Assembly: GCA_031308135.1 (NCBI GenBank)
Contig: JAHLJT010003656.1
Coordinates: 71,504,984 to 71,568,983, forward strand
Source of the DNA: Acheta domesticus
Taxonomy: Eukaryota > Arthropoda > Insecta > Orthoptera > Gryllidae
Length of the DNA: 64,000 nucleotides
Direction: 5' to 3'
The notes beneath the pieces are model-generated. The model did no database searches. It worked only from the letters and a program-made list of their open reading frames with translations, and had not been told where the DNA came from. Shown here piece by piece: positions 1 to 64,000 of this stretch. Each line of letters starts with the position of its first letter. Within the stretch, counting starts at the first letter, position 1. The translations under genes were made by a program, and so were the position numbers.

Positions 1-1130
1 TCTCTGCGACCTCCCAAATTCAACAGTTATTTACAACCATCCGATAAGAGAGAAAAAAGGGATATTTGGGATGAAACGCAGTTTTTCTAATCTGAAGGGG
101 AAACAATGTCCCTGTAAATGCTATAACCTGAATCCTTTGGCAGTCTCTTCAAAAGGTTTGGAACAACGGATTCTCCGACACCAACTTCTCAGTGTTTCCT
201 ATATTTGCACCTTGGTTCGGTTTTCCTGCAATAAGATAGCCTAGACGAGTACATATAGCCCACACTTTGAAATCGAAGCTGATGGGTTTACCATGTATAT
301 GCTGTTTGGTTCCGTGGTACCCATAGTAACCATAAATTCATTCACACGTGTCATTTGGGTAGAATTTTAGCCAAAGCTCGTTCATCATTTTCCTTAGAGG
401 CCGAAGCTTGGCGAATTTATCATAGAAGTCGATATACTGATCGAAACATACATACCAGTATCTCAAAATATCCTCAAATCGATTGCTAGACATGGCACGT
501 GCCACGCCAGAATGATACGCATCTGCTTTGTTGTTCCAGTACATTATGTACCAAGAATAACTACAAAACCTACTTAACAATAAGATTCCAAAAAGTCTAA
601 TTTCTCCTAAAGTTATACCAAACATTTTGCCATCTTTTTGAAGAGCATATAATTTAGCATGTTTTACAAACAACTCCACAACCTCGTCGTCGTAGAAATT
701 TTTAAAAAGTTGTTCAGTTGTTAAATCATTATTTGGGTACTCTGATTTGGTTCATGTACGCTCATGAATGAGGATTATGTCACTTTTCTCCAATCTCCTC
801 TGAGCGACTCGAATATTTTGAGATCTCTTTGGTTTCGGTGTGAGAGACATGTTGCTAGAATCATTTTCACACGTATCAGTATTACCCTCTGTTACGAATA
901 CATTACGCCAATAACAGTTCCACTCCATTAAGAGTTAATCTTTTTAAGTGAGCTTCTGCTCCGGCGCGAAGTTGATTTCCATTCAAATTGTTTGTTTGCA
1001 ACATCACACTCTTCATCGCCACTTTCTCCATCACTGAGTTGATGATTATCGGGGATTCTATGTAATTGGAGCACCGACGAGATCGTCATGAGATTCAAGC
1101 AACGTAGTTATTTCATCCAGTTAACCTATG
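1..1130 (-). pseudogene. decayed piggyBac-type transposase (partial)
   Basis: Read on the minus strand, this region gives a broken protein resembling piggyBac-family (PGBD / DDE_Tnp_1_7) transposases. The longest open piece (338-679, 113 codons) carries the family-like stretch MSSNRFEDILRYWYV followed by DKFAKLRPL and a downstream KMMNELW. After an in-frame stop, the segment at about 180-310 continues with GKPISFDFKVWAICTRLGY, which matches the 'GKPIRFGYKVW' region of piggyBac transposases. The acidic N-terminal part lies at about 700-1120 and also contains stops and frame changes. The C-terminal part runs off or decays at the left edge. It is therefore a dead copy of a cut-and-paste transposase. 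I did not find the terminal inverted repeats or a TTAA duplication. The family assignment is by recognition of motifs, not by search. Confidence 0.75.
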
Positions 1131-2234
1131 AAAGAAAACAATAATTATCTGCCATGAACTAACTAAAAATATGCTAAATTATTTACCACAAAGCATTTCT
1201 CTTCAATGAAAAAAGTTTAAAACATTCACGCATAAGAAAAATACCCCTACCGGCCAATGGCCACTGCCCCATTTTTGGGATGGTAGACGTACAAAACATA
1301 TGACATAGAAATATACTCGTAATCAAAGAATTGAACAGAGCAATATACATTACAAGTGATATATTGAGAAGAAAATAATAAAGCTATAAAGACTGAAACA
1401 AAAACAAAAGAAAAGCAGCTTACCAAAAACTAGAAGACATGCTGTCAATAAGAATACAATTTTTTCGTCTACGATGCGTATACTGCGAAACAATATGTGT
1501 GATGGAAAACAGTTGACTGAGATCCAAAGATACCAACACCAGCGCTACAGTACATCAATCATGGAGACATTGAAGTAACTTGAAAATAAAAAAATATCAA
1601 TCTAAGCACCCCAAAAATGAGGCACTTGGAAGATATAGGAAATTTTTCTCCAATATTGCAAAAAATGTAGCAGAAATTATGAACTTCGAAAAAGAGTTCC
1701 GTGTAAATCAAACTTTTTTTTACTCATAATGTTGCACTTCTATGAAAAATAGCTTTGTTGTCCTTTGATCAATGCATTAATTTTAAAAGCGAGACAAAAT
1801 TCGAGAACAATATTATTTGATACAGTGAGCAACTTAATATTAACTTTTCTGCGTTTTTTTCAAAAAATTACTTCTGTGTAAGAAAATAATTCTTTCGAAA
1901 TGTTGACGATCAAGATGAAAATAACTTTTATGTTTCACTGTTACATTATAGCTTGTTATTGCCTTCGATACAGAGCTTGATATTCGCTGCATAACTTACC
2001 TGGATCAAAAGGATCGTGGTTACAAGAGAAATATGAAAACAGTTGAATGATCCTTCATGTTCCCTTACGAAAAGATAAAGCGAGTCAAGTTAACATCTAG
2101 TTATTTAGTAAATACGTAATTCTGAATCAAAAAAATTACGTAAAAAATAAAATAATGTATGTACCACAGGCGTTAACTGGTTCTTATAATCTCAAGCGAC
2201 AGGAGGCCCTTCGACTAAACGCCCTCAGGCATTT
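1131..2234. other. intergenic, no gene seen
   Basis: AT-rich sequence with only short spurious ORFs. I recognise no RNA gene, repeat structure or coding similarity here. Confidence 0.5.
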
Positions 2235-3403
2235 TAGATATTTATTATTTCCGCAGATAGGTTTATACAACCTGGTGGCGGAACACTAAAATTTACATAT
2301 TACATCTACATATTATCATTATGAATTAAATACAATGTAACTTAAAATTATTTTAAGACAACAATAATAATAATAATAATAATAAGATAACAATGTTAAC
2401 AATAAATGCATTAATAACATTACCCGCATTAATTCTACATTTATGGTGGTCCTGTACAGATACTTTATACTAACATATACGACTTTTTATACACTGCACT
2501 CCACATCACTTCACTTCTCTTTCTACTTGTATATAGCACCACACTTCACAACACGTCACCACACGTCAATACGAATACTATAAACCAATGCATCTAATAA
2601 TTATCACAATACTAATAATGGAAACTATAATTAATAATAAACAATTCTAATGAACCTAACTTACTAACTAATAAAATTTACAAATATCATTAGTTAATTT
2701 ACTTTTAAATCTTTGAATACCTAGAGGAAAGGGTTCCAAGGCTGTCGCAGGCAACTTATTCCAGTCCGTTATAGTTCTATTTGTAAAGGAAAATTTCCAA
2801 CATCTGTTCTGTGTGGCCTAAACTGAATTTTGTGCTTGTGATCCCCTCTACTAAAATACGTGGGTCTACTGAGCCGGATATGGATATTTTTCCATACGCT
2901 TTGTACAAAGCACAGAGTCTTGCCTTAACCCTCCTGATTTCTAGTGACTCCCACTCTACTTTCTTCCTATTGCTTCGGAAAATAAATGTACATGCTCTTC
3001 TCTGTACTCTATTCAAATATTCGTTTTGTGAGATTCTATAAGGGTCCCAACAAACCGTCCCGTATTCCATTAATGGGCGAACTAGAGATATATAAGCTAA
3101 TTCTCTTGCTTTCGCAGTACTCTTTTTTAGTATTCGCATAGTAAAATGCAAAGATTTCCACGCTTTCCCCACGACAAAGTTTACCTGATTTTCCCAACTC
3201 AATTTGCTATCAAAAATTATTCCCAGATACTTACAAGACACTTGGAACACAACGACTCTTGGAATATTTTCGTTGCCTAAACGGTATTGAGTTTCAGTAT
3301 ACTTGCGGCCCCTACCAAACGTGATGGTTTTGCTTTTCGAACTATTTATTGTCATGATATTTTTTTCCGGCCAGAGATGTAATCTATTTAGATCACCCTG
3401 CAA
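2235..3403 (-). mobile_element. 5'-truncated non-LTR retrotransposon (reverse transcriptase C-terminus plus 3' UTR)
   Basis: A 208-codon minus-strand ORF (2777-3403) resembles the end of reverse transcriptases of jockey/CR1-like non-LTR elements. It begins QGDLNRLHLW, has KSKTITFGR and the motif KYLGIIFDSKLSW, then the thumb/C-terminal stretch RPLMEYGTVCWDPY. A frameshift near 2780 separates it from its expected ending (FTNRTITDWNKLP) at 2694-2790. The 3' UTR follows to about 2240, where CCGCCACCAGG resembles the end of a related element at 52050-52110. The copy lacks its endonuclease domain and most of its RT, so it is a dead insertion. A (TAA)n tract lies in the 3' UTR near 2366-2387. Class is inferred from motifs; the exact clade is not determined. 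Confidence 0.8.
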
Positions 3404-3600
3404 AATATACTCATCTACTTTTTTCTACCTCATCTTTACTACTTTACTACCTCATCTTTACTACTTTACTACCTCATTTACTCTCTATTACATCATTTTC
3501 TCGCCGCTCGATCGTTAGAACCCTTATAACGCCCTTGGTGCGTAAATAACTATTTTTAGAGAAATTGTGAAGCAAAAATTTATTGTCGAAGGTATTAGGG
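3404..3600. repeat. short CATCTTTACTACTTTACTAC direct repeats
   Basis: At about 3427-3482 the phrase 'ctacctcatctttactactttacta' recurs two to three times head to tail at the point where the non-LTR similarity begins. It may mark the 5' truncation junction of that insertion. Confidence 0.4.
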
Positions 3601-3769
3601 AACATTTCTCTTGCCTTCCCAGTCACAATCACAAAAAAGAAACTTACATTCTTTAAGCGGAATTCGAACCTACCGCACACGGATTGCCGTCACACGCAAC
3701 TGCTACATTTATGTCATCAATAATACAACGTCACTCGTTAAATACCCCACTTCTATTCGAAGCGAGTGG

Positions 3770-4030
3770 TGCATTGCAACCCTTCCCTTGGCTGCGTCGT
3801 GACGGCGGGGAGCCCGCGCGCGGCCATTGGCTGGGGCAGCCGGATCCGGAAGCGGCGCGTGCGAAAGCGGGGAAGTCCTCGGGCGAAAGCGCGGGCGCTC
3901 GCTGCGCGGATCCTGCAAGGGGCGCCCGTGACTCACTGCGCGCAATCCTTTGGCTCTTCCGTAAACGTTAGACCGCACGCGCCCACCCACACACCCTCCT
4001 CTCCCGTTGGTACAGTGTGCATTGCACAAG
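3770..4030. promoter_or_regulatory. isolated GC-rich island with promoter-type motifs
   Basis: About 250 bp of GC- and CpG-rich DNA within AT-rich surroundings. It contains an inverted CCAAT box (ATTGG in ccattggctgggg, about 3824) and a consensus AP-1 site TGACTCA at about 3929. No convincing coding exon could be joined to it. It may be a promoter or CpG island of an unrecognised transcript, or a GC-rich repeat. Overlapping ORFs on both strands here look like by-products of base composition. Confidence 0.35.
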
Positions 4031-4237
4031 CTTGTTTACTGTGGGAAGGTTCATGAATCGTAACCAATCTTTGAATGAATGAAATATATACATGGTGTGC
4101 AGGGAGGAAATGTCGAAACTTCGAAAAGAAGCTCTTAGACAATTTTAATCATATTTTTGTAAAACAAACTCTTTCGAAAATCCGAATGGTTGGGCCACAA
4201 TAATCACTCAACAGTTGGTTTGAAATATATATAATTA

Positions 4238-4830
4238 CTAGCGGAACCCGGGAGACGTTCTGCTTCCTTTCATCTTCTTCTTTCCCCTTCCATCTCCCTT
4301 CCTCTCTGTCTCCCCCCCTCCCTCTCTCTCTCTCTCTCTGTCTCTCCGTTTCGGTCTGTCCGTGTCTCAGTCCGACTGTCTCTGTGTGTCTCTACCTCTC
4401 TTTGTTCCTCTCATTCACATTTAGTTGCAGATTCTGCAAGTCTTTGAGCAGGTGAGGTAATATTTAAAAGCGCCGAACCAGCAAAAATGTAATAGAATGA
4501 AGGACTCATCCTTTAGATTACGGTGTGAGAAACGTTTCTTTCAGGTCTTAGGCCTAAAAATTTTAGTATTTAATGCCCTAGAACGCTTCATTTAGGAATT
4601 ATTTAACGATATAGATTCAAAATGCTACCGAGTGTTGCAGGTTGCATTTGACGTGAATATTTAGTTTGGATCTACAGCGCCATGTAGTGGAGTTACAACC
4701 GAATTAACAGCACATAAACCTTCTTGGTAAAAAAAAACACGTAGAAGTGCCAAATTTCGTGGAGATCGGTCTCACGGTATCGGAGTTTACCTCTTATACC
4801 AGCATTATTTTTATATAAACATGTGTCCCA
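4238..4830 (+). repeat. dispersed repeat family A, copy 1
   Basis: Starts at ACTAGCGGAACCCGGGAGAC, runs through a pyrimidine-rich tract (CTCCCTCTCTCTC), then 'attctgcaagtctttgagca', and ends after a block containing 'cagcgccatgtagtggagtt' and 'agaagtgccaaatttcgtgg'. The same order of blocks recurs at 7510-7995 and, reversed, at 35685-36205. No protein is encoded. The element class is not recognised. Confidence 0.65.
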
Positions 4831-4989
4831 CCAACTATAGATCACTCCCATAACTTCTAAACGATTCAGGATATGGAAAAACAGTTTTCCCTTAACAATG
4901 CGGAATCATGAGGCAAGTAACATGTCGTAGAGAAATTGTCTATAATATTTTTAGTTTCTGAGAAATTTAATCATCTTTGATTTTTTAAA

Positions 4990-4990
4990 T

Positions 4991-5034
<44 letters not shown>

Positions 5035-5053
5035 ATTTAATCCATATGTGTGT

Positions 5054-5112
<59 letters not shown>
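4990..5112. repeat. compound microsatellite (TA)n followed by (TG)n
   Basis: An uninterrupted alternating AT tract at about 4990-5032 flanked by ATGGATATA / TATATCCAT (so it forms a perfect hairpin), followed by a (TG)n tract at about 5047-5112 with one GA interruption. ORFs of HTHTHT or CVCVCV across it are artefacts. Confidence 0.95.
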
Positions 5113-5116
<4 letters not shown>

Positions 5117-5259
5117 CGGCATTGAGGCTGTTTCTTGGAGACAGGAGTGTGAGAGGGGTGGCCGTGATGGATAGAGGCGTGACACGAAGAACGTATGAAC
5201 AAACATCAATATTAACGATCAGAATGAGATGTTTTTACCCATTTGTTCATCTGAATTGA

Positions 5260-7030
5260 ACTTCTTTTTTTTTACTAAAATTCCAAAGAAACGATAATCG
5301 AAAAGAATAAAATAAAAATAATTTGTAGCGAAAGGACGATAATAACAAAGATTCTTTTCAGACTGAGACAAGAATTGAGCTCAGTGTGTTATGACAGAAA
5401 CAAGCTGCCATTTTAAAACATGGTAAAGGAATGAATGCTTAAAGATTTTTGATGTAATATCCCGTTTAATTCATCATATCATAGATACGGAAATATTTTC
5501 TCTTATTATTCACTGTTGATAAATTTCTTATATAAACACATACCAAAAGAACAAAGCAATAAAAATTTTGAAATTGTAAGTCTGTCAGTGTAAATTTACT
5601 AAAAGTTTACACAAATGCATATGCGCATACACGACTGCTAATACTGATTGGAGAGTTTCTCACTTCATAACGCCACGTGCTGCCACAAAATCCACGGCAG
5701 AAGGTCGAAATGTACAGTTTTCTTTTCCATTTTTGAACAGCATTGAACAGCTGTAGAGGTATTTCTCCCGAGGCCCAATCTATCCTGGAAAGATCAACGT
5801 GTGGAATTATGGGGATCAGCCATTCGGTCGCATCCCTTGGTTAAGAGGTTTTTAGCCTTGAATAATAAATTGTGGGGTAATAGGATGATGTGATATATAT
5901 ATGTATGTATATACATACTCTAGGGCATCATGTTTCAAATTTCTTTTTATCACAAACTTGAGAAGCACACAAAAAATTTAACATAAAAATAGCCTCGGAA
6001 GGTTAAGCTTGAAAATGAGTACGGCCCTCATCATCATCAAATGCGAGGCTACCAAACCTGTGCTTAACGGTGGCTGTGCACGTACGCCTCCTGAAAGGGA
6101 TGCAAATGCCTCTGCCCGCCGGCGTGAATGCCTTTGGAAAGCGAGACTCTCACTACACAACAGACAGGTGCTCAATGTAAACTCTTTGACTACCGAGGCC
6201 TCTCTTTGAAGATTTCCCTCTTCACACTGCTTCACGGTCAGCACTTAATGTCTTTTCTCAGAAAATTAATGCGTCGGCTGTAAAGAAGCCAGGTCTCTAA
6301 TGAATGTAAGAGAAGGCGATGGAGCTGACGTTAAGGATATATTAATCTATACTGGAGATCCAATGAATGAAAATGAATTAATTTAGGATTTACTTTTTGT
6401 TGTCATTCCGGGATAGAACTGAGAATTATAATACAGATTAAATTAACTGAAGTATCAGGTAAACACACATAAAAATTATATTATTTTAGTATTGTATAAA
6501 TTATATTATAAATAATAACTATTAAATATTAGAATCGAGAAGTTTTTACAGAATGTAGTATACTTTTCGCGTGAAAATGTACTTTTTGAATTTACATGCT
6601 AGATAAAAATAGCGTCTTCTTGCTGCATGCTTCCATAAGGTCTTCTTCATCAAACTTACATTGCATTTTAATGTAGTTGTAAACTTAATTCTGTCTTGTG
6701 ACTAGGAGAAAGGATTGAGATTACATCCTTATTAATATGCAACGGGTATAAGAAGTAAGAGAATGGGAGAAGAGAAAGGTAGGAAAGGAATGTGTTCTGG
6801 AAATAAACAGTGGAAAGAAACGTCTAATACGAGATTTTGATTAGCAGTTGAGTACTGGATCCACTCTTGCCACAAAAGCAGTTGAGTACCATCGCTTGCA
6901 TCGACAATGGGAGGTCCAGAGTGACAGGCAGGTGGCAAACACCCACGTCCTAAACTCCATGAGACATCTCAATTCCAAAACATTACCATTGATTCACTGA
7001 TTCATTCGTACATTATTGTTTTATGTTCAT
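5260..7030. other. intergenic, no gene seen
   Basis: AT-rich sequence with a short tatatatatgtatgtatata tract near 5894 and no supported gene or RNA. Confidence 0.5.
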
Positions 7031-7034
7031 TAAT

Positions 7035-7405
7035 CCCTTAAGTGTAGTGTTTAATATACCCATAGAGGTGCGGCTAAGTTCTTCCTCCTCTGGGACGTGA
7101 CATCCGGTGACACGACAGCTTGCAAGATTTCCCCCTCCTGGTATCTCCGTCAGGGGCTCACCGCCCCAGCCGAGACAACTTCAAGTGACTGACTGGTCTT
7201 CCAAGATGTATTGTAGTGTAGTGAATGTAAATGTAATTGTTGGTATGTTTAAGGGAAGAGATTCCGAGACGGATGAGGTAGGGAAGTTCGCACAGGACCC
7301 TATCCCATTCGCAAGGGTACTGCTCCGGTATTGGCCTGGTTTTTATAGGAAAAACCAAAGAAAACTACCGATTAAAGTATCCGGACGCGAGAATTCTAGA
7401 AAAAC
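7035..7405 (-). mobile_element. SINE-like repeat family B copy (minus, partial)
   Basis: Carries the family's diagnostic blocks in reverse order: 'cacttaagtgtag'-type end, 'ggtactgctccggtattggc' and 'aaaactaccgattaaagtat', ending near 'gcgagaattctag'. Compare the full plus-strand copies at 57185-57700 and 17210-17755. No protein product. Confidence 0.7.
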
Positions 7406-7509
7406 AATTGAATTCAACAGAGCAACGATGCCTATATCGTAAATACTCCATCGTCGGGACTCGAATTCTAGAACCTCCCGAGCAAAGACGAGGCAAAGAA
7501 CATATAAAA

Positions 7510-7995
7510 TATACTAGGAAAACCCGGCAGACGTTGTTCTGACCTTCATCTTCCTCTTTCCCCTCCCATCACCCTCTCATTGTCTCTCACTCCCTCTCTC
7601 ACCCTGTCCCTTTCTGTCTCTGTCCTTCTCATTCACATTTAATTGCAGATTCTGCACATCTCTGAGCAGGTGAGGTAATATCGGGAAGCGCCAGACCAGC
7701 AAAAATGTTATAGGATGTTCAAGAATGTTTCATCCTATTACATCAGGCCTTTGGCCTCAAAATTTGAGTTTTTAAGGCCATAGAACGCATCGTTTAGGCG
7801 CTATTTAACGATATAGATTCAAACTCCTACCGAATGTGTTGCGGGCTGCATTTGACGTGAATATTTAGTTTTGTTCTACAGCGCCATGTAGTGGAGTTAT
7901 AGCAGATTTAACAGCACATAAACCTTCTTGGTGAAAAAAAATATAGAAGTGCCAACATTCATTAAGACTGGTCTCACGGTGTCGAAGTTTAGCTC
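7510..7995 (+). repeat. dispersed repeat family A, copy 2
   Basis: Begins ACTAGGAAAACCCGGCAGAC at about 7512 and shares with copies 1 and 3 the pyrimidine tract, 'attcacatttaattgcagat', 'tttaacgatatagattcaaa' and 'acagcgccatgtagtggagt'. Confidence 0.7.
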
Positions 7996-8004
7996 CTTAA
8001 AATC

Positions 8005-8155
8005 TGGAAGTTTGAAGCCAAAGGTCACAAAGGAACGTTCCTCGCACCATAATCTATAGGACGAGAGCTTCTTGGACATTCTATTACATTTTGCTGTTCC
8101 GGAGCTTCTCGATACTACCCCACCTGTTCAGATAAGTGCAGAATATGCAACTGTA
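8005..8155 (-). repeat. inverted partial copy of repeat family A
   Basis: 'aaggaacgttcctcgcaccataat' through 'ctgttcagataagtgcagaatatgcaa' is the reverse complement of the 5' half of family A (compare 35935-36060). It lies directly after copy 2, so copies 2 and 2' face each other and could fold back. It is either a nested head-to-head insertion or part of a longer palindromic version of the element. Confidence 0.6.
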
Positions 8156-8914
8156 CCGAAAATAATTTCTTGATATTCTAGGAGATTAAATTGGACGGAT
8201 GTACATCTCAGTTCGGTAATAACCTTAAATAATATTCCAAAGAGTATGGTTATGCTTGCTCGATCCTGTATTTTCTCATGGAGAACTTTAAGTAGCTTTC
8301 TCGAGTGTAAAACACTTTTGTAATATTTTTGTTATTATCAAGGAAAGCGAAAAGCTCTCAAGGAAGATTGTATAATTACTTCAAATGTTTTTTAAAAAGT
8401 CTTATGGGTTTTTCCAAGAACGTATCTATAATACTGAATAAAACTTAATTCAAAATTTGTTTCAAACAACAATTTCATTTTTTATTTTAAATTCTACAAG
8501 TAGTACACTGGAAGTTACCTTTATACAATTTTAAACAAATAAACAGTTTCTTTAACTACTTCCCTTCTTAATATGGAAAAGGAAAGATAGGGAAGAGAGT
8601 GAAATTTAACATGCGAGAGTTCTCGTACGGGTACGCTAGTAAGTTATGAATACAACGCAAACTAAGGTAGCAATACATCTCACGTGGCTCTTATGTGTCC
8701 TGAAGTATTTCTCGTTTACTTTGAAAAATCGTTTCCTCCTTCGACATTAACCATAGCTGAACATGAGCGCTTAATTATCTTGGGAAGCGAGCAGATAAAT
8801 AGGTAGACGGACAAGCGACTGAAGGCCACCAAGAGCGGGCGGGCTGGCGAGAAATGGACGGGCGAGCTGCTTTTCAGATTGAGTAGTGATTCCGAGCGCG
8901 TCAACTTATAAGTT

Positions 8915-9330
8915 TATTCCTGTAAGTGTAGTGCATAATTTCCCTTCGTGAGGTGGCGGCGATCTTTCGCTGGATAGTGCGATCCGGCACCGATCTACCT
9001 GACGGCTAGCGGGGTTTTCCCCCAATCAGGCGTCTTCCATCAACGAGGCACCGCCCCAACCGGTTTCAAGCTCTCAGCTCCCGACTAGTCTCCCGGCATT
9101 GTGATGGTGTAGAGCATGTAAGTGTAAGTATATGTTAAGGGGTGAGGATAGAACATGGAAGGGGAAGGAAAGATCGCAAGCGGTCCCTGGTCCCTTTCTT
9201 AGGGTACTGCTCCGGCATTCGCCTGGTATTGAACGAAGAAATCATGGAATACTACTGATCAGAGCAGCCGGCCGCTAGAATTCTCCTCCTGACAGAGACT
9301 GAACTGGACCTAGCTATGAAGCTCTCGTAT
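8915..9330 (-). mobile_element. SINE-like repeat family B copy (minus)
   Basis: Contains 'gtaagtgtagtgcataattt', 'gcgatccggcaccgatctac', 'ctgacggctagcggggtttt', 'agggtactgctccggcattc' and 'gccgctagaattctcctcct', the reverse-order hallmarks of this family. No coding capacity. Confidence 0.75.
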
Positions 9331-9524
9331 GCGGCTCTTCAGTCTCATGTTTTAATAAACGGACGAAAGGACTGGTAAACAGGTGATAACGTGGCAGGAA
9401 CTTGGGTAATCGACGGGATATTAGACTAGCAGGTGAGCGAAAGGTTCACGCTCGACACGATGAGCGATGGATGAACAAAAACCGATCAAGAGGACAGGCA
9501 AGAGAGTGGGTGAACTGGTATGCG

Positions 9525-9930
9525 GACAAACAGGTATGCGGACAAACAGGTAGACGGACAAACTGGTAGACGGACAAACTGGTAGACGGACAAACTGGTA
9601 GACGGACAGACTGGTAGACGGACAAACTGGTAGACCGACAAACTGGTAGGCGAGCAAATTGGGAGTCGGGCAAAATAGTAGGCAGACAAATTGGTCGACG
9701 GGCAAACTCGTGAACAGGCAAATTGGTAGGCGGGAAAATTGGGGAGACGGGCAAACTGTCGGGTGAGTTAATTGGAAGTCGGGCAAACTGGTAGACGGGC
9801 AAACCGGTGGGGGATAAATTGGTGGGAGGGGAAATCAGTAGGTGGGCAAACTAGCAAGCGGGCAAATTTACGAACGGGCTGACGAAAGGGCAAACAAGCG
9901 GGCTGCGGAAATAACGTCCGGACAGGCCAA
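9525..9930. repeat. 16-bp minisatellite, GGTAGACGGACAAACT-type
   Basis: Near-perfect 16-bp units (ggtagacggacaaact) at about 9540-9640, grading into more variable units (gtaggcgggcaaattg, gtcgggcaaactggtag) until about 9930. Three units equal 48 bp, so minus-strand reading frames stay open as a 16-residue Y-Q-F-V-R-L-P-V-C-P repeat (9421-9802). I regard that ORF as an artefact of the minisatellite. Confidence 0.85.
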
Positions 9931-9934
9931 CAGA

Positions 9935-10245
9935 TGAGCAAATATCAGGCAACCGAGGAGCTGGCGGTTTGCGGAGGGTTGGGCCGGCAGGCGAACGGGC
10001 ACCGAGTGAGCGGGCGAGCGGGCGAACGGCGGGCAGGCGGCGGAGCGTGGCGGCCGGGGTTCGAGGCGGGTAAGGCGCGGGCGGCGGTCAAGGGCTGCGG
10101 CGAAAGTCGAGGGCGTTCACCCGCCGGAGAAAGCGCCGCCAAGGCCAGCCCAGCGGGCGACGAGCGCCGGCCGCCGAGGGGCCCCTTCTTCCCACGCCGG
10201 CGCCCTTCCACTTCCCTTCAGGAGATCCGGTCCACCGCCGCGTAA
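9935..10245. other. GC-rich island
   Basis: About 300 bp of very GC- and CpG-rich sequence adjoining the minisatellite. ORFs are open on both strands but show only base composition (runs of A, G, R, P). No exon signal links it to a gene. It may be an undetected CpG-island promoter. Confidence 0.35.
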
Positions 10246-10309
10246 ACGATCCTTCACATGAAATAACTTCTTGGAAAACCGTCGTGGAGTTTATATAAAC
10301 GTGATCTAA

Positions 10310-10395
10310 AAATGTTTCGGAGATAACAGGGGATAAACAGGTTTTATCGGTCTTATGCGTCTTAAACAGGTTTTATGCGTCTTTAACCCCTGTTA
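10310..10395. repeat. short tandem repeat of AAACAGGTTTTATgcGTCTT type
   Basis: 'aaacaggttttat' occurs twice (about 10335 and 10365), each followed by a 'cgtctt'-like block, and is flanked by 'acaggggata' and 'acccctgtta', so the whole segment is also partly palindromic. Confidence 0.5.
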
Positions 10396-11628
10396 CCGTG
10401 CAACCCTTCAGGTTTGTTAAGGACACTTATACCTACCTGTATGTTAAGAAATTTAACATCCTTAGCAACGGGTTTTAACTTTCTTAGCAAAGTAAACAAA
10501 CAACCACCGATTCATCGCAAGCCAACTTTATTACGAAAAAACAACACGGCAATTTACGAGACAAATAGGAATGAAAGTAACTCATTATTTCGGGGGATGC
10601 TCATTGTTAATTGTAATGTTATTGATGGTGCAATTAGAAAATTCGGTAAATTAGCATCATTTTCATGTCATTCCATGAAATAAATCTCTTCTCTAATAAT
10701 ATTTACTGACGGTGTGGTGTCTCCACTGGAATTAGATGCGCCACTTTCCTCGCCGATAGTCATTTTTTTTACTTGTGGCCTCGGCAGTAATAACACTCAT
10801 AATATTTATAGGTAAGTTGATAGCTATAAAAACACTTAAATTATTCTCATGTTGATATGATAACTAGAAATGGAACTTAAATATGCCAGGTGAAATTCCC
10901 TTCAAAGATATTTTTTCTGTTACTGCAGAGGATACGCGAGATCGATAATCCCAACAACAGTAAGCAAATACTTAGATAATCTTGTGTACAGAAACACCCT
11001 TTGCCGCCAAGTAAACGTGAATTGTTGTCGTTCGATTCCTACAGCCGGATCTAAGTACCGCGGGCATGTCCCTGGGGACTGATGCGCAAATGCATGTATT
11101 AGGTGCCAGGCAATATCTTAGATGGAAACCGTGCATGACTATCCATGATAATCCATGCACAAAAGTGTAGGGTGTTGTAAACCTGAATTTTTCACATTAT
11201 AGGATTGTTGGCATTTAAAATTTTTCCATTTTCATTTTATATTTGAGACATTTTCAACCAAGTTATAAATCGGATTAAATTCTGTTTTTCATTTCAATAT
11301 TAGCATAATTTACAGTGTTAAAATGCACTTCTATTATTTTCACTTTGTCTGAGTTCTTCGTTTCAACATTTTTATTAAATTTCGTAACATCAAAAACTAT
11401 ACTTTGTAGATAAGCAATTCATGAATAATCTTTTCATTTTCTACGAAATTCAACGCTTAAGAGATGTTACCATCTTAAATGACGTTGAATAGGTAGATTT
11501 ATCGTTGAACTCCGTTTCAGACGTTATTTGCTATCATTTGTTTTTGAAAGAGGGATGCAGTATATCTTTTAATACTTCATAATTTATATTTATTTTTCCA
11601 TTTTTACTCAGCTGACATGTAAATAGTC
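10396..11628. other. intergenic, no gene seen
   Basis: AT-rich sequence with short ORFs of no recognisable similarity. Confidence 0.45.
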
Positions 11629-11630
11629 TA

Positions 11631-12594
11631 CATTGACTCCGGTTTTAGTGAACTCGGATATAATGAACCCTAGGTTATAGTGAACCTAAGTCACTGGTCC
11701 CGTTTCATTTACATTAAAAATAAGCATAAGAATATTCGGTTATAGTGAACATGAACCTTGGCTATAGTGAACGTAGGAAATACATCGTCCTGGAAATTAA
11801 TTCACTCATGGAAAAGAATATCATCTCAGTGGCACAAATTGCAACACTAGACAGCTTGAAAACAATATTGTCGGCCAAAGTTCATAATCGAAGTCTCCCC
11901 TGAGGTGAAGGTAGCGGACCCGGAATGGGTACTTTACTGATGAACTGTGCCACTCAGTTTCACGGCGTAAATAAAGGCAGTGTCATGCGTGGGTTACAAC
12001 TGGCGGCGGCGGCAATGCGGAGTTACTTGCTTCAGTTTCCAGGTGTTACTTGATATTCCGCGGGACAAAGCGCATTGAGTTCTGCGGAGGCGACAGGAAA
12101 CACGCCACTGCCACAGCTTGGTGATCACTTCATTAGCCGCTTGCGCCATCCCGCTACCGAAAGCATCTCGCAAAAGGGCTATCGAGGAGTGGGACGGTGA
12201 TCCAACTCTGCAGGAAGGATGCCAAGAATGCATTACGATACTTATACACAGAGGACAACGCAGAATCAAGTATGGACAGAGCCCAAGAGATTCATAAGCC
12301 CAAGTAACCACAGAGCAACATCGTGGAGCACCGACTCTAGGGAAGGATCTAGAGAAATTACTAATGGTAAATGTACGAAGCAAACAATTGAAAATAATTG
12401 ATTTTTAAGAACAAATTAAGGTTTTGAAATATTAAGTTCATACTGTTAATGTATTCTGACATACCTCTATATTAATAAAATCAATCTTATGGAGAAATTC
12501 TTCTTAATATTGACATAATCGGGTATAGTGAACCTTTGATATACTGAATCAAAAATGTTAATCCCCAGAAGTTCACTATAACCGGAGTCGACCG
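11631..12594. mobile_element. pogo/Tigger-like non-autonomous DNA transposon with terminal inverted repeats
   Basis: The left end CATTGACTCCGGTTTTAGTG and the right end (reverse complement reads CGGTCGACTCCGGTTATAGTGAAC-like) form an imperfect inverted repeat of about 20 bp sharing GACTCCGGTT and TAGTGAAC. Each end is flanked by TA, the target duplication expected for Tc1/mariner/pogo-type elements. Subterminal copies of 'ggttatagtgaac' occur near 11671, 11739 and 11761. The interior has no recognisable transposase, so this about 964-bp copy appears non-autonomous. TIR and TA are seen directly; the pogo/Tigger assignment is by resemblance. Confidence 0.65.
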
Positions 12595-12856
12595 TATTTC
12601 GCTATCTATTTTATGTCATGGTTTAAATGTTGTCTACCTCATTGATATTGTCTGACTCCTCGTATAAATGAAGAGTATCGCTTAATTGTGGTATGCATAT
12701 AGTAGTTCATTTCGTTTTTTATTACAAGAAGAATATTTACGAAAACGCATTTCGCAACTTTTATGGCAGCTGGGGACCAACGAAATCCGGTGCCCCCAAT
12801 TTCGCGGCGTTACATAAAGATTCATAAGCCCAAGTAACCACAGAGCAACATCGTGG
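12282..12856. repeat. 36-39 bp perfect direct repeat pair
   Basis: 'agattcataagcccaagtaa' plus 'ccacagagcaacatcgtgg' is present at about 12288-12326 (inside the TIR element) and again at about 12818-12856 (outside it, next to a GC-rich patch). The two copies are identical over at least 36 bp, which suggests a recent local duplication or insertion. Confidence 0.8.
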
Positions 12857-13000
12857 GCTGCCCCAGCCATTGCGTGGCCCGGCCCCCTAGCACGGACTTC
12901 CCGACGCTTACAGAGGGCCATGACGCACCTCGCACTTTCCCTCTCGCCCGTGCCCCGGCCCCCGCCGATGCCTGCCAACGCATCCCGCAACACACACGTT
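12857..13000. other. small GC-rich patch
   Basis: About 140 bp of GC-rich sequence with ORFs on both strands. No splice or coding evidence. Confidence 0.3.
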
Positions 13001-13940
13001 GCACAGCTGTGCAGGGGAACGAAAGCTGCAGCATTGCGAGAAATATTATTTAATTTTCTTTGGGTATTTGCACAATTTTGCTGCTCCAATACGATGAAAA
13101 GTGAATTCATTGAATGTACAAAATGCAAACATTTTAAATCATGGACGAGAAAACAGATGTGACCATTCGTCCGTGTGAAAAGCCATTGTGTTTTTAATTT
13201 ACCTCACAAATATTTCATTCGTTAATAAGGCCTCCTGTGGAATCCCTAGATATAAAAAATGGGGTGAGCACATTTATGGCCGTATCCATAAGTTTTTATT
13301 TAAAACTTCTGGGATGAAATCGTAAAAAATGTTTACCATGTGATTTAAATATTATGTTCTTTAATATTACATTCGTTTCACCTAGAAGTACAAACGTTAA
13401 ATGGTGGATTGATTTTGGTGTTGCCGAGTGTGGTAGAGGAAGCAATCAACTCGGCTATAAGGACAAACTGCGTGAGCGTGAAGTCCTTAAGTACTGCTTT
13501 CCTCGCTGTCTGCGTTAATATTAAAGCGTCGTGTGAACATGTCGAGCACATGTGTCACGTCTTTCGATCGAGAATCGAGCCAGCTAAGAGAAGATCATCA
13601 TCTGCATATCCTGTACCGCGTGCCAGGATGAACGTAGATGGTTGCCAGCAAGGACTTCACTTCTCTGCGCAGGTTCACGATATATGGTTCAACCGATATA
13701 TGGTTCAACTTGTCTAACACCAAATGCGAGTATCTATCCTCTGCATCTGCATTGCAATTTACCGTAGCACCCGTCATCAAGTTTGCGCAATGTTGCTCGA
13801 TGTGTCAGCTCCAGTAGGCACAATGACCACATCCGATTGTCGTGATTAATAATAGTTGGTGATGCTGCTGTGTTGTCGTCCATTTTTCACATCATTATTG
13901 GTTTAGTGGTGAAATGTCGTTGGCATTTAAAATTAAATGA
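13001..13940. other. intergenic, no gene seen
   Basis: No supported gene. A 16-bp direct repeat (gatatatggttcaacc) occurs twice in tandem at about 13679-13712. Confidence 0.4.
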
Positions 13941-13984
13941 CGGTAGTCAAAACAGGCGGTAGTTGTTTCGTGGCTTCCAGACAA

Positions 13985-14085
13985 CAGAAAACTGATGATG
14001 ATGGCTAAGCCATCGAAAGCTGCTCTTGAAGTAAATAACATTGTTGGCAATGACAACACCTGTGAGCATTTAATTTCTCATCACT
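13985..14085 (+). repeat. dispersed repeat family E, copy 1
   Basis: 'aactgatgatgatggctaag' through 'attgttggcaatgacaacac' is nearly the same as the reverse complement of 21030-21115. The presence of two copies in one window marks this as an interspersed repeat of unknown class. Confidence 0.6.
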
Positions 14086-14159
14086 CTTCTTCTTGATCAC
14101 TATTTAATACATCACAATTTTTTATTTATTTATTGTAATTTATAATTGGCCAGAATTTT

Positions 14160-14485
14160 CATGTTCAAGCAGTTCCCTAACAAACGGTTCACAGACCGCG
14201 TGATCATTCCTCCCCCCCCTATCCCCTTACACACACATACAATTATAGGTTCGTGTACTAAATTACCACAAATCTATAAACCAGTCGGCAGCTTTAGAGC
14301 TTATCCCGGCTGGGGCGGGGCCCCGCTGAGATTAATGCAGCCGGAGGGACTAAAACACTGCAAACCAACGGGTAGGTTGGCGCCGGATCTCTTTCAAGCA
14401 GAGTAGGAACACCGCAACCTCCCTAGATGTAGCATGCACTGAACTACCGTGAATAATGATCAAAGTAGTTGACACGCCTGGAAAC
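14160..14485 (+). mobile_element. SINE-like repeat family B copy (plus, 5'-truncated)
   Basis: Begins at the 'agttccctaacaaacggtt' block and continues through 'agagcttatcccggctgggg', 'aacgggtaggttggcgccgg' and 'gaccttag/ttgacacgcctgga'-type 3' end near 14480. It lacks the tRNA-like head. Confidence 0.7.
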
Positions 14486-14546
14486 ATGATCTGAAAGCAC
14501 GTAAACGGTAATGCTAGAAAATGGTGTGGAGTTTACATTGGCGTCA

Positions 14547-14742
14547 ATATAGAAATAAATATTAGGCGTTGTTGTGTCATACGTTTTTTATTGCTGCATA
14601 CAGCTTTTTCGGCCGCATTGCCGCCATCTTCAGTGCGATTCTGTAGGCTCCTACGCAAACATAACAGTCGCAATGCGACCGAAAAATATTTACGTAGTGA
14701 TAAATATTTACTACACAACAACGCCTCATATTTATTTCTATT
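14547..14742. repeat. fold-back (MITE-like) element
   Basis: Left arm 'atagaaataaatattaggcg' plus 'ttgttgtgt' (about 14549-14577) pairs with the right arm at about 14712-14740 (acacaacaacgcctcatatttatttctat). Inner arms 'tttttcggccgcattg' and 'caatgcgaccgaaaaa' also pair, leaving a loop around 14640. It could form a long hairpin and is probably a non-autonomous fold-back element. Confidence 0.75.
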
Positions 14743-14789
14743 ACAGAAATGTAATTAAATAATTTCTGTTCCTCGTTGAATTGACCCAC

Positions 14790-17205
14790 TGTGCGCCGCT
14801 GGGGGAACAAACGAGGCCAGCACCGCGTGACAAGGTGAGGAGCTGTCTTCCTCGAAGCATGATCCTTCACTTTATGCAACAGGCGGATGCACATTTCACG
14901 GGTCAATGTACGAGTCGAACCCTCGCCTGCAGTGCTGCGAGTACTGTTAGAGATATCGAGGCCGGCGAATATATTGTTCTGTGTGTGGCTGTTTACAGGT
15001 CAAGATACTTACATTCTTCTTTTGAAGCAGACTCTCTTTGTTTAAATAACTGCGCTCCAGTAACACTGTCCTTATTCTATGTTCTTTCTATTGCTTAAGG
15101 TCAAAAGTTACAAATAATTTATTTCACATATTAATTTAGCTTTCAGTAACAGAATCATTTGCTTGATCATTGTTACATTTTCAAAACTAGTTTGTATTTA
15201 CAATGAAAAGTACAGTCGTAAATAAAATTTGTTTATACCACCTAAAAACCATTTTATTATATCACTTTGACTGAAACTAATGTAATAGTAACTGAAGAAG
15301 TGAAAATTTAAGTAACTATTAACAATATGCACGTTTCAAATAATAGTAGTTTCTCTTCTAATGAGTTAAATTGTGGTTTTCATGCAGCGGTACCCTGTTT
15401 TAAGTCATACTTTTTTCATAATTCTGTCATGTTGTCAAGTCATATTTCATTAATTCTTAAAAAACGTCCATCTTTTCATTATTTCTCAGCAAAATGTGTT
15501 ATGTTTGTTAATTCAGTGTTTCTCTATTATCACAAAATTTGTAATTATTAAATTAGCATTTTTCCAAATAAGACATATTGTAAAATATTGCATAAAAATA
15601 AGTATGCGATGAGACAGGCTGGCTTATAAAATAAAAAGAATAAAGAGGAGTATGTGAATACTAAGCTCATTAGCAAATTAACTTCAACAAATTGCCTTGG
15701 ACTGCATACGGAAACAATTGTATGATATTTGCAAAATACCTATTAACTAAGTATTTCAAACCATTTGTATACACTTGCATAGTGTTTAGAAACGCTGTTT
15801 GTGAATCTTATACTAATTGTAAATGTCATTGCTTTTTTGACCATTCTGCGTTCAGTATTTTGACATTTAACGTCTTCAGTGTCTGTGCCTTGCTTTTATG
15901 TACATTTTATTTTCTTCGTCTTTCTACTATACTCTTCTTGTAGGCGGACTGTTTTGAAAGGAATCAAATCGTGTTTTGCTTTCACTCCTATTTTAGGTCA
16001 TTTGTCATGACGCAGCATCTTTCCACCTGCATCACTTTCATTTCACCTTGCCGAGAATTTCGAGAAAATAGTAGGTTGAAGACTTGCAAGACAAACAATA
16101 AAATTTAAAACTATACCAATAAAAAACAATAGATATAATAATATATTAATGTAAAAAACGTAAGACTTTAAAAATAAGTCAAAAGAAGAAACAATCCAAA
16201 TAGAGGAATGGAAATTTTCGTGTATAAAAAATTGGATAACACATTTGTATAGATGAATAAAACCAAGAGTTTGATGTACTCGTATTTTAGGGTCATCGGT
16301 TCAAACAGCTTCGATCTTCGTTTCACCGACAAAATAAACTATGTAGTGGAACTAGAAATACATTTTGTTTCGAAATGACGATTTATTTATTGGCCATTTT
16401 TTAAAAATATAGTATTTATATCATCCTTAAGAACGTTGCGGATAACTATTCAAAAGAAACTTTCCATAACACTCTCGTGATCTCTATTTGGAAGTCGGTA
16501 GCTTAAAATCAATAATTGACGCCATTTCTACTTGGTATCTGTCATATAGCGATAATGAATATTTTCGAAAATAAAAATAAAATTATGTATTCAGACTTTC
16601 CAGATAACCCAGAATCTACATGAACCAGATCTGAAGACACCTAGCTTGTGTTCATACACAATATAAACTGCGAATTCATATTGGTCACTTAAAATTAGTA
16701 TTCCATAAGTGAACGATTCTTATTCATAATTAGCCCTTATTCTCAAGTAAGTGGCTTTCATGCGAACAAAGACGGTCATCCGCCCCTTTCACTGTTCCTC
16801 ATACTCCCTTCTCTTTACTTGTTTTGGTTCTGATTTTAGGCAACGCCCACTAAGAAGTGATTTTACAAAATATTTTAAATTTTATAAAAAAATCACAATT
16901 TTTGCTAGAAAAGGTACATCAGAAATATTGATAATCCATTGGAATTGTAAATTGCAAACCATCTCGTAAACGTCAAAACAAGTTATACGCTCTTTGTACA
17001 AAAAACAACATTACTCAGTGTGGACTACGATGGTCACTCAGTCATGAAACAACTGTTGTAAAAGACAAGTTGCCACGTTTCCAAATACTTCAGGGAGCAT
17101 TCATTCTGCATTCATGTGGAACGTCTTTAAAACACACCCCTCTGTAAGTGACGTGTTATTTAATGAATCATCTATTGCTTAGGGATCGCATTATTCCTCA
17201 TGTGT
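14790..17205. other. intergenic, no gene seen
   Basis: AT-rich sequence. Short ORFs (60-105 codons) have no recognisable domains. Confidence 0.45.
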
Positions 17206-17209
17206 CGTG

Positions 17210-17755
17210 CCGGGAGAAGTGACTCAAGACATCAACTGATGCCACTGCACTGCCTCTGACCGGGAGGTCCTAGGTTCGAGTAACAAGGTGGCAGGATTTT
17301 CGATATTGGCTTATCAGATAGGTCGAATTCAGTTGCTATCTCGAGGAGAATTCTAGCAGCCGGCTGCTCTGAACGGTAGTTTTCCGTGGTTTCTTTGATC
17401 AACACTAGTCGAATGCCGGAGCACTACCCGAACAAACGGGCCACGAACCGAGCACGATCTTTCCTTCCTCTTCCTTGTCCTATTCTCACTCTTTACACAC
17501 ACTTACACTGAGTATGCACTACACTACCACACATGCTGAGAGATTGGTCGGGAGCTAAGAGCTTGCCTCGGTTCCGGTGGTGCCCCGCTGGTGGGAGATA
17601 CCTGTGGGGGGAAACCGCTAACCGTCGGTGGATCGGCGTTGTATCTCAACATCCAGCGGGGGCAAGATCACCACCACATCCAGAGCAAACAAACATGCAC
17701 CACACTTACGGGACTAACGACATTAGCTGTTGACGCGCTAACCAATCATCCATTG
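17210..17755 (+). mobile_element. SINE-like repeat family B copy (plus, near full length)
   Basis: Has the tRNA-like head (gaccgggaggtcctaggttcgagtaa, with a pol III box B-like GGTTCGAGT at about 17273), then 'ggcaggattttcgatattgg', 'gagaattctagcagccggct', 'cggtagttttccgtggtttc', 'atgccggagcactacc' and the 3' section ending 'ctgttgacgcgctaaccaat'. Confidence 0.8.
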
Positions 17756-17839
17756 CTTAGGTATCTTCTTATTCCTCATGTGTCGACCACGAATTCGGCC
17801 CCTCATCTGACATAACACTTCTTGCACCATTTCACCCAA

Positions 17840-18110
17840 CCCGGAGCGAGAACAGACGCATGCCTGCGAGCGCGGAAACCGGAACCAGCCTCTCGGCTCC
17901 GGAGCGCCCGGAACAAAGGCCGCGACGCATCCGGCTGGCGAGAGGCGGCGGCGGCGGCGGCGCAACGGCGCGTCAACGCCGGCGCCACCTTCCCGGCCAC
18001 TTTCCCTTTCGACGCTCCCGGGCGGCGCGGGGCGGCGCGGAGAAGAGAGCCGTGCTCCGGGATCCGGCGGGACTCCCGCCGCTCCCTCCTCCACCCCCAC
18101 GCGCACGCAC
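17840..18110. other. GC-rich island between two family B copies
   Basis: A GC-rich block containing a (GGC)n run near 17947-17962, flanked on both sides by direct copies of repeat family B. ORFs are open on both strands and consist mainly of R, A, G, P. I found no splice-supported exon. Confidence 0.35.
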
Positions 18111-18134
18111 AGTGGAACAGCATGAATGACCAGT

Positions 18135-18640
18135 GAAGGTGGCTCAGGGCATCAGCTGATGTCACTGCAGTGCCTCTGACTGTAGGAGGTCCTGGATTCG
18201 AGTCCGGATGGTGGCAGGATTTTTGTCAAAAATCTAGATGACTAGTTGCCGCTGTTTGGAGGAGAATTCTACAGGCTGGCTGCTCAGATTGGTAGTTTCC
18301 CGTGGGTTCTACAATCAACACCAGTTGAATGCCGGAGCAGTATCCTACCAAAAGGACCACGGGCCTTACTTACACACACTCAAATGCACTCCCCTACCAT
18401 ACATGTCGGAAGATTATTCGGGAACTAAGAGCTTGTCCCAGCTGGAGCATTGCCACGCGGATGAAAGATACCTGGATGGGGAAATTCCCGCAAGTTGTCG
18501 TAGGTCGGCGCCGAATCTCGCCAACCTGAGGTGAATCACTGCCACTTCTCACCATAAAAACAAGCACTACACTAACGGTACTAATGACCTTAGCCGTGAC
18601 ACGCCCGGAATCACGAATCAATCAGCTGATTAATCCAGCA
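18135..18640 (+). mobile_element. SINE-like repeat family B copy (plus, near full length)
   Basis: Head 'gtggctcagggcatcagctg' with box B-like GGATTCGAGTCC at about 18193, then 'ggtggcaggatttttgtc', 'agaattctacaggctggct', 'caccagttgaatgccggagc', 'ctaagagcttgtcccagctg' and the end 'agccgtgacacgcccggaat'. Confidence 0.85.
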
Positions 18641-21020
18641 TGAATGGTCTACGCAAAAGGGCAGATCCAGGGAGCAGAAGCCATGATTCTCCCTAAATAT
18701 TGTTCGTAATGCGGGTATAATAATGCATGGAGAAAAAGAATGTACACATTATGCACCCAACCCCCCCACACACACATACACACACAGTGGTGCATTAATC
18801 TTCACACACATTCACTCGCACGCACAGGGATATACTTTTCCCAGGGCCTAACTAATAACTTCAGGAACCCTACGCAAGGCTAATCCATAGGTCCCGTTAA
18901 GAGTATTGAAATATTGAATATATGTAAACAAAATTAATATGAAAATGAAACTAGTATCTTTCAATTTACAAATTTAGTATTCAAATGGCAATACTATACA
19001 TGTATGTACTTGGATATTGAATAATATGAAAACCTCTTGATTGTGTCAGGGGCCGTTATCACATGCATAAATGTATAGCAATGTACTCGTTATATGAAAT
19101 TCTCCACTACATCGTCTTTGGTACGTAGTCATCATTTTCATGTCGACTCCTCTTCATGTATTAGAAATTTGTAACATTTATTCTGACCTCCCATACTTTT
19201 GTGTAGGTTTACGAGTATAATTCGTAAGGCATCTTATTCATATTCCATTACCTATTTTTAAAATTGGTGCATTAAAATCATTAGTATTCTGTATCGTAAA
19301 TGCAATTATTAAAAATATTAGTTTTATATTTCTGAACTTAAATACATCTTTGTTGAGAACATTATCGGTTTCTTATCCAACAAGTCCGTAACCATGTGTT
19401 CAATATGCTTCTGTATTAATCCATTCCTGACTTTTCCAAATGCAATGACCTCTGTATTTCGGCGGATCCAGGGGAAAGGAGTCATGACTCCCACACAAAT
19501 CTCGTAGCAAAAATGCGCACCATTTTGCAAGAACGAAAGCAACAAACATACAAATTATTTTCCTCACTAATACCAAATCATAGTGATGCACTTTCCTAAA
19601 AAAACATTAGGGCCACCCGTTGAGCCGAGGCGAGACTGCTTGGTTTCCATAACTGGGCCCTGAATTCAAATCCTAGTCGCCCTCTGTGGAATTTATTGTG
19701 AACAAAACCTATTTCGCGGCAGGTTTTCTTGAGATTCTTTCGTTTCCTCTCATTGCATCATTGCTCCATAATCATCCAAAACATCATTACCCATCCATCA
19801 AAAACATTCATCCAATACTCGTGTATGACCGGAAAACCTGGGAACCGTGGATACAATCAAGAATACTCACTATAACTTCCTTAATCTGACGTTTGATTTG
19901 AACATTTTCTTTAAGGAGGACATTCAAAACGCAATACGAGTATTAAGACAAGTAAGAACTTTTCCTGCACCAATGTATTTTGATGTTGATAGTATCTTCA
20001 AGACTGTGGGGATCGTCTGCTGCTATACAGAGCCACAAAAGTAACTTCTTGGCTTACGAAGCACAACCTAAATAAAACCTCCTAAATAATCCTCTTGAAT
20101 TTTTTTTCTAATTTCATGATTTGGATTTCTTGATTTGAACATTTCAAAGAGTAAATTTCATCATCGAGGTACCTAGGTATGGGTTGATTGTGTTCCTGAA
20201 AGGGGGCAAGCTTAAACATTTTCAGCAGGGGATACCAATTTCGTTTAAGGGAATAGCGGTCCCTGGCATCATGCCCCAAGTTCATATTTTACCCTGGATG
20301 GTCTCTATATCAATAACCACAGTGACCTGAAAAAATAGGAACAAGACAGGATGTGCATACGTAAATTGAAAAATGAAAAAACTAAATACCAGATTCGGCA
20401 TCCTCAAAAAATATTTTATTGTTGACCAGAAATGTTTCAGTACCAAATGAAATTTTACACCAATTAGCCAGGGTCAGCACTACTGAATGAAAATTCTATT
20501 AGAACAACTAAAAGATAAATCTATAATACAAAACCTAATATTTTACATAATGAGATTTAGAGATACTATTTCATTCTTTGTTGCCTAGATGGAACAACGT
20601 GGAAGTGAGCAACATTATTTTGATCTAAAACAGATTTGAAATGCATTAGATGGCCACGATATCTGAATGTAATTAAGGAAGCTACTTTTTAAAACAAATT
20701 TACAAACCTGCCATAACTCATTCGAGTCTTACTTAGCGCAGTTACAAGCTTTCGAACATACGAAAGAAAAATATAATCATGAATCAATGACCAGAATTTC
20801 AAGAAGAGGTATGATGCATTAGATATAACGAAACATTTAAGTAGTATTGTGATTCCATAATTAGAAATCTAAAATGAATTTTTTAGTAAAGATACTGGAT
20901 TTCAGAAGACCCGGGAAGATCTGAAAGCAGAGTATAAATCAAAAGAAATATTTATCATTTTCCCCCATGTTCAGTCCAATCAATGTAAATAGGAGAATGG
21001 GTTGAAGGATCAAGAGAGTA
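18640..21020. other. intergenic, no gene seen
   Basis: No supported gene. A CA-rich tract lies near 18766-18790. Confidence 0.45.
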
Positions 21021-21029
21021 AAATAAAAT

Positions 21030-21118
21030 AAAATAATTACAGGCGTTGTCTTTGCCAACAATATTGTTTATTGAAATAGCAGTTTTTACTGGCTTAGCCA
21101 TCATTATCAGTTTCCCGA
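21030..21118 (-). repeat. dispersed repeat family E, copy 2
   Basis: Reverse complement of 13985-14085 ('ggcgttgtctttgccaacaa' ... 'ctggcttagccatcattatc'). Confidence 0.6.
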
Positions 21119-21649
21119 TACAAATCCGTATAAATAGATTTAAACATAATATCAAGAAAAGACTAATAGATACATGATTATTTATGGTTCAATATATAAT
21201 AAAAAAATAGAATTAAGATCATAACAAATGAAAGAAAAGGGGCGGGGTAATAAATAATGTAATATTACAGTAATTATGTGAAAATATGCAAGAAAGTAAA
21301 TGAAATTGAAAACGTAAAATTTTATAACACAAGCATGAAATGCAAGTTGAGTCGTTTCTTGTCTGGTGTTTGGAAGCCACAAAATGACTACGGGGGTTGA
21401 GGGAAGCCTGGCGGCTTAAGTAAAGATCAACAAATACCAACGTTCCTTGACAGACAGATGAAAGCAATTTTAATTGAGGTAGGGATATAATCCATCAAAT
21501 CGATTTTTTATGATCCGTTCAGTTCTGGAATTTATAATTCCTCACGGAAGAGAAACAATACGCAACTGTACCTCGTGTACATTCCTTTGCGACATTTCGT
21601 CCCGGAATTGGATTGAAACAACCACCGTGCTTCTCTGCGAGCACCTTGG

Positions 21650-21935
21650 CCGTCACCGCCGAGCACCACGCCGGTCGCGCCCGCCTGCCCGCCCACGCCA
21701 CTCCCCCTCCCCCACCCACCCCTACCCCACCCACAGCAGCCTTTCTCGGAGACGGAGCGCGGGCGTCAAAAGGATGCGCTTTCTCCTTCATTGGGCCCCG
21801 CCAACCCTAGCCCCCGCTCCCGCCCCGCCACCGCCCCCGCCAACGCCGACGCCACCGCCGACGCCACCGCCCCGGCCACCGCCCTGCAGCGCCACCACCA
21901 ATAAATACGACAGCCACCGGTGCCCGGTACCTCAC
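21650..21935. promoter_or_regulatory. GC-rich region upstream of Osiris gene first exon
   Basis: Strongly GC- and CpG-rich sequence with CCACCGCC/ACGCCGACGCCACC tandem elements immediately before the TATA-like box at 21900. It fits a proximal promoter of the Osiris gene. ORFs across it are composition artefacts. Confidence 0.5.
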
Positions 21936-21940
21936 TCAGT
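21900..21940 (+). promoter_or_regulatory. TATA/initiator core promoter (candidate, Osiris gene)
   Basis: AATAAATA at 21900-21907 is followed by arthropod initiator-like TCACTCAGT at 21932-21940, with candidate +1 A at 21934 or 21938 (33-37 bp from the TATA-like box). A splice donor (CACACG|GTGAGT at 21979/21980) follows about 40 bp later. This is the arrangement expected of a short non-coding first exon. Inferred from sequence, with no transcript evidence. Confidence 0.55.
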
Positions 21941-21979
21941 TCACGCCGACGTCGGAGCCTGCAGTGTTCCGGCCACACG
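21938..21979 (+). other. candidate 5' non-coding exon of Osiris gene
   Basis: Bounded by the initiator-like TCAGT and a strong donor G|GTGAGT at 21980. A strong acceptor (ccttctccttcctcgcag, ending 24068) lies 2.1 kb downstream and 119 bp before the Osiris start codon, so splicing 21979 to 24069 would give a short 5' UTR. No other gene downstream could use this donor more plausibly. Confidence 0.5.
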
Positions 21980-22069
21980 GTGAGTACCACCACACAGTAG
22001 CTGTCACATCGTGCGGTTTGGAATGAGGACTTCGTGTGTAAGACGCTGCAACACACCACTGACATAATA

Positions 22070-22990
22070 TGAGTGTTTACTCTCGTCGTGAATGACACTA
22101 ATGGAAGTTATAAAATGGTCGTGACTTGAATAACGTTACACTTTTGATGAGGAATGTGTCGGTAATGAGGGATCTTACGGAATGCTTTCTTTGAAAAGTT
22201 ATGTCAACACTTGCATTTATAACTTGTTTGTAATAAAAAACTTGCTGGAACTCTGGCAATTTATGATATAGTGCCGATATCGACGTAGTGTTTCCAAACA
22301 TTATTATGGGAAAATGTTATTCAATTATGATAGTTTACTGTCATTAATATGCTGAAAGATCATAATTTCAATTGAAGTTCAAAATTATAATACGTTAAAA
22401 TTACTCGTGGCTATATATGCATTACTGTGCTTTACTCAATAATTACTAGATTTTGTTTTTGAATAATTTATTTTGCATCCTATATTATGATATTAGGTTT
22501 AGCTAGATGTATTGCTTTGTAGCACAGAGTAATTTCTTATATTTATTATTCAAACTTCAAACTCTCATCCAATGTATTATGAATTACCGCGTGGTCTTTA
22601 CATTAATTCACATGTTTAGTGTTAGCAGGTCTAAATTGTTACGTAGTTTCACTACAAAACGTCTTTTTATTTGTGTTCAGAAACTTAAAAATACGGTTCC
22701 TCAAAAGGGCCAGGCATGCGCGTACACAAGCGCATGAAGGTTCAGACTAATGCACAGACGATCGAACTAACACGCGCACACGTGAAAGTACATGCACAAT
22801 CGTTCGTATTTGCGTACTCATACACGCGTGCTTTCCCTTATTTGCACAATTAGACTCACGCACATGCCCTTGTTCACATTCGCATGTAAATGCTCAAGTA
22901 TGCACGTAAAGACAACCGATTTACACTTGCATTTACTCACATATTTACACACACACACACACGTATGCTTACAAACAAGTATCCTTAGCA
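22070..22990. other. first (5' UTR) intron of Osiris gene, no gene seen
   Basis: AT-rich, grading near 22730 into CA-rich, simple-sequence DNA (acacgcgcacacg and acacacacacac at 22950). No coding exon. Confidence 0.4.
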
Positions 22991-23062
22991 GTACTTGTAT
23001 TTGAGAAGACTCAGTCAAATACATGTACCCCCTCACGGACGATTCATCAATCGTCCATTCAC

Positions 23063-23520
23063 ATGTACACACTCTCTCTCCCACCCCTCTCTCCCACCCC
23101 TCTCTCCCACCCCCTCTCTCCCACCCCCTCTCTCCCACCCCCTCTCTCCCACCCCCTCTCTCCCACCCCCTCTCTCCCACCCCCCTCTCTCCCACCCCCT
23201 CTCTCCCACCCCCTCTCTCCCACCCCCTCTTCCACCCCCTCTCCCACCCCCTCTCCCACCCCTCTCCCACCCCCTCTCCCACCCCCTCTCCCACCCCTCT
23301 CCCACCCCCTCTCCCACCCCCTCTCCCACCCCCTCTCTCCACCCTCTCTCCCGCCCCCTCTCTCTCACCCCCTCTCTCTCACCCCCTCTCTCCCACCCCT
23401 TTCTCCCACCCCCTCTCCCCCACCCCCTCTCCCCCACTCCCTCTCTCCCACCCCTCTCTCCCACCCCCTTTTCTCCCACCCCCCTTTTCTCCCATCCCCT
23501 TCTCTCCCGCCCCCGTCTCC
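23063..23520. repeat. CCCCTCTCTCCCAC-type minisatellite
   Basis: About 450 bp of pure pyrimidine on the plus strand made of 12-15 bp units (ctctctcccacccc). It generates long S/P/L/H ORFs on the plus strand (including one of 481 codons) and G/R/E/V ORFs on the minus strand, all artefacts. The strand asymmetry (polypurine-polypyrimidine) could favour triplex (H-DNA) formation just upstream of the Osiris coding start. Confidence 0.95.
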
Positions 23521-23779
23521 TTCACTTCTCTCTCCTTTTTCTCACTTCCGACCTTGCTTTCCCACACACGTACTCTCATATATACTGTTTCAAGTATATG
23601 CGTACGTATGTGCACTCACAATATACACCCCCAATGCTCGCAGTCACGAGATCTCACACTCACGCCCGTTACACACACACACAAACATGCGGACACTCGC
23701 ACACACCGTCGCTTGCGGACATAGCACACGGATGCATGCACATACGGACGTTCACACTTAAGAACACACGATCGTTCAG

Positions 23780-23816
23780 TCACACACACATGCACACACA
23801 CACACACACACACACG

Positions 23817-23855
<39 letters not shown>
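23780..23855. repeat. (CA)n microsatellite
   Basis: Two (CA)n tracts separated by CGCACGCGCG at about 23792-23850. Confidence 0.95.
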
Positions 23856-24187
23856 GCTCGTTCAGACGTGCCCACCGGCACGCACTCGCATGAAAGTTCA
23901 CTCACACATACTACCCATACGCACACATCGAAGCAGGAGCTTCCGCCACCCCACCCCCACCCCGCACCCGCTCGCACGCCGCACGCGTGGGCACGCGCCG
24001 AATGTGTGACGCGCGGAGGCGCGTGTCCGTCGGCGCGCGACGCCACGCCCCCTTCTCCTTCCTCGCAGCCGCCGCCACCGCCGCCAGCAGCCCCGCGCCA
24101 CAGCGCCAGCGCCGGTCCCGTTACCGCCGCGGCCCCGCGACTCCACCGCCGCCCGCGCCGCGCCGCCGCAGTCGAGGAGGCTGCGCT

Positions 24188-24395
24188 ATGCAGCGAGCAC
24201 CGCTCCGCCGAGTGGGCGCCGCCCTGGCGCTGCTCTCCGCCCTCGCCCTCGCCGCCGCCCCCGCCGCCGCCGACGGCCCGCCCGCCAACGGCAGCCGCGT
24301 CACCTTCGGCGAGGAGCGCGCGCCCGGGGAAGGAAGGTCGCTGGGCGAAGGGCTGCCCCTGGGTGAAGGACGCTCGCTCGGAGGGCTCAGAGAAG
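24188..24395 (+). CDS. Osiris gene coding exon 1 (signal peptide)
   Basis: Encodes residues 1-69 plus one base of codon 70, ending AGAGAAG|GTAGGT. The exon probably begins at 24069 after the acceptor tcctcgcag, giving a 119-bp 5' UTR portion. The C-terminal half is an imperfect GEGRSLG repeat (residues about 49-67: GEGRSLGEGLPLGEGRSLGG). Confidence 0.85.
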
Positions 24396-27300
24396 GTAGG
24401 TTCTGCTCGCGGAGGTCGCAGCCAATTACAACCAATATGAAGTATAGAAAAGTTACTCTAAGAAGGGACCAGTTGGACTTCATCCAATATGAAGTATAAA
24501 GAGATTACTCTAAGAAGGGACCAGTTTGAATAACAAATAATAATGGCGGTCGATGGCATTGCAAGAAGTACCGAAGCCATCTACTAATGAGTGACCTGCA
24601 AACGAACACATTGGCAAATTAAGTGCATGAACATAATTTGCAGTACTAGCCAAGAATTAGCTATCAAAGCGGCCCATAGATGAATCTCTTTGTACTACAT
24701 ATCGCAACGTCTTTGAGTGTGGAAATATTTTTGAACGAGGTTTAATGTCTGTATTGTTAATCCAGATTCATAATGCCTGGTATAAACAGGCTAATATTAA
24801 TGACAATAACCAGTCGATGTGATTCCTAGTACAAGGGACAGTAACATGTACTATGAAATTAAGTTGATTTGTTATTAATGTTTTCATAGAGTACCGAGGC
24901 CAGAATCATACAAATGACTGTCCGGGTGGCGCCATGTCAAAGGGTGCAATGCCGATGTTTTGACCATCATGTCGTCGTCTTCTTTGAGTCTTGAAGAAGA
25001 CTATGGGCAAAAATGCATGACAGCCTGGCGGCGTCACCTGAACAGACATATGTATGATTAGTTATTCTTATTTACGTATGTCTGTTTATACTTGTTGTAA
25101 CCAAATAATGCAGATTTATTGATAGAGCAGCAATATTTTATATGAAATAGTTCCTATAGACAGCAAAGTTTTATGGAATTCCATCATAGTATGTTTTCAT
25201 GGAATGTAAAATATTATTCCACGGAGAATTATTATATTTAACTCGATAGGTGTTCATTCCATTTTCGGTGGCAACTAGAATAATATACACAAATGGCGTT
25301 TGTCCAAATGCGCTAGACAGACACTCCGGGCACATTACGACCACGTTGCTTAGTTTATATTGCTTGTAGATCTGAAGAAGCAGTGAAATGCAACTATGAC
25401 ATGTAAAAGTTGTGAAAAAACTTGTTTTGCAATATTAAATCCATTTTGTCAATGGACATCAACATATAGTGTATTGCTCAAAATGTGGCGATCCCTTAAA
25501 TAACAATTTTTGTTACAATGTGATATTTTGGGCTTCGAAATTTCAATTCTGAAATTCAAATTTCTAAGTTCCAGTACATGGTTCACTTACGCTTTTCTCT
25601 AAATCATTTTAAAAATACGCTTCGTACTGTTCTGTCCTTTAAGAATCCTTGTGTGAGCCGTGTTTATGGCTATGTCGAAAATAAGAGATATGTAATGAAT
25701 ATAAGAGAAGTGTAATGAATAAATTGAGATAAAAGACTGGCTTAACAAGAGCCTCATATATAATTCAAGAGTTATAAGTCAAATCATTGGTAAATATCGT
25801 GATTAATTAGATAACGTTTTAGAAGTTAATGCGATAAACGTTTTAGACCAAAGAAATTCACCCCATCGTCTGAATGATGTGTTTATGTTTTTCCTGCTGG
25901 TTTGTTTAAAGTATAAATGAATTCTTATGGAATGTGGGAGACTCCTAAAAAATACAAAATGAATAATACCTTTAATATAAATGACCTCAATGCTTTCATG
26001 AGCACGCAAAAGAGATCATGCATCTTAAACTGCTCTCTTCGAAAACCAGTTTGGAGATAAACGAGCGCAAGCCTGAACCTTACAGTTCACTGTCATTCGG
26101 AGTTGCTTTTTTTAGCTCAATCCTCCTGCGTCCAATTCGTTCGTGTAATGTGTATCTAATTGCAAAGGAAATGAACTAGAAGGGAGAGTTTTCCAGGTGA
26201 GAAAGTTTGCGAATATTACTTTATATTCCAACGGGTAATGAAGAATACTTTGCTGAAACCTCATTCGGTCTGGCCAAACCGGTAGTCGAAACGGCGTTCC
26301 CCACTATGCAGGGCGATCGTGAAACACGGCACGTGCTGGAGCCGTCGTCCTGCATGTCAGTTCTGGAACACTTGTCCAACTCATTTTCTTGAGAGCGATT
26401 TCGTTTTTCGTTAAAGATATTTTGAACAGTTTGATGTTAATTTGGCAATCATTTTATTCCTAAAATAAATATTCTTTAAATTCTTCGGAGAGTTGTATTA
26501 AAAATATTATTAAGGAAAAATTATCCTTTTCTCCTGAGAAAAATGTAATTATTCAGATTTTTTCCTTTTTGTAGGAATGTTAAAATAGACAAAATATTTA
26601 GCCGTTCTATTAAAACTCCGTTTTCATGAACCATTTACAGTACTCGTGGCAAAAATATTTTATTTTATTCCTCAGAAATTAAAATATGGTAATTCATTGA
26701 GCTATTTAATGAAAACCTTTGACGTGGAGGGAGTGTAGTGCAATAGAGAAAGGGAAAGTACTAAACTCCCGCTAATGTGGCTTTTTCTTGGATATATGGG
26801 TGGGGGATTAGTAGAAATGCCAGACTATTGAGAAGGTTTGAAATTAGTTTAAACGCATAGGGACTGTACAATTTATTACAACCAAAGATACCGTACATTT
26901 ATTTTCACAGACAATTTGTTACTCACCCAACGTTGTACTCATCAGCAATGGCTTTCTGCGAAGAAACTCGCTTCAACTGATCTAAAATTTCGAGTTTCAC
27001 CTCGAGTCCTAGCGTAACTTGTTGTCTGTTGCAAGCCAAAGGGGTGAACTGCACTATAAGAAAAGTAAAAATTTCAAATATGTATTAGCATGATTTAACA
27101 TTTTTAAATAACAACACATTGCTGCATAAGATAATTCATTGTTTTGCGTGCCATTTCTGCTTGAGCGACTTAAGTCAGAATGTGGACAGGATTTGTGAGA
27201 GTTTAGTGTATTTCCCATCGCCATCGCCTACGCCTGACACGTACAGTGAACACATAATCTTGCGAGTTCATCAAGCCATTGTGTCGGTGTTGGCCGACAA

Positions 27301-30300
27301 TTCACTTGTTTAAAAATCTTTAATTTGTAAATATATTAACAGATATGTAATTTACTGTAAAGATACAAATTCTCTAGTCACAAGCAAAAGAAATGCTCTG
27401 GTTAATTGAGCCCAAGCATTGAATGACGCTGTCGTTTTAGGTTACAAAAGAAGGGCCCTGTGACGTCTGCCATAGTTGCATTGCCTCTTTTGCTGGGGAA
27501 AGGCTCTACGTAGTTCCAACGCATACGCGAAACGGGTCTCATCATCGTGCAAGAAACTACAGCCACTGAATTAAATCGAATAGGAAGCAGACTTTAAAGA
27601 ATACTTTAAATATCAACGATTCCTTTTATTTGTTGATAATAGTTCATTAGGTGAAAACAGCAATTTAAATGCAATTATAATTTTTTTTCAAAAATTTTGC
27701 ATGCTTATATTTGCAATATATTTAATTTAAATTGCTGTTTTCACTTGTCGCAGGATTGTCAAGAAATGAAAAGTATCATTATTTAATATCAGATGACAAT
27801 CAAACTAACAAGAATCAAAGAATGCTCAGTATCGATCCCTGCCTTCCAATACCAACGTTTCTAATCGCCCGCGTCTCCCCGCAGGCAAGAACCTGCTGGA
27901 CTGGATCGGGCTGGGCACGGGCCCCGAGACGGACCCGTACCTGGCGGAGGCGAACGCGGCGTGCCTCACGGGCGACCTGGCCGAGTGCTTCAAGTCGCGC
28001 GCGCTCTCCTCGCTGGACGACTTCTTCGACCGCGACGTCTACCCCATGACGGAGAACGCGCGCGTGGTGCGGCTGCCGCGCGCGCAGCTGCGCTCGCTGC
28101 ACGCCGAGCCCTTCGAGTACTCGGTGGCGCCGCGCGCGGACGAGCCCGAGTGGGACAAGCTGGTCAAGTTCCTGCTGCGCCGAGCCGAGCGCTTCCTCAA
28201 GTCCACGGCGCTCGAGCTGCAGTTCCCCACCGAGGTGACGCAGAGCGGCCGCTACTCGCCGCGCTTCATCGACGAGATCAACACGGAGCTCGACATCCTC
28301 GAGGACAAGACCGCCAGCCCCTTCTGTGAGTACCATGCGTTTACTTTCTATGTTACCTTACGGACACTCCAGTGAGACTCTATATTGCCTTCCGAGTGAG
28401 ACTCTATGTTGCCTTACGGACACTCCAGTGAGACTCTATGTTGCCTTACGGACACTCCGGTGAGACTCTTTGTTGCCTAACGGACACTCCAGTGAGGTTC
28501 TATGTTCCCTTACGGACACTCCAGTGAGACTCTGTTGCCTTACGGATACTCAAGTGAGACTTTCTTTGTTGCCTCACGGACACACTGGTGCCACACTGTT
28601 GCTTTCCGGACACTAGTGAGACTCTCTGTTGCCTTACAGACACTCCAGGGAGACTATGTTGCTTCCCGGACACTCAAGTGAGGCTCTCTCTATGTTGTCT
28701 TATGGACACTCAATCGAGTATGTGAGTTGTTTTTCCGGGCGCGTCAACTGTTATGGTCATTAGTTCAGTGAGATTGATGCATTTTATAACTCGGAAGGTG
28801 CGCTGTTTATCCCTCGATGAAACGTGATACCCGACACCAACCTAAACGTCGGCTTGTGAGCCCCCTCCAAATATCTACCCCAGTGGGGCCTCAGCCGCGA
28901 CAAGTTCTAAGCTTCCGAATGGTCCCTCAACATGTGTAGTAGAGTAGTACGTGTAAATGTATACGTCGATTAAAACATGAAGTCCATTGACACTTCGTCA
29001 GCTGTGACGCTGTCATCCAATCGGAACCTTAAACGTCACTATAGTGACCTCACTAAAATGATGTTCATTCTCCCTATTGGATGTCACCGTCACAGCTGAC
29101 GTCAACAGACTGTATATTTTAATCGAAGTATAAATGTGTGGGTGTAAGATGAAGGACGATAAAGGCAAGCGCGTTCAAGGTTCGTGTCCCGTTTTCTAAG
29201 GGAGTGCTCTCGCATTCACCTGATAATGGAAACTACGTCTAACTAGCGATCAGAGCAGCCAACCACTCGAATTCCCCACCATTCGATCTTTATGCAGCTA
29301 GTGCCGAAAATCCACCACCATCGAGACTGTCGAGCCCAAGGACGTACCTGTCAGGGCCGCTGCAGAAGCAACGGAGACTCTGTCCCAACTCTGCCGGTCC
29401 GAATACTCGCATGGCGCACGCTTAAATTACACTCCGACTTGAAAAAGGCAGAGCAGTTAACCCACATTTCTATCGCATTATTTTCTTTGTTGTGAGGCTT
29501 TTCAAGCTTGATACATTTTCTGACAAACTGTTACATTTTGTTCGAGCACAAGAAATGTGACACACCTCAAAAATCGTATTTTTTGGTAAAGTGAAGAATC
29601 TTTTAAAAGAATATTTTATTTTTCCTAGAAACGTTTTAGAAAGAAGGTTCATTAGAAAGCCGGGATAGCGTATAGTAAAACACTTTGTCTTTGGCTGCTA
29701 ATCAACGCCACTCCGGAAAAAATCTGTTTTGTAATAAAATGACGATTGTTTAAATGTCTCTTCTTATGCACCGGGGCCTGATGGAAAGAATATCATCAAT
29801 TTATTGCAACATTACGTGTATTAATTATTACTTCGCCTAACGCTCTGCCACATGCGTAGTGTTCCGCATGTGACAGAGAAGACAAATTTCAGTGGAAATT
29901 ATTGTGGTCAAAGAGGGTTCTAAAGATTCTCCTGATTTTCTGCTGCTCCATTGATAATAAATTAATCATTATTCATGGCAATTAATAACTTTCAATGACT
30001 CTTCAAATTATAGATGTGTTCTGGTGCAAGGGAAAGCATATAAAGTATAGTAAGCAATCCCTTCATTTTTATGTTGTTGTATTGTCATATACGGATGAAA
30101 TTGAATTTATCACAATTAATTGTCTCATACTTGTCACACGGCTAATTTTAAACTCCTTGAAGACTCTAAAATGACTAATCCACAAAAAGTTACCGTTGAA
30201 GATTCTCGGATGCGATTCTATAAGCAATGAATGCGTCATTTTTCCCGTAATGAAAATCAGTTTGGGGTTTGTTCTCGAGAAAGATAAATTTTAAAATTGG

Positions 30301-33300
30301 GACGTCAGTATTTCGGAACGGCAAAATATTGTATAATGTTACCCGTTAAACATATATGCAAAAACAAATAACAAACTTTCTTTTGTTGGTGGTAGTGGAA
30401 GGATAGCTTATTCATAGTGATGACGTGAATTTCCTTTATGCTGCAACCATATGGTTCGGTCACACTTTAATTACATCATGACTAGAAAAAAGCCAGACAT
30501 TTAGCCTATCATTTCAACGCATCATATTCTTTGTCGTGATACACGCTTCAGGGGTGTTAAAATTTCTGACATACTGTTACACTTATGTTTAGGACTTCAA
30601 CAAGGTATAACTTTATAATTGTATTTTTCATGTTTCACAATGACGTACTCTCACTTCGTTACATTCTTCGTGTTTACTAATGAACATGCTCACTTAACTG
30701 TATAAGAAACAAAATGAAAGTTTCTGATTATACATGAACCATTTGTAAATTATGAGCAGCTAAGTTTCTACAATTTCATTGTTGAAAACAATCAGAAACA
30801 AATTACCGTGTGATTTTCTCGGCATAGGTGTATCGATTTGGTTTCATCATATGTTTTAGTGGCGTGTTGTAGCAAATGATACTGAAGGAAATGTATAATT
30901 TTCGAGCTCTTCCTTGAATATTAATATCAAGTAATTGTTTTCACTTATCATTTTCACTCTTCAAACTTTCATGATGCGGAAATTTCCAGATAAATCACTC
31001 GCTATTCCGTGGTGTATAACATTACTCTCAGTATTACCTTAATTATTATTAAAAACATAAATTTACCACAACGGACAGTAGAACTGCTGATGATAGAAGC
31101 GAGATGAAATATCTCCACATTTAATCACCACGAACATTAGTTTTCCCATGATAATTTGATGCATGCCCAACGTCCGCAGATAGATCAGAAGCTAAATACG
31201 CAAGCGTGACGTCAGTGAATAACGTCTCTCTCCAGAGAAAGAGCCGAGAGAGATTCTTTCGACGCACGTCCTTCCTCACCGCCCTACTTAGCACGGAGAT
31301 CGCCGCTCGCGACCGCACGCGTGCAGTTGTAACGCCGGGTGTATTTCAATAGCAGGAAACGTCCTTAAAGCAATGGCGGTGTCTCATGGCAGGAATGTTC
31401 TCCTCGCTTATTTTCTTCGACCGACTGTAATTACCAAATAAAGTATTTGCTTTGCTGTTGGAGGGGAAATTTACAATTTTTGAATTGATAACTAAGAGGA
31501 AATTTATTTTGATAGAGTTTTTAGCGTATGCGCGCTTAAGCCACGCGCAAACGATCACAATCAATCGAAGTCCCTCTGAGATGGAACTTTGCCTTTCCTC
31601 CTCTCGCGTGTTAATCGTCCATGTATCTCAGCGCTCCTATGGCGAGACGAGGAAACGATTTTTAATTAAACTGTACGGCAGAAGGGGAGAATCTCCTCCC
31701 TTGAACTGACATCTATCGGCTTCTTTTTGAAACGCTGGTAAGCAAGGATCAGATCAGAGGGTCAGACGGGAGCCGAGCAGCAGGTCGATGTAATTTTACT
31801 ATTTGCCTGATGGAATCCACGGAAAAAGAGAACTGTAGATATTTCTCTCTTAACCCATCACAACGTAAGTAATCTGATTTGTTGTATGTTGAATTCGAAG
31901 TTCTTTATGCAATTGGATTCTTTCTTCCTCGTTAGAAACATGCAGGAGCCACCGCTGCCTTAGCGTTATAGAAAATCCTTTTTGTTGATCCCCACAGAAC
32001 AGAGGAAAGGCCGTGTTGAGGTCAAGTATTTGGGGAAGTAGGTGGAAGAAGTAGGGAAGAAGCTTGACTAAATCTCTCTTCAGTAATTGTTTTCACATCT
32101 CGTTTATAAAACAAAATTCGAGACCAAATAAATTTAGTATTGAAAGTATAATCTCTTGATTATAAAATACAATTAAAGTCTTAAATATTTCTTAAAAACT
32201 TCCAAAGATACACAAAAACGGCTAATTAATGTAAAAATATATTTAAGCACGTCCATCTCAAGTAGAAAGACGCCTGAACTAGCATTGTTGATCTATAAAA
32301 TGCTACTTTAATTCCATAATAAGAAATATATTTCGCCGAACATTTACTATATCGACCATGGACTTGAACTCTGGCAAACTTTACAAGTGGAAAAACTGCA
32401 GATTTTGAGCTAAGACATTTTTTATATAACGTTTCATAATAATAGTCATTATTAACAGAATTTCTATGAATCCTGAACGTGAGATTCTTGTATTTCAACC
32501 ACACGCAAAAATCTCAATCACCATTAACTCAAAACTTAATTTTTCGAAGTCTTACAGCATTTAATCTCATGAACATAATAACTACTACATTAAAAATTGA
32601 AATAGACATTTACTTCCTATGGAAAGAACTTAATAAACAAAATTTGTGTACACTAATTACCTTTACCACTGTTTGTTACCCTCATCGATGAGCAATATTC
32701 GTATTTCGAGAAGACCTCGATTGTATAAAACAAAAACTCGGCCTTCCCACATATTCAAGGCGAGAAGTTTCCTTTTTCCACGCGCATTGAAAGCCTGAAT
32801 GCATTTATCAGCGCTACCAATTTTCAAAACGCTATTGTTTCACGCAATAGCGCTGTTGATCCACTCAATAACAGCAGTACAAATGTCAGTGTTCTCTCTC
32901 TTCCACTCTGAATCGGTATCCTTGCGAAACCGAAGCGTGAATAACGACCAAAAAACGGCGCTAACATTTCGAACCTCGTTGTTTCAATGGCATTATCACC
33001 GCATTATACCGCGGAGCGTGACCCTGGCAGCGCGATTTGCCGAAAGCTCTCGAAAGAAGCGGCTCGGTCGACGTTGCGTTTCGGGGGCACAGCGGCGTTC
33101 CGCTAATTTTACAGTTGGCTACTTGCAGCCTGCAACGCCTTGAAGATCCCCACCCATTCAGCGAACTGCAAGTGTTTCTTGTTTACTTTACGTTTCCCGG
33201 CGGCGGAATAAGGTACACCTCGCTATGTGAAAATCCCAGTCCGAACTCGTGGTCCACAACTCCCGAATATTGTCGGATTCTAGCTAGGTGTTCATTCTTT

Positions 33301-35633
33301 GCAAGCAATTGTCAAATATAGATGTTTGTCATTGAGTGTCGTCCTGTTATTGAAGTTAACCGTGGTGAAAAGTTCAATAAATTTATAATTAATAAGTATT
33401 AAAAAATTATTTTGCAAGGCCACAGAAAGTGACGGCCTTGGGTATCGTTCTTATGTGATACACAGTCCGCAGCGCTCTCATGAGCATTAGCAAAAGTAAT
33501 AATTATTTTTTCTCAAATAATGTAGCTTGTTCATTTTGTCAACTCACTCCCTTCAGCATACGTCACGTATTTTCCAGAAGATTTAATCTGAATTGCCGGT
33601 ATCCGCAAAACTGTTATATTTTTCTTATCTTTATTTTATTTATATCATCATAGAATAAATGTGAGATGATTGAGAGCATGTCATGCATGTAAATGGTCAT
33701 GCTTATTACTCTCTTACCCAAATTGAAGGTTATATTTCTCGCATATTTATAACTAATCTTAGGTCTACTCCTCTACTTTCTTCTACTCTGAAATCAAAAA
33801 TTAATCAATGCGAAAAAATAATGTGTTACTCATATTCACTTTAAATACTATGTATCAACTTACTATTAACATCATAAATAATTATTTTAATATATAATGA
33901 AGTTGCTCATTTCTCTCATTTGCATTCTAACAGACTAAAGAATCGAACCGTATTCTGTATGTAGCTACTCAATCAATGTGTGATTTTAGCATTACAATTT
34001 CTGAAAAGCAGTTATGTACACAATTCCGGAATAATACAATGGCAGAAAAGGAACAAATAAGGAAGTGTAAACTGAATGAATCACGCTCTTGAAAGCGCTT
34101 TCAAAGGGTGCCATTGAATGTGTACAGCTGATTTCTGTAAAATGAAATTAGTAGACGAACATACGTAGAACCCTACTCAATTGTTAAAGTCGTCGAATGA
34201 AACTTGATGGAAATACCGTAAGGTAACTGTCGTTTTCGAAGAGTGAGGTAGAAACGAGTTGTACCACAGAACGCTTGTTTAAATTGAGCGCAATATCCTA
34301 TAATACAAAAAATTTGTGTTTGTGTTTCTGTTTCAAGAATTAAAAAATATATACTTTCTATAAAAGATTTAACAACCAGTCAGTTGGGTTAATTTAACTT
34401 TCAGTATATTATGTGAAATATCTTTTGGCTCGTAATAATATTGAGAGAACTTCCTTTTGTAGGATCTAGGAAAACGTATCCCTAAAATTTCTTCCCTATG
34501 TAATCAGACATTTCGAAGAATATTTCAAACGCTAATACCAGTATGACCTACAATTTAATCGATAAGAGGATTCACTAATGTAATGTAATGAACAATTACT
34601 TCACGTTTCCCCTATTAACGTGTTTCGATAGAGTATATCATTCATAGTTACAAACTAATGGTACAGTCAATCTAAACACACGATTAATTTAAAAAAGATA
34701 TTTTCGTAATTTTGATATTGCAAGGGCTAAGATCCAAGTGGAACACCAATCAATTATTGATTAATTGATTGATTAGTGTTAACGGGTGCGTCAACGGCTA
34801 ATGTCATTAGTCCCGCACGTTCAGTGCATGTTTTATCACGAGAGATGGCGGTGATCTTCGCTCGCTGGATGACGAGATCCGGCGAGCGCGGTCCCTGGCC
34901 CATTTGGTTGGGTACTGTTCGGGCAGTCGCCTGGTGGTGTCCGGTAAATCACGGAAAACTACTAATCAGAGCACCCGGCCGATAGAATTCTCATCTAGTC
35001 AGCGACTCAGTACGACCTAGCTCTCTAGATAGTGTCGAAAATCCTACCTTTCTAGGACCTCCCGGTCAGAGGTTCTCCAGTGCCATCAATTGATACCCTA
35101 AGTGTGGACGGGAAAATCGCCCTCATGACCCGTTTGTTAACGTACTGCCTTGGCATTCGCCTAGAATTGATCTGAGTTCTAAGGAATGGACGAATTTTTT
35201 GTACATCCCACTACGTATTTTGGGGAGATTTTTATGAGGAGGAACCGCTTTGACGGCTTGGCTTCTGACAACATATCTGCAGGTCATGTACATTCATTCA
35301 ATTCGTCAATACCTTCGTTCACAAGTAGCTCATTCGTAAATGGTTTCATTTCTTGCAATGCTCTCGTCCTTAATGACGGTCATTTCTTTCCCGACTTGTC
35401 AAACTGGTCCCTTCTTTGAGTAACTCCTCTATATAATTCATCCAACAAGTATAGTGCGATTTTTCTATATCTGTCTCTCAAGCACCTATAGCCACAATGG
35501 AATATCACAAGGCATTTCGCGTCTTTCTCGGTCGTGCCACTAGAAGTCGCATTATCGCAAGCACTGCTTGGTGCGGTCACGATATCTAGCGACACGACTG
35601 AGAAAAACGCGAAATACAGTAACATCATACATG

Positions 35634-35685
<52 letters not shown>

Positions 35686-38600
35686 CTAAACTCCGACCGA
35701 CCGTTGGACCGATCGCCATGAAAGTTGGCACTTCTACGTGTTTTTTTCATCCAGAAGGTTTGTGTGGTGTTAATTCTGTTGTAACTTCACTATATGGCGC
35801 TGTAGAACAAAAGCAGATATTCACGTCAAATGCAACCCGCAACACACTCGGCAGCATTTTTTAAAATATATATCGTTAAATAACTCCTTAACGACGCGTT
35901 TTGGGGCCTAAAAATTTTGAGGCCAAAGGCCTCAAAGAAACGTTCCTCACACCGTAACCTACAGAATGAGCTCTTCTCCAACATTCCATTATATTTTTGC
36001 TGGTCCGGCGTTTCTCGATATTACCTCACCTGCTCAGAGACGTGCAGAATCTGCAAGTAAATGTGAATGAGAGGGACAGAGAGCGACAGAGACAGGCAGA
36101 CAGGGGCAGGGTGAGGTAAGGAAGGAGAGACAGAGAGAAAGAGAGATGGGAGGGGAAAGAGGGAGATGAAGGGCAGAACAACGTCTGCCGGGTTTTCCTA
36201 GTCGCAGTATAAATGGCTAGTCAGAGAAGCGGAGGCGTCGACCGCCCACTCGCGCCGGAAGTGAAGCGCGCGTGTGGCCCGGTTCCGGTGCCGAGAGCGG
36301 CATGCCAGCTGGCGCCGCGCCGCACCCCGCCACGCTGCTCTCTCCCCATGGCGCGGAGGGGCGCGGAGCGCGGGGCGGCGGCGGCGGCGGCGATAGTATA
36401 GCAGCCGCAGGAGCAGGGGCACAGCGGTGACGTCACACAGGTCGCGCTCCTTTCGGCTTCCGTCCGCTTTCGCGCCGCCGCCGCCGTCACCGCCGCCTCC
36501 GCTTCCGCCCTCCCAGCGGCCGCCATCGTCGCTTTTCTCCGAGTAAGATACAGACAGGACGCTACGTGGTAAGATCAAATGCGTGCAGCGGCTGATCCTA
36601 GCTTATACTTCGCTTTTTCTTTCTTGGCGCGTGGGAGTGTGTAATCAAATTGGAATATCTCACGGTATTTCGCGTCGTTCTCGGTTATGGAGCTAGAAGT
36701 CGCATGATCGCCCGCACTGCTCGATACAGTCGCGATCATGCGAGTCCCACCGGCACAACCGAGAACGACGCGAAATACCGTAAGATATTCCATTTTGATG
36801 ACACCCCCCCCACGCGCCAAGAAAGAAAAACTGAAGTATAGGCAAAAAAGACATTCACTTCATAAACGGGACTAATGACCATAGCAATATTAAGTTGGCT
36901 GTCCGGGTGACGCCGCGTCCATGGCAAAGGTGCCGACGTTTCGGTCGCAATTCTGCGACCTTCCTCAGGGCGTAATGCGTTAATGCGTTAATGCGGCATA
37001 ATGCGTTAATGACCATAGCAGTTGACGGACCCGGAGACAGCAGTCAATCGAATCAAAAGCATATACATTTGAACGTAAACTTGTATATTTGAGGGCGTCA
37101 TGGCGTACCTGTCACGCGCTGACACTGCGGTGCCGCTTCGCGTTCTGTTTGTACCCCAAACGTTTGTGCAGAATGTGAATCGGCATTAAACAAATTTTGA
37201 AATTAAACCTTTTAAGATGACGTTCCAAAACCCACGTCAGAAAAGTTAGTGACTGAAGAATCGATGAATTGTCGAATGAAATGATCCCTCTTCACTTTTG
37301 TGTCACAGTCTGAATAAATCCTAACAATACTCCTGGGAAACTTCTCTTTACCAATTTTCTTAATTTGAATATTTCAGCGAGTGAGAAACGTAAATTGCGC
37401 ACTCAAACAATAAATTGTTGTTTGTTTTTTGTTTGTAATTTCAAATCCCGTTTCTCTGTCCAGTAATGAAATCACTGGCCAGTACTCATGTCGGTCATCA
37501 TACTGAGGACATCTCATACGCCTCCAAGTGAACTCGTATTTGTTGTCTTTGCGGCGTTTTTTAGCCAACCCAGGTCCATTCCTCCTCACACCCGTGGTTT
37601 GCTTATTCTTCCCATTGTTTATCACTCTTCTTAATCCTCATTTCCAACTTTCTTCTCTACTGAATTGTCGTGTTTGTACCCGAACTCGCTACAAGCAACG
37701 ACACTCCACGTAAACGTTTCTTGTGAGTTCGGATCCGCCGTACATTAGTATTTTCAGTTCGCGATCATGTTGTGTAAACAAAAGGAATTATATTCTTCTC
37801 TAAGCATTATTCATCTTTTATCCAACATTTTAGTTGATAGTTGGCGATTGACAACCGAGAATGAAAATCAAGGGAACCTGATGAGAAACAATGGATAATC
37901 CATAGATAGAGGGTTATAACAAGCCAAACAAGCGTCAGTGGTTTTTTTTTATTTTACAAATAACTTTATTGCCTTAGTGAGATTATATCGTTCATTTCAG
38001 ATGTTAGTTGGAAAAGACATGGGGAATAATGTTTTAAAATTACGAGTAACTAAATTTTTCGATGGCCATTGAATTTACAGAATATTTAATGCCTTTATCA
38101 TACAATGATTTGTTATTGCCATATCGCTTAAATATAATCATTTCTTATCCCTTACTCTCTCGATACCCAGTTGAGTAATTTAAGGTTTTTTATTTAATCC
38201 TTAAGTGAAATTGAAATTGTTTTAGTCGTTTTGTAAAGTAAAAGGGGATCCTGCAAAGCAACTCTCAATAAATTGTAATTGGTCCAGTAGTTTTTGATTT
38301 CCATGTTCCCGTTTCTTCAACACGTTGTGTACACAACCATTGTTTTTGAAGAAAATTATTCACTATTATTGGTATTTATTCACGATAACAATTACGAAGT
38401 GATAGTATTAAATAATGTAACTGAAAACGAAAGTGCAAAGTGGTCACCATCATTCAGTTAAAAGCAAGTCTTAAGACTCTGGTTTGCCTGAAACTACTGT
38501 TTGTGAACAACAATGAAAACTTGGTAATCAAGGAACAAAACGCTTGTCTGGTACCTACAACTTTCTATTTTCTTTCCTGGGGTTTCGAAAGATAAAAAAC

Positions 38601-41600
38601 TTCAAGGGCTTTTGTTAAGAATAATATGTAACCCTGCGGAACATTATTGGGACGGAGTTCATATTTCCAAAATCCCTACCTATCTTTCTGCCAAAGTCTA
38701 ATCAGGCAATGAGTATCAGCAACAAAACAGACATTTAATGTCATTCTAATCCAGGTACGGAGCAACAAAAGAAAACAGCGGTCCCAAAAAATATCTATTT
38801 GGGGCCGAGAGGAAAAATTGTGGATTCACTCGCACTTCCCTGGAGGCCATCGAACTTTCCTCCGCGTCCCTCCGACGCGCTCACCTGACTGAAACGAAAG
38901 TCCGCGAGGTGAGGCGGCGGCGGCGGCGGAGGTGGCTGGCGTTGTGTTACAGCTGCGAGCAAGTAGACCGCGTCCCACATCTACCACCATCGCCGACGCA
39001 CCCGCCTCCGCCGCCGTCGCCGTCGCCACCACCCTCCTCGAGATTTTCCGCCTCACATCACCCTCGAGGCAAGAGTTATCGGCTCGCCTTAAGTTCTAGC
39101 TAGATAGCTAGGTCGATTCAGTCGCTGTCTGGAGGAGGGCTGCTCTGATCGATAGTTTTCCGTGATTTCTCGGATCAACACCAGGCGAATGCCGGGGTAG
39201 TACCCTAACAAAGAGTTCACGGACATCGGGCGATCTTTCCTTCCCCTTCCTTGTACTATCCTCACCCCGTAAACATACATGCACTACACTACCACATATG
39301 CCGACGCCATATCTCGCCATTCAGCGGCGGAAGACCGCCACCTCCCGCGATAAAGCATGCACCACACTTACGGGATAATGACCTTATCCATGATGTGCCC
39401 GGAATCACTAACTGATCAATCAATCTCGCTTCAAGTTCATTTTGAAACTAAAAGTTCTTTAGGAATAATACTTTTAAGGACAATACGATACTTTTGATAA
39501 GCATTGTTTTCTTTTCGGTACTCTTCGATTCGGTTTTGATACCTTTGAATATATATTTGTGGCAGAAACAAACGTGCATGAACTGAGCGACCTTGTCACG
39601 TTTGTGTTCTTTTACAAAAACTGCAATGCCTTCAATGTATATTACAATAATTTCGCGTTGGGTACGGGTACAGAAACGGAAAAATGTGGAATAAACTTTT
39701 AGATTGATTTTATTTGAAGAACCATTAGATTGTTTTTATTAGAAGAAAACTAAAAGTTATAAATTTTAATCACAATAACAGTAACAAGGTCACTTTATTT
39801 GATTTGTTTGATAATGAACGTCAGTCACGCCGTTTTCAAAAACTATGTTGTTCAATAAAATGAAAGTTATTAATTTATATGAGAACTTACGCCCCTACGA
39901 AAACTGAAAGTAATCTATGAAACCGCTAATTTTCAGCTTATCTACATATCGAATTCGCCATTTAATAATATAACAGTCACGATGAGCAGTTACTCGAAGG
40001 AAGTTTCCTTGAAACATGTAAAATGTTTTGAAAGAAAATGTCATGATGCAAAATCAATTACATTAAGTCTGTGCATTCGTTTCCGAAATCTAATGTGGTA
40101 AAAAATCCATTTTGTTCTCTAAATTTTCATAAATATTAGTATCAGTTACAAAACTCTAACAAAAGTGTTTAAATTTATAAACTTTTAGTAGGCGTTTATC
40201 ATTTTCATTTTGCGAAATTGAAGGGACACGGGCATAGTTTTGAATGTAAAATGTTTATTCTTGACCATCCATTATGCTGATGTTGGTACCTTCTTTGGCA
40301 TTACAGTCCTTTTTTTAGATTTTTGTTTAATTACACGTTAAAATTTTGTTTTACCAAAAACTGTAGTAATTCTGTATTTCATAAAGAACAATAAATTCCT
40401 TTCGGTTCAGTTCTTCATGTGCGATATCCGTAAATCTGTAACAAACGCAAAGAAACTTTATTGCCCTACGTCATGTCAAATCAACAAATACACAAATGCA
40501 GCGCATGCTTTCATATGTCACAATCGCTTTTTGAGTTTGGCTGTGAAATTGTCGCATTTATGTTGTTCTGGTAAGCAAATCATGAATGTTATGCATTTAT
40601 TTTTAAATCTTGAATGAACATGTAAACTTTTTTTCTTTTCAAAGAACTTCCACAGAATCGATTAACACAAGAAAATGTTGTTGTCTCTTATTTCTTTTTT
40701 TAACTAAAACGAAAAAATATAAAAAATGTTCATTTTAAAACTCATTATAATATTAATAATATGTTGAAATACATTATGTTCAATTTTGTATTTTTTATCT
40801 TCTTTATTAATTTAAAAGAGCGTATTTTTAAATATATCGTAAACAATGTTTAATTTCTTAACATGAAAGGGGAAATAAGCTTGGGAATAGATACAAAACA
40901 TTCAAATGTTCAGTAATATTTTTTAATCATTTCCAGGGTAAAAAATAATTTGTTCATGTGGACATAAACGAACAATTTAAGGCAATAAAAAGTGCATTAA
41001 TGTATAAAAATGTGGAGAGGCGTCTCAAAGATTGTATGTACTCTTAATCGAAAATAATACGTTATTCTGTCTAAATTACATCAATTCGTGGTCGTTACCG
41101 CCAGCGTAACTTGTCCACAACACCAATATTTTGGTGTTGGTGAGGCCCATTAATACTGATCAAATCTCTTTTCCCCATTTTCATAGAGTGTACATAGTTT
41201 ATTATCTTTTAAACAAAGAAATATTTCTATTTTTGACGAATTTGCATTTAAATTTAAATACCATCAGTTGAAAATTCATTTCAAAAATGTTGTTTTTTTG
41301 CCTAACCACGCAATGTATTCCCGTAATATGACATAATAGGTTTACATTGTTCCTCATATCGCTATATAATTTAATTCAACAGAACACGTCGTAAAAAAGC
41401 TTGTTCAACCTACCTGCTTGATTAGATCTTCCACAACCACCTCGTGGGTTCTATACAGATTTAAGTCAAGGAGTCAAAAGTACAAATTTTCATGTACTTT
41501 TCCCCTGTGATGATGTCTTTTCTCTCACTGTACCCATATCTGGGGCAACTACCTCATCCTCCGTTGACTTTTTGCTGTAATCCGTTTGCACATTTTCTTC

Positions 41601-44600
41601 TTGTCTTATTTTTACTTATGCTTTTTCTTCAATTGCATAAGTAAAAAGTCGCGAATAAAAGAAGTCATCCGCTTCTTAAAATCTTTTTTTGGAAGACAAT
41701 CGCACAACAACGCAGGATTTTTTTCAGAACTTGATTGGTTTTCGGCCAAATTTTTACCCTCTTTCTTTTCGGTTTTTGCTTTTCTGTTCTTTGCTTTTGT
41801 TCCTTTTCTCTTCTTTTTCTTATGCAGTCCTCTTCTAGACTTCGATGCCGCCACTTTATTTTGACTTACTTTTGATTTACAAGGTAATAGACGTCTTGAA
41901 ACTTTTTTTGGCAGACTAATTTTACTTTTTGACTTGGATGTTTCATCATTTAATTGCAATCGCAAATTCTTCAAACCTTCATATATTAACCGAAGTGAAT
42001 CACTGCTAGGAACTGCATTAGGTGCACTAGTTGTCGACGCGGTCTTGAGGGGAACAAAGTTTCTTATTTGTTCCAAGGAGCACACATGCAATTTTCGGGC
42101 GTTCTTTGATTTCGACCGCGTTTTGTGAACAGATGCATTTCTCTTCTGAGGTTTCTTCTTTTCCTTCAGTTTGATTGGTTTTTCTGACTTACAACTTTTC
42201 GATGTTGCAATTGAAGTTCTGCTTTTGGATCCCTCCATGGTTAAAAAAATGAATAGGAATTATGATGTCTGGATGGCTAACGGCTGATTTTGAAGTAAAC
42301 GCAAAATAATCAAGAGAAACTACGGTAACGTCATATAAACCTTAAGTGATTGTTTGCCAATTGTGTAATTCTATATTATTTATTTCATTTGTTACTTGAT
42401 AAAACTCACTGAAACAGTATTTTAAATATATTCACAATGTGGAGCGACTGAATATCGATAAATTATTGAAACATACTACAGAAATGTTTTTCAGCATCTA
42501 GATGACATCGACTCTAGCTATCCCTCAATAAAATAAGTACACCATTACAAATAGACACGTAATGGGAAGTAGGAAACGAAGGCCTGGGAATCAATATTTT
42601 ACTTGCGATTTTTATAGTAAAACGTTAATGAAAAACACGAAAATGCTTTGTATACAAAATGTCATTAATGTTGGCCATCAATGAAAAACATGTTTGTATT
42701 CATTAATGTATATTGATTTCAGCCCCCCTCCCGGCGAAGGCCGTAACGTATTCATAAATGCTAGTTTATATTAATTTTATGTAGTAATGAAAGCCATCTC
42801 AATTGAATACATTAAAAATAAAAACAAATTAACAAATAAAAAAATTCAATGTAGCAAACCGAAAAAAAAAATATAAGAAAATACAAAATTGATTGGACAC
42901 CACACCTTGAGATTTTCGCACATAAAAATTCACGTTGAGTCACTGCACCAGTATATTAAGATTCTTCCTAATCGTGTTGCAGCCCGCAAGAAGCTGAAGC
43001 GTCTGTTTGTGCCGCTGCTGGTGATCCTGAAGCTCTTCAAGTTGAAGCTGCTGCTGTTCCTGCCGCTGATTCTCGGTCTGGCCTCCTTCAAGAAGGTGTT
43101 GGGGCTGCTGGCACTTGTGGTCCCCGGACTCATTGGTTTCTTCAAGCTGTGCAAGCCCGACCTACAACACAACTACGGCAGCTTCGGCCATTCATCCTAC
43201 TACCACAAGCCACCGACTCCGCAGTATTCGGTGTACCCTTCATACGGATCTCTTCATGGCAGGTAAGCACAGAGTTGAAACTGAATCACAAAAACGCTTA
43301 TTTTTATCTTCATTGAAGGCGGTGCTTTCCTTGTTACATAGAAAATAATTAGAATTCGATAGACGTTTCGGTGAGAACTACATGAAGTGCTGAAAAACAC
43401 ACGATATTTTACAATATTTAAAAGCTAACCCACCATGTCAGTGTACTAAAAGTTAATAACGCAAGATTTTTGCATTCAATAAGTAAAGAAAGGTAATTCT
43501 TATTGCTTAATAACAATATTCTCCCCTCTGAAAAAATATTCGGATGTTCTTGGTGATTGCCCATTATGCCCGTGCCTTAAGTCGGTATTGTACGCGGTAT
43601 TGATCAATCAATCTTGAGTGGTTCACCTAAACAGCCTTTAAGTCCTTCGGTTCTACAACATTATTTTTGTTATTCAATACGTTACATTAACACTTATCAA
43701 TTGCCGCCACCTGTGCTTCGAAACTTAGACTAAAATTGGACTGTTGTCATCATAGCAGACTATGCACTTCCTTGGAAACCAATTTGGATCGGGACTCCTA
43801 GTTATGTTTTAATCAAAATTTCATTTTTGATCATAAATACGCTACAAACAGTTCTACTGCTTTGGAGGATACATCAAATCAAATCGAAAAAGAATGTAAT
43901 TTCAATATTAAATTGCAAGGGTTATTGTTTATTTTCATTTTTATTGTACACGTTTAATACTTAATATTATAATAATTCTCTTTATTTGAGTCAGGCTTTG
44001 CTCTTATTAAGATATTAATCTGTCTCTACTCTGTTAGGATAGACGACCCTGTCTATTATCACGATAATACTTTAAGGCGGTTCAAAATATTTCGAACATT
44101 TTCGAATATCAAAAATGTTCAAGGTCTTTTTTCTTCTCACTCTCCTGTTGCCTGTTCTCTCCTCTTTACAATACACTGGTATTAATTGTCCAACTTCTAT
44201 GTTTGCATATTCGGAGATAAATAGGCGGACAGGACCTGAAGCATAATCTGCAAAGATTGGAAGGGACCTCAGCTGTTGAATATGTATGATCGTCGGAAAC
44301 AATGACCTATGTCGTGACCTAGGTTTAAGTTTGTAATTCGGTCTCTTATGAAGACAGTGATGCGTCCTTCTCTTTGACAGTTATTGTTTAAAATCGATCA
44401 TGTTAATGGCTAAAATTACAAAAACCTAACACATCACAGTGATGAAAATAGGTGAACGACCACACGCTTGGAATAACCGGAATGCGTAACTAAGAACTTG
44501 GAGCGATGCTTATCAAAAGGCGTGTCAGTATGACTCAGAGTGTTCCAACAACCGGATCAGTTGCTTCCTAATTACAAAAAATTAAATAAAACTTCAGATT

Positions 44601-45663
44601 TAAAAAAATATTTTTTTGTAAATATATGGCACGTCTCCTACATAATTGTCAAGATAAGTTCATTTTCATAAAAAATATTGTTAATGATTAGTAAGCTCTG
44701 CAACCCCAATCGACGATATCTCGCTTGACTCTCTCGACTATTGCAAGAGACCAGCAAAACGTCTTGACTTTCTCTAATATTTATTTTCATATCAGTGGCT
44801 CAGCAGAGTTCCACTCACCCAAAGACGTCGCTGCAATTCACTCCTCAAATTCCTGAAAAGTTTCTCTAGTAATAACCACCAATTTCAATTTAAATAATGG
44901 TATATTTCAGAATCATCCAGAACACATCAGTTTCATTATCGGCAATGTTCGCCTCGAATTATTGGGATTTTAAATTTAACACCTTGATCTAATGGTAATC
45001 AACTTATTTAAATCTTCCTCGACCTATCACCAACCTACTTAACTGGATAGGCTGCGTCAACACTAGTTTTTTTAATACTTTTTCATTATTAGTCAAAATA
45101 CTTATTACTATTTACTATTACTATATATTACTATTTATATTACTATTACTATACTTATTACTATTTATATTTTTTCACCATTTCTCTTGTAACAAAATCA
45201 TGATTATAGGAACCTATTCTACGCCTATCATGTCCTCACATTTTGGACATTTCACATGAACGTAAATTACTTAGAAGGTCGTTACGAAAAAAAAATACAA
45301 AAAATGACAATTTACAAGAGACTTTGAAATTTTAAAACAGAGGATATATTCCTCTGTCCCAAAACCGCACATGGCCCTGAACCACATATTAAACTTCGGG
45401 CGCTCCAGTTCTTCATCCTTTGTTGTTACGGACAATAGCAAGTGTTAGTTCGGCGGCGCGATGACCAACCTCCTTTCCACAGCGGCGGGGGCGGTGGCTA
45501 CTACGGCTCCCACTACGCCCGCGACGCCGACGCGGCCGCCAGCGGCGCCACCGGCAGCAGCGGCGGCGGCGGAGGGGGCGTGGCCTTCAGAGACGACGCG
45601 GCGGGCGGCGACGCCTACGACGCCCACCGGCTGGCCTACAGCGGCTACCACGACGCGCAGTAA
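24188..45663 (+). CDS. Osiris-family (DUF1676) protein, 4 coding exons, 369 aa
   Basis: Osiris proteins are insect-specific secretory/endosomal proteins expressed during cuticle formation; this is family knowledge, not seen here. Exons 24188-24395, 27885-28325, 42983-43262 and 45483-45663 join in frame through consensus GT-AG introns (phases 1, 1, 2) into 369 codons plus stop TAA. Residues 1-28 are a signal peptide (MQRAPLRR then an L/A-rich core ending AAAD). The DUF1676-type region runs from about residue 71 (NLLDW), with the paired cysteines C96 and C104 (ACLTGDLAEC), to about 273, including the L/V/F-rich hydrophobic segment 224-273 with a basic lead RKKLKR. The tail holds Tyr/Gly-rich sequence and the family-type AHRLAY motif (AQxLAY-like) at the C-terminus. 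Start chosen because it directly precedes the signal peptide. Introns are 3.5, 14.7 and 2.2 kb. A tandem array starts at the exon 2 donor. Which Osiris orthologue it is cannot be told by eye. Confidence 0.9.
24432..24530. repeat. 52-bp tandem duplication 36 bp after Osiris exon 1 donor
   Basis: 'ccaatatgaagtatagaaaa' plus 'gttactctaagaagggaccagtt' starts at 24432 and is repeated from 24484 with few changes. It lies just inside the intron and does not contain the donor itself. Confidence 0.85.
24540..27640. other. Osiris coding intron 1
   Basis: AT-rich intron. It holds a family D repeat (about 24915-25065, starting 'actgtccgggtggcgccatg') and a hairpin (27651-27744). No internal gene seen. 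Confidence 0.5.
24915..25065. repeat. dispersed repeat family D, diverged copy
   Basis: Begins 'tgtccgggtggcgccatgtc', like 36895 ('tgtccgggtgacgccgcgtc'), and contains an inner inverted pair around 'cgtcttctttgagtcttgaagaagac'. Related in design to the fold-back at 45748-45974. Confidence 0.5.
27651..27744. repeat. perfect 20-bp inverted repeat, 54-nt loop
   Basis: GTGAAAACAGCAATTTAAAT at 27651-27670 is the exact reverse complement of 27725-27744. It lies 140 bp upstream of the Osiris exon 2 acceptor and could form an intronic hairpin. It is probably a small fold-back element. Confidence 0.9.
27885..28325 (+). CDS. Osiris gene coding exon 2 (core of DUF1676)
   Basis: Acceptor tctccccgcag at 27884, donor CTTCT|GTGAGT at 28325/28326. 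Encodes residues 70-216 including NLLDW, the two-cysteine motif and SLDDFFDRDVY. The exon is strikingly GC-rich (third positions mostly G or C) against an AT-rich intron, which makes it stand out and accounts for shadow ORFs on the other strand. Confidence 0.9.
28326..28720. repeat. 32-bp minisatellite beginning exactly at the Osiris exon 2 splice donor
   Basis: Twelve units start at 28326, 28372, 28396, 28428, 28460, 28492, 28524, 28554, 28588, 28616, 28648 and 28679; four consecutive spacings are exactly 32 bp. The typical unit is GTGAGACTCTATGTTGCCTT followed by ACGGACACTCCA. The first unit is the authentic donor (GTGAGTACC...), so most units carry a donor-like A|GTGAG. Using a later unit would change frame or read into TGA at 28372-28375. 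Confidence 0.92.
28735..29355 (-). mobile_element. SINE-like repeat family B copy (minus), interrupted
   Basis: Starts 'cgggcgcgtcaactgttatg', includes 'tctaccccagtggggcctca' and 'tcccgttttctaagggagtg', and ends near 'agtgccgaaaatccacca'. A fold-back element (28968-29130) is inserted in the middle, so family B insertion came first. Confidence 0.75.
28968..29130. repeat. fold-back (MITE-like) element inserted in a family B copy
   Basis: Left arm 'cgattaaaacatgaagtcca' ... 'cgtcagctgtgacgctgtca' ... 'tccaatcgg' (about 28977-29033) pairs with the right arm 'ctattggatgtcaccgtcacagctgacgtcaacag' ... 'tattttaatcg' (about 29076-29126). The centre, cactatagtg, is itself palindromic. GTATA-like flanks may be the target duplication. 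Confidence 0.75.
29360..34765. other. Osiris coding intron 2, left part; no gene seen
   Basis: Mostly AT-rich with only short ORFs. A perfect CRE palindrome (TGACGTCA, 31207-31214) sits in a locally GC-richer patch (31195-31330). Confidence 0.45.
34770..35180 (-). mobile_element. SINE-like repeat family B copy (minus, near full length)
   Basis: Starts 'acgggtgcgtcaacggctaa', includes 'ggcggtgatcttcgctcgct', 'tggttgggtactgttcgggc', 'cacggaaaactactaatcag', 'gccgatagaattctcatcta', and the tRNA-like head in reverse ('aggacctcccggtcagaggt'). Confidence 0.85.
35430..35635. repeat. fold-back element, diverged copy of the 36600-36845 family
   Basis: Shares 'cacaatggaatatcacaagg', 'catttcgcgtctttctcggt', 'gccactagaagtcgcat' with the element at 36600-36845, and its halves are inverted around the 'gcaagcactgcttg' centre (about 35561). 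Confidence 0.7.
35636..35684. repeat. (TA)n microsatellite
   Basis: Uninterrupted AT alternation of about 45 bp between a fold-back element and repeat family A copy 3. Confidence 0.95.
35685..36205 (-). repeat. dispersed repeat family A, copy 3 (minus)
   Basis: Reads, in reverse, the same blocks as copies 1 and 2: 'aagttggcacttctacgtgt', 'tatatggcgctgtagaac', 'aacgttcctcacaccgtaac', 'gctggtccggcgtttctcga', then a purine tract and 'acaacgtctgccgggttttc' at about 36178-36198. Confidence 0.7.
36215..36545. promoter_or_regulatory. GC-rich island with a consensus CRE
   Basis: About 330 bp of CpG-rich DNA in the middle of the long Osiris intron, with a (GGC)n run at about 36376-36391, a perfect TGACGTCA at 36428-36435 and 'tataaatgg' at 36209. 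A CRE inside a CpG island is typical of bidirectional or housekeeping promoters. Alternatively it is a GC-rich passenger between repeats. Local ORFs on both strands look like base-composition artefacts. Confidence 0.4.
36600..36845. mobile_element. fold-back (MITE-like) element, about 240 bp
   Basis: The left arm (36602-36700: 'gcttatacttcgctttttct', 'ttcttggcgcgtggga', 'ggaatatctcacggtatttc', 'gcgtcgttctcggtt') is the inverted complement of the right arm (36745-36842: 'aaccgagaacgacgcgaaat', 'accgtaagatattcc', 'acgcgccaagaaagaaaaac', 'gaagtatagg'). The centre is around 'gcgatcatgcgag'. A second diverged copy lies at 35430-35635. Confidence 0.85.
36890..37020. repeat. dispersed repeat family D fragment with hairpin
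   Basis: 'ggctgtccgggtgacgccgc', 'gacgtttcggtcgcaattct' and 'gcgaccttcctcagggcgta' match the plan of 45748-45832. 'gtcgcaattctgcgac' is a perfect small palindrome. 'gcgttaatgcg' direct repeats and 'aatgaccatagca' (also at 36876) follow. Confidence 0.6.
37030..38870. other. Osiris coding intron 2, middle; no gene seen
   Basis: AT-rich, short ORFs only. Confidence 0.45.
38880..39075. other. GC-rich patch with GGC and CCG runs
   Basis: 'gaggcggcggcggcggcgga' at about 38910 and CCGCCGCCGTCGCC at about 39010. ORFs on both strands are compositional. Confidence 0.35.
39105..39425 (+). mobile_element. SINE-like repeat family B copy (plus, head missing)
   Basis: Contains 'aggtcgattcagtcgctgtc', 'tgatcgatagttttccgtga', 'caccaggcgaatgccggggt', 'agtaccctaacaaagagttc' and the end 'tgatgtgcccggaatcacta'. 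Confidence 0.8.
39430..41605. other. Osiris coding intron 2, right part; no gene seen
   Basis: Very AT-rich sequence with no supported gene. Confidence 0.45.
41612..42238 (-). CDS. hypothetical single-exon Lys/Ser-rich basic protein, 208 aa, nested in Osiris intron
   Basis: An intact 208-codon ORF opposite in strand to, and inside, coding intron 2 of the Osiris gene. It has about 46 lysines (roughly 22%) and many serines, arranged as repeated KSK/SKS and KKKK clusters, with no signal peptide, no membrane segment and few hydrophobic residues. A less basic middle (residues about 60-95, including LRLIYEGLKNLRLQLN) could be helical, and the C-terminus reads TSFIRDFLLMQLKKKHK. A 627-bp ORF in a very AT-rich intron, with a clean start, is unlikely by chance. 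Upstream, on its strand, TTTATATGACGTTA (about 42330-42343) offers a TATA-like box joined to a CRE half site. I do not recognise a family. DNA- or RNA-binding (for example a chromatin or spermatid basic protein) is only a guess from composition. It could be a retrogene. Confidence 0.6.
   Translation of the reverse strand: MEGSKSRTSIATSKSCKSEKPIKLKEKKKPQKRNASVHKTRSKSKNARKLHVCSLEQIRNFVPLKTASTTSAPNAVPSSDSLRLIYEGLKNLRLQLNDETSKSKSKISLPKKVSRRLLPCKSKVSQNKVAASKSRRGLHKKKKRKGTKAKNRKAKTEKKEGKNLAENQSSSEKNPALLCDCLPKKDFKKRMTSFIRDFLLMQLKKKHK
42320..42345 (-). promoter_or_regulatory. candidate TATA box with CRE half site for the nested ORF
   Basis: On the minus strand, TTTATATGACGTTACCG ends about 95 bp before the ATG at 42238. 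The TATA-like and TGACGT motifs overlap, an arrangement compatible with CREB/CREM-type control. Motif-level inference only. Confidence 0.35.
42983..43262 (+). CDS. Osiris gene coding exon 3 (hydrophobic segment)
   Basis: Acceptor atcgtgttgcag at 42982, donor GGCAG|GTAAGC at 43262/43263. Encodes residues 217-309: basic RKKLKRLF, the roughly 50-residue L/V/F-rich segment characteristic of Osiris proteins, then a Tyr/Ser/His-rich tail (YGSFGHSSYYHKPP). Confidence 0.9.
43270..45480. other. Osiris coding intron 3; no gene seen
   Basis: AT-rich intron. A short ATTACTATTTA tandem patch lies near 45105-45170. Confidence 0.5.
45483..45663 (+). CDS. Osiris gene terminal coding exon 4
   Basis: Acceptor ctcctttccacag at 45482; phase-2 junction AG|C gives Ser310. 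Encodes a Gly/Ala/Asp-rich linker and the C-terminal AYDAHRLAYSGYHDAQ, ending TAA at 45661-45663. The HRLAY motif corresponds to the conserved AQxLAY of Osiris C-termini. Confidence 0.85.
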
Positions 45664-45747
45664 GCGCCCCGACGAACTTCGTGGGTCCCGAATGTCTCAA
45701 CAAACATTTTCATTCGACCATGTGAAAAAGTATTGAAACTTCTGTGG

Positions 45748-45974
45748 TCCAGGCTACCCGGGATGAGCCGCGTCGTCGATTTGGTGGCTGACGTTTCGGC
45801 CAACATATTGTGGCCTTCCTCAGAGCGTACTGCCGTACACAGAACTTACAGAACCTACTGCCGCCTACAGAACGTACTGCAGCAGTACGCTCCGATGAAG
45901 GCCACAATATGTTGGCCGAAACGTCAGCCACCAAATCGACTACGCGGCTCATCCCGGATAGCCTGGACCACATG
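45748..45974. mobile_element. fold-back element (family D) in Osiris 3' flank
   Basis: 'gtggtccaggctacccggga' at 45748 is inverted at 45954-45974 ('cccggatagcctggaccac'). The inner arms 'tttggtggctgacgtttcgg' / 'ccgaaacgtcagccaccaaa' and 'ccaacatattgtggccttc' / 'gaaggccacaatatgttgg' also pair. The centre contains short 'cagaac(t/g)tac' direct repeats. It starts 85 bp after the Osiris stop codon, so it probably lies in the 3' UTR and would give the mRNA a long hairpin. Confidence 0.9.
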
Positions 45975-46009
45975 AATTCCGGCCGAGGAAGCCTACGCAA
46001 TCATATTGA

Positions 46010-47765
46010 AACTTCTGATCGCTAAACGTTGAATCTTCAATTCTTCTAAAATCGTGCTTAGCTGCCATGTGCTGCTAGTATTTGGGAGGGGCGCCATACG
46101 CCTGTGTAAAGCAAATGTAGCTGTCGTATGCACTGAAGTTGACGGGGTGAAGGCAGCTATGATAAAAGTTTTAGAAAAAATCGCTCATATAATTCATATC
46201 GCTCATATCTTTCTACCATGCACATAACTAAAAGCGGCTTGGCTTGGATTATAAAAGTTGCAAACGGACGCTACTAGATAGCTCCAACAATTCCCCTGCA
46301 CGCACTAGTACAACAACAGTGATCCGGCGCTAAATGCAGCAAAATTAATTCGGGCGGTAATGGGTTAAGGGTCCAAAAGAGGAACAAACCGTGTACCCGA
46401 GCCTGGATAGTGCCGTTGTTTAATATGTCACCGTAATATTTTCCGTTGTACGAACAATGAACAAGGCAGAGGTGGCCGACAGATTTGTAACAGTTTATGC
46501 GAACAACGAAACAGGTAGCAGCGGCTTCTTTAATATCGTACCAGAGACATCACCAAAAAAAGAGTGAAAGCTTGACAAAAGAATGTTCTACAGTGCTAAT
46601 ATTTTATTCAAGAAAAATACCAAACAATGCAATTAATGTTAATAATACAAAAAACAGGCGATTCTGCACTGAAATAGTCTCATTGCTATTCAGAAATATA
46701 CTAGAAGCAATTGTCTGATCTTCATTGTACATTAAAATTGAATTCACCCTGATTCATCTACGACTAATTCATTGTTTTATAGACTTTTGGATTTCAGTGC
46801 AAGATAAACCTGTTAATTTTTATGTGAAAGGGCAACGTGTAATTTATACGTGAACATTTGTGCGATTGACTCTGTAATTTGAATGGAGAGCAATGTATTT
46901 ATAGTGTTGTACTCGGTCTGCAAAGAATGTTTCACACTATTTTATTGATTTAATATTATTTTTGACACATCATTGCTCTTCTAGTCCCCTAAGTGTTTAA
47001 TACATACTTGTACATACTATGTATGGCTGCTATGTAAGATATGTTTATGTCATAAGCTCTAAAATAAATATGAGAATCATACTTAAAATAAATTAATTCT
47101 TAGAATAGTATCCTAGTATTGTACTTTTCATTTCCTTTCCTTTCTTGTGTAGTATTATCATTTGAAGATACACTTTTAAACGCAATAAAACGTCACCTGA
47201 ACAAGGAACATGAACCTATAATCATGTCTATTTATGTATGTTTGTGTGTGTATATGTGAGTATGTATGTGTGTGTGTTTGTGTCCTAAAAATTTGGCATA
47301 TATTAATAATATGAAACAGGTTTAAAAATAATCCATATTTCTTCTGGCCTTGAGCATAGTAAGAAATTTTAAAAGTAACATTTTGGGGCGCAGAAAATGT
47401 TCAAATAAGGCAACTTATTCAAACAGTATATAATATAATGTTATTGTCCTAATTTACATCACATTATGTTCATTTGTAACTTCACAAAAAGAAAGCGCTT
47501 GCAGTAATCAAACAAACACTTCTAATACACAATTTGAATTTACAAAAATATTTTTAAAATATTTGGTTTTACTTAGCATGCTCTTCTTTACTTTAACATT
47601 TAGTAATCATTAGTCATCACTGCAGTCCGAAACTTTTCCTCCAGACATAGTAAACACTATTCCTTATGTAACTTCCGAGAAGTATCGCATTCATCATGTT
47701 TGTTTGGAACAGTAATTGGTGAAGCATCAGGGAAGGAAAATTCCATGGCGGTGGTGTAGTATTCC
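46010..47765. other. intergenic between convergent Osiris and P450 genes
   Basis: About 2.1 kb tail-to-tail spacer holding the two 3' UTRs. AATAAA-type signals on the plus strand occur near 47061, 47092 and 47182, but I cannot say which is used. A tgtgtg-rich tract lies near 47233-47280. No further gene. Confidence 0.45.
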
Positions 47766-47768
47766 CTT

Positions 47769-47938
47769 TCATTTGGCACGAGGAGTTATGCCCAACCAAA
47801 AGCCACCTTCCACGGAGGCATTGAAATCCCTCTTTGCGAATTTGATGACCTTTGGCGTCTTTTCAGTGCAAACGAAGCTGAAGTGATGCAAGATGTGGGC
47901 CAGGGCAATCTTGGTCTCCATGAGTGCAAATCGCGAAC
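47769..47938 (-). CDS. P450 exon 7 (C-terminus)
   Basis: Acceptor ttacttccag (47939-47948). Completes Gly480 and encodes SRFALMETKIALAHILHHFS through the C-terminal GFWLGITPRAK and TGA (47769-47771). Confidence 0.9.
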
Positions 47939-50900
47939 CTGGAAGTAATACAGAGCTCAATTAAACATTTTTAGTTTACTTTTTTATAAATGTCTCGCTT
48001 GAAAACAGAGTACTACTTCAATTTTAACATTTAGCAATGTTTCACACCAATAACAGGCTGCCTGTGACATTGAGATGATAGTACGAATTGATGTAGTCAA
48101 CATCTATTTAAACACGTGTAGAGTAGGAATAACATTCTCAAAATATGAAAAGTAGCATCTGTAAAATGTTCAAAACAATTAAGCTTGGTATTAATAATTT
48201 TGCTAAAATATTTTTCACAATCCTGAGTTACAAAATGTTCCTCTGGCAATAAGGTGATTCATTGGTTTCTTTAATACCCCGACAAATGGATAGAACTAAT
48301 CCCAAATGGGTTGGCTATCGTATTATCTATAAAAAACATACCTAGCCAGTAAAAATATCTAGTTGCATGTCTAGCAAAAGCTGATCTATTTAACGACTCA
48401 TTTCATTCGAATTAGATATTTTCTATCTTTCTGAGTACTGCAGTTCAGTTCGCGCCTTCCGCTGATATCTGCTTCCTCACAGTATTGCCAGTCTTGAGAT
48501 CATCAGAAATGTGTATGGGGAAAAGAATTCATTCCATTGAAGTAGGAAGATGTTGAGAAAAGGAATTTCTGAACTATTTTTAAGAAATTGTCCTCGCATT
48601 CGTCTGAAATTAATCCGAAAGAGCCAAGAAACAACCGATTAAACCACCTATTTATGTAATAGCCATCCAGACAAGCCCAATTACTTGGGTGAAGGATCGA
48701 TGCCAGTTCCCGATCTATGAAATGTGTTGTGAATTCACAATCAAATGCTATTGCAATCGATAATTAAGAAAATAGATGAATGTCAAATTTCTTAATTATC
48801 CAGAGATCTCGGGATAACAAGGACGCGAATGGGACATAGCGCAGGTTTTTAGATGTCAAGATTTCCCCACAATTTTATTCCATAAGCAAAATTATATAGT
48901 ATAACTAGGTATATTGATATCAAGATATCAGAGTGCCGTATCCTCTCTCCTTTAAAATCACGCTCGAAACTATGGTTTTCTCAACTTTTCAAATTTTGCT
49001 TTAACAGTGTGTACGTTCCCTTAACGTTACGACTGTACAACACAAGATAGAAATGATTTTTTTTAATTCTTGCAATGTTATTTAATCGGAATGACGGTGT
49101 TGTGGTCCCAAAAATAACATTTTCAGAACTTGCAGATGCCAATTCGTGATATTTAATGGGAACATGTATGTGTAAGCATTGTTTTATCTCCACTCCTATT
49201 TATTTTCAAAGGTATTGCAATGACAAATGCCACTAAAACGTAGTTTCTTAAGAAAGCAATAGATTTTGCGGACAAAGTCTGTGAAGTAAAAGTATTTAAT
49301 TGGCCATGTAATGAGAAAATGTAAGACCTTATTCAAAATCATTTAAAACTGCAAGTCTGCATCATTTCTGCGCCCTTATTTCTCATCTAAAGAACAACGT
49401 TCTACATCGTGTCGATGTAGACCTCGGATATGTCTCGGATATGTGAACTCGGATATGTCTTACCTATACAAAGACGAGGACCCACTCCGAATGGCATGTA
49501 CGTAAACGGCTTAATGTTGGCCTTGTTCTCTTCGCTGAAGCGTTCAGGATCGAATAGATTTGGATTGCTCCAATACTTGGGATCTCGATGCAAGGCAGAG
49601 ACAGCAAACCACACGATGTCCTCCTTCTTAATGGTGTATGACGGCAGATTTCCTTGTGCTTCAATAGTGTAGTCTGCCACGCACTTTCTATTTAAAAATG
49701 CCACAGGGGGGTAGAGTCGTAGCACTTCTGCAAAATGACAATGATGCACATTAGATCGTTATAATACTCATATTAATCATGTAACCTGGTTTCAGAATGA
49801 GTGTATAAATAATATAAGCACAGGTATGATTTTAAATTTATAATTTTAATACAAAATTTCAGCTGTAGTAATTGACAGGCGTTACCTGGCCAAGCGAAGT
49901 CTGTACCCGGGATTTCTACATTCAAAATAGAATGATGATTCGGCATTTCGTAACAATTTGCATTTGAAACAAAAAAGTGTACTAATATCAATGACTAAGC
50001 ATTTTCTAAATTATTAATCTAATATTCATGGCAACAACATTACTTGCATTCCTAATAAATGTGTAAGAATGACTGGCAAAACCTTTACCATAAATTATCA
50101 AGTTATATAAAGCTAATTACAAGCATTCAAAATGAAGTCATTGTCCCTTCAGCAAGAAAAAAATGGCCTTTGTACGACCTTGTGTTTATGTAACAGTGTC
50201 GTGTATTTTGCGAGCATCTCACTTCTTGAACATTATTTTTAAGTTATAAAGTAATAAAAAGATGTGAAAATAATGCAAAATAATAGAATTATCACTTTAG
50301 CGAAGTACTTAGTATCTTGCATCGTTTCGTATCTGAACACCATGTGAAACACCATGTCGTGGTACTTGAGGTCCTGCACCTTCTCGTAGGTGAACTTACC
50401 GTTGAGCACCATGTCGTGGTACTTGAGGTCCTGCACCGTCTCGTAGGTGAACTTACCGTTGAGCACCATGTCGAGGTACTTGAGGTCCTGCACCGTCTCG
50501 TAGGTGAACTTACCATTGAGCACCATGTCGAGGTACTTGAGGTCCTACACCGTCTCGTAGGTGAACTTACCGTTGAATACCATGTCGTGGTACTTGAGGT
50601 CCTGCACCGTCTCGTAGGTGATCTTACCGTTGAGCACCATGTCGAGGTACTTGAGGTCCTGCACCGTCTCGTAGGTGAACTTACCGTTGAGCACCATGTC
50701 GAGGTACTTGAGGTCCTGCACCGTCTCGTAGGTGAGCTTACCGTTGAGCACCATGTCGAGGTACTTGAGGTCCTGCACCGTCTCGTAGGTGAACTTACCG
50801 TTGAGCACCATGTCGAGGTACTTGAGGTCCTGCACCGTCTCGTAGGTGAACTTACCGTTGAGCACCATGTCGAGGTACTTGAGGTCCTGCACCGTCTCGT

Positions 50901-53900
50901 AGGTGAACTTACCATTGAGCACCATGTCGAGGTACTTGAGGTCCTGCACCGTCTCGTAGGTGAGCTGGCCGCCAGAGCGCTCCACGGCGGCGTCCACCTC
51001 CCGCTGCAGGCGCTGCTGCACGCCCGCCTGCCGCGCCAGCTCCAGCGCCGAGAAGCACATGAGCGTGGACACGGTGTCGAAGCCCGCGAAGAAGAAGATA
51101 ACCGCCTGGGCCGTGATGTCAGTGTCCGTCAGCTCTGCAACGCCATCAGCACGCGCCCTTGCCTTATGTGTCAGAAGTGCCAGTTGTTTTTTTTTACTTT
51201 CTCGCTACGGAGTAGAGAGACAGTTATGTAATGCGCGAAAAAACGGTGAATTTTCAGCAGAAAATCTCTTATTACAGGGACCAGGTAACGAAAAAGTGGA
51301 TAAATCCAGTTGTTAAATTTAGGGAGGGGGTAATCCTCTAACACGCGATGGTAGCCAGAATCCATGTTTTGTGGATCCTTGATACAGAAAAATCGAATGA
51401 CCGTCTGTGAACATCGCTAGCGGCTAAACCGTTCGACCAATTTTCTCCGTATTGAAAGCCTTAAAGGGCGAGGCTTTGTGCACTTTATAAATCGTACGTA
51501 AGTCAACCTGCGTTGAAGGAAATTCAGGTTAGACTGGAAAAAACAAGTTATTTAGGCCGAAGCGATTACATCCACAAAATTCGAACAAGGAAACAAAATT
51601 CAGATCTTGGGAAATTCTCATTTTGTAACAGAACAATTAGACATTGGAGCAGTTTACCCCCAGCAATTTTGAAGACCTTTCCTCTAACTGCACTAATTTT
51701 TGAATTAAGTTAGAACAAGCTGAGAGTTATATATGTTACAAGAGTAACTAACTGTTCTGAAGTGTGGTGAAGTGCTGTGAAGTGCTAGTTAGTGTAATTC
51801 AATGCAAAATAGTGTAGTGCAGTGAAGTGTAGTGAACGTGATAAATGCCTTTTTTCAATCCAATTTAGCCAATATCTATGTAGTTCGCACTGATTTTAAT
51901 TATCACTAACATAATTGTTGTATATCATAGTAGAGTTGAAATAATTGTTATAACACTTAATATTAGAGATAGTATGATTATTGCATTGTTTTGTATTGTA
52001 TTCTTTTATTATCTTATTATTATTATTATTATTATTATTGTAATTATAGTTAATCAACTGCCACCGGATCACACCCAATTGCAGTTCAAATAAATGTATG
52101 TATGTATGTAATCTCCCCCCGCCCCCGACCAATGGGCTCCCTGGTTGGCGGCGCTGACTTACGCAGCTTGCGGGCGCCCTTGACCACCTCCTCCTCGTCG
52201 CCCGCCTCGGCCTTGAGCTGGCCCGCGCGCGCTTGGATGAGCAGCTGCAGCATGTCGGGCCGGAAGATGCCCTGCTTCTGGCGCGTGCGGATCGTCTCGT
52301 GCACGCTGTTGTGGAAGAAGTCGCGCACCTTCGGGGAGATGAACGGCAGGTTGAGTATCTGGAAGCGATAAAACGAGGCATGTGGGATCAAGAGAGAAGG
52401 TTCCAAAAAGGAAGTCGACTGTTGTTCTGATATTCCCAGGCCTACATAACTTTCGAATATCTGGAAGCGTTAAAACGAGGCATGTGGGATCAAGAGAGAA
52501 GGTTCCAAAAAGGAAGTCGACTGTTGTTCTGATATTCCCAGGCCTATACAACTTTCGAATATCTGGAAGCGGTAAAACGAGGCATAGTAGATCAAGAGAG
52601 AAGGTTCCAAAAAGGAAGTCGACTGTTGTTCTGATATTCCCAAGCCTATACAACTTTCGAATATCTGGAAGCGGTAAAACGAGGCATAGTAGATCAAGAG
52701 AGAAGGTTCCAAAAAGGAAGTCGACTGTTGTTCTGATATTTCCAGGCCTACATTACTTTTGAATATCTGAAAGCGATAAAACGAGGCATAGTGGATCAAG
52801 AGAGAAGGTTCCAAAAAGGAAGTCGACTGTTGTTCTGATATTCCCAGGCCTATATATAGGCTATAAAATAAATAGGTAATCAGTTACAATGCTTCTTTTT
52901 GCCGTGTAATAATGTTTTGTTGCTTTTTTAGTCTCTCGAAGACAATTTAACAATGTTTAGAATATCTAACACCCACTGAGATAGCTCGGCAGTTCAGCGT
53001 CGTTTTTACTGGATCATTGAATGGGAAAACCTTCCGTTTGAGTCTCGATAGTGGCGGATTTTCGACATTAGCTACATAACTTGTTCGAATTCAATTACAG
53101 TGTGAAGGAGAATTCTAGTGGTCAGCTGTTCTGATCGGTAGTTTTCCGTGGTTTTGCCGATCAATACCAGGCGAATGCCAGAGCTGTACCCTAACAAACG
53201 AAACAAAGACGGCGCACAATCATTTCTTCCTCATCCATAACCTCCTTTCCAAACAAATCCCATGCAAACACATTTAAATGGACTGCAGACACATCGGGAG
53301 TCCAGTCGAGAGATTAGAGATTGGTCTGATTGGTGCTATGACTCACTAGGACAGATACTTAGAAGTGTCCCGCAAACCGACGTACAGGTTGGAGCCGAAT
53401 ATCACGTTTCACCACCACCTCCCAGAATGCAGCACGCACTACACTTAGGAAACTAATTACCTCACTTGTTGACGCGCCCAGAATTAATACTCTGACACTT
53501 CTAATGAAGTATTTTTGAAACAACCAATAAAATTTGCTGCTGGAATTCGTGACGGTAAAACTTATTTCGCGTCAGGTATTCTAGGGATTTTTTTCTTAAT
53601 AGAAACATTGGTAATTCGACATCTACATCAGTTATTACTCGACCAAGGGAAGAAAGAGGGATGCGACTGCGGTGCGTCGTGGAACTAACAGTGTAAACAC
53701 TGGAGTGTACAGTCAGTTTCGCTTACAAAAGTCTCCAGGAGCGTGAAGCGAGTTCAGAGACTGCTTCTACGGAATCACCATGGCCATCTTCATAGAGATT
53801 GTGAATCACCTGATAAAATATGACTTCAGAGACACATTATTGAAGATGTGCACTGACTGTTTTATTTTTGTCCTATTAAGTTGCTTTTTTTACTTTTCAC

Positions 53901-56900
53901 CGTTCTAGTACAAGAATGTAATAAAAAGTTATACATATAATTTTTAATACTTTTTCATTGAATTTAAACATTTTGTATTTTTCTTCATTCATCTTTTTTT
54001 TCACAGGCGATTAGTTAGATATGCAATAAAGTACCAAAACATTAACTTTACAGTCGTAAGTATCTGCAATATTCTTCATTATGGTGTTAGTTACTTCGTT
54101 CATAAAAAGGAATTTTATTTGGTATATATTCTGAGAAACTCCTTAAGTTAAAATAAACGATTTATATGAATGTTACTGTTCATCGAAAGAATTAGTTTCA
54201 AAAATTTTAATCGTTTTTCAGAGAAAAGTATACTTTTATTTCTTTCAATATGAGGTGCAGACATGTCCAAATACAGTGAAAATATTAATTGTGAAGATAC
54301 TAGATTTGCAACGAAATAAATCGCATTTTTTTCGCAATAGTTTGGCACGGCCATTTTAATTTTGAATTGAGTATCCTTATATCTCCGTCTCTGTCATTTC
54401 GACTGTAAACACAGACGGTGGCGCGCACCTGTAAACATCATTCTCAACTTAGTCGAGATATATTTACGAGTTACCAACAACCGCTCTCCAATATACGCCA
54501 ACTCACATCCATGAGCTTGGGGCTGAGGAGGTAACCCAGGAAGAGCACAACTCACCTCCATGAGCTTGGGGCTAAGGAGGTAGCCCAGGAAGAGCAGCGT
54601 GCGCACGCCCTTGGTGTTGGTGAGGTCGCGCCCCATCACGTAGAAGGCGTTCCGGCGGTCGCGCAGGGAGTCACACTGGATGCCGAAGGCGGTCGTGGCG
54701 ATCACGTCGTTGGTGAACCGCGTGAAGAAGTCCTTCATGTCGGCCTCGTACACTTTCACTGCCAACAGACGGGCATCGGCAGATTGAGAGGCGAGCCATG
54801 GTCCCATCCAAAAGACCTATAGTTTGCGTTTATTTGGCAAAATTGTTTTAAATGTTTATTTATGTTAGAATTATATAATTATTTAAAAAATAAGATTGTA
54901 TAGAATCATATAAACGCTACAAAAATAATATTCAATACTATAACAAATGTTTATTATTTAACAAAAATCTATGATGGCCCACTCCAAAATGATCAGCAGG
55001 ATCCGCCCCTGCAGACGGAGCATATCACACAAACCCGATTTTTCTCAAAGATATTTTCAGCCCTTCTCAGTTACCCTATTCATAGAAATAATAGGTTTTA
55101 GCAAGTGCTAAAAATACAAAATGTTTCCATACGCTGAAAAAATTAACAATTGTACTGACGGTCGGGGCAGGTTTTCAATCTGCGATAAAATGCGAAATCA
55201 CACACAAAGTGCAAAATAGTGTGAATCGCGAAAAAATTGCGAAATAATTGCTTAACTGCATTTTATGGATTCCTTCGTGTTTTCTCTTTAACAAGAGATG
55301 CGATATCAATAACAATACATCGATCTTTGAAAACATTTAATATGAGAGTATCCGTGTTTATTAATTTATAATTAATATTTAACTGACCAGACAAGGTAAA
55401 AAAATAATAAAAACAATATAAAGAAACTGATCCTGAAAGTCTCAGTGCTCAGGGTCGTCTCAAGGGGTCTTAGCTTTCTTCTGATCGCTGCACGGAGGAG
55501 GCCATACGCCTACGGTGCACTCTTTACTTCTTACGCTTTTATATGTGCTGAAGTTCACAAATGGCGAAGTATTAAATTAGTTTCCTTTATTTCCTGATTT
55601 TAATGGAAAAATCTAAAACGCATCAAAATAATTTTTTACCTCAAAGAGTTCTTCCTTAATAATAATTTTCTCAACAAATACTACAAAATGCTAAATTTTA
55701 ACTTTTATAATGCCATAAATTGGTGTAGTATTGTTTCCAAAATGCGATTTTAAAAAATTTTAAGTGCTAAATTCTATCATCACTACCTATTTATCCCTAC
55801 GGGGTGGATCTCGATGTATGCACTGCACACTCGCGTATTTTCCAGCTCTTCATATATGGAATAATCAGAACCATACGCCTGCGGGGGGGTAAGTGAATTT
55901 CTGGTTTCTCTTTTCCTTTGAACCTTTTTATACTCATATGACATAGTTTATTAGCAACGTGATAAATAAAACACTACATGGATAATTAAATTAAACTCTA
56001 TTTACTATTTAATATGTACAATTGAGATTATATTAAAGTATTTGTACGTCTGCCAGATGGTTTGGAGAGTCTATTCATCAAATGTCGCATAACAATTTAC
56101 AAATTGGCAACTAAAAAATGAGAGGTTGAACATATTTAAAGAAATAAAATGTTATATTACTTAAAGCTACGATGCCCCTCTCAAAATTTCCAGGGCGGCA
56201 CTGCCCGACTGGCTCCCGCTATGAGCATACGCTATGATATATACGAACATACAAACATACAAACTAGGGATAGACGAGATCGCTAAAGCGGCACCGCGTT
56301 GGCAATATCGGGCGAATTGGCTGCAGGTTTGAATCCCACCGGGGCATGGACGTTTACTCTTACATTGTAGTGTGGTGACCACTGCCACCCTCGCATGTCT
56401 ATTCTAAGGTCATTCTACTTCCTGGCCTGTACGGGTGCCGCAGGAAAATAGAGTTTGTGACATGTTCGCATTGCAACTGGACAGAGTTATTCCTTGCATG
56501 GAACACAGTGAGTTATATCTGCCGGTGCCGTCAGTTCGCGGTTACTACAGTCGTCCTGACCTAGCTGGCACAATTCATTTGCTGCCTTATGACCCCCTAA
56601 ACCGCTTCCATCGCACCTAGCCGATAACAGCCCGCGGACTTCGCTTGCAAGGAACAAGAACCCACTCAATACAAAGGCTGCATCAGGTGGGAGAAATGAA
56701 ATGGGAGAATGTGGATGGTATCATAGTATCCGCTATTGAAGGTCGAGGCGACGCCAGTCGGAGTGGAGAGCTTAGGAACCGCCCACCTAAGCAGTGGTTT
56801 AAGATACCTCTTAAACCATTACTTAGGTGGGCGGTTACCACTAGGCACATATTAAACTGGATTACGCTAGGAACAAACACCCTCTCCGTCCGCCCTGTGG

Positions 56901-59900
56901 CCGAGATTGCTAAAGCAGCAGTACCGTAGTGATCTCGGACCGCAGGGTCCGAGTCCCGCTTCGGGCATGGTTGTATGTCCTTTCACCCCCTATCATCACC
57001 ATATCGTTTCATCCTCACACCATAACGTAAAAGCCAATAGTGGTCGCTAATGACGTAGTAGTTCATGTGACCTTAAATAACAAAAAACAAACAAATAAAC
57101 ACCCTCTCCCAGGGGAACCCCTCCCGAAACCTATCAGGCGGACACGTTGAGCCGCCCTAACCATGTCGGATACCCAACCTCCGGGAGAGATGTCCCAAGG
57201 CATCAAGTGGTGTCACTGGAGAGCCTCTATCCCGGAAGTCCTGGGTTCGAGTCCCGAGGGCGGCAGGATTTTCGACACTGGCTTGTCAGGCCGAATTCAG
57301 CCGCTGTCTATAGGATAATTGTAGCGACTTCTCATATCGGTAGCTATACGTGGTTTCTCCGATCAACACCAGGCGAATGCTGAAGCAGTACCCTAACAAA
57401 AGGGCCACGTACCGCACGCGATCTTTTCTTTCTTTTCCTACCTATCCTCACCCCATTACTTATACAAATATTTATATCACACATGGTGGGTGCTTAGAGC
57501 TTATCCCGGATGAGATAGTGCTCCGCTGGTGGGAAATACCTGGCTGGGGAAAATCCCGCTAGCCGACGGGCAGGTCGGCACCGGATCTCACCATCTAGGG
57601 GAAGATCGCCACCTTCCGCAATAAAAGCGTACACTACACATACGTGACTTATTACCTTAGCAGTTAACGCGTCCAGAATCACTAGTCAATCATTCGGATA
57701 CCCAACCCGGTTCACTAGCCCTGATCATATGCATTAAATTATAAGTCAGGGATTAAATTTTAAATGTCAAAAAGGAATACGAAGTCTTTACCAGTGTCCT
57801 CATTTCCGTTCACTACGCCGCCAAATGTTGTAATTATGTGGTTTTAATGCTACCAGCGTAGCATCATCGGTTATCTAATTATTTAGCATCATGTGAGAGA
57901 AAATCTTGAGATTCATTTTCAGAAATGACGAATTTACTAATTTCGACTTATTAATTTCATTTAGTTTCCCATCGACACATCAATGTACTTAAAAATACTA
58001 TTTTTTTTTAAAGGACAGATTTTGCAGTTGATGCCTTTGTACAGAAATATTAGTGTCCAAATAATGGAACTAAAACATGTGGTAGTTTTAGTGTTATTAT
58101 TTAAAAAACTACCACATGTTTTACGTGAAGAAGATAGGTCAAATAATGAAGTTCGTGAAGTTTAATAGTTATTTATATGAGAAGGGGTTTAAGTAGAACT
58201 TTATTCACGAGGAAGAATAGTTGTGTGCCGAGCACGGCATCGCGAGGGACATAATTCTCCCAAGTGAATAAAGCTCTGGTAAACCCCGTGTCATATACAA
58301 AACTTTATTTTTAAACAATATTTATTGTCATGCATCCCTATGCCAGGAAAGACAAAGCAGTACAGTAGATGGCGGGCATACTTCTGGCGGTCACCTTTAG
58401 GTTGCTGTGATTTCAGCTGGTTTGCATTCTGCATGAAAGAATGAACGAATTTTTTTTCAACCAATACATGTTATTTAGACTCTGAAGATGAATAGCTACA
58501 AATTCCTAATGATATCGTGAAAGAAGCAGGATGTGATGTTTTAAAATTTTTCCCTGAAAAGTCGAGGTGTATCTACGCAAAAGAGTATATGAATGGTTCT
58601 GCAAATGGAAAAATGTCAGAAATGTCAGAAATTGTACTTGCATATTTTAACAATAAATCAAAAATATGTTATATGTACTTCATCGTTTTGAGATATTATT
58701 CAATGGTGAGGGTAACGTTATGACTCAAGGAAAATGTTGATATCTCTAAGTAAGTAAGTACGTACGTATTTCTCCGGGAAAAATTGTTGCCGATACGTGT
58801 TTAACTCTTTAATTCATATTAGTATTTTTAGATATTGTAAATGCTTTGTATTTTTGAAGTGACATGAAAAAGGCTACTAGTGTAACGTCACAAGTAGGCA
58901 GCCAGACTCCCGAAATGCTAGTGGGCGTTGGAAGGCTGTCAGACACATGTGAACAAAAGAGCAGCGCATAATAGGGCCATCTGAAGGCGACTCTATTCTT
59001 ACAATAAATTTAAAGAAAAAATTGTAGCCGTTTTTTGTGAAAATTTCCGTGAGCTTCATGTAAATTACATGTAATTACGTAGGGCGAACAGGGCAGTTGG
59101 GTGTGACACCCCCCCCGTCGGAGTGTATGTATTGGCCGACCGGCCACCCTCACATTCAGAGAGGCTGCACGCGATCAAAAAGTGAGCAGTGATGCCAGAC
59201 GCCAAGGATTTTCGCTTTGAGAGTGCCTCGAGCGCGGATGGAAATGCTACCTTGGAAGGCAGACGTGAATTCTTCGTGACACAGCGAGTGCGGGGTTATC
59301 TAGGCATCGCCGCGGTAAAGCATCGGGGTGGAGGATGCAGTCGCCAGGGAGGATGCAGTGTGGGCAGCCGGGTGGGTGGGAGAAACGGAGGGAGATAGCG
59401 AACATAACCCCAGAGCTGTACATAGTTGTAAAAATCTTGTAAATGAAGAGATTGTAAATAGAGCTCATGTTTGAACCACGACGCGCCATACTAGCCCAAA
59501 AACTAAGACTTTCACAAAACATGAATTTTACATTTGTTAAAGAAGCTTGTGACAATCAGTATTTATTGTTGAAGGTTAGCTTTTAACTTATGTCAATTCT
59601 CTTAGACTTACGGTGTATCCAAACTTTCTTTCTCTGATTCTAATGATAATGAGAGTCGCTGGTAGGTATGGTTTCTTTAATCCTGGAGGGATTAAAGAGG
59701 CACTTTAATCCCGGAAGAGACACCTTAATCCCGGAAGGAATAAAGATACATTTTAACATAGGGGGTAACAATTAAAATATACATTTTAACATAAGTGTGA
59801 TTAGGCCGCACTTTAATCACGTTTAAAAATAAAATATATTTTAAGCGCAAAGTACTTTAATGAGGCTGTAGGAATTGTCGCCGAGTATTGGCAGTACTTT

Positions 59901-60998
59901 TTGAAGATGATAAGCATGAGAAAAAGAATGATTAGAATAATAGTGATGGTAAGAATAAAGTAGAATGAAATGATCTTCAGATATCAATGGAAGATAATAA
60001 AGTAGATTTTCTTAACGAAGAGGAATTTCATGGGTTGCTACAAACTAGATGCTCATTCAAGGATTTACATTTTATTTATTTGAATAAATTTAAATGTTAC
60101 CGAATTTGGGATATTTATTCTTGAACATCGAAAAAATGCCATCGACAGACGCTAAGAATCCGTTTCCATAATCACTCTTCAAAGCCAAGACGTAGTCGTT
60201 TGATTCAAGTAACGCTAACAAATTCACATGTAAAAGTAAGCCAAAAATCTTGAAAATTTAGAATAAATCATATAAAACGCAGCGTCACTCAGAATGCAGA
60301 GATCGTAATTACTCTTCTTGGAGCATCTTTGGAAGCCAAAAAGAACAATGATCTAAACACTTACATGGGGATTTACGAATTTCTTCTTTTAAAAATTCCA
60401 CAGTCTGGCAACCACACTGATCCACCAGCTTGAAGATATTGCGCATTTTGCTTGTAGTGAAGGCAGGACTGAGCGTGGCACGCATGTCTCGCCATTCTTG
60501 CCCTGAAACATTCGTCGTTATTTTTCACAGTACGTACGGAGAAATTATTAGTCAATTAGCCTGCAATGATAGTTGTCACCTACCTCTGAGAGCAAACAAA
60601 TTCTTGGCCATGAGAGGATCCAGTTTCTCAGTTAAAAGGGTTTGGTGGTCCACGAAATGGTCGAAATCTTTCACTGCGAGTTTCTTGATGACCTCGGGAT
60701 CACGGACGAAAACGACTGGAGTCATGAACTGGAAAATGCCGAACACGGAATAGTTCTTGAATTGGTAATACATCTTTTCCGCGTAATCGTTGAAGGAAAG
60801 TATGCCAAAGGTGAGAGGCGCCATGTTGCCCAGGAAAGGCAGCGGGCTGGTAAACGGCAGGCCCCGGCTCCGGAAATGGCCGTGGGTCCAGGTGCCTGCC
60901 ACGTAGAGCAGCACCGCCACGACGGAGATGAGTAGCGCCCATTGGCCCCCGGGGACGGTGCCCGCCGCCTGCCACAGGGAACCCGCCCATTCCAACAT
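47769..60998 (-). CDS. cytochrome P450, CYP3 clan, CYP9-like; 7 coding exons, 535 aa
   Basis: Microsomal haem-thiolate monooxygenase of the kind that oxidises xenobiotics or endogenous lipophiles; substrate unknown. Exons 60584-60998, 60365-60502, 54556-54758, 52163-52358, 50913-51134, 49464-49727 and 47769-47938 join in frame to 535 residues plus TGA. Visible motifs: N-terminal anchor (residues 20-35), proline hinge LPFTSPLPFLG (47-57), helix C WRDMR (142-146), helix I AGFDT (334-338), helix K ExxR as E392-R395 with the Glu codon split by intron 5, PERF (452-455), and haem loop FGVGPRLCIG (471-480) with axial Cys478. All catalytic landmarks are intact. The N-terminal and SRS-region sequence resembles CYP9E-type enzymes. 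Start chosen at the Met heading the anchor; a 24-codon-longer frame upstream crosses a likely acceptor (61041), so it is probably 5' UTR/intron. Three of its splice sites lie within tandem repeats. Confidence 0.93.
49395..49463. repeat. 11-bp triplication directly after P450 exon 6 donor
   Basis: On the minus strand, GTAAG is followed by three copies of ACATATCCGAG (one with TTC between). The flanking 'gtgtcgatgtag' / 'tacatcgtgtcga' is a further near-repeat. This is a fourth P450 splice site with a local repeat, although the repeat begins after the donor. Confidence 0.85.
49464..49727 (-). CDS. P450 exon 6 (helix K to haem loop)
   Basis: Acceptor attttgcag, donor TATAG|GTAAGA (49464/49463). 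Encodes VLRLYPPVAF, PERF and the haem-binding loop through Ile479. Confidence 0.93.
49730..50290. other. P450 intron 5, distal part
   Basis: AT-rich, no gene seen. Confidence 0.5.
50300..50966 (-). repeat. 57-bp tandem array spanning P450 exon 5 end and its splice donor
   Basis: Eleven clear units, exactly 57 bp apart (the anchor ggtacttgag at 50361, 50418, 50475 ... 50931), plus a decayed twelfth near 50300-50355. Each unit, on the gene's strand, encodes YETVQDLKYLDMVLNGK-type sequence (19 residues) and contains the donor AAC G|GTAAG. The first unit (50910-50966) is the genuine exon end. Units retain an open frame until a C-to-T change makes TAG in the eighth (about 50545). Hence donors at 50913, 50856, 50799, 50742, 50685, 50628 and 50571 are all phase-1 compatible with exon 6. 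Confidence 0.95.
50913..51134 (-). CDS. P450 exon 5 (helix I to start of helix K)
   Basis: Acceptor gatggcgttgcag; minimal donor AAT G|GTAAGT at 50913/50912. Encodes LTDTDITAQAVIFFFAGFDT and continues to YLDMVLN. Joined to exon 6 at the first donor, it restores the canonical YLDMVLNEVLRLYPP. Later donors would insert 19-residue blocks between residues 391 and 392. Confidence 0.9.
51513..52110 (+). mobile_element. 5'-truncated non-LTR retrotransposon (3' end) in P450 intron 4, antisense
   Basis: The open piece 51513-51713 contains GKFSFCNRTIRHWSSLPPAI, the standard ending of jockey/CR1-like ORF2 proteins (compare FTNRTITDWNKLP at 2694-2790). It is followed by a 3' UTR rich in 'agtgtagtg(c/a)agtga' repeats and an (ATT)n tract, and ends 'tgccaccggatcacacccaa' ... 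AAATAAATG(TATG)n at 52094-52110. The tail microsatellite is the expected 3' end of such elements. The insertion makes up most of the 1-kb intron. Confidence 0.8.
52163..52358 (-). CDS. P450 exon 4
   Basis: Acceptor tttatcgcttccag (52359-52372), donor CTGC|GTAAGT at 52163/52162. Encodes residues 253-317: ILNLPFISPKVRDFF, then HETIRTRQKQGIFRPDMLQL. The acceptor lies in the first unit of a 102-bp array. Confidence 0.9.
52356..52853 (-). repeat. 102-bp tandem array spanning P450 exon 4 splice acceptor
   Basis: Anchor TATCTGG(or A)AAGCG at 52356, 52458, 52560, 52662 and 52764, exactly 102 bp apart; the fifth unit ends about 52853. On the gene's strand each unit contains the acceptor CGCTTCCAG|AT. 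Because 102 = 3 x 34, a copy-2 acceptor would add 34 in-frame residues (IFESYVGLGISEQQ...). Copy 2 itself carries TAA just before its AG, so extension by two or more units would be interrupted. Confidence 0.95.
52970..53495 (+). mobile_element. SINE-like repeat family B copy (plus) in P450 intron 3
   Basis: 'gatagctcggcagttcagcg', 'gtttgagtctcgatagtggc', 'gagaattctagtggtcagct', 'tcggtagttttccgtggttt', 'taccaggcgaatgccagagc' and the end 'cttgttgacgcgcccagaat'. It carries both the head and the tail. Confidence 0.8.
53500..54480. other. P450 intron 3, no gene seen
   Basis: AT-rich intronic sequence without recognisable features. Confidence 0.5.
54500..54597 (-). repeat. 49-bp tandem duplication spanning P450 exon 3 donor
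   Basis: The exon end and donor (CTCATGGAG|GTGAGTTG at 54556/54555) are repeated 49 bp further into the intron (CTCATGGAT GTGAGTTG). 49 is not a multiple of three, so use of the second donor would shift frame. The second copy has drifted by a few bases. Confidence 0.92.
54556..54758 (-). CDS. P450 exon 3
   Basis: Acceptor tctgttggcag, donor CATGGAG|GTGAGT. Encodes residues 186-252: KVYEADMKDFFTRFTNDVIA, then TTAFGIQCDS and GYLLSPKLME, typical of CYP9/CYP6 region after helix D. Confidence 0.92.
54760..56270. other. P450 intron 2, no gene seen
   Basis: AT-rich intronic sequence. A phrase 'gccatacgcct(a/g)cgg' recurs near 55501 and 55873 (and 46093), perhaps part of another old repeat. Confidence 0.45.
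56276..56440 (+). mobile_element. tRNA-derived SINE family C, copy 1
   Basis: tRNA-like head with 'gagatcgctaaagcggcacc' (box A region) and box B-like GGTTTGAATCC at about 56326, then 'gggcatggacgttt'. Matches copy 2 at 56895-57085. Confidence 0.6.
56775..56840. repeat. near-perfect hairpin
   Basis: CGCCCACCTAAGCAGTGGTT at about 56780 is inverted at about 56814-56834 (aaccattacttaggtgggcg), with two mismatches and a TAAGATACCTCTTA centre. Confidence 0.9.
56895..57090 (+). mobile_element. tRNA-derived SINE family C, copy 2
   Basis: 'gtggccgagattgctaaagc' (box A-like) and 'gcagggtccgagtcccgctt' (box B GGTCCGAGTCC) about 50 bp apart, an arrangement like a tRNA head, then 'gggcatggttgtatgtcctt' and an A-rich tail (aataacaaaaaacaaacaaa) at 57075-57097. 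This A-rich tail suggests LINE-driven retroposition. Confidence 0.7.
57185..57700 (+). mobile_element. SINE-like repeat family B copy (plus, full length reference)
   Basis: Best copy in the window: head 'gatgtcccaaggcatcaagt' with box B-like GGGTTCGAGTCC at 57243-57254, 'gcggcaggattttcgacact', 'atcggtagctatacgtggtt', 'caccaggcgaatgctgaagc', 'cggcaccggatctcaccatc', and end 'gttaacgcgtccagaatcac' then 'tagtcaatcatt'. About 515 bp with no ORF. Confidence 0.85.
57705..58060. other. P450 intron 2, no gene seen
   Basis: AT-rich; short ORFs only. Confidence 0.45.
58066..58125. repeat. inverted repeat, 20-bp arms
   Basis: 'aaaacatgtggtagttttag' (about 58072) pairs with 'aaaaaactaccacatgtttt' (about 58103). 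Small hairpin. Confidence 0.8.
58180..58292. repeat. fold-back element, about 45-bp imperfect arms
   Basis: 'aaggggtttaagtagaactt' and 'tattcacgaggaagaat' (58181-58220) pair with 'attctcccaagtgaataaag' and 'ctctggtaaacccc' (58254-58288). The loop is 'gtgtgccgagcacggcatcg'. Confidence 0.75.
58300..60360. other. P450 intron 2, proximal part; no gene seen
   Basis: Mostly AT-rich. A tandem/hairpin patch at 59665-59760 repeats 'ctttaatcccggaag' two to three times with an inverted copy ('ctggagggattaaag'). GC-richer sequence at 59100-59400 has no supported exon. Confidence 0.45.
60365..60502 (-). CDS. P450 exon 2 (helix C region)
   Basis: Acceptor cgaatgtttcag, donor CCCCAT|GTAAGT at 60365/60364. 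Encodes QEWRDMRATLSPAFTTSKMR (residues 140-159) and NIFKLVDQCG onward, with the helix C WxxxR that contacts haem propionate. Confidence 0.92.
60584..60998 (-). CDS. P450 exon 1 (membrane anchor and proline hinge)
   Basis: Donor CTCAGAG|GTAGGT at 60584/60583. Encodes residues 1-138 plus one base: a single N-terminal transmembrane segment (ALLISVVAVLLYVAGTW), the hinge and helix A/B region to AKNLFALR. The exon probably extends to 61040, where tatatgtgcag gives a good acceptor, so a further 5' UTR exon upstream is likely but not identified. Confidence 0.9.
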
Positions 60999-61084
60999 CC
61001 TGGCCCAGGGAGTGGCCCTGCGGTGTCCGGTGGCCGAGGGCTGCACATATACAGAAAGGTAGGTCAAAATAATATAAGTATTGT

Positions 61085-61490
61085 ATATTATAATATTGCA
61101 GTGTTAGGTAAAAATGTTTATCCATATTTGTCTGAATACGATTATGAGTGAATAGGTGCAGGCTGGTGTGTATGCGAGGGTTCCTAGGTCTTTATATGAT
61201 ATGGATGTAAGCGTGTATGTTTGTATGTATGAATATTTGTGTAATGTGTAAGTTTATTTACTTAAATGTTAGTATATGTGTATTTTCATTTGTTGTATAT
61301 GTTTGTAAATGCATTTGCATGTTCTAGGCAATGAAGATAATTTGTTTTTATATTGATTTTAATATATTGTTTTTACTTAAAATTGTTTTTTTGTAATTGT
61401 AAATGTACTTTCATGTTTCTGCAGCCTGCCACCGGGCAACATCTGCCTAATTTTAGTGTAAAGCTTATATCTATCTACATCTAAAATCAG
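61085..61490 (+). repeat. possible 3' UTR fragment of a non-LTR element
   Basis: 'tgccaccgggcaacatctgc' at about 61433 resembles the 3' ends at 2240-2290 (minus) and 52057-52080 ('tgccaccggatcacaccc'). The preceding sequence is rich in tgtatgt/tgtgtaatgtgtaag repeats. The coding end was not found. Confidence 0.4.
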
Positions 61491-61630
61491 TACAAGGCCA
61501 GGGATATGAAGCATTAAATATGGGGACCAGTTACATCAATACTTGGAGATTATGATTATAATAATATTGATGATTATTATTACTTTTAATACATTAAGTT
61601 TATGCTTGAGAAAAAATTGACCCTGATACG

Positions 61631-62095
61631 TTACCATCGTAATGATTTCCTAGTGAAAATGTCATGTTCGTCACTGATGGAACCTAGGTTTTTGGAGAAG
61701 ACAAGATACGAGTCAAGGAGATGAATTTTGAGGGACATGTTGACACCCAAATTTTTGAATGCACTCATGCACTTCTTCACAACATTTACATAGCAGGTTT
61801 TTAATTTCCAAGGAAATTGGCTACAACTGATTGGCCCTGCATGCACTTTTTCAGTATCATTCAGTAAATGAAAGTGTCTATCAGCAATTAACTTCCTTAT
61901 TTGTGGACCAATCAATACACCTTGTTTCACTTTTACGTAACTCAACTCTGTAAACTTGTTGCACAGGTACTGAAAAGCATCCGAGTTGTCGCCCAGTGTC
62001 TTCACGAATTTTTTGATTCCTAGCTTGATCTGAAGCGGTTACATGAGGTCGTTGTCACGGTACACGAAGGACATTTTTATTTTCTGGCTGCATTC
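61631..62095 (-). pseudogene. decayed repeat-encoded protein fragment (uncharacterised insect transposon-associated family)
   Basis: The minus-strand reading through 62095-61631 gives PLQIKLGIKKFVKTLGDN, then AFQYLCNKFTELS, GVLIGPQIRKLI and, near the end, MSLKIHLLDSYLV, NLGSISDEH. This order (KLG-FVK, YLC-KFP, G-GPQIR, MSLK-H-L-S, NLG-SDEH) recalls a protein family that recurs many times in insect and other invertebrate genomes and is usually annotated as uncharacterised. The longest intact piece is 124 codons (61631-62005). A stop separates the N-terminal part. I know no enzymatic function for it. Its multicopy habit suggests a mobile element, but the class is uncertain. Confidence 0.5.
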
Positions 62096-62099
62096 TAGT

Positions 62100-63890
62100 T
62101 TGATAGGCCAATTTTTCTTTAAGTAGCGGTGCGTCCTATCTCTACTGTTCTACTTGCAGATAAATCAGTGCTTGTTTTACCCTGTCAGACGTTCCAATGA
62201 GAATTGTGATGATTCTTAAATCACCACAGATATACAATTTATACATCTTTTTTTAATATTTCACATATTGTGTTAACAAATGTTTATGCATTTCTCTTTT
62301 TATTACGCAAAAACGTAAATAATATAAGACGAACGAAACTAAATAATGAGTTTGTTGAATGTAGTCCAGCACGCGAGTACTCGTGCTACGAGTGACAGAA
62401 TAATGAAAATTAAAATAAACAAATGAAATATTAGTAATGCAATAAGGAAAATGCATTAAAGTATTACCTTCAATATAAATATTTTCACAGACGAAGAAAA
62501 TAATGCATGGCGTTGCGTGAAAATATACAAAAAACGTAGGGACAAAAAACCTTGAACGGTGTTCCATGAAAATTAATTTTTGTCCATATCTTAAAAACCT
62601 GACGTGACAGAGCAAAACGGCTTTCAAGTTTGAAATCAACATGAAAAACTACTCTGGAGAAAGTACACACTATGCCAGAAATAGCTAGCTTGTTTATCCG
62701 TGTAAATAATTCCACTAGAGATAACGAATGAGACCTTATATTTCAGATCTACTTTAGAATTTCCTGAATGCGACAAAATTGTTGTATATTCGAATATACA
62801 ACGAGTTGAGTTAGGTCTTTACTCCTAAATTCTGAAAATGCAAATTCAGATACTCTTAGCTCAATGCACTGTTGCAGAACCCATGGGTTGAATTTCTAAA
62901 CGGCAATATCAACCATCGAATTTTTTTTTTCATCAAAATAAATACAGTTTTAAAAGCCACATGTGAATGACAGGTTGTTTACAAGTTTCCCGTGACCATG
63001 AACCTCGATTACGTCATAATGAAACGAAAAACGTGTCCGTCCTTGAGGATCGCCCGTGACGTAAAAGCGGCTACACAATGGCTATGAGTATCAAGAGGCT
63101 GCTCACCCAATGAAACACTGTATTTTCTCTCGTATCCTAGCCAAGTAACGATAACTATTTAGAATATCACAGGATGCCTGCTGGCGATCACATTTGTGTC
63201 TCTTATCTGTTTCTCTTATCTGTCGCCTCTCGTGACCTTATTCCTCTACCGATTTTACACCGTTCAGAATTCTCCATTATGAATCGTAGTCAATACCATT
63301 TGGGAACAATTTTTTTCGAGGAGTACGTAAGATTTTAACTGATTCTAGGTACACTACTTGCGAAGCTGATTCCAAACTGGGTTTTATAGTGAGTGAGAGG
63401 CTCTTATCCTTTGAGATAATGTTACTGTGTTTATGTTTATAAATTATTTTCCAGTAACATGTTTTATTGTTCCTTAACATTATACACCTAATTTCATTAA
63501 ATGTATATTGCCACTATGTTTACACGTGTAAATTATTTATTCCGAGAATGTCTAGAAAATTCATATTGTAGAAAATCACAAAAATGTATCCGTACTCCCA
63601 TTTCATTAATTTTCACACATTCTAATATTATTAGTACTTGTTGTCATTAATATTATTATTATTTACATAAGTACTTATATTCTCGACACGAAACTAAATA
63701 ACTATTATAAATGTAAAAAACAGAAAAAAATTGAAAACATTTATTTAAAAGACAGGGCCCCAATACTTTTAAAAAATGTTCATTCTTCCCGCTTTGAGAA
63801 TATGATACTGAATATTCAATACAAACAAATTCATTTTAATTTTTTAAATTAAACACAAGGTGAGTGTGTTCGTGCGTGTGTGTGCGCGTG
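62100..63890. other. intergenic, no gene seen
   Basis: AT-rich sequence. A 129-codon minus ORF (62253-62642) has Phe/Tyr-rich composition typical of chance ORFs in AT-rich DNA. Confidence 0.45.
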
Positions 63891-63894
63891 TTTG

Positions 63895-63948
<54 letters not shown>

Positions 63949-63950
63949 CG
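63862..63950. repeat. (TG)n microsatellite
   Basis: gtgtgtgcgcgtgtttggac followed by about 46 bp of uninterrupted TG dinucleotides (63899-63946). Confidence 0.95.
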
Positions 63951-64000
63951 TGCGGCTGGCGTATGCTCTTGTGTCTAATCTCTGTAAAAGTTGGATCACT

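Follow-up and report, generated by a model that had tools for sequence, protein, structure and literature searches.

Three splice sites of one cytochrome P450 gene lie inside short-unit tandem arrays in the stretch of Acheta domesticus DNA that we analyzed (hereafter the window, 64,000 nucleotides), and the related genes examined suggest that such splice-site duplications are tolerated, not targeted. The arrays probably arose by ordinary tandem duplication of short units in a genome rich in repeats, a process that is commoner at high GC and filtered by splicing. The new and interesting part is an asymmetry between donors and acceptors, which comes from a single gene family with few independent events.

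The P450 gene, a detoxification gene, is CYP9e2-like and lies on the reverse strand (47770..60998). Its seven exons (exons 1 to 4, 60584-60998, 60365-60502, 54556-54758, and 52163-52358; exons 5 to 7, 50913-51134, 49464-49727, and 47770-47938, the last including two stop-codon bases) are joined at GT/AG junctions into an open frame of 535 codons, and the protein matches Pfam PF00067 (E 2.4e-92). A full-length Gryllus longicercus protein (P0001) is 95% identical to it over 100% and joins the same residues at the array-bearing boundaries, which are also common to paralogues (alignment positions 252, 317, and 391). As originally predicted, the exon 3 donor, the exon 4 acceptor, and the exon 5 donor each fall inside an array detected by TRF, all three on the reverse strand. 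At the exon 5 donor (last exon base, 50913), a 57-bp unit consisting of the 52 terminal exon bases and five intron bases (GTAAG) is repeated 10.8 times (50350..50963; TRF, 96%). The true exon end is the first unit of this array and a decayed unit lies at its far end; identity to the exon drops with distance (Spearman -0.75), and GTAAG is kept in nine downstream units. The 102-bp array (4.9 copies, 52356..52856; TRF, 95%) ends at the acceptor of exon 4 (which begins with base 52358), and each unit carries the acceptor, its pyrimidine-rich stretch, and about 6-8 initial exon bases. Exon 3 ends with base 54556, and its donor lies within a 49-bp duplication (2.0 copies, 54499..54596; TRF, 93%) with a unit of 41 terminal exon bases and eight intron bases.

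The exon 2 donor of a second gene, Osiris (DUF1676; PF07898, E 1.1e-31), had likewise been placed inside a tandem repeat. This gene, whose model is likewise open, occupies 24188..45663 on the forward strand (exons 24188-24395, 27885-28325, 42983-43262, and 45483-45663), with the end of exon 2 (28325) and the stop (45663) placed by reading frame. The donor, between 28325 and 28326, is 21 bases ahead of the array reported by TRF (28347-28687, 32 bp x 9.3, 77%) and so outside it, but the repeat itself does start at the donor: the diverged array (28326..28720, forward strand, mainly 32 bp) holds no exon sequence, most of its units begin with GTGAG, and this motif occurs 10 times in the first 395 bases of intron 2 against 0.4 expected. 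Exon-tail copies were found at 0/6 recognizable donors among seven Osiris loci, in a search whose scores (6-8) were close to the reversed-control scores (5-8) and whose pieces reached only 22-40 bases into the exon. The repeat units are unlike in sequence, as had been noted. A genome DNA search that skips very common words gave 15 matches for the 57-bp array, the 14 elsewhere all being to the exon part, and no other copy of the repeat; for the Osiris array, it returned only its own place and, outside the array, a single match of 35 bases. A dispersed repeat or transposable element is therefore not borne out for these two arrays.

Arrays cover 5.0% of the window, and finding 3 of its 18 splice sites inside them has a P value of 0.06 for random placing, or 0.03 with the Osiris donor as a fourth site. 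Among P450 genes, 3/12 sites of the window gene lie in arrays against 1/212 other sites (Fisher P = 0.0005). The window P450 is an outlier, chosen and reported because of its arrays. The original prediction had called for a whole-assembly test of array enrichment at splice junctions; ours covered P450 loci of one genome, together with the six Osiris donors. In 53 P450 loci with 212 splice sites, the enrichment did not appear, TRF arrays being scarcer at splice sites (1/212) than at intronic positions (5.4%). TRF alone is misleading here, as many decayed exon-tail copies that it missed were recovered when each exon was compared by blastn with its own locus. That list held 50 exon-overlapping matches, some of which were set aside, including one of the L021 last-exon end and those of the doubtful aligner-placed exons L021 1844-1971 (in satellite), L025 776-888, L032 2320-2434, and L033 1761-2031.

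To count copies of splice junctions, each 50-base window across a junction was scored by its best local match no more than 1.2 kb away. Donor junctions had local copies in 7/97 cases and random intron windows in 64/944 (Fisher P = 0.83), and the donor rate also equals that of the following 400 intron bases (donor-side intron windows, 6/92, 4/90, 3/90, 8/97, 6/93, and 6/81). Within the P450 loci, the junction rate thus does not exceed that of matched intron, which speaks against the suggested mechanism targeting exon-intron boundaries, and as evidence for boundary-directed mutation, the finding fails in the sample tested. Acceptor junctions of these loci had no local copies (0/108; P = 0.001 against random intron), and acceptor-side intron windows had 2/99, 2/92, 3/91, 2/98, 4/92, and 3/91. 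No copies were found of exon-interior windows either (0/383, or 0/399 with 16 windows extending past short exons). When 21 genomic clusters were resampled by bootstrap, the difference from background was -4.4 to +4.8 points for donors and -12.1 to -2.7 points for acceptors. Donor against acceptor was marginal (0 to 13.5 points, with donors not above acceptors in 3.9% of draws) because the seven donor hits represent three clusters, some of them inherited-looking; without L002-L015, the counts were 4/76 donors, 0/88 acceptors, and 63/802 background windows.

Copies of the exon tail and donor recur at exon 4 of L031, exon 5 of L009, L010, and L013, exon 6 of L021, L023, L035, L032, and L066, and in L033; those of L031 exon 4 and L033 were left out of the counts because they lie at boundaries that did not belong to the conserved set. 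Identity to the exon drops with distance in L023 (Spearman -0.69) and L021 (-0.96), and no significant decay with distance was found in L035 and L010. The suggestion that duplications keeping a functional splice site simply fail to be purged therefore fits donors, with such copies in several other P450 loci, and does not fit acceptors.

The background copy rate climbs with GC (18/403, 20/286, 14/163, and 12/92). In the GC-matched set (at least 0.55), copies were found at 6/25 donors, 0/37 acceptors, and 12/92 background windows (donor versus background, P = 0.21; donor versus acceptor, P = 0.003; acceptor versus background, P = 0.02). Exon tails of the copy-bearing donors were GC-rich (mean, 0.63 versus 0.50; P = 0.0006), an analysis based on 8/120 donors, with L058 removed from 20 added donors for its unrecognizable exon end, and with the eight GC-rich hits coming from four contigs. 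By exon-tail GC, copies were present at 5/16 donors at or above 0.65 and 0/34 below 0.45. A one-sided search gave 1/31 in GC-rich intron and 7/47 at donors. Taken with the matched counts for donors and intron, this leaves room for a modest donor-side excess, which may exist at high GC.

A rival explanation is a mechanism acting at exon ends (for example, R-loops or slippage at AGGT-like donors) that makes duplications preferentially at donors. This is unlikely, even though several P450 clusters have exon-tail copies behind their donors, at exons 3 (window), 4, 5, and 6, some units hold only about 5-10 intron bases, and the GC-richest tails stand out against GC-rich intron in the same one-sided search. 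The donor rate is that of random intron and of the next 400 intron bases, the GC-matched comparison gives no significant difference, and introns of P450 loci are array-rich generally. Relaxed constraint, under which the window P450 would gather splice-site duplications purged in working genes, would suit both its outlying position and its acceptor array; it is nevertheless improbable for a gene whose 535-codon frame is intact, whose junctions are GT/AG, and whose product is 95% identical to a full-length G. longicercus protein.

That the arrays are functional, with extra sites yielding regulated protein variants or serving as decoys that slow splicing, seems quite improbable. Both 57 and 102 are divisible by three, so that use of the extra sites would add 19 residues per exon 5 donor unit and 34 per exon 4 acceptor unit, the frame would stay open with any of the six extra exon 5 donors nearest the exon or with the first extra acceptor, and nine downstream donor units retain GTAAG. 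However, in-frame stops occur from the seventh extra donor and the second extra acceptor, the 49-bp repeat causes a frameshift, and several L035 copies lack GT by sight. The G. longicercus protein has no insert, though that species may lack the array, and an exon 5 insertion would adjoin the ExxR motif. Short repeats are also prone to assembly error, and collapsed or stuttered reads could produce them; this is very unlikely, as the units of the window P450 arrays carry distinguishing point changes and show decay along the array, and like arrays are present in other P450 loci.

According to the preferred reading, ordinary tandem duplication, the arrays would be minisatellites of a large cricket genome, with units ranging from tens of bases to about 100 bp. 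Local copies would form throughout introns, more often in GC-rich DNA and likewise at donors with GC-rich exon tails, as the counts show, and those within exons, absent from our sample, would be removed by selection on the reading frame. A duplication straddling a donor leaves the original exon and donor intact and places a spare exon tail and donor deeper in the intron; in the counts, these occur at about the intronic rate. One straddling an acceptor places a spare acceptor upstream of the true one, and selection would presumably act against it, such copies being absent from the other P450 loci. The array would then grow and decay in the intron, its exon-side edge held by selection on the exon, as the older-looking far ends suggest. 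The window P450 would merely happen to carry three arrays, one at an acceptor. That array belongs to the supposedly purged class and, with acceptors at 0/108 elsewhere, is an exception that goes against this explanation. In vitro, intron-proximal donors reportedly win when donors are duplicated; donor arrays would therefore be harmful, which also counts against it. More tentatively, duplication could act in this genome as a natural screen of splice sites, a downstream spare donor being invisible to selection and an upstream spare acceptor lethal to the allele because the first-transcribed splice site wins.

Minisatellites, or variable-number tandem repeats, consist of head-to-tail units of ~10-100 bp with variants and vary in copy number between individuals. 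The cricket arrays resemble them in their head-to-tail variant units of ~10-100 bp (TRF and unit alignment, in one assembly), their decayed far ends, and their intronic position, and differ in that each unit takes in the end of a coding exon together with a donor or acceptor presumably in use. In the AGGT model of intron gain, as set out in PMC3443670, whose references include Gao and Lynch 2009 and Hellsten et al 2011, a tandem genomic duplication creates a new intron inside an exon. The cricket arrays share with this model the tandem duplication of a segment holding splice-site sequence, but they straddle existing, paralogue-shared introns. The model, which had been offered as a related idea, is inapplicable because the arrays sit at pre-existing introns; no duplicated exonic AGGT bounds a newly gained intron. 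Eperon et al 1993 are said to have studied test pre-mRNAs in which duplicated 5' splice sites compete. As in those pre-mRNAs, several equal donors would compete per transcript in the exon 5 array, whereas this array is natural and has ten donors in one intron. PMC8724738 cites Eperon et al 1993. Multi-term open-access literature searches listed no article about splice-site arrays, which is no proof of absence.

The boundary-straddling arrays represent a natural competition, with ten near-identical donors in one intron and five acceptors in another of a single apparently working gene. If the donor/acceptor difference holds across genes, it would gauge the tolerance of each site type to duplication and explain how pieces of exons build up at intron 5' ends. 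If the screen reading were general, genome sequence alone would reveal the rule of choice among duplicated splice sites in vivo, and introns would grow from their 5' ends by accreting exon tails.

Two short repeats near other donors, also part of the original prediction, are present. One is a 3 x 11 bp repeat (ACATATCCGAG) that starts at base 6 of P450 intron 6 (49423..49458, reverse strand), and the other is a pair of copies ~52 bp apart, from ~37 bp into Osiris intron 1 (24432..24535, approximate ends, forward strand). A match between 38 interior bases of Osiris exon 1 and sequence 2.4 kb upstream was set aside.

In the window, part of a 2.33 Gb assembly, the P450 gene (47770..60998, minus strand; PF00067) has seven exons and 535 codons, the Osiris gene (24188..45663, plus strand; PF07898) has four exons, and the junctions of both are GT/AG. 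Judged from its sequence, the P450 looks intact and conserved, since the closest protein, from Gryllus longicercus (535 aa), is 95% identical over its full length and showed no insertion at any junction in the protein comparison; P0003, a gene model from G. bimaculatus, is likewise near but is missing two stretches. All four tandem arrays that the original prediction had placed at splice junctions of these genes were recovered by TRF. At the P450 exon 5 donor (50350..50963), the unit consists of the final 52 exon bases plus GTAAG, with 93-98% identity to the exon end in units 2-10, 91% in the eleventh, and decay in the twelfth (0.72 over 36 bases); the frame stays open with extra donors 1-6 and runs into a stop from the seventh onward. 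The exon 3 donor unit (54499..54596) comprises 41 exon and 8 intron bases, its second donor shifting the frame, and the exon 4 acceptor unit (52356..52856) comprises the intron end, including the acceptor, and about 6-8 exon bases, one extra acceptor leaving the frame open and the second to fourth not. The Osiris intron 2 array (28326..28720) does begin at the donor, with GTGAG occurring 10 times in 395 bases, but contains no exon sequence. TRF also reports a C-rich array of 33 14-bp units (CTCTCTCCCACCCC; 23074-23519) roughly 0.7 kb before the Osiris start codon.

Using a purpose-written splice-aware aligner, we aligned the window P450 to 53 other P450 loci in this genome (L002-L055 minus L007, which overlaps L034), some of which may be pieces of a single gene. 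A Pfam scan (103 matches listed, 82 places chosen) supplied 40 of them, 20 as 10-kb stretches and 20 as 1.6-kb stretches, and the remainder were found by searching the DNA with the exon 5 region. Conserved boundaries yielded 212 splice sites (101 donors, 111 acceptors), 14 of them set by the best motif near the alignment end; the window was excluded from the counts because it had prompted the question. With TRF (period ≥9, score ≥50), 1/212 sites lay inside an array, compared with 5.4% of 182,240 intronic positions (binomial P = 0.0002), 2 lay within 20 bp (intronic positions, 6.5%), and 4 within 40 bp (7.5%). Splice sites are therefore poorer in arrays than introns, and the predicted concentration of arrays at splice junctions was not supported in this sample. 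The window P450 is an outlier (3/12 splice sites in arrays versus 1/212; P = 0.0005); an outlier picked out for being one requires no special mechanism.

Searching each exon of at least 100 nt against its own locus (168 exons, 11 from the window) revealed many old copies overlooked by TRF. Exon tail plus donor is repeated in the downstream intron for exon 5 in L009, L010, and L013, for exon 4 in L031, for exon 6 in L021, L023, L035, L032, and L066, and also in L033. By eye, the sets L009/L010/L013 and L021/L023/L035 each resemble an inherited family, so there would be fewer independent events than loci. When copies of 50-base windows were sought within 1.2 kb, they were found for 7/97 donor junctions, 0/108 acceptor junctions of the P450 loci, 64/944 random intronic windows, and 0/383 windows wholly in exons. 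Donors thus equal the intronic background (P = 0.83), whereas acceptors have fewer copies than that background (P = 0.001; difference of -12.1 to -2.7 points when 21 clusters are bootstrapped); the excess of donor over acceptor copies (0 to 13.5 points) is suggestive. Without the DNA-search loci, the counts were 4/76 donors, 0/88 acceptors, and 63/802 intronic windows; a downstream-only search that also took in 19 of another 20 exon 6 donors found copies at 8/120. Reversed-sequence controls at equal score gave 0/101 donors, 0/109 acceptors, and 1/330 intron windows. No exon-tail copies were found at six other Osiris donors. In the Osiris paralogue L077 (reverse strand), the first 260 intron bases after exon 2 hold an old duplication, spaced by about 84 bp and free of exon sequence; in L015 (1742-2217), 32 near-identical 15-bp units begin 17 bp past a P450 exon 5 donor, likewise without exon sequence.

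Exon tails of donors with copies are GC-rich (0.63 versus 0.50, P = 0.0006; one of eight at 0.45), and random intronic copies likewise become more frequent as GC rises in the 50-base profile, although GC-rich intron, sampled less widely and searched on one side, yielded only 1/31. At GC ≥0.55, copies accompanied 6/25 donors, 0/37 acceptors, and 12/92 intron windows (donor versus intron, P = 0.21; donor versus acceptor, P = 0.003). Distant copies were more decayed in 3/5 arrays tested.

With copies absent from the exon windows and acceptors searched and at an ordinary rate across donors, the pattern is that expected from neutral tandem duplication and selection, as seen in one genome, essentially one gene family, and gene models built from homology. 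Why donor duplicates would be tolerated and acceptor duplicates not may lie in their position relative to the intact site: a duplicated donor sits downstream of the intact donor, so transcription order would favor the intact copy, whereas a duplicated acceptor sits upstream, so it would not. In vitro, the intron-proximal of two duplicated donors reportedly wins, which is contrary to this account, and one of the three window P450 arrays spans an acceptor, against the acceptor rule. From 108 sites, we infer that acceptor duplications are purged.

Elsewhere in the window, reading the sequence revealed a near-perfect inverted repeat at approximately 56780-56855 (CCGCCCACCTAAG...CTTAGGTGGGCGG). The open frames at 341-751 and 2780-3424 look like remnants of a piggyBac-type transposase and a non-LTR reverse transcriptase, respectively.
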